Source: Tribonema minus
Taxonomy: Eukaryota; Sar; Xanthophyceae; Tribonematales; Tribonemataceae
DNA: 64,000 bases
NCBI GenBank assembly: GCA_017506865.1
Contig: JAFCMP010000551.1
Coordinates: 310,001-374,000 of the forward strand
Direction: 5' to 3'
Shown here: positions 1-64,000 of the stretch, in pieces
Layout: the number at the start of each line of letters is the position of its first letter
Position numbering within the stretch: position 1 is the first letter of the stretch
Made by a program: the position numbers and the translations under genes
The notes under the pieces: generated by a model
Database searches by the model: none
What the model was told of the DNA's origin: nothing
Seen by the model: the letters and a program-made list of their open reading frames with translations, nothing else

Positions 1-839
1 CATGGCACGTGCACCAACGTGCAATTGGTGAGGCGCTGCGCAGCCCGCACCGTGCTGACCGGCAGCTGGTGCCGCCATCGCCATGTTGTGGCATGTGTAA
101 TGCAAGCGCTGCTGCTGTCGCCGCTGCCGGCGCCGCCGCGCGCGTGCGCAGAGCGGCACACGCACAGATAGGGGGTGTGGCAATGTCACTTGCGCGTGCA
201 CGGCCACGGCCGAGGCTGAGCACTGCTGAGGTTGCTGGCTTAACCGCGGCACACGCGGCTGGCATTGTTGCACATTTGCCAGGCAGCGCGCGCTTGCGCG
301 GCACGGCACACTCAGACAAGGAAGCAGGCGTTGCAAACAACACACAGACACAGGCAGAATTCTTTTACATAGACATCACAGCCGGGAGGCCATCCTTGAG
401 AATGGCTTGAGCAATTGCGTTTCTCGCTGCGTTGAGTGTGTGCAGCAAGCATTGCTCGGCTGGTCTCATACAACTGATGTCATCCTTGTGACTTGTTCTG
501 CGTGCACTTACGAGTGAACGGCATGCTGTTGGCATTGTGGATCGTACTGCACGGGTCGTGCATGAGTGAGGGCTGGGCACACATCATTCACCGAACATTC
601 ATGACAATTATATGCAGGCATTCTTCAGAGCGGTAACGCATATGTAGCAGGATTTACGTTGCGCCATTCTCATCCAGAGCCAGGCTGCATGCCTGCATTC
701 CATGGAGGGGAACTAGTAATTTGGGACTGTAGGTGTACTGACCCCCTTCACCCCAGTTCCCGCCCTTTTTGACCTTTGACCCAATTTCTGCGTCTCTCAT
801 ACTCATACTCATGAAATTGTGTGATGGCAAACTGGTGTC
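1..839. other. Left-edge stretch with no recognised gene
   Basis: The first 400 bases are GC-rich and open in one plus-strand frame (alanine/arginine-rich, low complexity). I see no family motif or clear splice pair. It could be the tail of a gene outside the window. Bases 410-839 are less GC-rich and show no repeat or gene. Confidence 0.3.
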
Positions 840-843
840 GTAC

Positions 844-1465
844 GTATGGACTTTGTATTTATAAACGCCCAAGGGAGGCCGGGTTGCCTATGCAATCGAA
901 AAGCTTGCGTCACCGCAGCAGCCTAGTCTGCGCTGTGCCCTAGGAGCTTGGATACCGGCGCTGCAACACAGCCCAGCATTCGCGCTCCGCGTGCGTACGC
1001 CATGACGCGCTCCGCCAACTCCCGCGCCAGCGAAAGGCTTAGCTCAATGAGGATCTGACGCTTAGCTAACCCGGCCTTGCGTAACACATCCGCCTCCCCC
1101 CCCCCTGAGCACAGTGCTGAATGCATTGCCAACTCCTTGACAAAAAGTCTTGTCTGCTTGCCCAGCCGTCCGTACGACTCCTGCACGAATGGCACAAAGG
1201 CCCAAGATGACGTCAAGGTGCCGATGTGGTGCTTGACCCTTGCGTCCTCCCCCACCCCAGCAGCATAGCTGTCCGTGTTCGAGGCATTCGTTTTGCCTGT
1301 CAGGTACGAGCTCGCCGTGGGTGCGCGCACACTTGTGTCTAGCACTATTCCCTTGTTGCGGTATGCACTGCTGAACAGGTACCGAGATGCATGCGATTGC
1401 ATCAACAACGCTCCTGTTTCAGCGCTTTTCTTCCACTTGCCACCCTGAGGCACAGCTAACGGTCA
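844..1465 (-). mobile_element. 5'-truncated LINE, C-terminal endonuclease-type domain (family 2)
   Basis: On the minus strand a frame of about 175 residues ends at 923. It contains GIVLDTSV, then DARVKHH, then SWAFVPFVQESYGRLG. The spacing of an acidic strand (VLDTSV), a later lysine (ARVK) and a conserved F-P-F...E-x-Y-G-R-x-G stretch resembles the restriction-like endonuclease-type C-terminal region that follows reverse transcriptase in many algal LINE-like elements. No reverse transcriptase is present, so the copy is strongly 5'-truncated. The downstream tail reads TATAAATACAAAG and stops at 844, directly against a genomic GTAC (840-843). The copy at 52.8 kb has a similar TATAAATACAA tail and also abuts GTAC. 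The upper limit is approximate and no clean target duplication was found. The family call is by motif recognition only. Confidence 0.45.
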
Positions 1466-2518
1466 GCGTATTGGCTAGACACAAGGGGGGCTGCATGTGC
1501 AAGGACTGTCCGTCCCAGGGAGGCTCCAAGACCTGTTGTAACACACATCTAAAATGCGCGCGCAGTTTTCAAGAGGGAATGCCTGGATGCTGACATGCCA
1601 CTCACATGCTACTGGTGTGCTCCGCTTGCGCAAGTGCTGGCACGTGCTGCAGCAATTCCTGATGGATATGACCGGGCCTGTGTTGAAGTCTAGCATTCTC
1701 ACTCAATCACTGAGGCAGCTGAGCCACATGAGTGTTCGTATCAGATGCGCCACAACATCTGAGGAGCGCAGTCATGGCACACTGATCAAATGCAACACAC
1801 TATGCGGAAATGCAAAAGTGAAAGACTCACAAGTCACTGCAACACAGGGTGTCAATTCAGATTGCGCGGTGCGCGCCAAGAGGCGGTCCCCTGAAACCGC
1901 GTCTGCTGAGGCAAGGGCTTGATGTAAGATGCTGGGACTGTGTGTCAAGGATAGCGTGCTGTCACTGTGACAGCAGAGCCCCGCCGTAGCGGGCGCAAAA
2001 AGATCTGTTGCCGCAAGCGGCAGACCGCTGCCCTATACATACATGCCCCCGTTCTCCCCCCCCACTAGATGCACACAACCGCGCCGCTGCTTTGTAGTAA
2101 AAGACCCCCACTGAGGCGTGACCGCCCCTCTACCCACCTCCCCCCCCCCCCTTCTAATTCCAGAGCTGTGGCCTAACCTATCCTGGGTCTCCTGCTTGAT
2201 GGAAGTACTGTAGTTCACGCCCCCTTCACTACTTACCCCCACCCCCCCATGCTGGCTGGTACTCCAATGTGCAGGCAAATTCGGCATTGCAAGTGCTGGC
2301 TGCACGCGCACTGAGCAGTAGAGCTATTTTCAGCACCAGCCTTAAGCACCGGCAGCGGCAGCAGCAATGGCAGCGGCAGCGGCGCACAGCACACTCGAAA
2401 CTCAGCAGCAGCAGCAGCAGCAGCCGCCGCCACGCGCACTGCGCTTTTCCAGCACCAATCGCCTCGTCTTGCTCGCTGTGCTGTCCTGCTATCATCATCT
2501 GCTTCTGCGTCACCACGT
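1466..2518. other. Intergenic stretch downstream of the apyrase gene
   Basis: No gene recognised. The stretch contains C-rich runs (2050-2240) and, close to the apyrase stop, CAG/GGC-type trinucleotide repeats (2350-2430). It probably holds the apyrase 3' untranslated region. Confidence 0.4.
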
Positions 2519-5500
2519 TCAGTATCGCCCGCTGCCCCTGGCCGGCAGCAGCGCCGCTGCCTCCTCCGCGTCGGCGGCAGCGGCGCCGCCGTCGCTGCCG
2601 TACACGCACGACGCCGTGGCGGCAGCTGCTGCCGGCAGCCCCTCCTGCAACTGCAAGTTCAAGTACAACTCTTTCGCGCAGACGGCGCGCTCGTGACGGC
2701 GTCCGTACGCGGCGCCCGCCGCCACTGCTGCGACGAGCGCTGCCACGCCTGCTGCCGCAGTTGTGATGATGCTCAGCCAGGTGTCTTCGTCGTCATCGTC
2801 GCCGCCGCCGCCGCCAAGTGCGAAGAACTTGGAGGACTTGTGCTTGCCGTGGTGCGTCTTGTGGTGCTTCTTGTGTTTTTTGTCGTCCTGTCGCGCGCGC
2901 GCAGCGTGGGTTGCGGTCAGATGCGATGAGAGTGCGCATTCACATGAACGGCGATGCTGCCAGGTAGCAGCGAACGACGCATGTGGTATCCCCGTGATAT
3001 TTCCGTGATGTCCTCGGTGGTGTGCCATCGCAGGGCACACCTCATACGGAAGCGCAGTCATGTTCACCACGGGTGATGCAACCCCGGTGCCAAGAGCTTA
3101 ACAGCTGCATGAACGGTTATGCTGTTGAGCAGCAGCTATCAACGCGCGTGACATTTTTGCAATGCAATTCCGCAGCACGCCGCCAGCACGAGGTACGCCT
3201 TTGGGGCGTTCAAAATCAGTGATGAAAAACGGTACCCTGCGCCTGAATTCACCACGACTGCGCATGGTGCGAGCTTCCGCTTTGCTCATTTTCTGCCATC
3301 TCATCGGGCATGAAAACGCCTGGAATGGGCGCCCCTGCATGCCCGTGCAAGGCAAAGCCGGCATGCATCAGTATAGGGCTTGCATTCATACTGTGATCGT
3401 GTGCGCACAAGTTTTCGACTAATGCCTGTGTGTGTACGGAAGGCAGAGCCAGCATGCTTGCAGACATGCGTGATATTTGATATGTACCTACCCTGTTTCT
3501 CGCGCCATCACCGAGCACTCGCAAAAGCACTTGGGGATATCTTTCAAACGGAAGACTGACACACGTTTTTGACCAAAGTCGTCTGGTTTTGTCTGTCGTG
3601 TATGCGAATCATAGTGACGCAAGAGTCCGACATCAGTGCTTGTGAGCCTGTACCTTCTTCTTGGACTTGTAGTGGTGGTCGCCCTTCTTGTGCTTGAGCT
3701 TCTTGGCCTTGCCCTCCTCTATCGCGACGGCGTGCTTGTGGTGGTGGCCCTGCATGACGCGCAAAGAAGCGAAGGCCAATACATATGATTATACTTCTAC
3801 TTCGAAGTATATGGAAACGAATCAATAGATCATAGAGCTCTACTAATGACAAGGTGTGGTTAACTGCAAGTGCCTTCCACCATAATCATCGTCGCCGCTG
3901 CTGCAGCAATTGGCCACGAGTCAAACATACTTCTACGAAGTATAATATATGTAGGCCATCACCATCAGCATCAGCGTCAGCATCAGCACCAGCAGCAGGA
4001 GAAGCAGCAGCGCGGGGGCGTACTTGTGGTGGTGGCCCTGCGTGAACTCGCAAAGAACAATATACTTGAGGTATCATAGAAGTATGAAGCATCTTTGTCA
4101 GAATCCGCATCAGCACCAAGTCTGCACGCTAGTGCGAACGGCGCATGCCCTGTGCAAAGAGAAGTATGAAGCATCATTATCAGAATACGCATCAGCACCA
4201 AGTCTGCACGCTAGTGCGAACGGCGCATGCCCTGTGCAAAGTCTTGCCAGGGAGTCTGCGCCTGGCTTCGACATGGCAAAACTGCTCAACTGGATCATGA
4301 ACGCCTTTTAAGATTAGAATGATGGCGCAATCACACAACCAAGAACTCCTGCGCCAAATCAAGTCGCCACTCCTGCGCCGAAACAAGTCGCCAACAGTCC
4401 GCCACCACCTACAGTGGTGCACAAGCACCCGCTTGGCACGCGTGTGCTCCAGACCTCCGTACCCCCGTGCAATGACAAGCAGAGGGGGCGACCTACCCCT
4501 AAGCCTAACTTCTTGTCTAACCCTGCTCTGTGCCGCCTACATTGTAGGGCTGCCTACCCCTAACTCTAACCCTTGTTCTGACCCTGCTCTATGCCAACAG
4601 ATGCATCCACTGCCCTGCGCAAAGTACCCGCATTGCGTGCGCATGTGCCTGAAGTTGGGTATGTATGTATGCATGTACCTTGTGTGATGTCTTGCCAGAG
4701 GGATCCGCGCCCGGCTTCAGACCCGAGTGGTCGCGCTTGTAATCGTCCGAACCGGGCCCTACGTACTTCCACGGCAGCGCGTTGATCTCGTACAGCATGG
4801 AGCCCAGCGCCCAGCCAACCTGTTGCGTTTACGCCAGGTGTCAGAGGCATTCATGCAACGTGATGCGAAGTGTCAAAGGCGAGTGAGTGACACATCATTA
4901 CTGGTGTGTCAGCGATGTGGTGGCATTGTTCGGCATTTATACAATACATGACTGTACTGTAGTTCCACGGTAGCGCGTTGATCTCATACAGCATGCAGCC
5001 CAGCGCCCAGCCGACCTGTTGTGTTCATGCGAGGTGTTAGAGGTGTAAAAGTTGCGCGATGTTACAGAGGTGTCAGCAGTGTTGGAGCGTTTGTTCGGCG
5101 TTTACGACTCATGACTGGGCTTTCGCGCCAGCGTGTTGATCTCGTACAGCATTGAGCCCAGTGCCCACCCGACCTGTTGTGTTCACGCGAGGTGTTAGAG
5201 GTGTATAAATTGAGCAATGTTAGCGAGGTGTCGTGTTCATGCGAGGTGTCAGAGGGGTATTGGTCATGCGATGTTAGCGAGGTGTCAAAAGTGTGGTGGC
5301 GTTGTGTGGTGTTCACATGACACATGAGTAGAACAATATATGACGGTGGCGGTATTGGTTACGCGATGGTAAAGGTTTGTCAAAAGTGTGGTGGCGGTTG
5401 TGCGGCGGTTACGACGCGTGACTGTACTGTACTTCCGCGGCAGCGCGTTGATCTCGTACAGCATGGATCCCAGCGCCCACCCGACCTGTTGTGTTCATGC

Positions 5501-8500
5501 GAGGTGTTAGAGGTGTAGAAGTTACGCGATGTTAGCGAGGTGTCAGCAGTGTTGTAGCGTTTGTTCGGCGTTTACGACGCATGACTGGACTTCCGCGGCA
5601 GCGTGTTGATCTTGTACAGCATAGAGCCCAGTACCCACCCGACCTGCCGTGTTCACGCGAGGTGTTAGAGGTGTAGAAGTTACGCGATGGCAGCAACGTA
5701 GTAGCAGTGCTGTGGCGTTTGTTCAGCGTGTACAACACATCACTGGACTGTACTTCCACGGTAGCGCGTTGATCTCGTACAGCATAGAGCCCAGCGCCCA
5801 GCCAAGCTGTTTCGTTCACGCCAGGTGTTGCGAGGTGTCAGAGGTGTATTGGTTGCGCGTTATCACTGGTGTGTCATATGTGTGGTGGCATTGTTCGGCG
5901 TTTACGACACATGACTGAAGTTCCACGACAGCGCATTGATCTGGTACAGCAAAGGCCGTAAACATCCATGAGCCCTGCACGTATTCTCTTTAATTGTAAT
6001 ATCAACAACACAGTGGTCGGTGCTGCCGATAAGCTTGAACGCCAACCTGGAACTCTTGCGTTGTGCCAGGTTCTTCAAAAGTTGAAGCTCGTGCCGAGGC
6101 TCAAACTGTAACCGTCAATGAGCCTTTGGTCATAATCTCGACTCTGACATTAACATGTGATGGTCAGTGTTGCCGATGCATTTTCAACGCCGACAAGAAA
6201 CACTTCTGCCTTGTACTCCGAAGTGACACACACAAATTGTAGTTGGTTATACACTCGAATGCCGACTGGAAAAGTCTTGCCTTGTTGCCCGCCAGGGTCT
6301 TGACAAAGTTGACGCTCGTGTCGAGGCTGAACCGTAGCCGTTGATGAGCCCTGCAGATATTATTCAGACGTGTACAATAACTGCTACGGTGGTCGATGTT
6401 GCCGATATATCATGGAAAGTCTTGCCTTGTACCCCGCCAGATTCTTGACGAAGTTGACGCTCATGTAGAGGCTGAAGCCTTAGCCGTCGATGAAGCCTGC
6501 ACTTATTATCTACAACTGTAACATAAATACTACGTTGGTCAGTATACATTCTACGGTGGTCAGTGTTGCCGTTAAATTCGAATGCCTACTGGGAAGTCTT
6601 GCCTTGTAGCCCGCCAGGTTCTTGACGAAATTGACGCTCGTGTCGAGGCTGAAACTGTAACTGTCACCGTCAATGAGCCCTGCAGTTATCATCTAGGACT
6701 ATAAGATAAATACTACGGTGGTCAGTGATGCCGACAAACTTGTATGTTGACAGGAAAGTCTTGCCTTGTAGCCCGCCAGGTTCTTGACGAAGTTGACGCT
6801 CGTGTCGAGGCTCAAACTGTAACTGCCAATAAGCCTTTAGTTATTATCTAGACTGTAACATAGAAAAATGGTGGTTGGTGTTGCCGATCAAGTTGAACAT
6901 TGACAGGAAACTTGTACCCCAAAGTGACATGCACAAAAAATGTGGTTGGTCACAAACTCAAACGCTGATTGGAAACTCTTGCCTTGTAGCCCGCCAAATT
7001 CTTCACAAAGTTGACGCTCGTGTCGAGACTGAAGCCGTAGCCGTCGATGAGCAGTGTGATGGCGTAGGTCGAGGAGAAGCACGCGCCGAGGATAGCCTTC
7101 GCGCTCAGCGGCTTGCCCAGCAGCTCGTTGCGCTCTTGAAGTTGGTCGAGCGTCATGCTGCAGATCACGCGCGCCTGCGCCGTTCAAAGTCGACATCATG
7201 GAAGGCAGTAAAGTGTAAGTGCTACTTCAAGTATGTGAGTACGTAAGCGCTCTTGAAGCTGGTCCAGGGTCATGCTGCAGTTCACGCGCGCCTGCACCGT
7301 GCGAATTCAACGTCAAACAAGGCAGTATGTAAAATGAAAACGAATCAAAAGATTGTAGAGCTCTAGGTGATAAGGGACCGTTAGCCGCAAGTGCCTTCCA
7401 CCATTAAATACTATGTAAGTATGTATGTGCTCTTGCAGCTGGTCCAGGGTCATGCCGCAGATCAGGCGCGCCTGCGCTGTTCAAGGTCGACATCATGGAA
7501 GGCAGTAAAGTGTAAGTGCTACTTCAAGTATGTGAGTATGTAAGCGCTCTTGAAGTTGGGCCAAGGTCATGCCGCAGATCACACGCGCCTGCGCCGTTCG
7601 AAACCGACATCATAGCAGGCAGTATAGTATTCATATAGTATGTTAAGTACTATGTGAGCATGTAAGCGCTCTTGCAGCTGCGCCGTTAGAAACTGACATC
7701 ATAGCAGGCAGTATAAATGTAAAGTACCATGTAAGTATGTAAGCGCTCTTGCAGCTGGTCCAGCGTCATACCGCAAATCACTCGCGTTTGCGCCGTCCGA
7801 ACCCGACATCATAGAAAGCAGTAAAGTGTAAGTACTACTTCAAGTATGTTCAGCGCTATGTAAGTATGGTCCAGGGTCATGCCGCAGATCACGCGCGCCT
7901 GCGCCGCTCGAAACCGACAACATAGAAGGAAGTATAGTATGTATATAGTATGTCAAGTGCTATGTAGAAGTATGTAAGCGCTCTTGCAGCTGATTCAGGG
8001 TCATGCCGTAGATCACGGGCGCCTGCGCTGCCCGAAAACGGCATTGGAACAGCACAAACATCATCACGCGCAGTCGCTTGCTGATTGGCACACGCCGACG
8101 TCGCCGGGTCACGCAGCCGCAGCAGCGCCCAAGCTACTGAGCACTGAGCAACATAACTGCCACAAGAAAAAGGACAGGTTCGGGTGGGCAGCAAATAGCA
8201 CTGCGCACTCCACAATCCAGAAAAGGGACTCAGACCGGATCTCCCTTGGCGTGGTCCTCCGCTTAGCCAACAGCCACGACACACACCAGAAACGGTGTGG
8301 CGGACGGTGAATGGGCGCTGTACAAAGGCAGGCCCGTGGTGATGCTCCGCACGCGCAAAGGTAGCCAGAGAACGCATTGAACTGGCGGGATCGCCGCGCG
8401 CGAAAGCTTCACAATCTCTCTCTGAAACCCGTACAAACTTGCCCTTCAAACCCCCTGAGCGTGATCTCCACAAACAGGCGCATCAGGCTCACGCGCGGCG

Positions 8501-11500
8501 GTATGTACCCAGATAACATGCAGCGCGCGCTTCGCAAGTGCTCCCTGATACCCCCACGTATCTGTTCCTCAAACCTCCTGCAACTTGATTTCCATGGGCA
8601 GGCCCATGATGCTCCACGCGCGGCTGTACCCGAACAAGGCGTAGCACTGGCGGTTGCGCACGGAAGCGTCACAACTACTCTCCTGCACCCTTACATGCTC
8701 CCGGCACCCCCTGAGTGTGATCTCCACGAGCAGGCTCATCCCATGCGCGGCGGTATGTAGCCAGAGAAGTCTTAGAACTGGCATGCGTGAACTTCGCAAC
8801 TACTCCCTGATACCCTACATACCTGCTCCTCGAACTCCTGCAACTTGATCTCCTCAGGCAGGCCCATGATTCTCCACGAGCAGCGGTACCCGGAGAATGC
8901 GCGTACAACTCTCATGCGTGCGTTTCCCAATTAATTTTCTCTGATACCCCTGCATACCTGCTCCCCGAACTCCTGCAACTTGATTTCTTCAGGCAGTCCC
9001 ATAATGCTCCACGACCAGCGGTACCTGGAGAATGCGTGTCCAACTGTCATTACATGCATTGCCCAATTGTTTTCCTCAGGTAACTCAACGCACCTGCTCT
9101 TCAAACTCCTGCAACTTGATTTCCTCAGGCAGTCCCATGATGCTCCACGCGCGGCGGTACCCGGAAAAGGCGTAGAACTGGCGGTTGCGCGCGTGCGGCA
9201 GCTCCGGCTGGTAGATGCCTGCGAGCGAGCACTGTCCGCTGTGCGCAAAGTTGCACCACGTGTTGAGCTGCTTGTGCAGCAGGGGCTCCACCTGTGTACA
9301 GAGGCGGCGGGGGGGGGGGGGGGCGGGGGGGGGGGGTACGTTGAACAAGGTGATTTTACGAGGTGCATCGGTAGGACCCGGTGATGTTTCAGTCAGCAGC
9401 GGCTCCACCTGGGTGCAGAGGCGGGGGGAGGGGGGTGTTTTTCAATGGTTGTGGTGTCTACCTGTGCCTTGCTAGGTTTTGCGCGCGCGCGTGTGTGTGG
9501 GGGGGGGGAGGGGGGGGGGGGGGTGTGGACGCCTTGATGTTTCATGACTATTTGAAGGTACTGCTGCTTGTAGAACAGCAGAAGGGGGGAGGGGAGGCAG
9601 GGGGCGCACCGAGCTTGTGCAGGAAAGATCAAGTGTCATCAAGTAGAAAGGCGCCATTCAAAACATCAGCCAGGCTGCGATTCAATAATTGATGGACCCT
9701 TGTGCAATTTGTCAGCTGGCACCAACCAGGCGGTAGGCGGTCCCACTTGTTTGATGCTGGCGCGAAAAACAAGGGTGCTTCGGCCGCGTGTGCAGGCGCA
9801 GCTACAAAAGCAGTATCACTTTGTGCACAAATGCGGCACTGCTGTAAGCACCACTATGGAGGTTCTTGTGAGCAGGGGCCTACCTGTTTTGCGGACGTCA
9901 GTGTTGAGGTTATGACGAGCCGACACACACACACACACAAAAGTGCCATCACCAACAGCCTCAATGACAACAATCTATGTCGAAATGCATCAATTCTGGA
10001 CATGACGAGCTGTGCACCAGCTCATGCCAGTGCATGTCGGTAGCGCCCCAGCCTCCACCTGGACCTTTCTCATGCTCCTCGAGGCGGACAAAATCCCCAG
10101 TCAGACCCTACACGTGTCACACATCTATACACATGCATGCACATGCAGCAGCGCCGACACCCCGTTTCTCGCCATTGAGTCAGCATGCACCTGCACGCGT
10201 CAAAGTCAGAATCACAAGTACGCTTCGAAGCACAGGTAGGCGCAACACGCTCCTCAAGCACGGCGCGCACACATGATGACACCCACAACTCGCCGTCGAC
10301 GCGCGCCCTCCCTCTTGAAGTTCGCACGCACCTGCGCTCACACTTGAAGTTCGCACGCACCTGTGCCTTGCACGCGTCGAGTCAGAATCACAAGTACGCT
10401 TTGAAGTACACGTATGCACGACACGCATCTCGAGCACGGCGCGCACATGCGATGACACCTAATAGTCTCCGTACGCGTGCGCGCCCGAACTTGCGCTTGA
10501 ATTTAAAGTGAGCACGCACCTGTGCCTTGCACGTGTCAGACTCACAATCGCAAGTACGCTTGGAAGTACGCAACACGTAGGCGCATCACGCTTCTCAAGC
10601 ACGGTGCGCACATGCAACGACACCTACACCTCTCCATTGGCGCACGCCCGTGCACTTGAAGTTTGCACGCGCCCGCACTCGCACTTGAAGTTCGCGACGC
10701 ACCTGCGCCTTGCACGCGTCGAAATCGCTGCCCTCGAGCGCCGGCACGAGCGCGTACGTGCCGCCGTCCGCGGCCTCAAACACGAACTCCGTGCCGATGT
10801 GCATGCACGCGTCGACCACCTGCGGCAGTGACTGAGCGTCACCGCCATAGTCCGCGGCGGTTACGACAGTTACGGTTTTGCCCTGGCTCTCCTCCGTCTT
10901 CATGGGCATCGGGGCGGAGGCGAGGGCGCGCGGCCGCCACCGCCTTTGGGCGCCTGGCACGTTGGCAGCGGGGAGAGAGTCAGGTGATATGTGTCGGTTG
11001 CGTCATGACATCATGAGCTCGCACGAGTACGTGCGATGACAGTGAGTTGACGGAACCTGGTGGCGCAGCACTCTGCGGCGGAAGAGAGCGCCTTTGCGTG
11101 CGCCGCTTACGCTTTCACAATCATCTTCATGAGTCAAGCACTGCATCATCAGAGGCTGAGCACTGCACGCTCCGCCAATCAGTGTGATTGACAGCAAACA
11201 GTGGCAATGGTGGCAGGTGCGCCTCGCCTTTCGTTGAACAGTGCGGGCGTTGGCACAGCGGCAGAGCTGCGCAGTCGGCAGGCGCCAAATGGCGCAGCAG
11301 CGAGCAGCCAGGAAGAGCAACCTATTGTGAACCTGATGGCGCGTGTGGTACAGTAGAAAGGTTGGACTGACTGGCGTGAACCTGATGTTGGTGGCCGTCG
11401 TTCGCTGTGTTCCTGCAAATGAAGAATTGAATGCGGGTTCGGCACTCTCTCTGAGCGTCCGCACCAGAACATGGCCGGGGAATGTGCCAAATGTGCCATC

Positions 11501-14500
11501 ATGAAGAGGGTCAGCGAGCCAACTTAGGCTACTGCAGTCTCCACTGTGTTGTGCAGCTCAATAGCCACGCTATGCATTCCCAGCCTGATGGCAGCTGGCA
11601 GCCTGAACCGGCGGCGTATCAAGCCAGGCGCGTCACCTTGAGCGGGCACGAAGGTATACCTATGTAGGAAGCACCTAAAACACTCTTCACATACCTGTCT
11701 CCGCATCGCGCGGGTGCATGGGGAAGTACGCGAGCTCCCCCGTGGGCGCCGTGAGGCGCACCATGCGCGCGTCGCCGTCGACGGCGTCCAGCAAGTTGAA
11801 CTCAGAGTTAAATTTGTCACCAACTTCAACTGTAGTGCCCTGAACTTTGGGCGCGAGGGCGGCGGTCATCACGCGCAGCATGCGCTCGTGCGGCGCGAGG
11901 CCGTTGAAGGTATCGACGCACGCCTGCTGCATGCGCAGCTTGGTGGAGGCCTCCCCGAAGTACAGGAAGGAGTGGACGTAGACGTTCCAGTGCTTCTGCG
12001 CGCCGACCTGCAGTGACAAGCACGCCGCAGACGCACTTGTGTCACCTCGCGTCGCGATATAACAGCTGGTCTTGCGCATATGTTCGTGTGTGCATCCATG
12101 CACGGCATACACAACCGGACAACGGTCTCGCTCAAGTACAGTAGGGAGTGAGTGCAGCCGTTCCAGTGCTTCTGCGCGCCGACCTGCGGTGGCGCGCACA
12201 CCGCGGACGCACTCGTGTCACATTCTTGCGTCGCGAAAATGGATGAAACAGCTGGTCTTGCACGTGTATTTCTGTGTTAATAGATGCACATATGCACAGC
12301 TTGGCACACCACCAGCACAGTGCCAGCTGTGCATGGGCGCAAGTACAGTAGGGAGTGGACGTACGCGTTTTGGTGCTTCTGCCGATCTGCATTGGCGTGT
12401 ACATTGCGGATGTGCCATTGACGATGAGTGTAATCAAACAGAGTGGTGATGCTTTGTCGGGTGTGTAAAAAGCTCTGAAAATTAAGAAGTGTGCCTGCAG
12501 GTACAGCACACGCTCATGGAGGGCTGGCTACCCAACGCACCTTACTCAGCAACATGCATGCTTGATGCCGCCGCTGACCAGCTCCACAGTGGCCATCCAT
12601 GTGGCATCGCCCCTACGGCATAATGCTCCATGCAGACCTCACGGAAACAAGGCATGGACGTGCTGGCCATGTCCAGCCCGCCGACAGTTACATTGATTGC
12701 ATTTCGAAGCACATCCACGTATATATTTACGGAGCAGCCCGTAAAGAGTAGCACACACGCGCTCACCTGCAGCTTGAAGAGGTTGCTCATGATGTCCTGA
12801 TCCTGGCGGAAGAACCCCAATTCGCCTAAACGCGCCGCCTATGTTCAATTGCGACTACAACTATATGAACTGTCACTCAAAAAAATATACTTCGAGGTAT
12901 ATATATTTACGGAGCAGCTTGCATAAAGGAGCAGCAGACGCATTGCCCACCTGCAGCTTGAAGAGGTTGCTCATGATATCCTGGTCCTGGCGGAAGAACG
13001 CAATCTGCGTGGAAGCGCCGCCCATGTCCAGCGCGCCGACAGTTACGTTTGAATTCGCCGTGCCGCTGCCGCCCGAGTCGAGCAGCAGGTGGCCCTTGAG
13101 GAAGTTGATGGCGGCCCACGCGTAGATGCCTTCCTCTTCGCCGGACACGACTCGCGCAAAGTCGTACTCAAAGTAGAACGGGCTCTCTTCGCTGTACAGG
13201 AACCACCTGGGGGACGGCGCGTGGGGGAGGAAGGGGGGGGGGGCTGCCTCAGTATACGCATGAGCACTGTTATGCACTAGTAGTAGCATACCATACTGGT
13301 ATGGATTACAGTATAGAGATGTGAAGTTGATGGCGGCCCACGCGTAAATGCCTTCCTCTTCGCCGGACCTCACGCGCGCAAAGTCGTACTCAAAGTAGAT
13401 TGGGCTTTCGTCGCTGTATAGAAACCACCTGGGACATGGGGCACAGGGGTGGGGGGGGGGGGCAAGGGAAGAGCGTGCAAAGTCGTATCGAAGTTGAACG
13501 GGCTCTCGTCGCTGTAAAGGAAGCCACCTGAGAGACATATGCATACAATATGAATGTAACACAAACGGTACCAGGTATGATGCCTGCTGCACTGCTCCAC
13601 TGGCCCGAGGTGGCTGACTGACCTGCAGATATCCAGGTCGCACACCTGCACCTCATGCATGGAAGACCCATTGGAACACCATGTCAACACGCCACCAAAT
13701 GCGCAGCATAAGAAGCCACGGGCTCGCAGCGAGAAGCGCCGCACCTGATGTGGCCCATGACGGGTGCAGCGCTGGCCCGCATCGCAGGAGGCGACTTTGT
13801 GCGATCTGTACTTGCTCAGGCCGCTCGAACTTGAGCTCACTGAAGCACCACAAAACCCCTGTTGAACCAAACACAAGAAACTGTGTCAAGTTCTTACAAC
13901 CACGGACCCCCAGCAACTGCTTAGGCCGCTCAGTGGTGCACCACAAAAAACCCTGCTGAATCAAACAAAAGAAAGTGGGCAAAACTATCAACAACATGGC
14001 GCCCCAAGGGGGGGTCTGCGCCCGGTGCGCGCCGCACCTGATGTGATCCATGATGCGCGCGCGCTGCGCCACGGGCAGCTGGCGCATCCCCCCCGTCGCC
14101 CTCAGGTACAGCGGGAACTTGTAGAAATTGTCCTCGTGGTCCTTCAGTATGTTCTTGGCAAACTCTATCAGCGGCCGCAGGTGCTCGCCAATGTCCCAGG
14201 GGTGCTCCGCGTAGGACGATATGCCCGGGCTCAGCCGGCCCGTCCACGTGTTGCGGCTCTCGGGGAAGGAGATGGGCGGGGGGAGCGACGCAAAGAGGCG
14301 CGGCTCCCACTGGTACACGTGCATGCGCGAGCCGCCGCTGCCGGCGTCGATGATGAGGCCGTGCGCGATGGGCAGCTGCGGCAGCAGCGCTCAGGCGGCG
14401 GTGGCAGCGGCGCCGTAAGCATGGTCTCATCTAACCGTGATTCTAACCCTAGTATTTGGTGAGTGGGCGTATAAGTGGCGTCTACTCAAGTTAAAATTGC

Positions 14501-15928
14501 GGCCAGCGCTGCATGCGTTGATGACGAGGCCGTGCGCGATGGGCAGCTGCGGCAGCGCTCAGGGCGGGGATGGCAGTGGCGCAGTAAGATTAAGGTCACT
14601 ACCCCTAATCCAAACGCTAACCATAGTACTCCTCAAGTGGGCATATGGGCAGGAGCTACACAAGTGAAGTGCGGCCGCCGCTGCCGGCGTCGATGATGAG
14701 GCCGTGCGCGATGGGCAGCTGCGGCAGCGCGACGGCGTGCGCGATGCGGTAAGCGCGGGTTGTTCGTGCTACACCCTATTGAGGTGAGGTCGTCAGCACC
14801 GACGTGAGGGTGCGCATGCGCAGCGCTGCGATCGTACGAGGCGTGCAGCGCACGGCGTTGATGATGAGCCCGTGCGCGAGTGCGCGCTGGGCAGATGCAA
14901 CAGCGCTCAAACGGCGGTGGCAGCGGCGCAGTAAGCACGGGGTCATCGTGCTAACCCCTAATCCTCGCCCTATGTACCCTAATCCTCGGTGAGTGGGCAT
15001 ATGGGCAGCAGCTACACGAGTAAAGTGTGGCCGGCGCTGCATGCGTCGACGATGAGGCCGTGCGCGATGGGCAGCTGCAGCAGCAGCGCTCAGGCGGTGG
15101 TGGCAGTGGCGCAGTAAGCACATGCTCATCAAGCTAACCCTAACCGTAACCCTAATCCTCGGTGATTGGGCATACAGGCAGCAGCTGCGCAAGATGCAGC
15201 AAGTGCATGTCAATAATGAGGCCGTGCGCAATGGGCAGCTGCGACAGCAGCCCTCAGGCGGCGCACTGGCAGCCCCAGGAAGGCCGTTGCCGCCCTCTTT
15301 TGCATGCAGCGCAGATAGCACGGCATCGCTCACACACAGTGAACGTGCACTTTGGGCTTGCCCTTCAACAGCACGGCTGTTGCGCGCCTCAGCATCCGGC
15401 GCCTCTAGCGTTTGACAGATCAATGCTCTTGGGGCTGTCGCAACTGGAAATTCTCGCACACTCGCTTCAGAATTGCTTAACGCACATATTTTGATGCTGT
15501 GTCAAGGCATGCAGTTTTGGCATTTCACCGAAAGCCACCGCTTGCTAACGTGAGTATTCTATCTTGCCATACATATGGGCACGATCATGAGCGTGCTTGC
15601 ACTGTTGCTTAGGATACAAGCAAATCTAGCCCTCCCGGCTACTTTGTTTCAGCCGCAATTTTTTTTCATGTTTGTGCATGTCGGCCTTTTATTAGGACTG
15701 CCACACAGCGCTGGCTTAGCACTTGAGTGATACAGTGAGATTGCAATAACTGCATGCGCATTTGCGTGCACTTCTGAGACTTGCAGGGCATGCTGCACCC
15801 ACCAGTTCGATGTCCATGACTCCCGCAGCCGACCGCAGTAGCCCGAGTGTCACCAAGCACAGCAGCCCGCCACCTCTCATGATCTTCCAACACCGTCCAC
15901 CGCGCCGAGAGGGGCAAGAGGCTGCCAT
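2519..15928 (-). CDS. Apyrase / ecto-nucleoside triphosphate diphosphohydrolase (GDA1/CD39 family)
   Basis: Hydrolyses nucleoside tri- and diphosphates, probably outside the cell or in the secretory pathway. Ten exons, minus strand: 15928-15803, 14375-14038, 13206-12951, 12007-11695, 10953-10703, 9291-9094, 7174-6983, 4819-4679, 3749-3654, 2887-2519. The phases join to a clean 759-residue protein. Residues 1-36 form a signal peptide, starting at Met1 or Met17. Apyrase conserved regions appear in order: DAGSGGSR (52-59), ATGGMR (135-140), SGEEEGIYAW (176-185, catalytic Glu), GALDMGGASTQIAF (212-225), then YVHSFLYFG (250-258), QFYAFSGY (466-473) and VGWALGSML (559-567). A Lys/His-rich stretch (640-654), an acidic patch and one membrane segment (about 674-697) lie near the C-terminus, giving type I topology. 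Intron 7 has a GC donor (AAG|GCAAGA). The gene is divergent from the helicase. Exon 5 start is the least certain boundary. Confidence 0.93.
3814..3886 (+). repeat. Dispersed ~72-bp repeat, copy 1
   Basis: Shares blocks with 7336-7407 and, inverted, with 45644-45713: an ACGAATCAA...AGAT block, an AAGG...GTTA block and CAAGTGCCTTCCACCA. No target duplication or coding content seen. Possibly a short retroposon or structured RNA gene remnant; class unknown. Lies in apyrase intron 8 beside the palindrome TACTTCGAAGTA. Confidence 0.7.
4016..4056 (-). repeat. Exon-edge echo of apyrase exon 9 acceptor (1 copy)
   Basis: A single decayed copy of the exon 9 start: GTGGTGGTGGCCCTGCGTG here against GTGGTGGTGGCCCTGCATG at the real edge (3740-3758, plus-strand reading). 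It lies upstream of the exon in the direction of transcription, inside intron 8. Confidence 0.7.
4081..4240. repeat. Two-copy 82-bp tandem repeat in apyrase intron 8
   Basis: Copies at 4081-4159 and 4163-4240 are nearly identical. Both start AGTATGAAGC and end TGTGCAAAG. The right end runs into a degenerate copy of the exon 8 3' edge at about 4241-4275 (CTTGCCAGGGAG against CTTGCCAGAGGG near 4690), so this array probably also arose beside that exon edge. Confidence 0.75.
4958..5960 (-). repeat. Echo array of apyrase exon 8 acceptor edge
   Basis: Six clear copies, plus one degenerate copy near 5300, of the exon 8 start and the intron end before it. The marker ACAGCAT (encoding part of SMLYE on the minus strand) is at 4792 in the real exon and recurs at 4987, 5146, 5458, 5616, 5779 and 5945 (the last as ACAGCA). 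Steps are 195, 159, 2x156, 158, 163 and 166 bp. Each copy keeps an AG|GT acceptor context (CAGGT in minus reading) and about 60-80 bases of exon. Confidence 0.88.
6040..6880 (-). repeat. Echo array of apyrase exon 7 donor edge
   Basis: Five copies of the 3' end of exon 7 with its donor lie downstream of the exon in transcription order. The donor marker CTTGCCTTGTA (minus strand TACAAG|GCAAG) sits at 6978 in the real exon and recurs near 6759, 6598, 6421, 6276 and, degenerate, 6054. The copies carry the codons for DTSVNFVKNLAGYK. Most keep the unusual GC donor, so the GC dinucleotide is older than the array. Confidence 0.88.
7255..8060 (-). repeat. Echo array of apyrase exon 7 acceptor edge
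   Basis: About seven copies of the exon 7 start (minus-strand ARVICSMTLDQLQE) with the preceding intron end. The plus-strand marker TCATGCCGCAGATCA or close variants occurs near 7271, 7453, 7568, 7767, 7878 and 8002, with a shorter copy near 7676; the real edge is near 7154. Steps are about 90-180 bp. Exon 7 thus has echo arrays on both sides, each copying only the nearer edge. Confidence 0.88.
7336..7407 (+). repeat. Dispersed ~72-bp repeat, copy 2
   Basis: Second copy of the short dispersed repeat, in apyrase intron 6, interrupting the exon 7 acceptor echo array. It ends in CAAGTGCCTTCCACCATTAA. Confidence 0.7.
8430..9060 (-). repeat. Echo array of apyrase exon 6 donor edge
   Basis: Five copies of the 3' end of exon 6 plus donor. 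The marker CTCCTGCAACTTGAT or close forms is near 9107 in the exon; copies start near 8957, 8822, 8697, 8563 and 8436 (steps 125-135 bp). They encode the region around RRAWSIMGLPEEIKLQEFEE and keep CAG|GT-type donors. Confidence 0.87.
9308..9336 (+). repeat. Poly-G tract (polypyrimidine tract of apyrase exon 6)
   Basis: Nearly uninterrupted G on the plus strand, so nearly pure C on the transcribed minus strand, about 17 bases before the exon 6 acceptor. It can serve as the polypyrimidine tract. A similar C-rich tract precedes exon 3 (about 13207-13250). A weaker echo of the exon 6 start lies at 9395-9425 next to another G-rich run. Confidence 0.6.
10180..10690 (-). repeat. Echo array of apyrase exon 5 donor edge
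   Basis: Three to four copies of the exon 5 end (minus GSDFDACKAQ|GT). The plus-strand marker GCACCTG...TTGCACGCGTC is at about 10700 in the exon and recurs near 10515, 10355 and 10186, at about 160-185 bp steps. Confidence 0.85.
12130..12420 (-). repeat. Echo array of apyrase exon 4 acceptor edge
   Basis: Two copies of the start of exon 4 (minus VGAQKHWN...SLLY), ending near 12187 and 12388, against the real edge at 12007. The plus-strand block GTACAGTAGGGAGT marks both. Confidence 0.85.
12560..12840 (-). repeat. Echoes of apyrase exon 3 donor side
   Basis: Partial copies of the exon 3 end downstream of the real donor (12951). One covers FRQDQDIMSNLFKLQ (about 12770-12820) and one covers the GLDMAS-like segment (about 12645-12700). 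Both are decayed. Confidence 0.8.
13310..13545 (-). repeat. Echoes of apyrase exon 3 acceptor side
   Basis: A long copy at 13320-13430 repeats the codons for WFLYS...EYDFAR...SGEEEGIYAWAAIN, including the catalytic region, and a shorter copy lies at 13475-13535. The long copy still has an acceptor and could act as a decoy exon. Confidence 0.87.
13735..13980 (-). repeat. Echo of apyrase exon 2 donor side
   Basis: A copy of the exon 2 end (minus DHIR|GTGCGGCGC) at 13735-13760, plus a repeated intron segment containing CACCACAAAA (13845-13880 and 13938-13975). Together they form one extra unit of about 290 bp. Confidence 0.75.
14395..15265 (-). repeat. Echo array of apyrase exon 2 acceptor edge (ACR1 start)
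   Basis: Five copies of the exon 2 start, minus LPIAHGLII(D/N)A. The marker GATGAGGCCGTGCGCGATGG or a close form is near 14346 in the exon and near 14518, 14691, 14857, 15046 and 15213. Steps are about 166-189 bp. Copies alternate with telomere-like CCTAA-rich spacers. Confidence 0.88.
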
Positions 15929-16337
15929 GGCCGCCTCTGAGCTGCAACTGTTCGTCAGGAGGAGTTGAAAGTTCAAGTTGGATCTTTGAGAAGTTGAGGT
16001 CGTGCATGCGTGAGAACAGTTGCCCTTGCCCTTAGATGCGTCCTGCAAGGTGGTGGTAGCGATGCATTCGTCAGGTGAGCTATCCCTAGCTGTGCCATAT
16101 TCATTGCTCAAGCTTTCAATGTCTACGAAGCGCATTTACCATTGCAGCTGGCCCATTGCGTTCAACTTTGTTGAATCCGAGGCTGACAAACGTAATGTGC
16201 TTCATTGCTGCTGATAGCCAGCGGCCATGCAAATCCAAGTTCAGCATACAATCAAACATCTTTCTGTTACGCACTTGATGATGTTTGACTACGGTGTGTT
16301 GGCAGGCCGCATCATGTCAACTGTCACATTTTCTGAG

Positions 16338-16372
<35 letters not shown>

Positions 16373-16496
16373 TCGTTGTTTTGGTGCACGTGTTGTGGGC
16401 CAGCTCTTACATGCTGCGCATTCTTCTCGCAAATGCGCAGTGCAGCAGCAGAGCGGGCTGCAGCGTCGCACACAGTCCACACCACCATATGTCAAT
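15929..16496. promoter_or_regulatory. Shared upstream region of apyrase (-) and helicase (+)
   Basis: The two divergent start codons are 568 bp apart. A (GT)15 microsatellite lies at 16340-16369. No TATA box or other motif is convincing. An in-frame stretch before the helicase Met (about 16380-16496) is Arg/Gln-rich like a mitochondrial presequence but has no upstream ATG in frame. Confidence 0.5.
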
Positions 16497-19400
16497 ATGT
16501 CGCCTTACCCAGCGCACGATGCATCGCTTGCTGCTTGCACGGCCACAGTCATGCTGCGGCCCTACCAGAAGGAGGTGCTGCAGCAGATGAAGGCATTGTA
16601 CGCTCAAGGCACGCACCGCATCCTCGTGCCGATGGCCACTGGCATGGGCAAGACAGTGAGTGACAAACTTGCACACACTGTCTGCTATGTACCTCTTTTC
16701 CATGCTTGGTGTCACAGAGCGACAGTTCTAACAATGTGGCATTTGCATAGCAGTGAACGTGTCCCGGTAGCATGTCATTGAGCAGCGTTTGTCAATCAAC
16801 TATGTCTGACTATGTCTGACACCACATTCGTGCTCAACCCCTCCATGCATCTTATCTACTATCAGGCAACCCAAGTACATCACTGCTGATGTGCCGCTTG
16901 TGGCATTGCATGTCTGCACCTGCACACTAAACCAGGCAGTCACACCAGTTCATCGTGGCATATCACGTATGATGCGACCTCATCATGAGGGAGTCTATAG
17001 TCTGCCGTACAGCACACGATGATTCAACCTACAGGCGGCTTTATGCGCCTATTTTTGCACCTATGCGAAGTAAGCAAAGATGGCTTCTGGATTGATACCA
17101 ATGACGGTTAAAGTAGACCATGAATGAGGTCATGGGATATCCTCAATGACGACATACAAACTGTATGCGTCCTTTTGCCGTGCCTCTCTGCTGAGGCCAT
17201 CTCTCACTGCCGATCATGGAGCGCTGCAATGCAATCTCGATGAGTGTCATCGCGTTTTGTTTTGTTTTTTGCTGCTCACTGCCATGCCTGGTAGCTCACT
17301 GCCATGCCTGATATGTGAGCACAGGGACCGAAATAGACAAATGACGTATGGCTAGTGCATGATGGTGCTAGAAGAGATGCTTGAGAACCAGCATGCATAT
17401 CCGGCACGGGCAGGCACAACTTCGCTATGTGTTAAGCTGTGCGCTGTCATGGCCTCATCAGCCGTGGCAGTGAGCAACATCTGAGGCAGAGGCTCAGAAG
17501 CAGAGACTTGCTGCGTTTGTCCTGCTTGGCGTCACCCCCAGTCCTTGCTGCGGTGAAATCTCCTCTGTCTGCAGACGGAACCGACTTTAACGCGTGTTGG
17601 GCTGTGCGCTATCATTGCGACATCAGCTGTGGCAGTGAGCAAGACTGCAGACAGAGGTTTAGAAGCGAAGCAGGCAGATGATCAGAAGCGAAGGCCTGCT
17701 ACTTTTGTCCTGTTTGGTGTCAACCCTAGTCTAACCCTTGATGCGGTATAATTGCCAATTGTTTGCAGACAGTGTTCTCGCACGTGCCCTCAGCATTCCC
17801 CGAGCTGGCCAAGAGGGGTACCCTAGTACTGGTGCACAGGTGTGGTCATGACTTACTTTGCCAAAACGCCATGTCATGTGCACGCAGACCAACAATGCGC
17901 CTGCTCGTTTGCGGATTCTGCGTCACCGACAAAGACTGTACCTATTCTGCTGGATATAATCTGGAGAGCTGAAGTCTTGTGTGTAGAGTCCTTTCAGGTG
18001 CCTCAAAACGGTCCAGAGCGCCTCAAATTTTGGCACCGCAAAGCAAGCGTTGCAGCAGCAAGAGCCGCCAAGCGGCTGCTTCACAAGCTTAGAAAGTGCT
18101 CGTATCACCCTCTTGTACGTGTACTCATATTCTCAGGTTGTGCAGATGTGAAGCGCCGTGCTTATGCAATCTGCTTTTTGTCGCATGCCCGGGCGAATGG
18201 CGTCCCCCAGTATTCCGATACAGTATTGAAATGCTTGCCAGCACCTCCACAACTTACTGCACTGTATGGCCATGGCATGGCCCACGGCTGGTGACAGTTT
18301 TTGTTGGTGTCTCTGACTCCATCGTCAAGGCCTGGCTCTTAGTCTGCCGCCAGCACATCTGTGTGTGTCTGATGTGGCCGGTCCCGTCGCCGCTGATTCC
18401 TGGCGCCAAATCAATGTCTGTGCCTTCTTGCCTATGAGGTGCGCCAGGTCTCCTGACGTTATGCAGACAGCACCGCAATGCTCAGCAACACACCAACCAG
18501 TAAAATTGCTTGCTCGACTTAGACCTGCGCCTCACGTCATGTTCAACTTCAAATCACACGTCGCCAGAGTTTGATCAAGCTTCCTCAAGGACTGTAAAAT
18601 TGCCAGTGTGGACTGGCGCTGGCAATGAGCACATGACGCGCATGCTTGCGGCCAAAGCTCACAGTGTGACTCTTGCCCTCATTGTCGACCGCCGTCCCCA
18701 TTTGGCGTGTCCCAGGAAGGAGCTAGTGCGCTACGCGCAGGGGCAGTTGGCCTGCCCTTGGCAACAACGTGACCCCACCCTCCAAGTCAGTTTGCTCACC
18801 CCGCTTCTGCCAGCCCCCCCCCCCCCCGGGGAGAAACTTGTGTGCGGCAAGCGAAGGCAGCTGATGCGCTGCAGCCCTGAACCGGGCATCGAGACGCGCA
18901 TCGAGCGCTGCAGCCCAGCAGTGCTAAACATTTCAGCCCCTAGCCCTAGCAGCAGTATCACCTCTCGCCCTTGCCCGGCTTTGGATCCGGCGTCTGCCTG
19001 CCTGCCGCAGGGAGGAGCTCGTGCGGCAAGCGCAGGCGCAGCTGATGCGCTGCGGTCTCAAGGTGGGCGTAGAGATACGCGGCGAGCGCCGCAGCCTGCC
19101 AGTGCTCATCCCTCCAGCCCTAGCCCTTACAGCAGTGTCACCTCTCGCCCTCGCCGCCACGCCCCGGTTTTGCATTCCCGCGCTGACCTTGTTCCCCCGC
19201 CCACCGCAGGGAGGAGCTCGTGCGGCAAGCGCAGGCGCAGCTGACGCGCTGCGGCCTCAAGGTGGGCATTGAGATGCGCGGCGAGCGCAGCAGCGCGTCC
19301 GACGACGCCGTCGTGGCCTCCGTGCAGACGCTCGGGTACAGGCGCGGCGCGGGCGGCATGGCGCGCCTGCGCCAGCTCGTGGAGAGGCCGCCGGGCATCG

Positions 19401-22400
19401 TCATCGTGGACGAGGTCGGTTGCTTTCTTGTGTCGACTTTAGTTGGATGCACATGTCAAAGAGCACACGACAATCGCACGCACAAACTGGCCTACCTTTG
19501 CATTTTGTGAAATTGTTTCTGGGCATACCCATCATGAGCTCAGTCACTGAGGTTGTGTACGCTTGGCTGGGGCGCAACAAACGGTTGCGGCTGCAGCGAT
19601 TAATTTATAGATGCCAATTCCAGGCTCGGTGTTGCGCACAAGCAGTTGCCACTGCACGCGAGGGCCATACGATACATCATTGTTACAAGTACACCAACAC
19701 TGCTCTGCCTTATCCTGGCGTTGGTGCACTTGTGCCGGTCCATGCAAGTAGCACTAAGGCCGATAGTCAGATGCTGTTGGTCGCAATCCTGTGCCTGCGG
19801 CAGTGCACGCATGGCGGCCACGCAAGCAAAGTCACAGGACAGTTGCGTACATTGGTGCGAGCAGAGGGCGGCATACTGCTTTCACAGGTGCACAGCAGCC
19901 GCGTGCGGACCAGTCCGCACGGGCTAATTGCACCGGGTCAATGCTGTGGTTCGCAGTATTACTGTGGTTCCTCGAAGTATGCATGTAGTGCCTATTTACA
20001 GGTTTCTGTCATAGCAGCAGCGTGTGATTCTGCAGCTGCGACTGGAGCGCTCTACGTGGCATCGGGGGGGCAGTGCTCAATGCGCTGGCAGGACCTAATT
20101 TGGTTTAACAGTGCAGTGTGCATGATGTGCAGCGCGCATTGTGATATTTTGAGGGTGCTGACATGACAAGAGTGCTGTGTGTGGAGCCCGTGCATGGTTT
20201 CATGAACCGCGACGTCTCGGGGTGCTTTGTAACTGCATGATGGCAAAGCAGATTCAAGCGTCTTGTAGTGTGATGCATGAAATAGGACATTGCTGCGAAG
20301 AATCTGGTGAAGCCATCAAAATCCCATTGAAACAGGCAAAAACACCTGTTCGACCAGCAATAACCTGTTCCACAGGTATACGCGTACCCGTTGTCTCAGA
20401 GCACAGGTTAAACTCGTACCCGTAGCCGCTCTCACCAGTTTAGTAATACTCGTACGCGTACTTGTCAAAAAATTTCTTGCGCTACGCGCGACCTGTTCGA
20501 CAATGGCACTACGCACCATCTCTGGGCAACACATACGAGCTGAGCACTGCGGCTGGTCTTTGCACAATGACCTGTGCATGACAAGCCTTGGCACTTACGC
20601 TCAAGAAGAAGGCGTGGAGGAAGTCGTTTGCTGAACATCATTGAAAGGGGCGGGGCGGGGCGGGGGGGGGCATGAGGCACAGCGCCCTTGGTCACGAGTG
20701 GTGGCGTACAGCCGGCGAATGTGCTAACCTTCTCTCGCGTCTCCTCCCGCCAGTGACCCACTTGAAGTGATATCATAAAGTGTGACACAATTGTCAGGTG
20801 AAAATGTGAGAAAATGGCAAAGGGATCCCCTCCTCCACCCCCCCCCCCCCCCGGTCTCGTGCCGCCCACCAGTGACCTGTGACAAGACCCTATCCTTGAG
20901 AGGGCGTGCTGGCGTACCAAGGTCTGACTGCTGTCGTTTGAACTGACGCGGACCCCCGTCCATCCGTCCCATGCAGGCGCACCACATGACGGAACCCGGG
21001 CTGTACAACCGCATCCTCAACGGTGAGACCAACAGCCAAGCAGTACGTGCTGTCTTGACACCAGAGGCTTTTGGTAGGTAGGCAAGACCCCTGAGCCCCT
21101 TGCCAGGCATGTCGCTAGACTACACCAAGCCCATCACACAGGCATTTTGACACCACCAGACAGTCTTCTTGATTGGATCGCCAGCCGTGTTTCACTGTTT
21201 TTGCCTCATGTGCAGGGTTCGTGGAGACGGGGTCCGCGTACAGTGGCAAGATATGCTGCTGCGCCTATTAGTGAGGCTTGTTGTGGCACTCCAGTGCGCT
21301 GGCGGCAAGTGCTGGCGCTGCTCGTCCGTTGCAGATTTGTGAGCAATGCAGTTCTGAGCCCACAGCAATCGAAGTGCAACTATGCCAGCTTTGAGCCTGG
21401 TTTTGATGCTTGCTTTGCGGGGCCGACATGAGGTTTGGGCAGCGCTCGCGAAATGCGCTGCGGTGCCCTGGTGGCAGTGCTCACAACGACGTGCGGCAAC
21501 GCTGATGGCAAGGCCGCGCCGAGATTCGCCTTGTGCACAAGAGTGCTGCAACGCTCAGCCTGCCATAAACAGATTGCACCTGATCAAAAATTGTGAGCCC
21601 CCAACAACGACCACCTTTTGGCAAAGCCGTTGGCGCGTTTGAATTCTTGTGCGGAAACGGCATAACGAATGGTGAGCGTCAGTGCAACGTCGCAGTCATG
21701 CCACAGACGCACTGCGCATGGGGTGAGAACGCGCATCGGAACAATCATGCTGCCCTTGCCCTGCCTCCCGCGCAGAGCTGGGGATGGGGTCGAGGTGCGG
21801 CGGCAAGACGCGCAGCAGTGCCCTAGTCGCGGGGTCCACCGCGATGCCCGACCGCGCCGACGGCCAGGCGCTCACGCCGTTCTTCGACGCCGTGTGCGAG
21901 CGTGCTGCATTGTTCAGCCTGCCATAAAAGAACTGATCCTACGCAACAAACCCCTTAAGCGCCTGTAGCCCTAATTACAACCTGGATTGCCCTGCTTCCC
22001 GCGCAGAGCTGGGGATGGGGTCCAAGTGCGGCGGCAAGACGCGCGGCGGCGCTCTAGTTGCGGGATTCACCGCGACGCCCGACCGCGCCGACGGCAAGGC
22101 GCTCACGCCGTTCTTCGACGCCGTGTGCGCGCCCCTGGACCTCGCGTGGGGCATCCTCGGGGGGCACCTCGTGAACATTATCGTGGACACGGTGCGCACG
22201 CGCGTCGACCTCGCAGGCGAGTCGGCGCGGCGCGCGCGCACGGGCTGAGCAGCGCTGCGGTACTGCGCAGCGCTGTGTTGACGCGTCGTCGCACCAAGTA
22301 AAAGTATTAAGATTTATCAAGAATTTGAAGTCTGAAAACGTACTGCTTTATTTTTTATTTTTTTTCGTGAATTAGCAAGAATTTTAAGATAGCGCGGCGC

Positions 22401-25400
22401 GTGGCACCACGAGTGCTCGGCCGAGTCGAGCCGTGACACTGAGCGGTGTGTCACTGGCGGCAGTGCTCTGCGAGGTCGAGCTGTTGCATACGCAGGTCGC
22501 AGTACTCTTAATGTGGTGCAGCACGAGAAAGTGATGTGCTGAAGTCGCACAACACACCAACACGCTATACATGAGTGCAGCTGCGCTGCGCGCGCTGGCT
22601 CCAGCTGCTGTGGTCCAGGACACGCTGGCGTGCTTGCGAAGGCGAGGCCAGACCACCTTGCGCTGCTCAGGTCCTGCTTTCCTTTTTCTGCCATTTCCAT
22701 CGCATACAGACATCAAGGTGCGCGGGAGCACGGTCGGCGGGCGGGACTTCGACAGCGCAGAGCTGAGCGCTGCCGTCAACACAAGCGCGCGCAATGAGGC
22801 CATTGTGCGCGCCCTCAAGCACATGCCGCAGCGGCTGCCGCCGTCCACCGGAGTGCACCACCTGACGCTAGGCGGCAGCGACGGCGGCGGTGGCGACAGC
22901 GGTGGCGGCAGCACTGCCGAGCAGGCGATGGCGCAGCTTGAGCGGCCGACTTGCACGCTGTGCTTCTGCGCCAGCGTGGAGCACGCGCACGACCTGGCGC
23001 GCGTGCTGAGCGATGCTGGTGAGCAGAAAACTGCAAGTACTCAAACACGCTTCACCATCTACTGAAAGTTTCACATTGTTCGTGTTTTTGTTTGATACAA
23101 TCGTGTACTTCAAGGCTGAGGGCCATGCACACGGCAGGTGCACGCCGCATTGATTTGCAGTCATAAACAGGTATCACGTATCACGTTGCAGGTTCCTCAG
23201 TTGTGCACTTGCCCAATGATGCGTGGGGGCCGGTTTCAACGCCTCAAGCTGTTTGCAAGCAGGCAACACAACATTGTGCATGTGCGAGCCAACATCACAC
23301 CCGCGTGCGAGTGTCTTGCCTCAAAGTGCTTGCTTGAACACCTCAGCTCACGCGCCAGTTGTGTGATACTGTGCACGTGTTGCAGGCATGCCGGCAGCCG
23401 CAGTGGATGGCACGACTCCACTGGAGGAACGGCGCGCGATCATTGAGCGATTCCGCGCCGGCGACCTTGCTGTCGTCACCAATTTTGGAGTTTTCACCGA
23501 GGTGCACATCACTAACGTGCAGCAAGTATCGAACCACATGCTCTGACTATCAACAACCCGATTTTTCTGACCAAAAACGTCTGGCCAACCTCTGTCTTTA
23601 ACTCAAGTGAGTCAAGTAAGTGTACTTCGTTATCGAGCAGTTTGGTGAACCACCAAAACGTGACTGGAGCAAAACAACAAGGCAGCTCAGCAGACTTCTC
23701 TTAGATGCGGCGCCATCACCAGCTATGTATCCCGCAGCCGAAAGTTGACGTTTGCCACAAGCCCACTGACAGATATGTAGGGGCCTTCTTGCATTTCCGT
23801 CGTTCTGGGTGGCTATTAGTGCTGTGTCGCTGCCAAATCGTATTTGTTGTCTGTAAGCGACTTCAGACGCAGAGGCAACGGCGAATTGCGGCTGCAATGT
23901 CAATGTCAGGAGGATGTTGACATTACGCGGGCAATAAAACCAATCTCCCTTGTATGAGCTGATCTTTGTGTTATAGGGATGCTTCATGCTAACACCTATG
24001 CTGACACACTCGACATGAAAAGTGCAAAGTACAAATTCTGGTGAGATATGGCGGCACTGCAACTGGCTACATCTGGGAAGCTTTGTGCTGCTGCACATTC
24101 AATGCATGCTCATATGCCGCAAAAAGTTGTGATCAATGAGCAGCGGAGTATTTTGATAACCGGGAACTCAGGCCAGATGTTTTGATGATTTAGGTCTCTG
24201 CCTGTTGATTTGCATATCGATCAGGCACACGTCATTCTTCAACCAGTGCTGCGTATCTTGTCAACTCTTGAGACAGGACAGACTTGTCAACGCCTACCTG
24301 CTGCCTGCCTCACAGTTGGTGGCTCTACATCACAACGGCTGTACTGGTGCTGTGCTGGTGTGAGTTCACATTGTGGTGCTGCTCCGCTGCTGCAGGGGTT
24401 TGATGCTCCGCACGTCAATACAGTGGTCATGGCGCGGCCCACCATGTCACAGCCACTTTTCATGCAGGTACTTGTATGGGCAGCACAGTGATGGCATATA
24501 TAGTATGTATGTGCCGCGTGATCGTGTTGGGATGCAGTTAATGTGCCTTTCTTTTGAATGTGCGCCTCTGTGATGATAGAGCACACCACTCCAAACTGAT
24601 TTGAACTTGTGCCAACATGCTTCCAATCAGTGCACTCTGTTGCAATGCGCCGCGGAGTCACACTGGCGTTTTCGCGATGCAAACATCCTGAAACATGCCA
24701 TTCTGAGATGCCTGATGTCTGTAGCTGCTGCGCCCAGGCACCAACACTGGCCGTGACATCGCATTTGATTGAGCACCTTCTCATATGTCCACATGCAAAT
24801 GCTGCAGCTCATGCCAGGCATGCTTGCTAGCCTCTGTGCAAGAGACGCATTGTAATCAAAGCCAGAAGAGTATCATTGGTTCATTGCTGACTACACTGCA
24901 TCATCAGTTTGCGTTGCCACTACACTAGTACTAGACCATGACGGTAACATTTGTTGAGAAAATTCAAATTGCTTGTGAGTATAAGTTGCGCATCAAATCA
25001 GCTTAGACGTGCCCTTTGATGCTAAGAAGTGCCACGAGTAATTGCCTGCACGTTCTCGCTGCCCGGCGCTGCTTCGCGCGGGGTGCGAATGCCAGGTGTC
25101 TGTGGGGGGGGCGGGAAGGGGGGGTGTACACTAAACAGAATTGTATGCACCTCTTGCATGATTGACTCTGCAGATGATTGGGCGGGGAACGCGCCCTGCA
25201 CCGGGTGTGTTGGACAGTCTCTATTCTGCGGAAGGGCCGATGTCGGCTGAGCTACGGCGCAGCGCCATCGACAAATCGCACAAGCCATGGATGAGGCTGG
25301 TAGATGTGGTCGACAACTGCGGCAAGCACAAGGTGACCATTTCCCAAACCGTAGACGCACTAGGAGTGGTGCCCACCAAGTAGTAGCTTCAAGGATATTG

Positions 25401-27494
25401 AGTCAGAAAGCTGCAGTGGCACACCTGTGTTGTGTCGCCATTGATGCACTTGCATTGCTCCTGTTGAGGCTGTTGTGTGTTGTCAACGTGGCAAGCCTGT
25501 GGCGTTGACGCCTTTGACGTAATTGCATATCGAGCATCCACATTTCTGACAGATAAATCACAATGTTCCTTGGCAATTTACGGTAACTAGAGACGTGGGC
25601 TGCAACCAACATCAGCCGACTCTATTCCTCACTATGTCGGCACCCTCGCGTGCTGCTGCGACATGCACTATGACCATTGCATTGTGTAAAACACAAACGA
25701 CGCATGGCGTGCGCCGTTCACAAATCTTCTTGTATGGCTGTCGCTGGCGGGTTGTTGCCCCAACGGCAGCAACTCATCCGCAGCACACAGTAACACTTGA
25801 CAAAACCCAAGCAGCAGCTTGCCGATGCTGACCGTCACATTGACGGCAATGTAGGGTCTTTATGGCCCGTTGCATTGCATTTCAGCAGTCATTAAGCCCC
25901 TGCACACACACAAACAGTGCTCTGCAGCGTTGTTGAGGGGAGAGCCTTGTCAGATACCATATGTGTATGCCATACCTGTGACTACACATTTCCTTTGCCG
26001 ACCTACTGCCGAGCTCAGCGGTCATGTGCCACTGAAGCGGATCGTGCAATCCTTTTTTCAAAAAGTGACGTGCAGTTTAAACCAGACGGACCAGTGGAGG
26101 CATCCAGCTGCACTGCTGATTGTGCCTGCTGCCTACTGGCTTTGTGACAGGCGTCGATGAAGTCAAGCGGATCACTGTCCCCTAAATTCTCGTTGAGTCT
26201 TTGGCGCAAATTCTTGATGCCAGTTGCCCACCTGCTTGCGCCGGGCTGCGATGAAGGACTCCAGCCAACACTCGATCGAGGCACTGATCCTTCAATCCCT
26301 GATGATTAGTGTCAACAACAAGGAATCTATCCAACACTATAGCGCGGCACTGGTCCTCTAAGTTCTTCATGAGTTAGTATTTGCAGCAAGTCCTTGATGC
26401 ACGTTGTTGCTTCTCCTGTGCAGGTGAAAACAGCGGGCAGCGTGTTGGAGGCACTGATCCTGTAATCCTTGATGATGAGTGGCAATAAGTCCATGATGCA
26501 CGCTGTTGCCTTTCCTGTGCAGGTGAAAACAGCGGGCAGCGTGTTGGGCCTGCACCCGCTCTTCTTCGGCCGCAAGGACGGCGACAGCACGCCTACAAGC
26601 ATGGCCAACGTCCTCGAGCAACTCGCACAGATGAAGGCGAAGGCTAACCTGACAGATGTGATGGATTTCGCCGAGGTATACCCCAAGAGTGCTCTGGGGA
26701 GGTGTGTTGTATCTCTCTCACCCTGCGTGTATGCCATGCGAGAGGTGACATGACGTTTCGCAAGTGACATGTAAGGCCGAATTGAGAGATGCAACGGACT
26801 CTCAAATCACTTTATCCATCCTGAGGATTCAATGGTTTTTTTCCAGGTGATCATGCACCGGATATAAATTATACGTCAAAGTACTGATCTTCAGTCAAGG
26901 CCCCCAACTACCAGTAAAATCCAAGTGCTGCGCCAGTGATTGAAAGGTAACATGATTCAACACTCAGGAAACTGAGTGGCTCCCTGGTCTTGTGAATTTT
27001 GCAAAGCGCTTGAGAAGAATAGCAGAGGATACCATTTTAAGAGGCACGTTGAAGGCACGCTTGAGTTTTGTTTCAAGGGGGTGCAGGTGCTTCCAATTGC
27101 GCTATTGCAGGTACTTCAAATTCAGAGATGCTAAATTGTACTCAACGCGCTGCAGAGTCCCTTGCTGCCGCATGGCAACTGCACACACACACATTTTTGA
27201 GTTACTGGCGCTTCTGGAGGGTGTCTTGCTAGTGTGTCAATGAGGTAGTGTATGTCTTTGGAGGATTTTGCAGCTTCTCTTTGCGCCGAAACGGGTCCTG
27301 CAAAGCCCCTAGGTCCATGAGTCAAGCGTGCACTGAATTGACGAAGCAGCAATATCAGCCATCAGCTTCACAAACATGTGCTGTCCTGCTGTTGCGTTTA
27401 ATGTCTGCAGCTTCAAGTGCGCATCAAGCGGTCGTGGCTGGTGCCTGCTACCACCGACACCACCAGCACAATATCGGGTATGCTCAGCCTCAAG
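16497..27494 (+). CDS. IRC3-like DEAH-box (SF2) helicase, 3' end unresolved
   Basis: ATP-dependent nucleic-acid helicase of the SF2 group, closest in layout to mitochondrial IRC3. Exons: 16497-16655, 17769-17839, 19210-19414, 20977-21022, 22007-22216, 22710-23018, 23386-23501, 24396-24467, 25174-25332, 26523-26675, 27411-27494, giving 528 residues with matching phases. Motifs: Walker A ATGMGKT (47-53), DEAH split across exons 3/4 (144-147), GFTATPDR (180-187), CTLCFCASVEHA, GFDAPHVNTVVMARP (373 on) and MIGRGTRPAPG (397-407), then LVDVVDNCGKHK, typical of IRC3. Intron 5 uses a GC donor (CAG|GCGAGT), required by the phase that restores Asp231. Exon 11 is supported only by phase and splice sites. 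Family members usually extend further, so the C-terminus is incomplete. The start is the first in-frame Met; a presequence may be missing. Confidence 0.88.
17420..17768 (+). repeat. Two-unit tandem repeat before helicase exon 2
   Basis: Units of about 165-190 bp (about 17421-17578 and 17590-17768) share GCTGTGCGCT.TCAT and end in TCTGCAG|AC or TTTGCAG|AC. Only a few exon bases are included, so this is the weakest echo. Confidence 0.65.
18700..19110 (+). repeat. Echo array of helicase exon 3 acceptor edge
   Basis: Three decayed copies of the exon 3 start (REELVRQAQAQLTRCGLKVGIE) at about 18713, 18835 and 19010, before the real exon at 19210. The copy at 19010 matches over about 90 bases including the acceptor (CCGCAG|GGAGGAGCTC). 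Confidence 0.88.
21765..21905 (+). repeat. Long echo of helicase exon 5
   Basis: Repeats the acceptor (GCGCAG|AGCTGGGG) and about 130 bases of exon 5, covering ELGMGS.CGGKTR through the TATP motif region (here TAMP) and ALTPFFDAVCE. The real exon starts at 22007. If spliced in, the copy would give a changed motif. Confidence 0.88.
26180..26520 (+). repeat. Echo array of helicase exon 10 acceptor edge
   Basis: The copy at about 26395-26480 repeats GTGCAG|GTGAAAACAGCGGG exactly as at the real exon (26523). Two more decayed units near 26255-26300 and 26320-26370 retain the block around GCACTGATCCT. Units are about 80-100 bp. Confidence 0.82.
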
Positions 27495-28735
27495 GTCAGT
27501 GCAAAACTGTACAAAGGTTCCTACATTGATCATTTATACAGGGGCTTTAGATCAGTGGTGGATTTTGTATGCTAAACTGCACACACTTTGCACCCAGCAC
27601 ATGGAAACAAATCGATGCATCTTGATATCTATGGAATACCACAAAATTGGTTGTATTCAGAGCAGTCCTGTCACAAAGCCATTAGAATTGTTGCATGAAC
27701 GCTGCTGAAACATACGCCTCTATTGTGACCCGCACCGAAGGAGATGCGCAGCCGATTTTGGGCACCATTGACCTCCATTCTGCTGTTATACCTGTCAGTC
27801 AAAGCTCGCTCGAAGGCTGACCTTGGCTTGGCCGGCCTCCAGTGGTGCAAGGCACAGCGCACATGAACGTATTTGTCGCCACAGCTATGACCGGCGGGTG
27901 TGACAGCATGCTCACACAAGGCGCAATGCTGTCTTCAACTTTGCTGCCGAAGATGAGCTTTGTCACATGGCTGTAATGCACAGAATGGCACATCCTCCAT
28001 CTATGGTGCATTTATATATGTTCGGGCTCCTTGTTGACAACTACAATGATGCAACTCTAGCTGCTGTCACATGGGCCGCCTTGCTGGTGTACACCAGGCC
28101 CCAGGGGCTGGATACTCTACCCCACAGAGCACCTTTGCTATAGGACATATAAGTTGGCGTATTGTGCTTCTCACTGTGACTCAACTGAGAGAGCGCACTT
28201 TGCGGCAGTCTGTGCAGCACATGTCTGTGTGCGAAGCGGGCTTATGTTGTATGTTCTTCGAGGCGATGTGTGCCCAACACTTGGTAATTGTACTACGCAC
28301 AGTTCTAGACTTTCAAGAATCGTGAGAGCGCCAGGGCTCCTGGCTTTGGCTGCATAACCTAAACAGATCTGAGGACCTTACAAGGCCTGCATGACCCCTA
28401 CTTGTGGCACTGATGAATATGATGGCCAGCTCATACTTGGCAATGCATGCCCTGGCTTCAACACAGTATACATTGGTATTACATCCTCACTGTCACAGCC
28501 CTTGTCGGTACTGTGTGATGCTTTCCTGGCGAAGGGCAATTTCTTTTCTCACGGAGGCTGCGAGCGTGCTCACAGGGATGCTACAACTAGTGGTTACTTC
28601 GCAAGACTTTGCTGTGTCTCTGCTGAGACTGCTTGACCACTCAGACGCTGCACACAGTCTCAGCCGCATTACCACGGGTCTGCCGGTCGCTGAGAAGCGA
28701 TGCCTGTTGCGGTCATATGCATCCCTCACTTCCAG
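27495..28735 (+). other. Between helicase exon 11 and the TULIP-like exon; no assigned gene
   Basis: May contain the last helicase exons; I could not fix any. A plus frame at 28450-28730 is open and helical in character but lacks clear splice partners and motif matches. Confidence 0.3.
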
Positions 28736-29735
28736 GATTTGAAAATTGGCACGCGGGTGAAAGGAGTGAAGGTGCAGATAGTGAGCGTGGGCACGGACAA
28801 GGCGATCAAAGACCCAAGGCTTTCTTGGCGTGACGTCCGGCTTGAAATGTCAGGGGGGGCAGGCTTGATTGTCGAAGGCGATTTAACATGGTCATGGCGT
28901 GCTCATCAGGCGAAAGATGTCAACGATGACCAGCTGTACTGCGGTGCGTGGTATACGCTCGCTGCCAGAGTCAAGAAGGTGAGCCAAGCATCGTACTGTA
29001 CTGCCATGGTCACAGCCTTAAAGTGCCAGTAGCCTTGTCAATGAGATGTTGAAAGCATGTCTCCTGATGAGTGCCTCGCCAAATCTAAACTCAACTCGAA
29101 GTACGCACAAGTGTGGCACATGTGCATGCTGGGGAGTAGGCAATACTGTTGAGAGTGTGATGTGCTTGTTGATGGCTTGCAGATTGTCCAATGTCTCAAA
29201 CCTCTTTTCTCTCTGTATTGTCGACCGATGCACTAATCATATTTCTTCATCAACGCATCGGGCAGGCTAGCGATGCTGTTTTGGTACCAAGAAACTTTTG
29301 TGCTGCCGTTCGTATGTGTTTCATTGTAGTGACAGCTGAGGTAGGTGGGGGACAGCTTCTCAAAACTACACTGCAAAACACCGCAGCATGATCTGACAAT
29401 TTGATGCTGCTTTAGGTGGTACATTTGATGTACGCAGTGGTCATGATGGCAGCTTTTGGATAGCAAGTTCAATGTCAATTGTGAATCAGAGAGCGTGCAG
29501 GTGACACTTTACTGCCTCCGCTGCGCAATACTCGCATCGTGTCAGCAGCTGTACATCCCAATCATCACCGCTCACTCTTGACTATATCCCTACACCATAT
29601 TCTGACAATTTGTCGCCTGTACGTTATGATGCCTAATCCTAATGCTCACTGGTTGGTACCTGTCAGGTCATCGCAGAAACGCGCACGGTGTGGGTGCATC
29701 ATTGCCGTCTGGAGCTGTGCGACGACGAGAGATGA
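28736..29735 (+). CDS. Possible BPI/LBP-like (TULIP) lipid-binding protein, partial
   Basis: A candidate exon at 28736-28978 has acceptor CACTTCCAG|GATTTG and donor AAGAAG|GTGAGC. It encodes 81 residues including KIGTRVKGVKVQIVSVGTD, DVRLEMSGGAGLIVEGDLTW and YTLAARVKK. The pattern of alternating beta strands followed by a G-x-(L/I)-x-x-x-W turn resembles the N-terminal barrel of BPI/LBP proteins. A second possible exon, 29667-29735 (VIAETRTVWVHHCRLELCDD, stop), joins in phase and supplies the Cys-containing strand expected next. No signal peptide exon was found. A chance open frame is a real alternative. Confidence 0.33.
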
Positions 29736-31670
29736 GCCAGCCGACCACCGCTGTCAAAGCATCACTTCAAGTTGTGACGTTGCCACGCTGTTAGCAATGA
29801 ATAGAGCCCATGGCAACAGCAACTCGTCGTGTGGGCTGGGTGCCATGTTGGGCACTGCTGCACCGGCTGCGTTGAGCAGTGCTACAGTATTCAGAGCATG
29901 CCCAGCATGCAATGGGGGGGAGGGGATGGACATTGAATCTGTTCAACAGCGTGGTCAGAGGATGCCATCGGAACGTGGCAAAGTTCCCTGCAGCCGCCGA
30001 CTCTACCTGACGCGGTGCGTGACAGTGCTCCCCCAGGCTGTCGACAACACCAGCAAACGGAATGCTGCAGGCGGCCGCCACATCGCTGCTCAGAGCGATA
30101 CCATCACGCAGCATGACTGCAGACTCTGGACGAGACGCTCACGTCATGCCACTGATCTCAGAGTATGTCTGCGTTAAGTTGAAAGCCTTGATGCTCAGCA
30201 GAGCTTGAGATGTGCCAGCGCTCTCAGATGCGTCACGCATCGGCATTGAGCTTTGACAGCAGCTCTTCTTTGGCGCTGTGACATGCTGCTGTACCCAAGT
30301 GGTAACGGTCTTGCACGACAGTGGTGTTTGCAGTATGCTGCAGCAGGTGGCACTTGCATCTACTGAGGGCTGCATCATAGCAAGGGAGTGTCGCCACAGA
30401 GGAGGTCTGTGCCTCTGCAACTCTGCGAAGTGCATGCATGCATGTGCCAACGCTCCACCTGCACCCACAGACCTAATACCAAAAAGGAATCAGATCACAA
30501 TGACGTGCTGAAATGCCCCATGTCACACGTGCGATGCTGGTGCTGCTTGCGTCCCTTGTGTAAAATGGCCCACAAGTCACCATGAGATTTAGTGTCTGCA
30601 GTGTCGGATGTATTCTTGCTTTGCATGCCATTTTAAAGAGGGAAGCCCATACGTAAGTACATACCGAATGTGACCACCTTCCATGCAGCTGCAGGCAACA
30701 CTTCAATGTTACGTTACGCTGGCTACTGTCCTTGCCTGACTATGTAGCCTGTAATGTGTGCAGCACCATGCGTGAGCCGGATTGGCCTGGAGCTTGCGTA
30801 CACCTCAAACTTTGAAGCCTACTAGTAAGCACCTACCAGGCCTGGTCTGGCTGGGGTTGGTGCGCCCGAAGGCCTATATGATTGCCCACAGCACAGCGGA
30901 GCAGGAAAAGTGGCAGTCACAGTATTGACACAGATCCCAGATGGTATTGATTCATCTGGTTCATATGATATCAATGCAGTGATGACTTCAGAAGTAGCCA
31001 TGCCACTGCTGTCTGGGGCAGCTCGACACTATGTCATGCGCGTGCTGCGGCTTCACGCTTGGTTGCGAACATGCTGTAGCATGCTGTGAACATACAACAC
31101 TTTGACATGTGTGATATCGTACAGGGCATTGTGTTAACCTTCTATGAATCCATGAATCAAGTCAGACGCAGCATTGTGATACTACCTACAGGCATCACAT
31201 GCAGCATGCTGCGGTAGCTGTAGACTTGCGCTACGTGCTGATGCGCATATGACACTTCACGTGATGCTTTCTACACAAGCTTTGCACCCACTCATCATGG
31301 CAGGCAAAGCGGGCGAGGTGTGATGGTGTACGTGCACAAACTCTGCAGTCAACAAGACAGCACAAGCAACACCTCACAAGCAGTTCCGAAGCACATATTG
31401 CAGCCAGACAGTCCAGTCACAATAGCCACGAATGACAGACGCAACAGCAGCATGCTGACTTCAAGTTGCATGCAGGTAAAATCAACCAGGAGCACCTTTT
31501 CGGTGACTCATCTGAGTCATGGTCATGAGCGGTGGCATTATCGAATGGATCAGAAACCTACCGCCAGAAAAAGCTCCCTCTCTACAAGTGCATGGTCTGA
31601 TGCTGATATAGGTGCCCCATTTGTACGTGTGCTACATGGCCTGCCATCGTTGATTATTACGCCATGGACC
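29736..31670. other. Intergenic region; right part is 3' flank of Armadillo copy A
   Basis: No gene recognised at 29736-31200. From about 31200 the sequence resembles the 3' flank of Armadillo copy C (around 37680-38040; shared blocks such as CAGCACAAGCAACRC), so the duplicated unit extends past the coding part. Confidence 0.5.
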
Positions 31671-33137
31671 TCATTCGCTCGACGTGTTTGCCGCACCCGC
31701 TGCGGCAGCAAGCCGATCTAAAGCTAGCTGCGCCGCCCGTGCTGCTGCGATCTCATTTTTACGGCATCTGGGAATGGCCTTTGTTACTGCTTCGTGAGCG
31801 CCTGCAGCGGTGAGCAGGGCTGCTGCACCAGCAGCAGCGCTCAGGCTGCATATCGTGCGAAGCGCCGAGGTCAACAGTTCAAAACGGCCAGAAGGCGGCT
31901 TGAGCAGCACTGCTTTCAGCGCGGCTGTCGCGACCTCAAACGCACCTGCCTGAACAAGACTTAGAGCCACGGCCTGGGAGTGTGACTCACCAGCTGCGGC
32001 CAGCGCTGCGAGCGCCTCCAGGCGAGAGTACTCCCAGTACCAACATGTCTCATCAGACTCCTGAACGTCCGTGTGCAGCCGCACAGCCGTCACGACGACT
32101 TCGCATGCGCCTGTCGTAGAGAGCCTGGCGCTGTCGGCGGGCGCGCTGGCCGCAAGTGCTGCTATCGCCAACATTGCAGCCGAGAGAACCCACGTGCATT
32201 TGGAGTCTGCACTCAGCATCCTGCCTCTGGTGCAGTGCTTGTCGACAGCCGCCATGATGGCTTCAGCGACGCCTGCTGCCAGGAGTTGTGCAGCATTGCC
32301 GCTGTCATGCGCCAGCGCTGTCAAACCTTTGAGCATATGGGAAGCAGCGTAGCCTGTGGTGGACGCAGCGAGCGCCTCCATAAGTGCATTGCCTGCGCCA
32401 GCATTAAGGAACTGCTGCGCAATGGCGGCACCACCGGCGGTGTTGCGCTCGGTCATGCTTGTAATTGATGACGCAACAGACTGCAGGCCCTCATGAGCGA
32501 TGTCAATGCGCATGGCGGCAACGACTGCTTGCGCAACCTGCACTGCATGAAGCCGCTGCGGCAAGGTGACGTCTACTGGCCCGTAACGACATACAGCCAT
32601 GGCGGCCAATGCGTACAGGGCCTGACGCGGCACCATCTGGTGCTGTATGTGTGCTCGCAGCGCCTCGGCTAGAACGTCAATGGCGCCAGCTGCCGCCGAC
32701 TTGACCGCTCGTGCAACTTCTGGAGAACGGATATTAAAATCAAGAGTTGCCATGGCGGAACCTGCGGCGTCCCTGAACATCAGCATCGTCAGCGTGTGTG
32801 CGCATGGTAGCTATCAGTGCCGTGCCGATGCCAGCGTCTGAAATCTGCAGCAGTTCGCGGAGCATTTAATCGCTAGGCTGCGGACTGCTCGAAGCCCTGC
32901 TGCCTGAACGGTGGCATTAGGGCGGTGCGTGACAAGAGCGGTGACCAGCGCGGCACATGCTCCTGCCTGACCCAGCCTGTTCCTGAAGTCAATGTTGTCT
33001 ACGTCGTTCTGAATTTGCGCACATATCGCATGGGCACCCCATACCTGGATGCTGGCATCATCGGGAAAGGATAGCATCATCCGCGCCACCTGCGCCTCAA
33101 ACGTCAAAGCTGCGTGCGCCTGCGCCCCATCGTCCAT
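31671..33137 (-). pseudogene. Armadillo-repeat protein, copy A (MDDG type), disrupted
   Basis: About 485 residues of Armadillo/HEAT-like alpha-solenoid with roughly 42-residue repeats such as GACAALVTALVTHRPNATVQ and AAQLLAAGVAEAIMAAVDKH; probably a protein-binding scaffold, function unknown. Starts MDDGAQAHAAL and ends AANTSSE. Compared with copies C and G, one base is missing after CRFQ (about 32838), which leads to a stop, and one extra base about 60 bases on restores the frame at LMFRDAAGSAMATL. The gene lies head-to-head with copy B across 33138-33683. Confidence 0.8.
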
Positions 33138-33249
33138 GATGGCAGCTCCCTTCTCTGAGCTTCCAAATCTGCTCCTCAATCTACAAGCTGGCAGCTAACG
33201 AATCGATGCTTTGAAGAGCGTCCGAGAGAATTTCGAAAGATGATCCGAT

Positions 33250-33263
33250 CTTCAAACTTGAAG
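33250..33263. promoter_or_regulatory. Conserved palindrome CTTCAA-AC-TTGAAG between copies A and B
   Basis: Perfect 6+6 palindrome with a 2-base spacer, 113 bp upstream of the copy A start. The same palindrome with a different spacer occurs upstream of C, F and G. Candidate site for a dimeric regulator of the divergent pair; inference from conservation and position. Confidence 0.6.
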
Positions 33264-33310
33264 AATTTCTAATCTGCAGGAAACGGCGAGGGGCTGGTTG
33301 CTTTGATCAG

Positions 33311-33612
33311 GTGAGTCTCCGTCACCTTTCTGTGGTCACTTTACATCTCAAACGTCTCCTGACCCCAAACTGCCGTGGCAGCATGTTTGTTTGCACTTTT
33401 CACCGCTTCACGTCTCCTGAACCTGAACACGCAGCGTTGCCGTCGTCGTACTCTTCAACAAAGTGCTGTGCCAGAGTGTCCGTGCCACGAGTTGCAGCAG
33501 ACGCGCCTGTGTAGTGGTTCTGCCAATTTTTGCTGCTCAAGCCTCAAGGCAAACCAAACAACCGCACCAGTTACAGGCAGCGCTGGCTGGCAGCTTGCGT
33601 TGCTGCCCGCAG
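33311..33612 (+). other. Leader intron of Armadillo copy B
   Basis: Donor CAG|GTGAGTCTCC and acceptor CCCGCAG|GTTCCGCAC frame a 302-bp intron in the 5' leader, 71 bp before the ATG. Both splice sites are conserved in copies D and E (218 and 220 bp there), which supports a real transcript for the MDAG-type genes. Confidence 0.7.
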
Positions 33613-33683
33613 GTTCCGCACAACGAGCTTCCTACTAGCTTATTTGCACTGCGGTCAACTTGTTGGGGAGGTGACAGATAGCC

Positions 33684-35147
33684 ATGGACGCTGGGCCCCA
33701 GCTACATGCGGCTGCGGCGTGGGAGGAGCAGGTGGCGCGGATGATGCGGTCCTTTCCCAACGATGCCAGCATCCAGGTGTGGGCTGCCCGTGCTATCAGT
33801 GCGCTGACAGTGGACGAACAAAATGATAGTGCCGTTCAGCGCAGCTTGGGGCAGGCGGGAGCATGTTCTGCACTGGTGTCCGCTTTTGTCAAGCACCGCT
33901 CTAACGCCAGCGTTCAGGTAGCAGGCCTTGAAGCAGTGTGCATCCTAGCTGAAGGCTGCACTGCAAACTGCTGCATGTTTCAGGATGCTGGCGTTGGCAT
34001 GGCTCTGGCAGCTGCCATGCGCACGCACGCTGCCGATGCCGGTCTTCAAGCAGTCGCATGTATGGCGCTGGCAAGCCTTGTTGGTGCTGCCGGCTCTGCA
34101 GGAGACGCCTGTGCATTTCAGTTTGCGACAGCTGGCGCCACTGATGCTCTGCTTGCAGCGGTGCGAGCACACTTACGGTACTCAACAGCCTGAGTGCCGC
34201 GCCAGGCCCTATATGCACTGGGCGCCATGGCTGTGCGCCCTAACGAGCCAGCAGCCGTCACCTTGTCGCACAGGCGTCATGCAGCGCAGGTGGTGCAAGC
34301 GATCGTTGCTGCCATGCGCATTGACGTCACTCACCAGGACCTGCAGGCCGCTGCTGCGACGGCAATTGAGAGGATAATGGAGCACAACAACAATGGCGGT
34401 GCCGCCATCGCACAGCAGCTTCTTGGCGCGGCTGCAGGCAATGCACTCATGGAGGCGCTGGCAGTGGCCACGAGAGACGGCGCAGCTGCCCCTGTTCTCC
34501 TAGCGTTGGCAGCACTGGCGTCTCATGGCGTCAGCGCTGCACAGTTCTTGGCAGCGGGCGCCGCGGAGGCCATCATGGCGGCTGTCGCCAAGCATCGTAG
34601 AGGCAAGCCCAGGTTGCCATATGAAGATATTTGCCGCACTGAGGTGCAGTCGGCTGCGATGTCGGCGATTGCAGCACTTGCGGCGAGTGCCCCCGCAGAC
34701 AGCGCCAGGCTCTGTGCTGCGGGCGCCTGTGAGGCGGCCGTGACGACAGTGCCGGTGTACGTGAACAGACTGTACGCTCATAGTCAGTACTGCGATTTGC
34801 TGGACAAGGGGCTGCAGGCACTAGCAGCACTTGCCTCAGCAGCTGAGTCACACTCGCAAGCCGTGGCTCTCAGTCTTGTGCAGGCAGGAGCGTGTGAGGC
34901 GGCAACAGCTGCCCTCAATATGGTGCTGCCTCCTTGGAGCAGCGAAAAAATGTTGACCTCGGCGTTGCGCACGATATGCGGGCTGAGCGCTGATGCAGGT
35001 GCAGCAGCACGGCTCAGAGCCGCAGGCGCCTGCGAAGCAGTAACTAGTGCCATTCCCAGATGCTCCAATTGTCCAGACGCAGCTCGAGCGGCTCAGCTGG
35101 CTCTAGATCGGCTTGCTGCAGGTGCTGCAAACGTGTCAAGCGAATGA
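33684..35147 (+). pseudogene. Armadillo-repeat protein, copy B (MDAG type), one in-frame stop
   Basis: Starts MDAGPQLHAAAAWEEQVARMM and ends AANVSSE, about 488 codons of Armadillo-type repeats (GACSALVSAFVKHRSNASVQ, GGAAIAQQLLGAAAGNALMEAL). A single in-frame TGA at 34191-34193 follows LRYSTA; copy E reads STVPRQALYALG there. The stop comes from a 6-base insertion (CCTGAG), so the frame is otherwise open to the end. It is the least damaged copy. Divergent from copy A; closest relative is copy E. Confidence 0.82.
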
Positions 35148-35879
35148 GGATCACAGCGCAGGAAGCAACAACGACACGTCTGTGTCACACGGTAACACGC
35201 GCACAGAAGAGACATGCCATAAAATTTCGAGAACTCTTCGTTTGCAAGTGTGTCTTGGACTCATTCTGTCATTCAGATGCGTACATGGCTGCACATCAGG
35301 CCATGACTCAATCAGCTCATGAGGACACTGTGGCACGCAGACTTGACCATGTCAGTGCGCTTTATGCTGATGTTTGTTTTATGTGGACGTTCAAGTTGTA
35401 TGTGCTGCAAGGGCATTGTCACTACACCGTTTACCTGCTCCAACCAATTGAGTTGATTGCTGGTAGTATGGCGCTTGCATTGTCATGTTGGCTGCAGAGC
35501 ATGGTCACACACGACATCACACCTCACTCCTGCATCTGATCCGTGCACCTGACATGTGCACAGTCTTGTGTGACGGTAAGGAGTGGCATCACATTGCTTG
35601 CGGTACCTGCATGTTGGCATTGTCATTGCTGGTGGCATGAGGTGTTTCCTAAGCTGCTGCATGTAGTTGCGATTGACACCGATTGACACATGATCTTATG
35701 GCATGTATGTTTTGTATTGTGACGAATGGGCTTTCTTAGTGAATGTGTGCGGATTGCGACGATCATGATGGTGCGCAGTCTGTCTTGTCACGAAACACTA
35801 TCCGTCGCCTCTTGGATTCATGCATTGTGCTATGCGCATATATGTACATAGGGCAACTTGGGAAAATAATTCATCATCA
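35148..35879. other. 3' flank of Armadillo copy B
   Basis: No gene. The stretch around 35730-35880 is an inverted counterpart of 58600-58750 (shared ATTGCGAYGATGATGGTGCGC and the AACTTGGGAAAA block), so it belongs to the duplicated unit. A LINE interrupts it at 35890. Confidence 0.65.
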
Positions 35880-35889
35880 AGTACTGTAC

Positions 35890-36704
35890 TTTTTATTAAT
35901 TCTCGCTCAGGGCGCGAAAAAGCCCAGATGATTGGCATCTAGCTGTAAGGAATCTACATGTCGTATGACAGTCTGAAAGTGTCGCAACGACAACCACTCA
36001 AACGCCGCCGCCGCCAAATGGCATCTTGGGGTCCTCCCCTACGTCCTCCTCCATGTGCCCCCCACCCCTGGATTCTGCCATGTGTGTCATGACACGGCCA
36101 GAGTACGCCATGTGGAGCGCTGCCGACAGTGCCGAGCGTAAGCGCGCCAGGGTGATGCCCTTGAGAGCTTTAGGGCGCGCTCCTCCGGGCACTGACATCC
36201 TGCTGGCATACTCCGTCGCCACAGCCTCCAGCAGCTTCCGCCCCTGCTCCCCGATGCTGCCAAATGACCCTATTGCCAAAGTGGCAAGTTTGTAGCAATT
36301 CTGATCATAATGACCAGAATAGTGGGTAGTCTTGGCGGCCTCTTGGTTGCGGCAGCATCGCTCGGGGTCTGCTGCAGTCTTCGCCGCCCGCGACGCCACC
36401 TGTGCCTCGAAGCAGGTAACGTCCACCATGAGCGGTAGGTGGCGTGTCGGGTCGTCGTAGCCGGTCACCGGGAAGGCGTCGGCAGGCAGCACGATGTCCA
36501 TCCTGCGACTCCCCGGCGGCCCGGCGGACCCCAGAAACGGCGTGTAGTCCTCATCCACCAGTCCCGTTTTGAGGTATTGCCGCAGGATGCGCTGCGTGGC
36601 CCTCTTGACGCTATTGTGGACGATGGTGTCGTGCGCCTTGACGCGTGGCGCTTGACACAGCCGTGCATGCAGGGTGCCGCCCGGCGACTTCCCGCACAGC
36701 TTGC
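35890..36704 (-). mobile_element. 5'-truncated LINE with CCHC knuckle and restriction-like endonuclease-type domain (family 1)
   Basis: 815 bp flanked by the 10-bp target duplication AGTACTGTAC (35880-35889 and 36705-36714). The paralogous unit at 58.6 kb has the site without insertion. On the minus strand the frame runs from the truncation point to a stop at 35998: a zinc knuckle CKLCGKSPGGTLHARLC (C-x2-C-x8-H-x3-C), then RRMDIVLP, LMVDVTC and a downstream KTTHY. This is the order seen at the C-terminus of R2-type LINEs with a PD-(D/E)XK-like nuclease. The 3' tail ends CGAGAATTAATAAAA immediately before genomic GTAC. Reverse transcriptase is missing; the frame itself shows no break. Confidence 0.83.
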
Positions 36705-36714
36705 AGTACTGTAC

Positions 36715-38075
36715 CTTGTTGCTCCTCTCATACCACATACCGCCACACTTTGCCCCTTCACTGCAAGCTATTGTTTTCAAATACTTCTAAACATATTTCA
36801 TTACGATATTACAGCAGGCTCTGCATGGCAAGTGCGCACTGCTCTTGCCACCTGCTGCTTGCTCATGCCTCAAGTGCAATATGAACTAAAATCAGACTCA
36901 AGTTCAAGAACTCTACTAGTAGATAAGTGTACACAAGTGGCACTTCAGTACATGGGCACGTAGGCATTGCGACTCTCGTTCACTGCATGTGAATCGTATT
37001 GAATGCCATTCCTGGCTATAGCAAAGAGGAATCCAGATTCTGCATACTTCGAAGTACATGTACCTGAGAGCCACGTTCCACGCAGCTGCAGCATGCCGGC
37101 AACTGACATTTTTACCTTGCGCCGTTCGCTGGCATCATGCTTGCAGTCATGTCTGAGTATTCTGCAGTTTGTGCAGCATGCGACTTGCATGCGACTTGCT
37201 TGAGCTGCTTAGAAATGGCATAGAGCTTGCACATACCATAATGTCTCAGCACCCACCAGGCCTGTCGTTGTCCAAGTTCTACTAGTAGTCTGTGCTGGGG
37301 TCAGCGAGCACTATGGCTAATAGTATGTTGCAATGTCGGGGTGCCCATTGGCAGCAGTATGTTGGCTAGCTGGGTAAACAGATATCGCCGCCCACGATGG
37401 CTCTTCCTGTTCAATGCAGCGGCGAGGCAGGCACACGCTTGACACACGCGTGTGCTGCTATCTCACACGTGGTGGCAAGTAGCATGCCGTGAACATACAA
37501 TCACAACACAATTGGCATTATGCATGTGGCGGCATTTCTGTGATTTACCTCAGGCGAGCGACATGTGGTTGCACTATCAGAGGGGCATGCAGCATGCTGT
37601 TGCAAGTGTTGTCTACTGCTACATACTGATGTCACTTCATGGAATGTTGCAAACAGAACAATTTGCACCCATACACAGTGTCAGGCGAAAGGTCGATGTG
37701 GGATCTTGACAACTGAGCATGCTCTGCAATCAATATGGCAGCACAAGCAACGCATCAAAAGCAATCCGGAAGCAGACATCGCAGCTGTGTGGTTCTGTGA
37801 CAGGAGCCCTTCCAGCAATTGTAACATTGACTCCGTGCAAACATGAAATGAAAAGCGCACTCGCATATCCACGCCAGCAGCAGTGTCGTGACGGACCAAC
37901 TGAACAATGGCCTGATGCGCAGCCATGATGAGCATTTCCGAAACCGAATGTGTCCGAAGCCTTCCACCAAAACAAGTGCCCTCTTCGCAAATGCATGCTC
38001 TGATGCTGATATATGTATGCCCCCTCCTATGTGTGCTACATGGAGTGTCGTTGTTGCTTGCTAACGCCTTGAACC
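36715..38075. other. Flanks of Armadillo copies B and C
   Basis: 36715-36790 continues the copy B flank after the LINE (matches 58540-58600 inverted). From about 37270 the sequence is an inverted counterpart of 62728-63540, the copy G flank. No gene seen. Confidence 0.6.
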
Positions 38076-39534
38076 TCACTCGCTTGACGCGTTTGCAGCA
38101 CCCCCTGCAAGTCGGTCTAGAGCCAGCTGCGCCGCCTGTGCTGCCTCAAGACAGTTTGAGCATCTAGGAATGGCACTGGTCACTGCTTCGGGGGCGCGTA
38201 CAGTGGTGAGCATGGCTGCTGCACCTGCATTGGCGCTGAGACTGCAAATCGTGCGAAGCACCAAGGTCAACATTTCAGACTGGCCAGAAGGCGAGTTGCG
38301 CAGCACTGCGGTCAGCACGGCTGTTGCGAGCTCACATGCTCCTGCATGAACATAATTTGAGCTACGGCTCGAGAGTGTGACTCACCAGCTGCGGCCAGCG
38401 CTGCGAGTGCCTTCAGGCCAGGAAACAGCTCAGAATGAACCGTCGCATCAAACCTCTGGACATTGCTCAACAGCAGCACAGAACTCACGACAGCGTTGCA
38501 CGCGCCTGCCATAGAAAGCCTGGCGCTGTCGGCAGGCGCGCTCGCCGCAAGCGCCGCTATCGCCGACAGTGCAGGCTCGAGCACCTGTTTGCTGTCGTAG
38601 TCTGCACTCAGCATCCTGCCTCTGGTACAGTGCTTGTCAACAGCCGCCATGATAGCCTCAGCGACACCTGCTGCCAGGAGCTGTGCAGCGCTGCCGCCGT
38701 AACGCGCCAGCGCCGCCAGCGCTTTGAGCGTATCGGAAGCAGCGCCACGTATGGCGGATGCAGCGAGCGCGTCCATAAGTGCATTGCCTGCGCCAGCGTC
38801 AACGAACTGCTGCGCAATGGCGGCGCCGCCAGCGTCGCTGCGCTCCGTCATGTTCCTGATTGCCGACGCAGCAGCGGCCTGCAGGCCCGCTTGAGTGACG
38901 TCAGAGCGCATGGCGGCGACCACTGCTTGCGCAACCTGTGCTGCATGAAGCCTCTGAGGCAAGGTGACGTCCGCTGGCTCGAAGCAAGGCACAGCCATGG
39001 CACGAAGTGCGTAGAGGGCCTGACACGGCACCATCGGGTGCTGTATGTGTGCTCGCAGCGCCTTGGCCAGGGCGTCAATGGCGCCAGCTGCCGCCGACCT
39101 GAACGCTCGCTCAACTTCGGCAGAACCGACACTATAGGCAAGATGTGTCATGGCGGAACATGCGGCGTTCTGAACATCAGCATCGGCAGTGTGTGTGCGC
39201 ATGGTAGCTATCAGTGCCGTGCCGATGCCAGCGTCTTGAAGTCTGCAGCAGTTCGCGGTGCATCCAATTGCGAGGCTGCCGACTGCACGAAGCCCTGCTG
39301 CCTGAACGGTGACTTTATGGCGGTGGGTGACAAGAGCGGTGACCAGCGCGGCACATGCACCTGCCTGACCCAGTCTGTCCTTGATTTCGTCACTATTCAC
39401 GTCGTCCATGATCTGCGCACATATCGCATGGGGCCCCACACCTGGATGCTGGCATCATCAGGAAAGGATCGCATCATCCGCGCCACCTGCGCCTCAAACG
39501 TCATGGGCGCGGCCGCCTGCGCCCCGTCGTCCAT
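38076..39534 (-). pseudogene. Armadillo-repeat protein, copy C (MDDG type), disrupted
   Basis: Starts MDDGAQAAAPMTFEAQVARMM and ends AANASSE. Nearly the same protein as copy G over SDVTQAGLQAAAASAIRNMT to SARLSMAGACNAVVSS. Against copy G there is a one-base loss in the GTGTGGGG-CCCC stretch near codon 33 and another near 38355 (SRAVAQIM, expected SQAVAQSLVHAG). The first lies in a base run and could be a sequencing error. The gene is head-to-head with TAF6 (start 39796) instead of an MDAG-type partner. Confidence 0.82.
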
Positions 39535-39615
39535 GAGTAAACCTCCCTCTGCTCCTCAGGGAAGAAGCTGTGTGTTGCTCACGATATCGATTCTTACAGA
39601 AAAAAAAGTGTTCAT

Positions 39616-39629
39616 CTTCAACTTTGAAG
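39616..39629. promoter_or_regulatory. Palindrome CTTCAA-CT-TTGAAG between copy C and TAF6
   Basis: Same 6+6 palindrome as in the Armadillo pairs, 82 bp upstream of the copy C start and about 170 bp upstream of the TAF6 start. Confidence 0.6.
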
Positions 39630-39795
39630 ATGTTCGCCAGAGGAAGCTTCTCCCTCAGGACGTCCCTTTGCTCTGCTGTGCCGATGAGGCATGAGGTATA
39701 ATTGAGGTGCAGCAGCGCAGACTCTCTGATGCAAGAAGGACAGCGCCCCCTTCCAGGACATTGAGTCGGAGGAAACTGATCACGTGGGCTGGAGC

Positions 39796-42700
39796 ATGAT
39801 ATCCAGACAGGCGATTGCGCCTGTGGCGGCCGCCTTGGCTGTGGGTCCAGTCAGCAATGATGTGGCGGAGTTTCTGGCGAGCTCTGCCGAGTATCACCTT
39901 AAGGACCTTGTACAAGAAGCCATGAAGGTACTACATCTTGCAAAGAGGTTGGCACGCGTAGGCCTCTGTGCGCAATTCTTAATTCTCTGTGCCGGCATAG
40001 ATGGTCGATTAGATCGAAATCAAGCGTACATGTGCAGCGCTGACATGCAGGCAGGTGGGCATCGCCACTAATGCACATTTTCGATGAACAACTTTACTTG
40101 TGTTGATGTTGAATAATGCTGCTGGGTTTCAAGTTCAACAACAACTGCAATCGCGAGCACTCTACAACATCACCGCAGCCTTGCCAGTGCAGCAGCACAT
40201 GATGGACCAGATATCATCAGGTGTGTCCGATGTGCATACAATTGCCAACATTAAACACCACTAAGCAGCAGCCAGTTTGCCCAAGCTGCGCACTACACTA
40301 AACAGCAGAGATCGTCCACAGATTAGGGAATCGACCCAGTCCACGTCCAACCCAATTGGCACATCAAGCCGCTTTTATCATTATGCATAGCTGTTTGCGT
40401 GGCCAAATTTGCAGCTTTTTTGCAAATGTTGTGGTTTTAGAGTTTACAGCTATTCCTGCGCTTCAAGGCGCGCCAACACCGGCACAATCCTCATCACAGT
40501 CACATCCCAATGTTGTGGGCACTGACAGCACCACTTGATGGCGTGGGAAAAACTACGCACCTGCGGCCGAGCCTGAACCACACATTGTCCAGGCACAGTT
40601 TTATGGCGAAGGCTTTCTTAGCGCAGTCGCAATTGCTAGTGTCGGCAATGCCCCACGCTGCTGCTGCTGCGAAGGTCACCTGACAAATATGAAATCATCT
40701 GCCTTTGTGCAGTGCAGCGGCATGCGGTCCATACCACTTGCGTTTGCCATCGACGACAGCTCTGCGCCGGAGCAGCGAAGCGCGGAGTCATTATACCACA
40801 CGGAACATGTGGTACAGCAGCTGCAGCAGCGCCGTGGCGGCATGAGCCAACGCCTTGGTTCCCATGTCTGCAGCAGGCGGCAATACTCCAGGCGCCACCG
40901 CCTGACCGCCAACAACCTCCCCCATCGCTCGCACCATGCTCCATTCACTCAATTTGACACATCTTCAACAGTGAAGTACCCAATCACGCGCGCGCACGCC
41001 AGATCGCGCGGCGCTCCAAGCGGCGCCGCGTCACCGCGGACGACGTGAACTACGCGCTGGAGATGCGGAGCGTTGAGGCGCTGTACGGCTACCGCGCGTC
41101 GGCGGTGGTGGCGGCGGTGGCGGCGGCGACGGACAAGGGGGGGGCGGGGGGGGGGGCGGGGGAAGATGGGGACTCTGCGACGGGGGATCGGCGCGTCAAC
41201 ACGCTGGAGGTGAGAATATCCATACATGGTTTCATGAATGCAGTCGTGCATGCATGAGCACTGCGTTTTACAGTTCATGCGACATGATCTTGAAACATCA
41301 GTTGTATCAGCGCGCTTGCCCTCGACGGCCCGGCTCTAAACTCTTCTGAGCCCGTTCGTGAAGCTCCAGTTCCTGCTGTTGGCGAAGAGGAGTAGCATGG
41401 ACGACCAGATAATTCTGTAGTTAGTGCTCAGCAGATGAGCTCATTTTCACGTGAGTTCAACAGTGCAGAAAGCACGGTGAGTGCCGCTGTATGCCTCGAG
41501 ACAATGAGGTGGAAGTCAGTGCTCAGCAGGGGAGCTCTTCTTTTTGCATGTAAGTTCACTACAGTAGTGCAGAAAGCGCGATGAGTGCCGCTGCATGCTC
41601 CGGTCTGTCGTCGTAGGGGGCGTTTGTGTGCATGGCATGTTCACTGAAGACCTGGTAGACTAGACGCTGACCTAATGTATGCTGCTTAAGACACTTGCGC
41701 CCCGTGGTTAGGGGCTCAGAAGGCTCGGCCAGTAACAAAACAGAAATGGCTGGAATTCCTTACACCTAACGGAGTTTTACTGTGATGAGATTGAAGCACA
41801 CAACACAACGTAGCAACTCAACTTGGGAACTTCAAGTGTTGCCACAGCTTCGCAACCTCAATCATCACTGGCAAACGTTTCAACTGAGCGCCATCAACAG
41901 TAAAACTCATCGCCTTGCGCCTGAAGGTTGTTGGCGGTTTCAGCACAAATGCCCGCCTCACGCCAGTGTGAAAAACATGCATTTTTGTGATATTGAAATT
42001 GCTGAATCATGACACTGACACCGACCGCCTGAAACACTGTATGCTACTGATATCAACAGCTACGACAGACTCAGCAACCACCGCTGCAACAACAATCATT
42101 CGTGTTCACGTACACATCAACAAGCACGTTCCCACGAAACCCTCCTCTGCGTGTTAACATACACATCAACAAGCATGTCAACACACAAATCCCCCCTCTG
42201 CATGTTCACATGTACATCAATGAGCATGTTCACACGAACCCCTCTTTGCAGGTGGCAAACGCCGGCCTGCCAAAGTGCCCGGTGGAGCCCACATATACAT
42301 CAGCGAGTAGACTCACACGAAACCATGTATACATCAGCGACTAGACTCACACGAACCCCCGCCTCTGCAGGTGGCAAATGCGGGCCTGCCAAAGTGCCCG
42401 GTGGAGCCCACGTGCATGCTGCACTGGCTGGCGGTGGATGGCAGGCAGCCGCGCATACCGCAGAACCCGTCGCGGCAGCAGCGCGCGGCGGCGGCCGCGG
42501 CGGCGGCGGCGGGAGAGATCGATGTTATCCGGGGCGCGCCCACTGGCGAGCAGGAGGTGAGGTTGGGAGTGTTTGCAGCGAACAGTGACGGTTACAGTGT
42601 GACTTTCAATAGTCGCAGTCGATGCCTCTGACTGACACGTTGCGGGCGGGAACTTGAAGCCATTGATTAAATGGGCCACAGCGGCGGCGGGCAGCAGTGG

Positions 42701-45700
42701 CGGCGGCGGGTACGCTCGAGGTGATCCGGACTGAGACCCTGGCAAACAGGAAGTGGGGTTGGGGTGTTGCGGTGGACACTGCCTGTTTCATGGTGTAGAG
42801 GTGTGAGTTAGGCGAGTTGCTGTCAATGACTTTGGTGGGTTGCTGGTGAGACACTGAATGCACCAATGACAAATATGATGAACGCGTGCTGACGCCCTTC
42901 GGCAGTGCTCAGCAACAGCGGTGGAGAGCTGGACGTGTCTGGTGTTGCGCTTAGTGGCCCACAATTGCCTGCCGATGTGCAGCTTCCTAGACAGTACACC
43001 AGCTTCATCCATCGGAGTGACATTTTGGTATCTGGAGTGCAGGGAGGATGTTGACGCGATTATTTCGTGTGCCACAGGCTGTGGCCCACAGCCTACTGAT
43101 TTGCATGTGACTTGAGAGAATCTTAGTGTTTGTCTTGTGCTCGCCAGCAGCGCTCAGCAGCAGCAGCGGGCAGTCAGTTGGGGGCCTGCTTGTTTTCAAC
43201 TGCGCAGTGTGTCTGCCACTCGCGCTGTTTTGTGAAGTTGTCCATTGATCCAGCAGCATGGTGCTTTGTAACGCACCAGTAGCACATCAAGCGCCCCTTT
43301 GTGACGATGCTCACCTACTGCTGCAGGAATTTTTTTTTAATTTCTGATTGACAGACACTTACAGCGGGTGCTCACAGTCGTGGCACCCTGCACAGTGCTC
43401 AACAACAGTGCTCAGCGCCAATGCTAACACGCTTTGCTGCGGGACCAGCTTGAACACACACTTGCAGTAGAGGCAGCATACTCTTTACGAGCAGCAGTTG
43501 GCGCCAGCGCTCGGTAACCGCTGCTTAAATGCCAGTACCAATAAAGCGCAACACCGAACCAGAGAGGGGTTGCCCCAACCCCAATTCCAGGCGCCAATGC
43601 CTGCTGCTGTGAGCGGCAACAATTGCTCGTTGCAGCAGCTGACTTGAACAAACATTTTTGAAGAATGACAAGCAGCACTATGGGCATCGATTTCTCCTTT
43701 TTGCGCACCGCAGTTGAGCGAAGAGAGCCAGCGCTACCTTGACCGCGTGCGCGAAGCAGTGCTCCGGTCGTCCGATCGCTCGGCCGGCCTGGGCCCCGTC
43801 TTTGACAGCCTCAAGAGGGACCCGGGCCTGCAGGAGATACTACCACACATCTGCCGCTTCATCAAGGTGATGCGCCACATTCTGCCATTTTGCCAAGGTG
43901 TACTGCCGCATCTGCCGTTGTGCCAAGGTATAGTGCTGTGCAGCTGCCGCTTCACCGACGCACGCTGCCGCAATCTGCCGCTTTGTTTATGTATGCTGTG
44001 GCGCCTTCAACACTTCATCGGGTAGACTGATGCAAAGCTGCCGCGTCATTGAGTTACACTGCCGCAGCGCACCTGCCGACCTCATTCTTTGACAGTGCAC
44101 AGTCAAAATTGAACCCATCCGTCAACCACGCCTGTTGAACTGGCATGTTGTTGTGCAAATCCGCATGCACGATGCGCAGCAACGCCTCCTTTTTTTTCTT
44201 TCAAATACATCACTTTGAAGTATATTATTTCTTAAACGGGTAGGCCACATGCAGGAGGGTCAACCTGGGGCATTGTCCCAACATCTGTTTTTATAGGAGT
44301 TTACGGCTGCACCGCTAGGCGCAGATGCTCAACGTGAAAGTCCGTGGGTGCTGACATCATTGCGTGGGATAAGGGAGCCCACGTTACGCTGCAGCATCGG
44401 CTCCATTGACATCTGCCTTTGTGCACGATGCCGTGCAATCTGAGGAACCGTATCATGACCCCATGCGCTGTGCAGTCGGCCTTGTCACTGCCCTCTTGCT
44501 CAGCACATTGTGGCAGTTTGCTGCTGACTGTGTGCGGAAGAAGCACTGCCCGACGCCCATCGCCACCGCAGCTGTGCACTGCCTCCCCCGCTGCAAGGAG
44601 CATTGAGCGTTGGTGGCTTATACCCCTTCCCCCATGCTCGGTGCTCGCGTTTCCTCGCTGGATTTTGTTTTTATTGCTCATGTGCATCGTCACCGCCGCT
44701 GTGCGTTGCCTCCTCCACCGCCATAAGCGAACGCAGAGGCGTGCGTCAACGGCAACGGCGCACGGCACGCGCTGTGGCAGCTGGAGCAGCAGCTGATCTC
44801 GCTGCCTGCAAACCGCACTCACCAGCACATGCATCACTGTGAGCTGATGTCAAGCGTCACTCCTGCTGTGCGCTGCATCCTCAATCCCCAGGAGCGCACG
44901 CAGGCGTGCGTCAAGGGCAACGTCAGGCGGCACTCGCTGTGGCAGCTGTAGCAGCAGCTTGTCGCTGCAAACCTCATACACCAGCACATGCATGAAAAAG
45001 TGCTGATGTCAACCGCCACTCCTGCTGTGCACTGCCTCCCCGATCACCAGGAGCGGACGCAAGCGTGCGTCAAGGGCAAGGGCGGGCGGCACTCGTTGCG
45101 GCACCTGTAGCAGCAGGTTGTCGCTGCAAACCTCATACACAAGCACACGCATTACTGAGAGCTGACGTCACTCGCTCGCTCCTGCTGTGCGCTGCCTGTC
45201 CTATCACCAGGAGCGGACGCAGGTGTGCATTGAAGGCAAGGGCGGGCGGCACGCCCCGTGGCAGCTGTAGCACAGTTTGTCGCTGCTTCCAACTTTTACA
45301 CACAAGCACACGAGTTACTGCGAACTGATGTCAATCGCCACTCCCGCTGCCTCCCCAATCGCCAGGAGCGCACGCAAGCGTGCGTCAAGGGCAAGGGCGG
45401 GCGGCATGCGCTGTGGCAGCTGTACGCGCTCATGCGCGCCGCGCGCTGCGTGCTGCTCAACGACCACTTCCACGAGATGGAGGTCTACCTTGCACAGGCG
45501 AGTTGCGGTAATGATCATGCATTGTATGTTACTGAACACCCATGCCTCGGACGCTAAACAGCTTGCACAGAGAGTAATTTGAATACTGTGGATATGATGG
45601 CACTATGTGACTCGTGGCCCATGGCGGCAGCAGCAGCAACCACGATTATTGGTGGAAGGCGCTTGCGGCTAACCACTCCTTGTCACCTAAACCTAGACGA

Positions 45701-48700
45701 TCTTTTGATTCGTCTGCATGTTAACTGCATGTATGGAGGCTTCTGGTGGCCGTCAGAGGGTAGCCGTGCGCAGGCAAACTAAGCTGTCTCTTGCAGTGCC
45801 ACCTTTGATGCCAGATGCTGGGGTATCAAAACTTGCAGTAGCAGATTTGTGTTGTGATGCATGCCTGGTGCTAATTGATGCACTATCATCAGAAATAGGT
45901 GTGTTCTGGCGCTGGAGAGCGCCCTTGTCTTTTGGCGACAACAATGTTTGTGTGCGGCCATGTTGACCAACCTTGAAGTCGTCAAGCTCTTGGTGGTGTA
46001 GGCAGTTGGACGCACATAGGCACAAGCTTGAGTGCGACAGGCGGCAGCAGCGCTGCTGCAGCTGCACCGTACGCCAACGTGCAGCAACGTCAGCAACTGC
46101 GGTGAGCAAGTGCAACAAACCTCAAATTCGCAGCTTGGAGGCCTATCCTCGTGGCTGAAAAATGTACGTAAAGCTGGAGTAACTTATACGGTGTTGGACG
46201 CTCAGAGTGCTCATGTGTGTCTGCCTCAATATTTAACAAAGCGTTGGTGCTATCATTCTTTTTGTTCATGCAGTCAATCATACTGTTGATGATATTGTGC
46301 TCTGCTCCGTATTCAGATCATGCCTGCCGCGATGACAGTGCTCCTGTGTGCAACTCTCGGGCCCGACACCGACATTGACTCGGTGAGTTCCAGCTGCAGT
46401 CAGCGGCGCATAACACTGCTCAAAGTTTGAATACTTTGCATTGCGTTGTGCGCTGCAGTCTGTTCAGTGCACGAGCGCGTCAAAATTGCTGGCGCACAGG
46501 CACATCAGGCGTTAGTTGCAGCACAGAGTCGCAGGGGCACAGCGGCGCACTACGCTGTCTGCTCGGGGGGGGGGAGGGGCTTGCGAGGCCCCCTGCGTTG
46601 ACAGTCGAGCTGTAGCGCACTGGCCCGGAGTGGATGTTGAGCTAGAGCTGCATGCTGCTGTCGGAGAAGTCACTGGACGCGTCGTAGTGGCGCTTGGCTT
46701 ACGCCATGCATTGCCTCGTCTTTCACAAGCAGCCTTCAAGCATCCAATTCCTACTTCTCCTATAATATCTCTCAGCCCAGCCTGTGTCCATGGTGCTCTA
46801 CTTGTCAGGTATCGGTTCAAGCGCTTCGTCTATCGTTGAAGCAAAAGTGCCCTCTCCGCATATCACAATGACAGAGGATATTAAGTCGCAGGAGAAGTTT
46901 AAAAGCCATGACGTCACATGCACTTTATATCATGCGCATTCCGCTGCGCTCTGCTGACGCAGGACCACTGGACGCTGAGGGACATGACTGCCGGCATCGT
47001 CGCGTACGTTTGCAGACGCTATGGCCAGGTGAGAATGCCGCAATTTCTCTTTGGCATTTTTGTTGTTGTTGGCGTTTTCTGTGGCTCACATCTGCATGTT
47101 CGCATGTTCACATACGAGGCATGTGCATGCTGGCACCGTGGTCTTACTGGCGTCCCCGATCGCTGGCGGTTCCACATGAGCATGCGCAATTACTGTGCAC
47201 TGCCTTGTACATGCCTACCTCTGGCGCCCGTACCCCCCCTTTACCCCCACACCCCCTCGCCCTCGCCCTCCCACCCGCTTGATTGCTCGCAGGCATTTCC
47301 AAATTTGCAAGCGGACGTGGTGCTGATGCTCGGTGAGGCTCTGAAGAGGAAGGACTTCAAGGGCACGGTGAGCGCCAGTAGGCCTGTTCCATCAAGTCGT
47401 GCAGTGAGGGCGGGCGCATTTGCATCAGGCTACAACACCTGGTACAGCAATGTCATTCTGTGAAGGACATTTGTGAAGTAGCTGGCACAGCTTTGCACAC
47501 GGAGCGCACCTCCTACTTGCACCCTGTCAGGTTTTGGTGCAACAATCAGTTTCAGGCAGCAATCCTCGTAGTTGTCAGGCGCTCATGAGCCTTCTCAGTC
47601 ATGCTTCATCCCACTTGTCACCTTGTCTGTCATTTATATAGCATTCTTCAGAAGTATCCATTTTTGCGCCTTCACAAAAAATGTAACGTCCATCTGGCGC
47701 CTTTCCAATGCTTCTGTACTTCGCCAACTTAATCTGTAATCAAGCTGATGTCATTGACTAAGCTGCTCAACTTCTGCGCACTGTGACTCTCGGCTGTCAG
47801 GCACTTCCAACCTTGTACGGCGCAATGGTTGGCGTCATAACCCTGGGGTTCCACATCATAGCAGCCGTGCTGCTGCCGCTGCTGAGGCCTCTGCAGGTGA
47901 AGCAAATTTTGTTTCGTTGGGGATGGTGAGGGAGCAATCGCCTAATTGGGGATCAGTGCGCAGAATTAGGAGTGTTGTTGCGGGCACACATGAATTAGCA
48001 TACAGTTCTACTAACAATATGATGACCAATGTACAGCACCGTTCCACACGCCACTGGTACAAGGGTACCTGACTGCTTGGTTCTGAAGCAATTTCTGTTG
48101 CGTGCCGTTGTAGCAGCGCTTATACCTTTACAGGTGCAGGAGAGCTCAACAAGATGGCAGCCACAACAACATATTGTTTTCACGGCATAAATTATTGCGC
48201 TACAGTACCGGCATTGCATACGTAGGCCTATAAAATTGCTGAAAAACTGAAAGAAAACTTGGTAGAAGTGTCTTTCACAGAATGCGTTGCGCGCTAACGT
48301 TGTTCAAGGTATCACTTGCTCATTCTGCAGAATACGCGCTTGCATTGACAATCCGCACGGAAGTGACAGTGAAGGTATCAGCTGCTGCGCCGCAGAACGT
48401 TGATCAGAAGGTACTAGTCCGCCACATGTCACAGCGGCATTCTGGCAGGTTTGTTAGAGTGCATTCGTGTATTGAGGCACTTGGTCAAGTGCCCTCATCA
48501 CTGACATACAATCTGATATTTGAGATGCACAAAAAATTGCTAGTTTGTAGGAAGCGGATGCGTGTGCAAACAGAAAATGTGCAGATCACATGAAGTGCGG
48601 AAATATTTTATTTTCAACAAGACAGCGTCTGTGAAACCTTTGCTACGGACACGATGCAGTCATCACATTTCATTTACATTTTGGTGACATGACGCTGATG

Positions 48701-51700
48701 CCACATTTCACCCACAACAAAGCAAACACAGCACTGACGAGCGCACACTGACCCATGCCCTGACTGGCGACGCAGGCGCACCTGAGTTCTGCTGTGCCAC
48801 AGAGCCTGAACAGCGGCGACGTCATGCCACTGTTGCCACATTTCACCCATGATGATGCAATTACAGCACTGACTGGCGCACACTGACCCACGCCCTGACC
48901 GGCGGCGCAGGTGCTTCTGAGCGCTGCTGTGACGCAGAGCGTTAACAGCGACGCCGCCATGACACATTGCCATATTTAAATCACGATAATGCCATTTCAG
49001 CACTGACCAATTCATACTGATGCTGACCCATGCCCCAATTATCAACGCAGGCGCACCTGAGCGCTGCTGTGGCACAGAGCCTGAAGAGCGGCGACGTCGC
49101 GCGGCGCGAGGAGGCGCTGCGCTGCGTCGCCGTGCTGACGCTCGCCGCCGGCAGTTTTGCGGTGCAGCAGCAGGTACGCCGCCGCCCGGCACGCTGATTA
49201 CTACTGAACAGTGCATTTTCACGTGCCGCCATGCTTGCGATTAATTGGCGCACATTTAATGAAAAAATGTGTGCACCTTCATGTACCGCCATGCTTACGT
49301 TTCATTGGCGCACATTTTATGATGAATGTATGTGCATTTTCACGTGCACGCCATGGCTGCACATTTTCAACTCTACCCTCGTCTCGAAGTCAGCGCAACT
49401 TGCTTTGTGTTCTGTACACAGCAGCAGGTTGTGGGCACCCGGATTGCTGTGCTCAGGGACTGTGGCGTGCCGCTCTATCTATGCCTTGTGGTGCAAAGCA
49501 CATCACCGCCGCAGCTTGCAGTGAGGGGCAGTGTTGACAGCGGCACGGTGTGGTATCCTGGTTCACGGGCCTGAACTGAAAGGCAGCGTTTCTTCAATTA
49601 ACATCATCAATTGAACACCAGCGCTGCATCACGCAAGTGCGCTGCAGTGTCATTTACAACTGTTTCAGCAAGTGGTAGCTGGGTCTCCGTCATTCTCTAT
49701 CATCTCCAACAGCTCTCAATATGTACGTGTGCTGTGCGTCCGCATCAGCAGAAACTGCGCTGCAGCATTAAATTCATTTGTGCAAACTTGAAAGAGCCAG
49801 TTGCGCCGTCATCGCCGTCATCGCTCTCCATCACCTCCAGCAGTTCACAGTACATTTGTACGCTGTACATCCGCATCCACAGGAGAGACTCATACAGGGA
49901 TTGCCCGCGTCCATGGTGGCGCTGAGTGCGGGCGCCTCTGCTACCGCTGTGGCGCAGCTCTCCGACGGCATTGCAGCGGTGCGTACATGCCTTCTGAGAG
50001 AGTTGGATCAGTGTGGTGATGCTCCTGACCTACGCAGGTGGTACATACCAACATGGCATCACATGATGCCTCATGCATATGCCGGCCATCCACAGCTCCT
50101 GGTGGCGCGGAGCTGGCGCATCTTGCTTTGGCGTTGCCTGAAGATTACGAGCCGCCAGCGGTGCTTGGAGTGGACCTGAGTAGCCTTGCAAGTATAGTAT
50201 TATCTGAAGCTTGTTGATCATGCGCAATCACTCCTGTCACAGCACAACTGTGAAGACAAGTGAGCTTTCTAAAAGTTTCACACCTTAGACGACATGATGC
50301 TTTCACGACATAGTCGGTACAATATGTCGCGACGGTGCCGCCAGAAATCATGTCGCGACACAGTCGCGCACCGTCTGCTTAGATCTTGTCGTCTAGACGA
50401 CGGTGTTGACGCACCGTTCATGAGGTTCATGTCGTCCATTCACGACACCGTTGCGCAAGGTTGGCGCTCTTTATGTTGTGTCATGTCGTGTATGTCGTAG
50501 CATGTCGTGTATGCACATCAGTGCACACAGCATTGCTTCCGCGGTGGCTTGCCGCAGTCAGAGCGTATTCGTTATAACGGATGACACTTACGCATGCTCT
50601 GATCTGATCTCTGAGTTACTCACGCCGCATCCGCATCGTGATGATCGTGATGATCCACGTCAAGCTCGGTGTATTCATCAGTTATCCCGAAAAGAGCCTC
50701 CTTGCGTGAGGTAAGAGGTAAGACGCTGGGAGCTGGTGCAGATGTTGGTGGTGCAGCGATTTGCCCCAGATGTGCTCTGCAGTGAATCCAGGGCCCAATC
50801 AGCTAGAGCGTCTGGCAGTGAGACTGTGTTCCAAATCCGTTTCAGCCGCTGTTGGAAACGCGTTTGAGAACATGATGATTACATCAGAGAGTAGGCACCA
50901 CTATGTAGTGTGAATTGGTGTAGCATGACACTACTTTCGCAGCAGTTGTAGCAGCGCAATAGCTGCAACAACCGGCGTCTATCGCACTTCAACTTCTAGC
51001 TTCAACTATGTCGTTCTGTGTCGTTGCTGTCACGACATGGTTGCGTGCTCCTGGCAGAACCTATGTCGTCTAGACGACCATGTCGCGACATGCCTGTCAA
51101 AGCTGATGTCGTCTAGACGACATATGTCGCTTGCCACTGCTGCAACCCCTGTCGTCTGGACGACCATGTCACGACATACCCTCAATGGAACATGTCGTCT
51201 CGACGACTATGTCGCGACATGATGTCGTCTAAGGTGTGAAAAGTTTGGTGCCTACGTCTATACTCTGAAGTTCGCATGTTCGGCGCTTGGACCTGTTCCC
51301 AGAAGCAGTGGTCTTCGGCAATCTGCACTTGACCAGGGCAGGCTGGTGTGCAAAGAAGTAATTATTGTGTAGGTGCTTATGCAAGCAGTGATTGTTGTGT
51401 AGGTGCTTGTGCAAGTGGAAAAACAGTCCTGATGCACGGTTGGAACAGAACTGTACTGGTGCTGGACCAGTCCATGGTGGACTAACAAGAGTAACTTCAC
51501 TGTGGTGAGAACCTGTGATTTGTAGGCACATGCAAAACAGGGTGTGTGGGTATCATACCCTGTCGTATGTATCTGATGCAACAAAGCAGTAGGGATGTGA
51601 AGGCCTTGACAGTAGCTCTCACACTTAACTTTACGGCCTGTGCTGTTGTACTTGCAGGTGAAGGAGGTGTTTGGTGGCACTGTGCTGGAGCCGTTTCTAC

Positions 51701-51825
51701 GCACCGCTGCCGCGCGCTGCCACCAAGACACAAGTGACCTCTGCGCCAGCTGCGACAGCTTGATGCTGGAACCAGCAATACGGAGGAGTCGACAGCCGCC
51801 TGCAGCCCCCCTGCTGCTTTTCTGA
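39796..51825 (+). CDS. TAF6: Transcription initiation factor TFIID/SAGA subunit TAF6
   Basis: Core subunit of TFIID and SAGA; its histone fold pairs with TAF9. Twelve exons: 39796-39927, 41003-41209, 42371-42556, 43714-43866, 45366-45497, 46317-46382, 46963-47028, 47293-47367, 47801-47896, 49051-49173, 49883-49978, 51658-51825. All are phase 0 and give 499 residues. Histone fold in exons 1-2: ISRQAIAPVAAALAVG, EYHLKDLVQEAMK, RRSKRRRVTADDVNYALEM, SVEALYGY. Then the TAF6 signature LPKCPVEPTCMLHWLAVDG (exon 3), LSEESQRYLDRVREAVL and DPGLQEILPHICRFI (exon 4), and the C-terminal HEAT domain (DHWTLRDMTAGIVAYVC, exon 7; LPTLYGAMVGVITLG, exon 9; VKEVFGGTVLEPFL, exon 12). Intron 5 has a GC donor (CAG|GCGAGT). 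A glycine-rich linker follows the histone fold. The start Met fits the family, but an upstream open stretch from about 39757 leaves a longer N-terminus possible. Confidence 0.92.
41377..41620 (+). repeat. Two-copy ~110-bp repeat in TAF6 intron 2
   Basis: Units share GTGCTCAGCAG.TGAGCTC, GTGCAGAAAGC and GAGTGCCGCTG. Contains no recognisable exon sequence. Confidence 0.65.
42090..42370 (+). repeat. Echo array of TAF6 exon 3 acceptor edge
   Basis: At 42241-42290 the acceptor and first about 45 bases of exon 3 are repeated (TTTGCAG|GTGGCAAACGCCGG for VANAGLPKCPVEPT). Upstream, short units with ACATCAACAAGCA and CACACGAA.CC recur every 40-55 bp, as in the intron just before the real acceptor. Confidence 0.87.
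42650..42775 (+). repeat. Echo of TAF6 exon 3 donor edge
   Basis: Copy of the exon 3 tail and donor: GGCGGC run, GTGATCCGGACTGAGACC, then CAAACAGGAAGTGGGGTTGG, matching the real GCGAGCAGGAG|GTGAGGTTGG. The copied donor has lost a clean GT context. Confidence 0.8.
43867..44095 (+). repeat. Echo array of TAF6 exon 4 donor edge
   Basis: Four short decayed copies (about 40-60 bp steps) of the exon 4 end CATCTGCCGCTTCATCAAG|GTGAT, such as CATTCTGCCATTTTGCCAAG|GT and CATCTGCCGTTGTGCCAAG|GT. The first two directly follow the real donor and each keeps AAG|GT. Confidence 0.85.
44540..45365 (+). repeat. Echo array of TAF6 exon 5 acceptor edge
   Basis: Five copies of intron end plus exon start. Acceptor positions are about 44595, 44727, 44892, 45051 and 45212 before the real one at 45366; steps are 132, 165, 159, 161 and 154 bp. 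Copies 3-5 repeat GAGCGNACGCAGGCGTGCG and on to about GTGGCAGCTGTA, then switch back to intron (AGCAGCAG.TTGTCGCTGC). It is the cleanest array in the window. Confidence 0.92.
45644..45713 (-). repeat. Dispersed ~72-bp repeat, copy 3
   Basis: Inverted copy of the repeat at 3814 and 7336, here in TAF6 intron 5. In minus reading it begins with a possible hairpin, AGACGA...TCGTCT, and ends CAAGCGCCTTCCACCAATAA. Confidence 0.7.
48690..49050 (+). repeat. Echo array of TAF6 exon 10 acceptor edge
   Basis: Copies with acceptor GACGCAG|GCGCACCTGAG at about 48778 and GGCGCAG|GTGCTTCTGAG at about 48910 precede the real edge at 49051, about 135-140 bp apart. Each carries the codons for AHLSAAVAQSLKSGD in decayed form. 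A fourth partial intron unit lies near 48700-48770. Confidence 0.87.
49680..49882 (+). repeat. Echo before TAF6 exon 11
   Basis: Two copies of the intron end: CATCTCCAAC...TGTCCGCATCAGCAG-like (ending about 49752) and CATCACCTCCAG...CATCCGCATCCACAG (ending at the real acceptor, 49882). Only the intron part is clear. Confidence 0.65.
50279..51238. mobile_element. Non-autonomous hAT-like DNA transposon (960 bp) in TAF6 intron 11
   Basis: Terminal inverted repeats start CACACCTTAGACGACAT (17 identical bases; 20 of 21 match if extended). The 8-bp target duplication AAAAGTTT lies at 50271-50278 and 51239-51246. Inside are subterminal palindromes of two kinds, GTCGTCTAGACGAC (and one-base variants GTCGTCTGGACGAC, GTCGTCTCGACGAC) and TGTCGCGACA, clustered near both ends; such repeats are where hAT transposases usually bind. 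No transposase frame is present. The 8-bp duplication points to hAT or P-like superfamilies, hAT being more common. Intact ends and a perfect duplication suggest a fairly recent insertion. Confidence 0.86.
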
Positions 51826-52123
51826 GTCGGCTACAGTGCGCTCAAATGAGATCCTACACGTTTGTCTGGGTGTACTTGACACCACTGAGATGCCAACAGT
51901 GCTGCGTGCAGCAGTGGTCATTTGTCTCTCATTTGGGTGCACGCATGTTGACTGCTGTTACCGTCAATTGCGGCAGCTACCATGCTGATGTGCTGCCTGT
52001 TTGGACTGCCTGTAGTCCGCGCAAGGAAGGTGTAAAGTGGCAAGCATACAGAAGACCAGCTCAAGAGTGCATGTCAATGCTTATCAGCCTGATTCAGGAG
52101 GCAGCATACTCGAGCTATGGTAT
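51826..52123. other. Region downstream of TAF6
   Basis: Probably 3' untranslated and intergenic sequence; no gene seen. Confidence 0.4.
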
Positions 52124-52136
52124 CCTTGAAGTACTT

Positions 52137-52166
52137 TTATTAATTCTCGCTCAGGGCGCGAAAAAG
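52137..52166 (-). mobile_element. 30-bp LINE tail (family 1) with 13-bp target duplication
   Basis: Minus-strand sequence CTTTTTCGCGCCC...AATTAATAA is identical to the 3' end of the LINE at 35890. It lies between two copies of CCTTGAAGTACTT (52124-52136 and 52167-52179). Read in LINE sense, the 3' junction is AATAAAA|GTAC, as in the larger copy. An extreme 5' truncation. Confidence 0.78.
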
Positions 52167-52179
52167 CCTTGAAGTACTT

Positions 52180-52802
52180 CACACTGTGGTTTTAAGGTCA
52201 GTTGTATGCGGGTGCAATCATGCATTCATCTTTGTGCCCACAAGTGCCAGCCATTCCTGTGGCGCCGATGTACTTGTTTGCGTTGCACGCAAGTGCTGGC
52301 AGCTAAACATGACGGTTAGGCATGAAATTGTCGAATGGCAGTTCCACGCTCAACCACTGCCCTGCTCGAGCTACGTCACCGTGAAGCTTGAGGCGGATTG
52401 TTACATGGCCAGCAATTGCCGAGACTTGCCTCATGTGCCGCCTGAAACCTGCTGTTCACAACAGTGCAGACAGCTGAGCCAAGATATGTACATTGACCTC
52501 ATGAGCAACAACTCTGCATGCAACTGACGCTTTTGCCGCTTATTAAGCCTGTTCCCGCAACAGCCACCTTGCGTCAAGAGCCAACAGAAGGCATTTTTTG
52601 GTGTAACTTATCATTCGTCGTAAATCAAAGGGAAGGGTGCTTCCCGTTCGATGCGAACCTCTGTGAAGCTCAGCTTAAATGAAGTGTTTGGGCGACTATG
52701 GAAACAAGTGAACCGCTGTGCGACCAACTTTGATACCTCATGAGTCATGATATTCTATGAGGACAGAGAATCCTAAAACAGGGGGAGTCTACAAAAGATG
52801 CA
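52180..52802. other. Intergenic stretch, nothing recognised
   Basis: A plus-strand open frame (52186-52527) has no recognisable motif and is probably chance. Confidence 0.35.
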
Positions 52803-52812
52803 GTATTGGTAC

Positions 52813-53365
52813 TTATTATGATCTTGTATTTATAGCAGCCCCAAGGTGGGCTTGATGCGTTGGATAAGATTGCAAAAAACTAAAATCGGACGGGCCCTTA
52901 GAGCCCTGCGTTGCAGGCTTGTAATAGACTCATGGGGGGCAGACACAGCGGCACCCAGTCTGAGCCACACCTATCGTAGCCGATGTCTCCATCTCTTGAG
53001 CGAAAACGCCGGAGGACCGCGGTTATGCCTCTAGTATACATTTGGGCCAGAGGCGCCCGGTCCTCGATTCCTTGCCTAAGCACGCCGCTGACGTGCCTGG
53101 CCGAGGTTCTCTTTCTTGCGAGTTCAAGCAAACGATCTACAGTGTGCCCTGATGCTATCCGTATCCCCATGTTCCAATATCCCCTGCTGCTGCCCAAAGC
53201 CGTATCCTCACCACACGCGACTTCGCAGCTCCTGCTCACAGCCAGCATCTCCCATCCCCTTGCTGCCTGATGCACCCTCGCCACCATCAGCGCCACCGCG
53301 AGCGCTGCCGCACCTCTCGGTGCTGACGAGCAGAGTTGTACAACAATGGGCGCCAGCTCCCCGGC
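52813..53365 (-). mobile_element. 5'-truncated LINE-like insertion (family 2) at GTAC
   Basis: 553 bp between copies of GTATTGGTAC (52803-52812 and 53366-53375). In minus reading the tail is CTATAAATACAAGATCATAA TAA followed by GTAC, resembling the 844-1465 copy. A minus frame ends at 52898 (Ala/Arg-rich, including RQGIEDRAPLAQMYTRG); it matches no domain I know. The LINE assignment rests on the tail, the GTAC junction and the target duplication. The right end lies at the position of the family 1 insertion in the copy B flank. Confidence 0.55.
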
Positions 53366-53451
53366 GTATTGGTACGTGAGATTTTTTTGAAGATGCCATG
53401 CATATATGCGCATAGCCAATTCTTGAACTCCAAGAAGTGATGGATAGTGTT

Positions 53452-53795
53452 GGCTGTTTGCATGGTAATATGCGCAGCAATGTCAGGACCAACGAGCTTG
53501 AGCGTATAACGGCGCATTTCAAATGACTGGCGCATGTGGTACCAGTCACCCGGCACATGCATCATCGCGCATGTAATGACTTGGCAGAAATACGGCATCA
53601 TTCTGAAGTCTGGCTGTACTGTTTGCTTATGAGATGGCCAGTACGGTGTTTGTCTGCGTGTTACTGAGGTGAGGCTCGGCTCGTGCCGCTCTTTTGCGGC
53701 CAAAGGCGGCTGCGCCGCTTGTGGGCGGCTTTAGGCGGCTGCGCCGCCCAAAGTTTAATTTTTTTTAAGCTGCCCTTGTACACCAAAAATTTGCC
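53452..53795. mobile_element. 344-bp insertion with 8-bp target duplication, class unknown
   Basis: Flanked by ATAGTGTT at 53444-53451 and 53796-53803. The paralogous unit reads GGATAGTGTTTCGTGACAAG near 58687-58706 with no insertion, so the limits are firm. It contains a hairpin-rich stretch with AGGCGGCTGCGCCGC twice (53700-53755). Ends are GGCTGTTTGC and AAATTTGCC, at most a 3-base inverted repeat. Not GTAC-targeted, so unlike the LINEs here. Confidence 0.65.
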
Positions 53796-53803
53796 ATAGT
53801 GTT

Positions 53804-54394
53804 TCATGACAAGACAGACAGCGCACCATCATCGCAATCCGCACACATTCACTAAGAAAGCCCGTTTCTCACAATCCAGAACATGTGCCGTGTAAAGATG
53901 TGTCGGTGTCAACGCCCAATGATCGCACTCTACATGCGCCAGCATTAGACACACCTTAAGACGCAAGCAATGACACTGCAAACAGTCAAGCACGGCAAGC
54001 AATCTGATGCCACTTCTAGACACACAAGCAGACTGTGTTGTCAGATGCAGGATCCTGGAATGAAGTGTGATGGTGTATGACCATACCTGCGGCCAACATG
54101 ACTACACGAGCACCACATCACCAGCAATCAACATCAGACTGCACAACTACATGGTGTAATGACAAGGGCCCTCACACCGCATGCAACGTCCACATAAAAC
54201 AAACATCAAGATAAAGCGCACTCACATTTGCACACAGTGGCTTAGCGATTTGATTCACTCACGGCCTGATGGGCAGCCATGTAAGAACCTGAACGACCAA
54301 ATGGTCAAACACGCACTAGTCTATTACACGAAGAGCTCTCGTAACTATGGTACATGTCCCTTCTGTACGCGTACTACACAGCATGTCCTCATTT
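53804..54394. other. 3' flank of Armadillo copy D
   Basis: Direct counterpart of 58705-59368 (shared ACTGCAAACAGTCAAGCACG and CAAGGGCCCTCAC). No gene. Confidence 0.65.
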
Positions 54395-55878
54395 CTACCT
54401 GCGCTGTGATTCTGGTTCGCTTGACACGTTTGCAGCATCCGCAGCAAGCCGATCCAGAGCCAGCTGAGCGGACTGTACTGCACAAGGACAATCAGAGCAT
54501 CTGGGTATGGCACTGGCTACTGCTTCGCGGGCGCCTGCGGCTCTGAGCCGTGCTGCTGCACCTGCATCAGAGCTCAGCCCGCATATCGTACGCAGCACCC
54601 ATCTCGACATGTTGTTATTGCTGTCACAAGCCGTCAGCAAAATATTGAGGGCAGCTGTTGCCGCCTCACACGCTCCTGCCTGCACAAGACTGAGAGCCAC
54701 GGCGTGAGAGTGCGACTCGGCTGCTGAGGCCAGTGCCGCTAGGGCCTCCAGGCCAGAGCGCAGTCGATACTGATGCAGCATATTGTTCGGTGCCTGTATG
54801 TGTAGCAGCACAGTGCTCACAACGGCATCGCATGCGCCCACCGCAGAGAGCCTGGCGCTGGCGGCAGGCGCCCTCGATGCCAGCACCGCTATCGCCGACA
54901 GAGCAGTTGCAAGCACCTTACTACATTCATAGTCTGCACTTAGCGGGTAGCAGTGCTTGGCGATGGCCGCCATAATAGCCTCAGCGGTGCCCGCTGCCGA
55001 AAGCTGTACAGCGCTGTCGCCATATACGCCAGCTCAATCATCGCAAAGAGCACAGGGGCAGCAGCGCCGTCGCTCGTGGACGCAGCAAGCGCCTCCATGA
55101 GTGCTTCGCCTGCGCCAGCAACGAGAAACTGCTGCGCGATGGCAGCGCCGCCACCGTCGCTGCGCCGCACGATCTCTTCTTATGCCGTCGCAGCAGCGGC
55201 CTGCAGGTCCTGCCGAGTGACGTCAGCGCACATGGTGGCGACCACTGCTTGTGCAACCTGCGCTGCATGAAGCGTCTGCGGCAGGGTGACGTCTGCCTCA
55301 GGCTGAGGCACAAACACGACGCACAGGGCGTTCAGGGCCTCAGGCTGGCACGGCACCGTCGCGTGCTGTATATGTGCTCGCACCGCGGCAATCAGAGCGT
55401 CAGTGGCGCCAGCTCTCGCCAACTGCAATGCACAGTCGACTCCTGCAGAGCCGTCAGCACTAGCAAGACTTGCCATGGCCATGCATGCGGCTACTTTAAG
55501 TAGTACTTGAATACCGGCATGGGCAGCATGCCTGCGCATGGCAGCTACAAGTGCCGTGCTGATGCCGGCGTCCTGAAAACTGCAGCAGTTGGCGGTGCAT
55601 TCATCGGCTAGTAGGATGCATACTGCTCGAAGGCATGCTACCTGAACAGTGGCGTCAGGACGGTGTGTGACAAGCGCGGCGACCAGTGCGGCACATGCCC
55701 CTGCTTGTTCAAAGCTGCGCTGAATGGAACTACTATCATATGATTCGTCCGCGGTGAGCTTATTAATAGCACGAGCACCCCACAACTGGATGCTGGCATC
55801 GTCAGGAAACTTTCGCATTACCCGCACCACCTGCGCCTCACACGCTTCAGCCGCATGAAGCTGGGGCCCGGCGTCCAT
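54395..55878 (-). pseudogene. Armadillo-repeat protein, copy D (MDAG type), disrupted
   Basis: Starts MDAGPQLHAAEACEAQVVRVM and ends near VSSEPESQRR. Armadillo-type repeats throughout (GACAALVAALVTHRPDATVQ, GGAAIAQQFLVAGAGEALMEAL). An in-frame TAA follows QAAAATA (about 55180; other copies read AIE) and the frame shifts near 55000, resuming at MAAIAKHC. It is the most diverged copy, with extra residues around GIQVLLKVAACMA. Divergent from copy F. Confidence 0.8.
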
Positions 55879-55929
55879 GTTAGTTGACCGCGATGCAAAT
55901 AATCTAGTTGGAAGCTCGTTGTGCGGGAC

Positions 55930-56147
55930 CTGCGGGCGGCAACGCAAGCATGCCAGTCAGCGCTGCTGAAAATTAGCGCTACTGCTGGGAGCGCCACGAA
56001 GCCACCAGCAGCAGGATTGTGTGGAACACCACAGCAATCATAACAGGCACTTCTGTTGCGGCGGAAGCAAAGCAATTGCTGCCGCTGCAGTTTGGGGTCA
56101 GGAGACGTGTGAGATGAAAATTGACCACAAATGTGATGGAGACTCAC
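55930..56147 (-). other. Leader intron of Armadillo copy D
   Basis: Minus-strand donor ATCAG|GTGAGTCTCC and acceptor CCCGCAG|GTCCCGCAC, 218 bp, same places as in copies B and E. Confidence 0.68.
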
Positions 56148-56201
56148 CTGATCGAAAGCAGCAACCAGCCGCAAACCCTTTGTCGCCTGCACACGATCGT
56201 T

Positions 56202-56215
56202 CTTCAAGTTTGAAG
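56202..56215. promoter_or_regulatory. Palindrome CTTCAA-GT-TTGAAG between copies D and F
   Basis: Ends 86 bp before the copy F start; same arms as at 33250, 39616 and 61181. Confidence 0.62.
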
Positions 56216-56300
56216 TTGATTCAAATTAACGGTTTCCGTGAGCAAGCAAAGACGAACACACAAGCTTCTTCAGTGATCACGGAGCAGAGGGAAGTTGCTC

Positions 56301-57751
56301 ATGGACGGCGGGGCACAAGCGCAAGCGGCTCTGCCATGTGAGGCGCAGGTGGCGCGGATGATGCGATCCTTTCCCGACGATGCCAGCATCCAGGTGTGGG
56401 GTGCCCAAGCGATACATGCGCTGATCGTGGACGACGTAAACAACGTCGACTTTAGTAACAGGCTGGGTCAAGCAGGAGCATGTGCCGCACTGCTCTCTGC
56501 TCTTGCCACGCACAGTCAAAACGCCGCCGTGCAGGCAGCAGGCCTCCGAGCAGTATGCAAGCTAGCTGATGAGTGCCCCGCGAACTGCTGCAGATTTCAA
56601 GATGCTGGCATCGGCACGGCACTGATAGATGCCACGCGCACACACGCTGCCGATGCTGATGTTCAAGAGACCGCATGTCTCGCCATAGCAAACCTTGCCT
56701 ATACCATTGGTGGTGCAGAAGTTGAGCGAACGTTCAGGTCGGCGGCAGCTGGTGCCATTGATGCCGTGACTGAGGCGCTACGAGCATATATACATCACCC
56801 GAAGGTGCCGCATCAGGCCTTGTCCGCACTCAGCGCGATGGCTGTTTGTCGTTTTGGGCCAGTAGACATCACCTTGCCGCAGAGGCTTCATGCGGCACAG
56901 GTTGCGCAAGCAGTCGTTGCCGCCATGCGCACTGACGTCACTCTAGAGGGCCTGCAGTCCGCTGCTGCGACGGCAATTGAGAGCATGACCGAGAGCAGCG
57001 ACGGTGGCGGCGCCGCCGTTGCGCAGCAATTCCTTGATGCTGGCGCAGGCAATGCACTTATGAACGCGCTCGCTGCGTCAACGGCAAGCGGCGCTACTTC
57101 TGATACGCTCAAAGCATTGGCGGCGCTGGCGCAGTATGGCGGCAGTGCTGCACAGCTCCTGGCAGCAGGTGTCGCTGAGGCCATCATGGCGGCTGTTGAT
57201 AAGCATTGTGTCAGAGGGGGGGTGCTGAGTGCAGACTTTAAATGCACGTTGGTTATCTCGGCTGCAATGTCGGCAATAGCAGCGCTTGCGGCGAGTGCGC
57301 CCGCCGACAGCGCCAGGCTCTCTACGGTAGGCGCATGCGAAGTCGTCGCGAGGGCTGTGCGGCTGCACATGGACGCTCAGGAGTTTGATCAGACATTTGG
57401 TATTGGGAGCACTCTGGCCTGGAGGCGCTCGCAGCGCTGGCCGCAGCTGGTGAGTCACACTCCCAGGCCGTGGCTCTAAGTCTTGTTCAGGCAGGTGCGT
57501 GTGAGGTCGCAACAGCAGTGCTGGAAGCAGTGCTGCTCAAGCCGCGTGCTGACCAGTCTGAAATGCTGACCTTGGTGCTTCGCACGATATGCAGCCTGAG
57601 TGCTGATGCAGGTGCAGCAGCTCTGCTCACCGCCGCAGGCGCTCACGAAGCAGTGACCAGTGCCATTCCCAGATGCTCAAACTGTCCCGAGGCAGCACAG
57701 GCGGCGCAGCTGGCTCTAGACCGGCTTGCAGGGGGTGCTGCAAACGTGTAG
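56301..57751 (+). pseudogene. Armadillo-repeat protein, copy F (MDGG type), one frameshift
   Basis: Starts MDGGAQAQAALPCEAQVARMM and reads open for about 390 codons, then a one-base loss near 57400 (ACATTTGG against ACATGTTGG in copy A) shifts the frame. The correct frame resumes with WYWEHSGLEALAALAAAG and ends GGAANV. Repeats as in A, C and G (VEAALRAYIHHP-like, AAQLLAAGVAEAIMAAVDKH). Apart from this lesion the copy looks whole. Confidence 0.82.
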
Positions 57752-59368
57752 CAAGCAACAACCACACTCCATGCAGTACACATAGGAGGGGGCATATCAG
57801 CAGTAGAGCATGCGCTTGCGAAGAGGGCAATTCGTTCGGCGATCGGCCTACGACACATTCAGTTGCACAGGTGCTCATTAGGGTTGCGCATCAGGCCATT
57901 ATTCAATTGGTCCGTCACGACAATGCTGCGGGGCCCGGCGTGGATATGCGAGTGCACTTGTCATTTGATGTTTGCTCAAAGTCAATATTATGATTGCTGG
58001 AACGGCCGATGTCACAGAGCAGCACAGTTGCAGCTTCTGCCCCTGTTTGCTTGTGATGCGTTGCTTGGGCTGTCATGTTGACTGCGGGGCATGATCATCC
58101 TTTGATCATCACACCTTGTTATTTCGCCTGACACAGTGTGTGGGTGCAAAGCGCTTTTGTGATGGATATTTCCTGCTAGGTAATTTCGGTCAGGCATGTA
58201 GCGCTACACCACCTTTTCCGCTGCAGGTAGCATCCCCTGTCATATTGCAAGTACATGTACAGTCATCACTTGCCTCGTGCCTGACATGAGTCATAGGACG
58301 GCTGCCACAATCTCCTGTATAATGTCACATGTGTTTCAGCCTCATCTGACCTGCATTGACAAGTGTGACTCCATCATAGCAAGGGATATTATCTGTTTGA
58401 ACAGTCACTATTGTGGGATGCTCGTGGCGCTTACCGACACCCTAGGTCAACCACTCGTACGACACCAGGGCTACCTAGTTTGTGTTCAGATTTCCTGATG
58501 TGCGCACTGCAGTTGCATTTTTAAGAAGAAAAAAACACAATTAGCTGGCAGTGAAGGGGCAAAAGTTATGGCGGTATGTGGCATGAGAGCAACAAGGTAC
58601 TTGATGAATTTTTTTTCCCAAGTCGCCTTACGTACACATATGCGCATAGCACAATGCATGAATCGATTGATCCAAGAGGTGATGGATAGTGTTTCGTGAC
58701 AAGAAAGACTGCGCACCATCATCGCAATCCGCACACATTCACTAGAATGTCCGTCCGTCACAATCCAGACCATATGCATGCCGTATAAAGATGTGTCGGT
58801 GTCAACGCCCAACAATTGTCCACAAGTACATGCAATGCAAAGCTTTGGAATCACCTTAAAACGCAAGCAATGACACTGCAAACAGTCAAGCACGGCGAGC
58901 AATATGATGGCAGACCTGAACATTCACACCAGCAGACTGTGTCAAATGCACGACTCAGGTAGGAGCGAGGTGCGGTGGTGTATGACGAAACTCTGCAGCC
59001 GACATGACAAACGAGCACGACATCACCAGCAATCACCATTTGTCGGCACAGCGAAATGGTGTGATGACAAGGGCCCTCACGCTGCATGCAACGTCCACAT
59101 AAATCAAACATCAGCATAAAGCGCTATTACACGGTCAAGTCCGCACGACGTCGTGTCTTCATAAGCTGATTGAGTTATGGCCTGATGTGCAGCCATGTAC
59201 GCATCTGAATGACAGAATGAGTCCAAGACACACTGGCAATCGAACAGTTCTCGAAATTATGGTATATGTCTCTTCTGTGCGCGTGCTACACAAGCGTGTC
59301 TTGTTGCTTCCTGCGCTGTGATGATCCTTATTCGCTTGACACATGTGCAACACCAGCAACAAGCCGAT
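57752..59368. other. Flanks of Armadillo copies F and E
   Basis: 57752-57960 corresponds to 62728-62940, the copy G flank (shared ACTCCATGCAGTACAC and GGAGGGGGC). From about 58600 it corresponds to 53380-54394, the copy D flank. No gene seen. The uninterrupted GTAC site at about 58598 is the empty-site reference for the LINE at 35890. Confidence 0.65.
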
Positions 59369-60795
59369 CTAGAGCCAGCTGAGCCGCTCGAGCTGCGTCT
59401 GGACAATTGGACAATTGGAGCATCTGGGAATGGCACTGATTACAGATTCGCGGGCGCCTGCGGCGCTGAGCCGTGCTGCTGCACTTGCATCAGCGCACAG
59501 CGCGCATATCGTGCGCATCGCCGAGGTCAGCGTTGCGTCATTGCCACAAGGCGTCAGCACCAGATTGAGGGCAGCTGTTGCCGCCTCACACGCTCTTGCC
59601 TGCACAAGACTGAGAGCCACAACTGGGGAGTGTGACTCAGCTGCTGAGGCCAGTGCTGCTAGCGCCTCCAGTCCCCTCTCCAGCAAATTGCGGTGAATAT
59701 CACGAGCGTACAAAATTTGCACGTGCTCCGGGACTGTCGTCACGGCGGCCTCACAGGCGCCCGCCGCACAGGGCGTGGCGCTGTCTGCGGGGGCACTCAC
59801 CGCAAGTGCTGCGATCGCCGACATAGCAGCCGACAGCAACTCAGTGCGGCGAATATCTTCATATGGCGACCTGGGCTTGTCTCTACAATGCTTGGCGACC
59901 GGCGCCATGATGGCCTCTGCAGCGCCCGCTGCCAGAAGCTGTGCAGCGCTGCCGCCATGAGATGCCAGTGCTGCCAATGCAAGGAGCACAAAGGCAGCTG
60001 CGCCGTGTCTCGTGGACACTGCCAGCGCCTCCATCAGTGCATTGCCTGCACCCGCATCAAGAAGCTGCTGTGCAATGGCGGCGCCGCCATTGTTGTTGTG
60101 CTCCATGATCCTCTCAATTGCCGTCGCAGCAGCGGCCTGCAGGTCCTGGTGAGTGACGTCAATGCGCATGGCAGCAACGATCGCTTGCACCACCTGCGCT
60201 GCATGACGCCTGAGCAACAAGGTGGCGTCTGCTGGCTCGTTAGGACGCACAGCCATGGCGCCCAGTGCATATAGGGCCTGGCGCGGCACTGTTGAGTACC
60301 GTAAGCGTGCTCGCACCGCTGCAAGCAGAGCATCAGTGGCGCCAGCTGTCGCAAACTGAAATGCACAGTCGTCTCCTGCAGAGCCGGCAGCACTAGCAAG
60401 AGTTGCCAGCGCCATACACGCGGCTGCTTGAAGACCGGCATTTGCAGCGTGCGTGTGCACATGGCAGCTACCAGAGCCATGCCGATCCCAGCGTCCTGAA
60501 ACATGCAGCAGTTTGCAGTACAGCCTTCAGCTAGGATGCGTACTGCTTGAAGGCCTGCTACCTGAACGGTGGCGTTAGGGCGGTGCTTGACAAGAGCGGA
60601 CACCAGCGCGGCACATGCCCCTGCCTGCCCCAAGCTGCGCTGAATGGCACTATCATTTGGTTCGTCCACTGTCAGCGCACTGATAGCACGGGCAGCCCAC
60701 ACCTGGATGCTGGCATCGTTGGGGAAGGAACGCATCATCCGCGCCACCTGCTCCTCACACGCCACAGTCGCATGTAGCTGGCGCCCAGCATCCAT
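59369..60795 (-). pseudogene. Armadillo-repeat protein, copy E (MDAG type), disrupted
   Basis: Starts MDAGRQLHATVACEEQVARMM. The frame shifts near 60460 (VAAMC, then MHTHAANAGLQAAACMALATLA) and stays open for over 350 codons. Near the C-terminus a 7-base tandem duplication (CCAATTG repeated, about 59400-59415) shifts it into RLSWL and a stop. Close relative of copy B (both with IERIMEHNNNGGAAIAQQLL). Divergent from copy G. Confidence 0.82.
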
Positions 60796-60871
60796 GTTTG
60801 TTCACTGCTCCCCGAACAAGTTGACCGCGATGCAAATGAGCCCCTGGTCTGGGCAGCTTGATGTGCGGGAC

Positions 60872-61091
60872 CTGCGGTCGGTAACGCAAGAATGCCAGTC
60901 AGCGCTGCTAGAAGTTGGCGCTACTGCTGGGAGTGCCATATAGCGACCAGCAGCATGATTGAGTGGAACACTACAGCAATCATAACAGGCACTTCTGCTG
61001 CGGCGGAAGCAAAGCAATTGCTGCCACTGCAGTTTGGGGTCAGGAGGCGTGTGAGATGCCAATTGACCAAAAGAAGGGGATGGAGACTCAC
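60872..61091 (-). other. Leader intron of Armadillo copy E
   Basis: Minus-strand donor ATCAG|GTGAGTCTCC and acceptor ACCGCAG|GTCCCGCAC, 220 bp. Confidence 0.68.
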
Positions 61092-61180
61092 CTGATTGAA
61101 GCAGCAATTTGCAACCCTTTTCTTTGGCTGCCTTAAGCTTGGCTCAGCAGTTGCCAGAAAAAGTTGAACAACAGTTCGTT

Positions 61181-61194
61181 CTTCAAGTTTGAAG
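61181..61194. promoter_or_regulatory. Palindrome CTTCAA-GT-TTGAAG between copies E and G
   Basis: Ends 86 bp before the copy G start; identical to the D/F palindrome including flanking TT. Confidence 0.62.
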
Positions 61195-61280
61195 TTGTTC
61201 CTTGCGTGCAAAACAAAAATCGTGGGCCAAAAATTTTAAAATTCGAATTCTTCAGTCACGGAGCAGAGGGAGGTTTGCTC

Positions 61281-62727
61281 ATGGACGGCGGTGCGCAGGC
61301 GGCCGCGGTCTTGACGTTTGCGGCGCAGGTGGCGCGGATGATGCAATCCTTTCCCGACGATGCCAGCATCCACGTGTGGGGTGCCCATGCGATATGTGCG
61401 CAGATCATGGACGACGTAAATAATAACGAATTCAAGGACAGGCTGAGTCAGGCAGGAGCATGTGCCGCGCTGGTCACCGCTCTTGTCACGCACCACCCTA
61501 ATGCCACTGTTCAAGCAGCAGGGCTTCACGCAGTCTTCAGCCTAGCTGATCAATGCTCCGCGAACTGCTGCAGATTTCAAGACGCTGGCGTCGGCACGGC
61601 ACTGCTAGCTACTATGCGCACACACGCTGCCGATGCTGATGTTCAGGACGCCGCAGCTTCCGCCATGGCAACTCTTGCTTATAATATCCGTTCTGCAGAA
61701 GTTGAGCGAGCGTTCAAATCAGCGGCAGCTGGCGCCATTGACGCTCTGGCCGAGGCGCTACGAGCACACGTTTAGCACCCGATGGTGCTGCGTCAGGCCC
61801 TGTACGCGTTGGCCGCCATGGCTGTGCCTTGCTTCGAGCCAGCGGACGCCACCTTGCCGCAAAGGCTTAATGCAGCACAGGTTGCGCAAGCAGTGGTCGC
61901 CGCCATGCGCACTGACGTCACTCAAGCGGGCCTGCAGGCCGCTGCTGCGTTGGCAATTAGGAACATGACGGAGCGCAGCGACGCTGGCGGCGCCGCCATT
62001 GCCCAGCAGTTCGTTGACGCTGGCGCAGGCAATGCACTTATGGACGCGCTCGCTGCATCCGCCATACGTGGCGCTGCTTCCGATACGCTCAAAGCGCTGG
62101 CGGCGCTGGCGCGTTACGGCGGCAGCGCTGCACAGCTCCTGGCAGCAGGTGTCGCTGAGGCTATCATGGCGGCTGTTGACAAGCACTGCACCAGAGGCAG
62201 GATGCTGAGTGCAGACTATGACGGCAAACAGGTGCTCGAGCCTGCACTGTCGGCGATAGCGGCGCTTGCGGCGAGCGCGCCTGCCGACAGCGCCAGGCTT
62301 TCTATGGCAGGCGCGTGCAACGCTGTCGTGAGTTCTGCTGTTGAGCAATGCCCAGAGGTCTGATGTGACATATGAGCTGCTTCCTGGCCTGAAGGCACTC
62401 GCTGCGCTGGCCGCAGCTGGTGAGTCACACTCTCAAGCCGTAGCTCAAAGTCTTGTTCATGCAGGAGCGTGTGAGCTCGCAACAGCCGTGCTGACCGCAG
62501 TGCTGCTCAAGTCGCCTTCTAGCCGCTGGCAGTCTGAAATGTTGACCTTAGTGCTTCGCACGATTTGCAGCCTGAGCGCTGATGCTGGTGCAGCAGCCAT
62601 GCTCACCACTGTACGCGCCCCCGAAGCAGTGACCAGTGCCATTCCCAGATGCTCAAACTGTCTTGAGGCAGCACAGGCGGCGCAGATGGCTCTAGACCGG
62701 CTTGCAGGGGGTGCTGCAAACGCGTAG
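61281..62727 (+). pseudogene. Armadillo-repeat protein, copy G (MDGG type), stop and frameshift
   Basis: Starts MDGGAQAAAVLTFAAQVARMM. An in-frame TAG at 61773-61775 replaces the Gln of HIQHP in copy C (CAG to TAG). The frame continues as VLRQALYALAAMAVPC and shifts near 62335 (VSSAV against VSSVLLL), with the last part (YELLPGLKALAALAAAG to GGAANA) in another frame. Nearly identical to copy C over its middle third, in inverted orientation 22 kb away. Confidence 0.82.
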
Positions 62728-63536
62728 CAAGCAACAACGACACTCCATGCAGTACACGTAGGAGGGGGCAAATCAGCGTCAGAGCATGCGCGTAGGAAGA
62801 GGGCACTTCAAGTTCGTTTGGCGGTAGGCCTCGGACGCATTCAGTTGCACAGGTGCTCATTATGGCTGCGCATCAGGCCATTGTTCAGTTGGTCCGTCAC
62901 GACAGTGCTGCAGGCATGGACATGCGAGTGCGCTCTCAAAGGTTCCACTTCTTGTTCACTCGGAATCAATGCTACAAGTGCTGCAAGGGTTCCATTGTCA
63001 CAGAGCCACACAGTTGCGGCATCTGCCCCTGTCTGCTTGTGATGTGCTGCTTGTGCTGTTGTGGTGCCTGCAGAGCATGGTCATGTTATGTATCACAATC
63101 ACACATCGACCTTTCGCCTGACACTGCGTATGGGTGCAACATGCTCTGTGTGCAACATTCCATGAAGTGACATCAGTATGTAGCGCTAGACTACACTTGC
63201 AACAGCATGCTACATGCCCCTCTGATAGTGCACGCACGACGCCGTTCGCCTGAGCTCATGACCTAGGTGAATGAGAGAAAGGCCGCCACATGCACAATGT
63301 CACATGTCTTGTAATTGTATGGTCACGGCATGCTATTTGCCACCATTGTTGCGACGGCAGCACGCTTGTGTAAGTGAAGGGGCATGACTGCCTCTTCGCT
63401 GTAATGGAAAGGAAAAGCCCCTCGAGGCAATGATGTCAGTTTACCCAGCTAGCCAATATATGCTGCGAATGCGCACCCCGACATTGCAACACATTAATAG
63501 CCATAGTGCTCGCTGACCCCAGCACAGTCTACTAGT
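62728..63536. other. 3' flank of Armadillo copy G
   Basis: Inverted counterpart of 37270-38075. Similarity ends at CTACTAGTAG (63530-63538), next to the LINE scar. No gene seen. Confidence 0.65.
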
Positions 63537-63545
63537 AGTACTCAG

Positions 63546-63560
63546 CGAGAATTAATAAAA
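63546..63560 (+). mobile_element. 15-bp LINE tail (family 1) with 9-bp target duplication
   Basis: CGAGAATTAATAAAA, the last bases of family 1, lies between two copies of AGTACTCAG (63537-63545 and 63561-63569). The junction is again before GTAC. Very short, so chance is possible, but sequence, orientation, site and duplication all agree. Confidence 0.6.
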
Positions 63561-63621
63561 AGTACTCAGTACACGCCGTCGGGCGACACTGCCGCCGGAT
63601 CCACCAGTAGCGACAACGCCA

Positions 63622-64000
63622 ATGCCAAAACGACGATCGCGGCGGAAAACGCCTTTAGTGACGGCTGCCACTGCCGCACCAGCGGCGGGGCCCGCACCGG
63701 CCAACCCGGTGGTTGCACAGCCACGGACGACTGTCACAGCCGCCGCTGCATGCGGTCGCAAGGTTACCTCCGACTTAACGGCGGCGGCAACGCCACGTGC
63801 GGCAGACATGGTGCCAAAACCACCGACAGCCGCTGCCGCATCAGATGGCCAACGCGGGGCAGCTGCATCCCGGCGGGGTCGGCGCCGCGGCGCCAACGCT
63901 GGGCCGCCCCTGGGCCGCCTCGGAAGCATTGGCAGCATCAACCGCCCAGAGTCGCCGTGTGGCAAACTGAGTGCGCTGGCAAAGGCGGTCACCATGACCG
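63622..64000 (+). CDS. Partial open frame running off the right edge, Ala/Pro/Thr-rich
   Basis: Open from before 63600 to the window end. The first Met gives MPKRRSRRKTPLVTAATAAP, followed by alanine-, threonine- and proline-rich sequence with basic patches (SRRGRRRGAN). No domain recognised. The frame starts shortly after another GTAC (63569-63572), so it could be the N-terminal region of a LINE inserted there. Two other frames are also open because of the GC bias, so coding status is uncertain. Confidence 0.3.
   Translation, partial: MPKRRSRRKTPLVTAATAAPAAGPAPANPVVAQPRTTVTAAAACGRKVTSDLTAAATPRAADMVPKPPTAAAASDGQRGAAASRRGRRRGANAGPPLGRLGSIGSINRPESPCGKLSALAKAVTMT

Follow-up and report, generated by a model that had tools for sequence, protein, structure and literature searches.

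Introns of three unrelated genes in a window of Tribonema minus DNA (the whole 64,000-nucleotide stretch analysed) hold tandem copies of the exon edges beside them, which suggests that these introns have grown through repeated duplication of their own borders. A copy of the 50-bp exon end was found in its own adjacent intron at 18 of 42 predicted splice edges, and no control reached the same score. Our main reading, to which we give a probability of about 0.7, is that introns in these genes grew by repeated tandem duplication of units straddling the splice junction, and that junctions are more prone to duplication than intergenic DNA. To our knowledge, intron lengthening by routes other than transposon insertion is poorly documented, and here much intron DNA can be traced directly to its source, the intron's own borders. 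If general, the pattern would point to duplication linked to splice junctions, would keep earlier exon sequence on record inside the genome, and would make a natural experiment on how the spliceosome passes over many intact decoy sites close by.

Genes and exon models

Twenty-two exons were modelled in the three genes, with all splice sites predicted from sequence and the models stopping at about 49.2 kb. The apyrase/ENTPD (GDA1_CD39) gene (APY; bp 2522 to 14375, minus strand) contributed eight exons to the edge test (14375-14038, 13206-12951, 12007-11695, 10953-10703, 9291-9094, 7174-6983, 4819-4679 and 3749-3654); its last exon, down to 2522, was left out, and the acceptor of the exon starting at 10953 is uncertain. 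Joined, APY exons 1 to 7 match Pfam GDA1_CD39 at 2.8e-74, and ENTPD/apyrase structures were also matched. Six exons came from the ResIII/RadD-like helicase gene (HEL; bp 16552 to 26675, plus strand), namely 16552-16655, 19210-19414, 22007-22216, 22710-23018, 24396-24467 and 26523-26675, the last of which lies outside the database matches; the gene probably has further exons. It matches ResIII at 5.8e-12 and, weakly, RadD at 7.8e-4, with no single stretch significant in the latter. The TAF6 gene (TAF; bp 39740 to 49173, plus strand) supplied eight exons (39740-39927, 41003-41209, 42371-42556, 43714-43866, 45366-45497, 46963-47028, 47293-47367 and 49051-49173) and matches TFIID subunit 6 structures at 3.9e-29 and TAF6_C at 5.3e-19. 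The start of its first exon is uncertain, and its last exon, beyond the aligned part shown, has a coding score over 49045-49173. The exons at four edges that passed the test (APY E4 donor and the acceptors of APY E8, HEL E6 and TAF E8) were called from open frame, coding score or splice consensus, and no database match was shown to cover them.

No RNA family reached the gathering threshold in the window, and no tRNA was found there by ARAGORN in its bacterial setting. TGTAA, a green-algal signal, was absent within 400 bp past five of six ARM-gene ends and present once past the sixth, and the spliced-leader pattern of dinoflagellates was no commoner in the window than expected by chance. No relatives of this DNA were found in the viral contigs or prokaryote genomes searched.

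Copies confined to the adjacent intron

In the edge test, each 50-bp exon end was scored against its own intron, the intron on the opposite side of the exon, other introns, antisense introns and 8.8 kb of DNA taken as intergenic, with shuffles that preserve base composition only. Own-intron scores were 32 to 90 at the passing ends (18 of 44 exon ends), and the control maxima were 27 for the opposite side, 29 for other introns, 28 for antisense introns and 27 for intergenic DNA. Since the upstream ends of HEL E1 and TAF E1 are no known splice sites, 42 rather than 44 is used as the denominator. Three passes lie near the threshold (APY E4 donor, 35; E5 acceptor, 32; E7 donor, 33), and the other 15 score at least 39. 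The initial annotation had proposed that introns of all three genes hold copies of the nearest exon edge, always on the same side as the edge copied, and that such matches would be enriched at adjacent edges over other exon-intron pairs; the result bears this out far beyond chance, with all 18 on the copied side.

Acceptor copies outnumber donor copies, though decoy acceptors upstream are arguably the more harmful; by edge, copies were found at 13 of 20 acceptors and 5 of 22 donors (Fisher p=0.012). The earlier statement that exon interiors are not copied holds only roughly: the middle 50 bp matched the adjacent intron in 2 of 14 exons tested (APY E5, score 42; HEL E3, score 82), and the units that span a junction extend 15-126 bp into the exon. 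At the start and stop ends of coding sequence, none of 13 non-splice ends, placed to within a few bases and with the ARM3 start and ARM5 stop left out, had a copy (versus splice edges, Fisher p=0.0025). The 24 edges lacking a clear copy include 21 with a modelled intron, and these favour their own intron over others (mean z of 1.33, versus 0.36 in 435 comparisons; p=0.003), as expected of older, decayed copies. Introns with copies are also longer than the others (12 versus 7 introns, p=0.011).

At E<1e-3, self-comparison gave 81 direct matches that are local (<4 kb). The three intron-bearing genes, with the intron upstream of apyrase E1 included, contain 79 of these, and two lie at 51.06-51.22 kb, 1.9 kb beyond the last modelled exon; none was found at 26.6-41.4 kb or 51.3-64 kb. 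Far matches numbered 12 direct and 22 inverted. Local repeats cover 30% of intron sequence (7987 of 26312 bp), reaching 85% and 98% in two apyrase introns, and 0% of intergenic sequence (0 of 11200 bp), the intergenic stretches being short, hand-picked and within a gene-family cluster that possibly has its own history. When the clusters of local repeats are grouped by us so that each of the 18 passing edges counts as one family, with the TAF E3 donor omitted, 18 of 22 repeat families touch a known edge and four touch none. Under different nulls, P for this edge excess ranges from 2e-13 to 1.2e-3, the latter value applying with intron length halved and detectability doubled.

Structure of the arrays

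Alignment placed 52 copies at 19 edges, close to but below the roughly 20 edges and 60 copies first estimated, and in four of the 52 just one part is present: the intron part in three, one of which is a C-run, and the exon part in the fourth. In agreement with the original description of acceptor copies as intron end plus exon start and donor copies as exon end plus donor, 47 of the 52 cross the splice point. The arrays consist of tandem, similar units, as intronic minisatellites do, with a spacing mostly of 99-231 bp. The division into units is approximate, several rows overlapping or leaving gaps, and the junction breakpoints are uncertain because the copies are 10-20% diverged.

Most arrays lie in the apyrase gene (minus strand). 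Five copies spaced 166-183 bp apart precede the E1 acceptor (14331-15273), and the E2 acceptor has two copies plus the live edge (13101-13536), with an exon part of 106 bp. At the E2 donor (12652-13049, including the live edge), a cross-junction copy at 12720-12847 is accompanied by an exon-part fragment at 12652-12694. Two copies are found at the E3 acceptor (11958-12410) and two at the E4 donor (10192-10722), where the exon part is about 20 bp and the exon score of 35 is weak. The single E5 acceptor copy (9277-9435), with an exon part of 15 bp, is the weakest pass, and three copies follow the E5 donor (8327-9193). The E6 acceptor has seven copies, one of intron part only (7129-8044). The E6 donor, a GC donor, has five (5965-7052), and its array adjoins that of the E7 acceptor, with six copies, one of exon part only (4763-5954), about 10 bp lying between the two; local repeats cover 98% of this 2163-bp E6-E7 intron. 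Within 4011-4270 lie one copy of the E8 acceptor edge (4011-4057), whose live edge is at 3723-3768, and a weak E7 donor copy that overlaps an 82-bp direct pair at 4078-4241.

In the helicase gene (plus strand), the E2 acceptor array (18814-19294) has three copies by alignment, the farthest lying upstream of the BLAST cluster. The E3 acceptor array (21455-22132) contains a 91%-identical copy at 21756-21901 with an exon part of 126 bp and an older 69% match at 21455-21569, and the E6 acceptor array (26278-26547) has one copy with an exon part and more intron-part matches. In TAF6 (plus strand), the E3 acceptor array (42101-42411) combines one copy with an exon part (42230-42292) and 51-bp intron-end repeats. 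A decayed copy at the TAF E3 donor (42485-42790; BLAST 74% over 113 bp, E=7e-9) makes this the nineteenth edge, its exon part alone scoring 25, below the line. The E5 acceptor has four copies at a spacing of 155-167 bp (44675-45424), and the E8 acceptor two at 135-140 bp (48688-49098).

Sequence changes among the copies

Mismatch with the live edge was 9%, 5% and 21% at codon positions 1, 2 and 3, and 21% in the intron part, which is roughly the pattern expected of a dead copy beside a constrained exon. The copies look dead. Changes private to one copy, in arrays with three or more copies, are distributed 22:16:22 over the codon positions with HEL E3 unphased, and variants common to several copies 4:0:16 (Fisher p=0.0015 versus private). 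Shared variants of this coding type indicate that the live edge was repeatedly the source or exchange partner of the array. Weak constraint on the copies may exist: 21 private changes were synonymous and 39 not (35%, where chance would give 26%), and the 7% mismatch over codon positions 1 and 2 falls a little short of half the third-position figure of 21%.

A coding function of the copies was first hinted at by a synonymous excess among differences (57 to 77, HEL E3 unphased), counted over a set that includes arrays with just one or two copies, in which exon and copy changes are inseparable. In arrays of at least three copies, private changes showed no codon-position bias and synonymous changes were only mildly high (21 of 60), and this function was rejected. 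Serial ageing of the copies with distance was likewise rejected, as the gradient was not consistent; the farthest copies in the APY E7 acceptor and E6 donor arrays are nearer the live edge at several shared sites than closer copies are. In the absence of a steady age gradient, a simple addition of copies one at a time at the edge fails to account for the arrays, and exchange along the array is needed.

Proposed mechanism and alternatives

We propose that units mostly of 100-230 bp straddling a splice junction would duplicate in tandem again and again. Duplication across an acceptor would place copies of intron end plus exon start upstream, and duplication across a donor would place copies joining exon end and intron start downstream. 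In both cases one junction survives intact, so the mRNA can stay unchanged. The copies may arise by unequal exchange or template slippage, and selection on the exon half could hold the live edge similar to its copies, so that the array keeps recombining. Junctions would also start duplications more readily than intergenic DNA does, with transcription- or splicing-linked breakage as one candidate cause. The earlier view that introns grow by repeated local duplication across junctions is supported at this locus by the confinement to adjacent edges, the near-total coverage of some introns by arrays and the greater length of introns with copies. A wider form, in which splice junctions are preferred sites of recurrent tandem duplication and introns genome-wide grow inward from both ends with a dated fossil record of exon borders, is put forward tentatively, as possible rather than probable.

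Ordinary neutral tandem duplication at random places, with no process specific to junctions, could leave a similar picture if selection purged duplications inside exons, if conservation of the exon half kept edge copies visible longer, and if ancestral introns were short, so that most survivors had to cross an edge. Such a filter accounts for the intron-side position and the single intact edge, the conservation of the exon half is real, some introns could have begun small (the E6-E7 intron is 98% repeats), and the edge excess falls to P=0.0012 when introns are halved and detectability doubled. We nevertheless consider this explanation unlikely, as such repeats occupy 0 of 11.2 kb of intergenic DNA and copies are missing at all 13 start and stop ends, where duplication would perhaps be equally harmless. 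An assembly or amplification artefact has a negligible probability, since misassembly does not create the branch-specific changes seen here: the copies are about 10-20% off the live edge, and their coding-type and neutral-type changes fall on separate branches.

The copies might instead be useful, as spare or recursive splice sites under selection or as regulated alternative exon starts. The splice dinucleotide is intact in 44 of the 49 copies covering it, versus 36.6 expected at the mean identity; well-flanked copies keep 58 of 61 AG letters and 19 of 19 GT/GC letters; pooled CAG and GT letters are kept slightly above the rate of codon positions 1 and 2 (p=0.044, HEL E3 being wrongly phased there); and exons with copies often start with GT, giving AG|GT (6 of 13 versus 0 of 7, p=0.05). 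However, retention hardly differs from that at codon positions 1 and 2, and the 22:16:22 private changes show no codon-position constraint, so that we regard selected use as very improbable. Still less probable is that the repeats are relics of intron birth, rather than growth, through the duplicated AGGT-bearing exon segment of the Rogers model. The two readings share tandem duplication and AG|GT borders, but Rogers units are exonic and would put likeness to the downstream exon at the 5' end of the intron; here the units are intron plus exon, no copy aligned at the opposite intron end, and whole introns searched with each exon start gave no such likeness.

Comparison with known systems

Minisatellites occur in introns but are normally not anchored on splice junctions with an exon part in each unit. 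The present arrays resemble them in their tandem units (here about 100-230 bp) and in unequal exchange, and differ in being so anchored. The introner elements of Amoebophrya also supply intron DNA from repeated sequence; as described there (PMC7789003), they form dispersed families whose borders carry inverted repeats as well as direct repeats of 3-5 nt, whereas each array here appears private to one edge by exon-end queries, which score at most 29 in other introns. The initial annotation knew of no described mechanism that matches, which was too strong, since both boundary duplication and intron gain by tandem duplication have been published. Tandem genomic duplication is an intron-gain route in the review by Yenerall and Zhou (2012, PMC3443670), where, as in the arrays here, duplication with splicing can leave the coding sequence intact; the Rogers type described there makes a new intron from an exonic AGGT segment, whereas here existing introns lengthen and the units include intron DNA.

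A close likeness is a single tandem duplication across an intron-exon boundary in potato RdRp (PMC4974935). Here too, direct duplicates lie adjacent and join the end of an intron to the start of an exon, or the end of an exon to the start of an intron; the potato duplicate, as described in that paper, runs from the 3' part of an intron into the 5' part of the following exon and includes its acceptor signals, like our acceptor copies. The potato event was a single duplication, in one gene, that gave rise to a new intron and inserted exon sequence; here, many copies lie within introns at about 19 edges of three genes, with donor-side units as well. Among the literature matches listed, judged by title and start of abstract, systematic edge-anchored arrays are not described, and it is this systematic form, built one edge at a time, that seems to be new.

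Gene models

The DNA of the window is nuclear and eukaryotic. Three intron-bearing genes were modelled using homology and splice consensus: an apyrase/ENTPD gene (APY) on the (-) strand, seven joined exons of which match GDA1_CD39 (2.8e-74); a ResIII/RadD-like helicase gene (HEL) on the (+) strand, with a match to ResIII (5.8e-12) and a weak one to RadD (7.8e-4, without any single significant stretch); and a TAF6 gene (TAF) on the (+) strand, matching structures of TFIID subunit 6 (3.9e-29). The models used comprise 22 exons and 19 introns (26,312 bp of intron in total), and all borders are predicted. For four exons (E) bearing the copies described below, APY E4, APY E8, HEL E6 and TAF E8, support consists of an open frame, coding score or consensus, with no match shown covering them. 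GC replaces GT at three predicted donors (6982, 22217 and 45498). A likely further helicase exon at 17742-17969 (+), encoding the peptide GTLVLVHR, has no Pfam match alone and was left out of the edge test.

Copies of exon edges within introns

Self-BLAST found 81 local direct matches in the window; 79 fall within the three genes, and the other two lie at 51.1-51.2 kb. For 44 exon ends, the outermost 50 bp of exon was aligned to its own adjacent intron or flank and, as controls, to the intron across the exon, other introns, all introns in antisense orientation and a presumed intergenic 8.8 kb, for which the best scores were 27, 29, 28 and 27, respectively. Own-intron scores of 32-90 were obtained at 18 ends; two tested ends are not known splice sites, giving a denominator of 42 (13/20 acceptors and 5/22 donors passing), and three passes are near threshold (32, 33 and 35). 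The decayed tandem copies (echoes) of exon edges reported in the initial annotation are thus borne out. A nineteenth edge, the TAF E3 donor, was detectable only with intron sequence added. Across the 19 edges 52 copies were aligned, of which 47 span the splice point; three of the remainder hold the intron part only.

Successive splice points lie 99-231 bp apart in 42 of 47 cases and 289-475 bp apart in five, and the exon portion of the units is 15-126 bp. Exon interiors had been described as uncopied, which held for the middles of 12 of the 14 exons tested; they are not fully spared, since the central 50 bp of APY E5 and HEL E3 match the adjacent intron. Local repeats cover 98% of the APY E6-E7 intron (2163 bp), where donor and acceptor arrays meet ~10 bp apart, 85% of the APY E5-E6 intron (1919 bp), 30% of all introns taken together (six being at zero) and none of 11.2 kb taken as intergenic. 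Echo-bearing introns are longer than echo-free ones (12 vs 7, p=0.011). In the APY E1 array (14443-15155), a telomere-like motif, TTAGGG or GGGTTAG, is present on the (-) strand of several units.

Association with splice junctions

The intron-side position of the copies is explained by selection alone, because one intact junction survives only there. Selection does not readily explain the absence of echoes from intergenic stretches or from the start and stop ends of coding sequence, where none were found at 13 ends (p=0.0025). Counting each passing edge as one family, 18 of 22 repeat families touch an edge, for which random placement gives P=2e-13 to 0.0012, the latter under the most generous null. 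The four families away from known edges lie at 4486-4595, 17429-17666, 41419-41598 and 51058-51221, and the second and third may mark undetected exons. A junction-specific origin of the duplications is nevertheless considered less likely than not, because the intergenic control is small and situated in a cluster of related genes. To the weaker claim, that duplication recurred across junctions and the live edge (the exon border presumed in use, at which the array sits) was a lasting partner, we assign a probability of about two in three. Intron growth by such duplication, proposed initially as a genome-wide process, holds as a reading of this locus; the wider claim goes beyond these data.

Divergence of the copies

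Mismatch between copy and live edge was 9%, 5% and 21% at codon positions 1, 2 and 3, and 21% at intron positions. In arrays with at least three copies, private changes were distributed 22:16:22 over codon positions, the pattern of DNA without coding constraint, and 21 of the 60 were synonymous, mildly above the expected 26%. Variants with each state in at least two sequences were distributed 4:0:16 (p=2.5e-5 against one third, p=0.0015 against private changes). Given these two distributions, the copies look dead after being made, and variation common to several of them originated in a coding lineage, the live edge, which therefore served more than once as source or exchange partner. Distance does not rank the copies by age: several positions at which nearer copies of the APY E7 acceptor and E6 donor arrays depart from the live edge are shared with it by the most distant copies. 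This is better accounted for by exchange, either within arrays or between alleles, than by strict one-by-one growth.

The splice dinucleotide is intact in 44 of 49 copies covering it; letters retained in well-flanked copies were 58/61 for AG and 19/19 for GT/GC, and all five aligned copies of the APY E6 donor retain GC. Retention of pooled CAG and GT letters was slightly higher than that of codon positions 1 and 2 (p=0.044). Nothing in the aligned copies suggests purging of decoy sites, which is odd if copies compete with the true splice site. Exons with echoes begin with GT in six of 13 cases, forming AG|GT, versus none of seven others (p=0.05), so that recursive splicing is a possibility. 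Donor-like GTGAGC or GTGAGT was also seen inside the families at 17429-17666 and 41419-41598.

Other elements

About seven armadillo-repeat-like coding regions, in both orientations, lie at 31669-33137, 33684-35150, 38074-39454, 54393-55878, 56301-57751, 59367-60795 and 61281-62730. They resemble one another by eye and have no evident introns, in several, stops or shifts of frame separate consecutive ORFs, and their Pfam matches are weak or absent. An ORF at 36001-36786 (-) is reminiscent of the C-terminal region of non-LTR retroelement proteins; a Pfam search of 36001-36642 gave no match, and no relatives of the ORF were found in viral contigs.

Comparison with known systems

Judging from titles and abstract openings, none of the open-licence papers listed seemed to treat edge-anchored arrays as a route of intron growth. 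A review of intron gain gives tandem duplication of an AGGT-bearing exon segment as the sole mechanism demonstrated in vivo (PMC3443670). Introners are dispersed, unlike the arrays here (PMC7789003). In a potato RdRp gene, one tandem duplication across an intron-exon boundary is reported to have created a new intron (PMC4974935); the arrays here comprise 52 copies at 19 edges.
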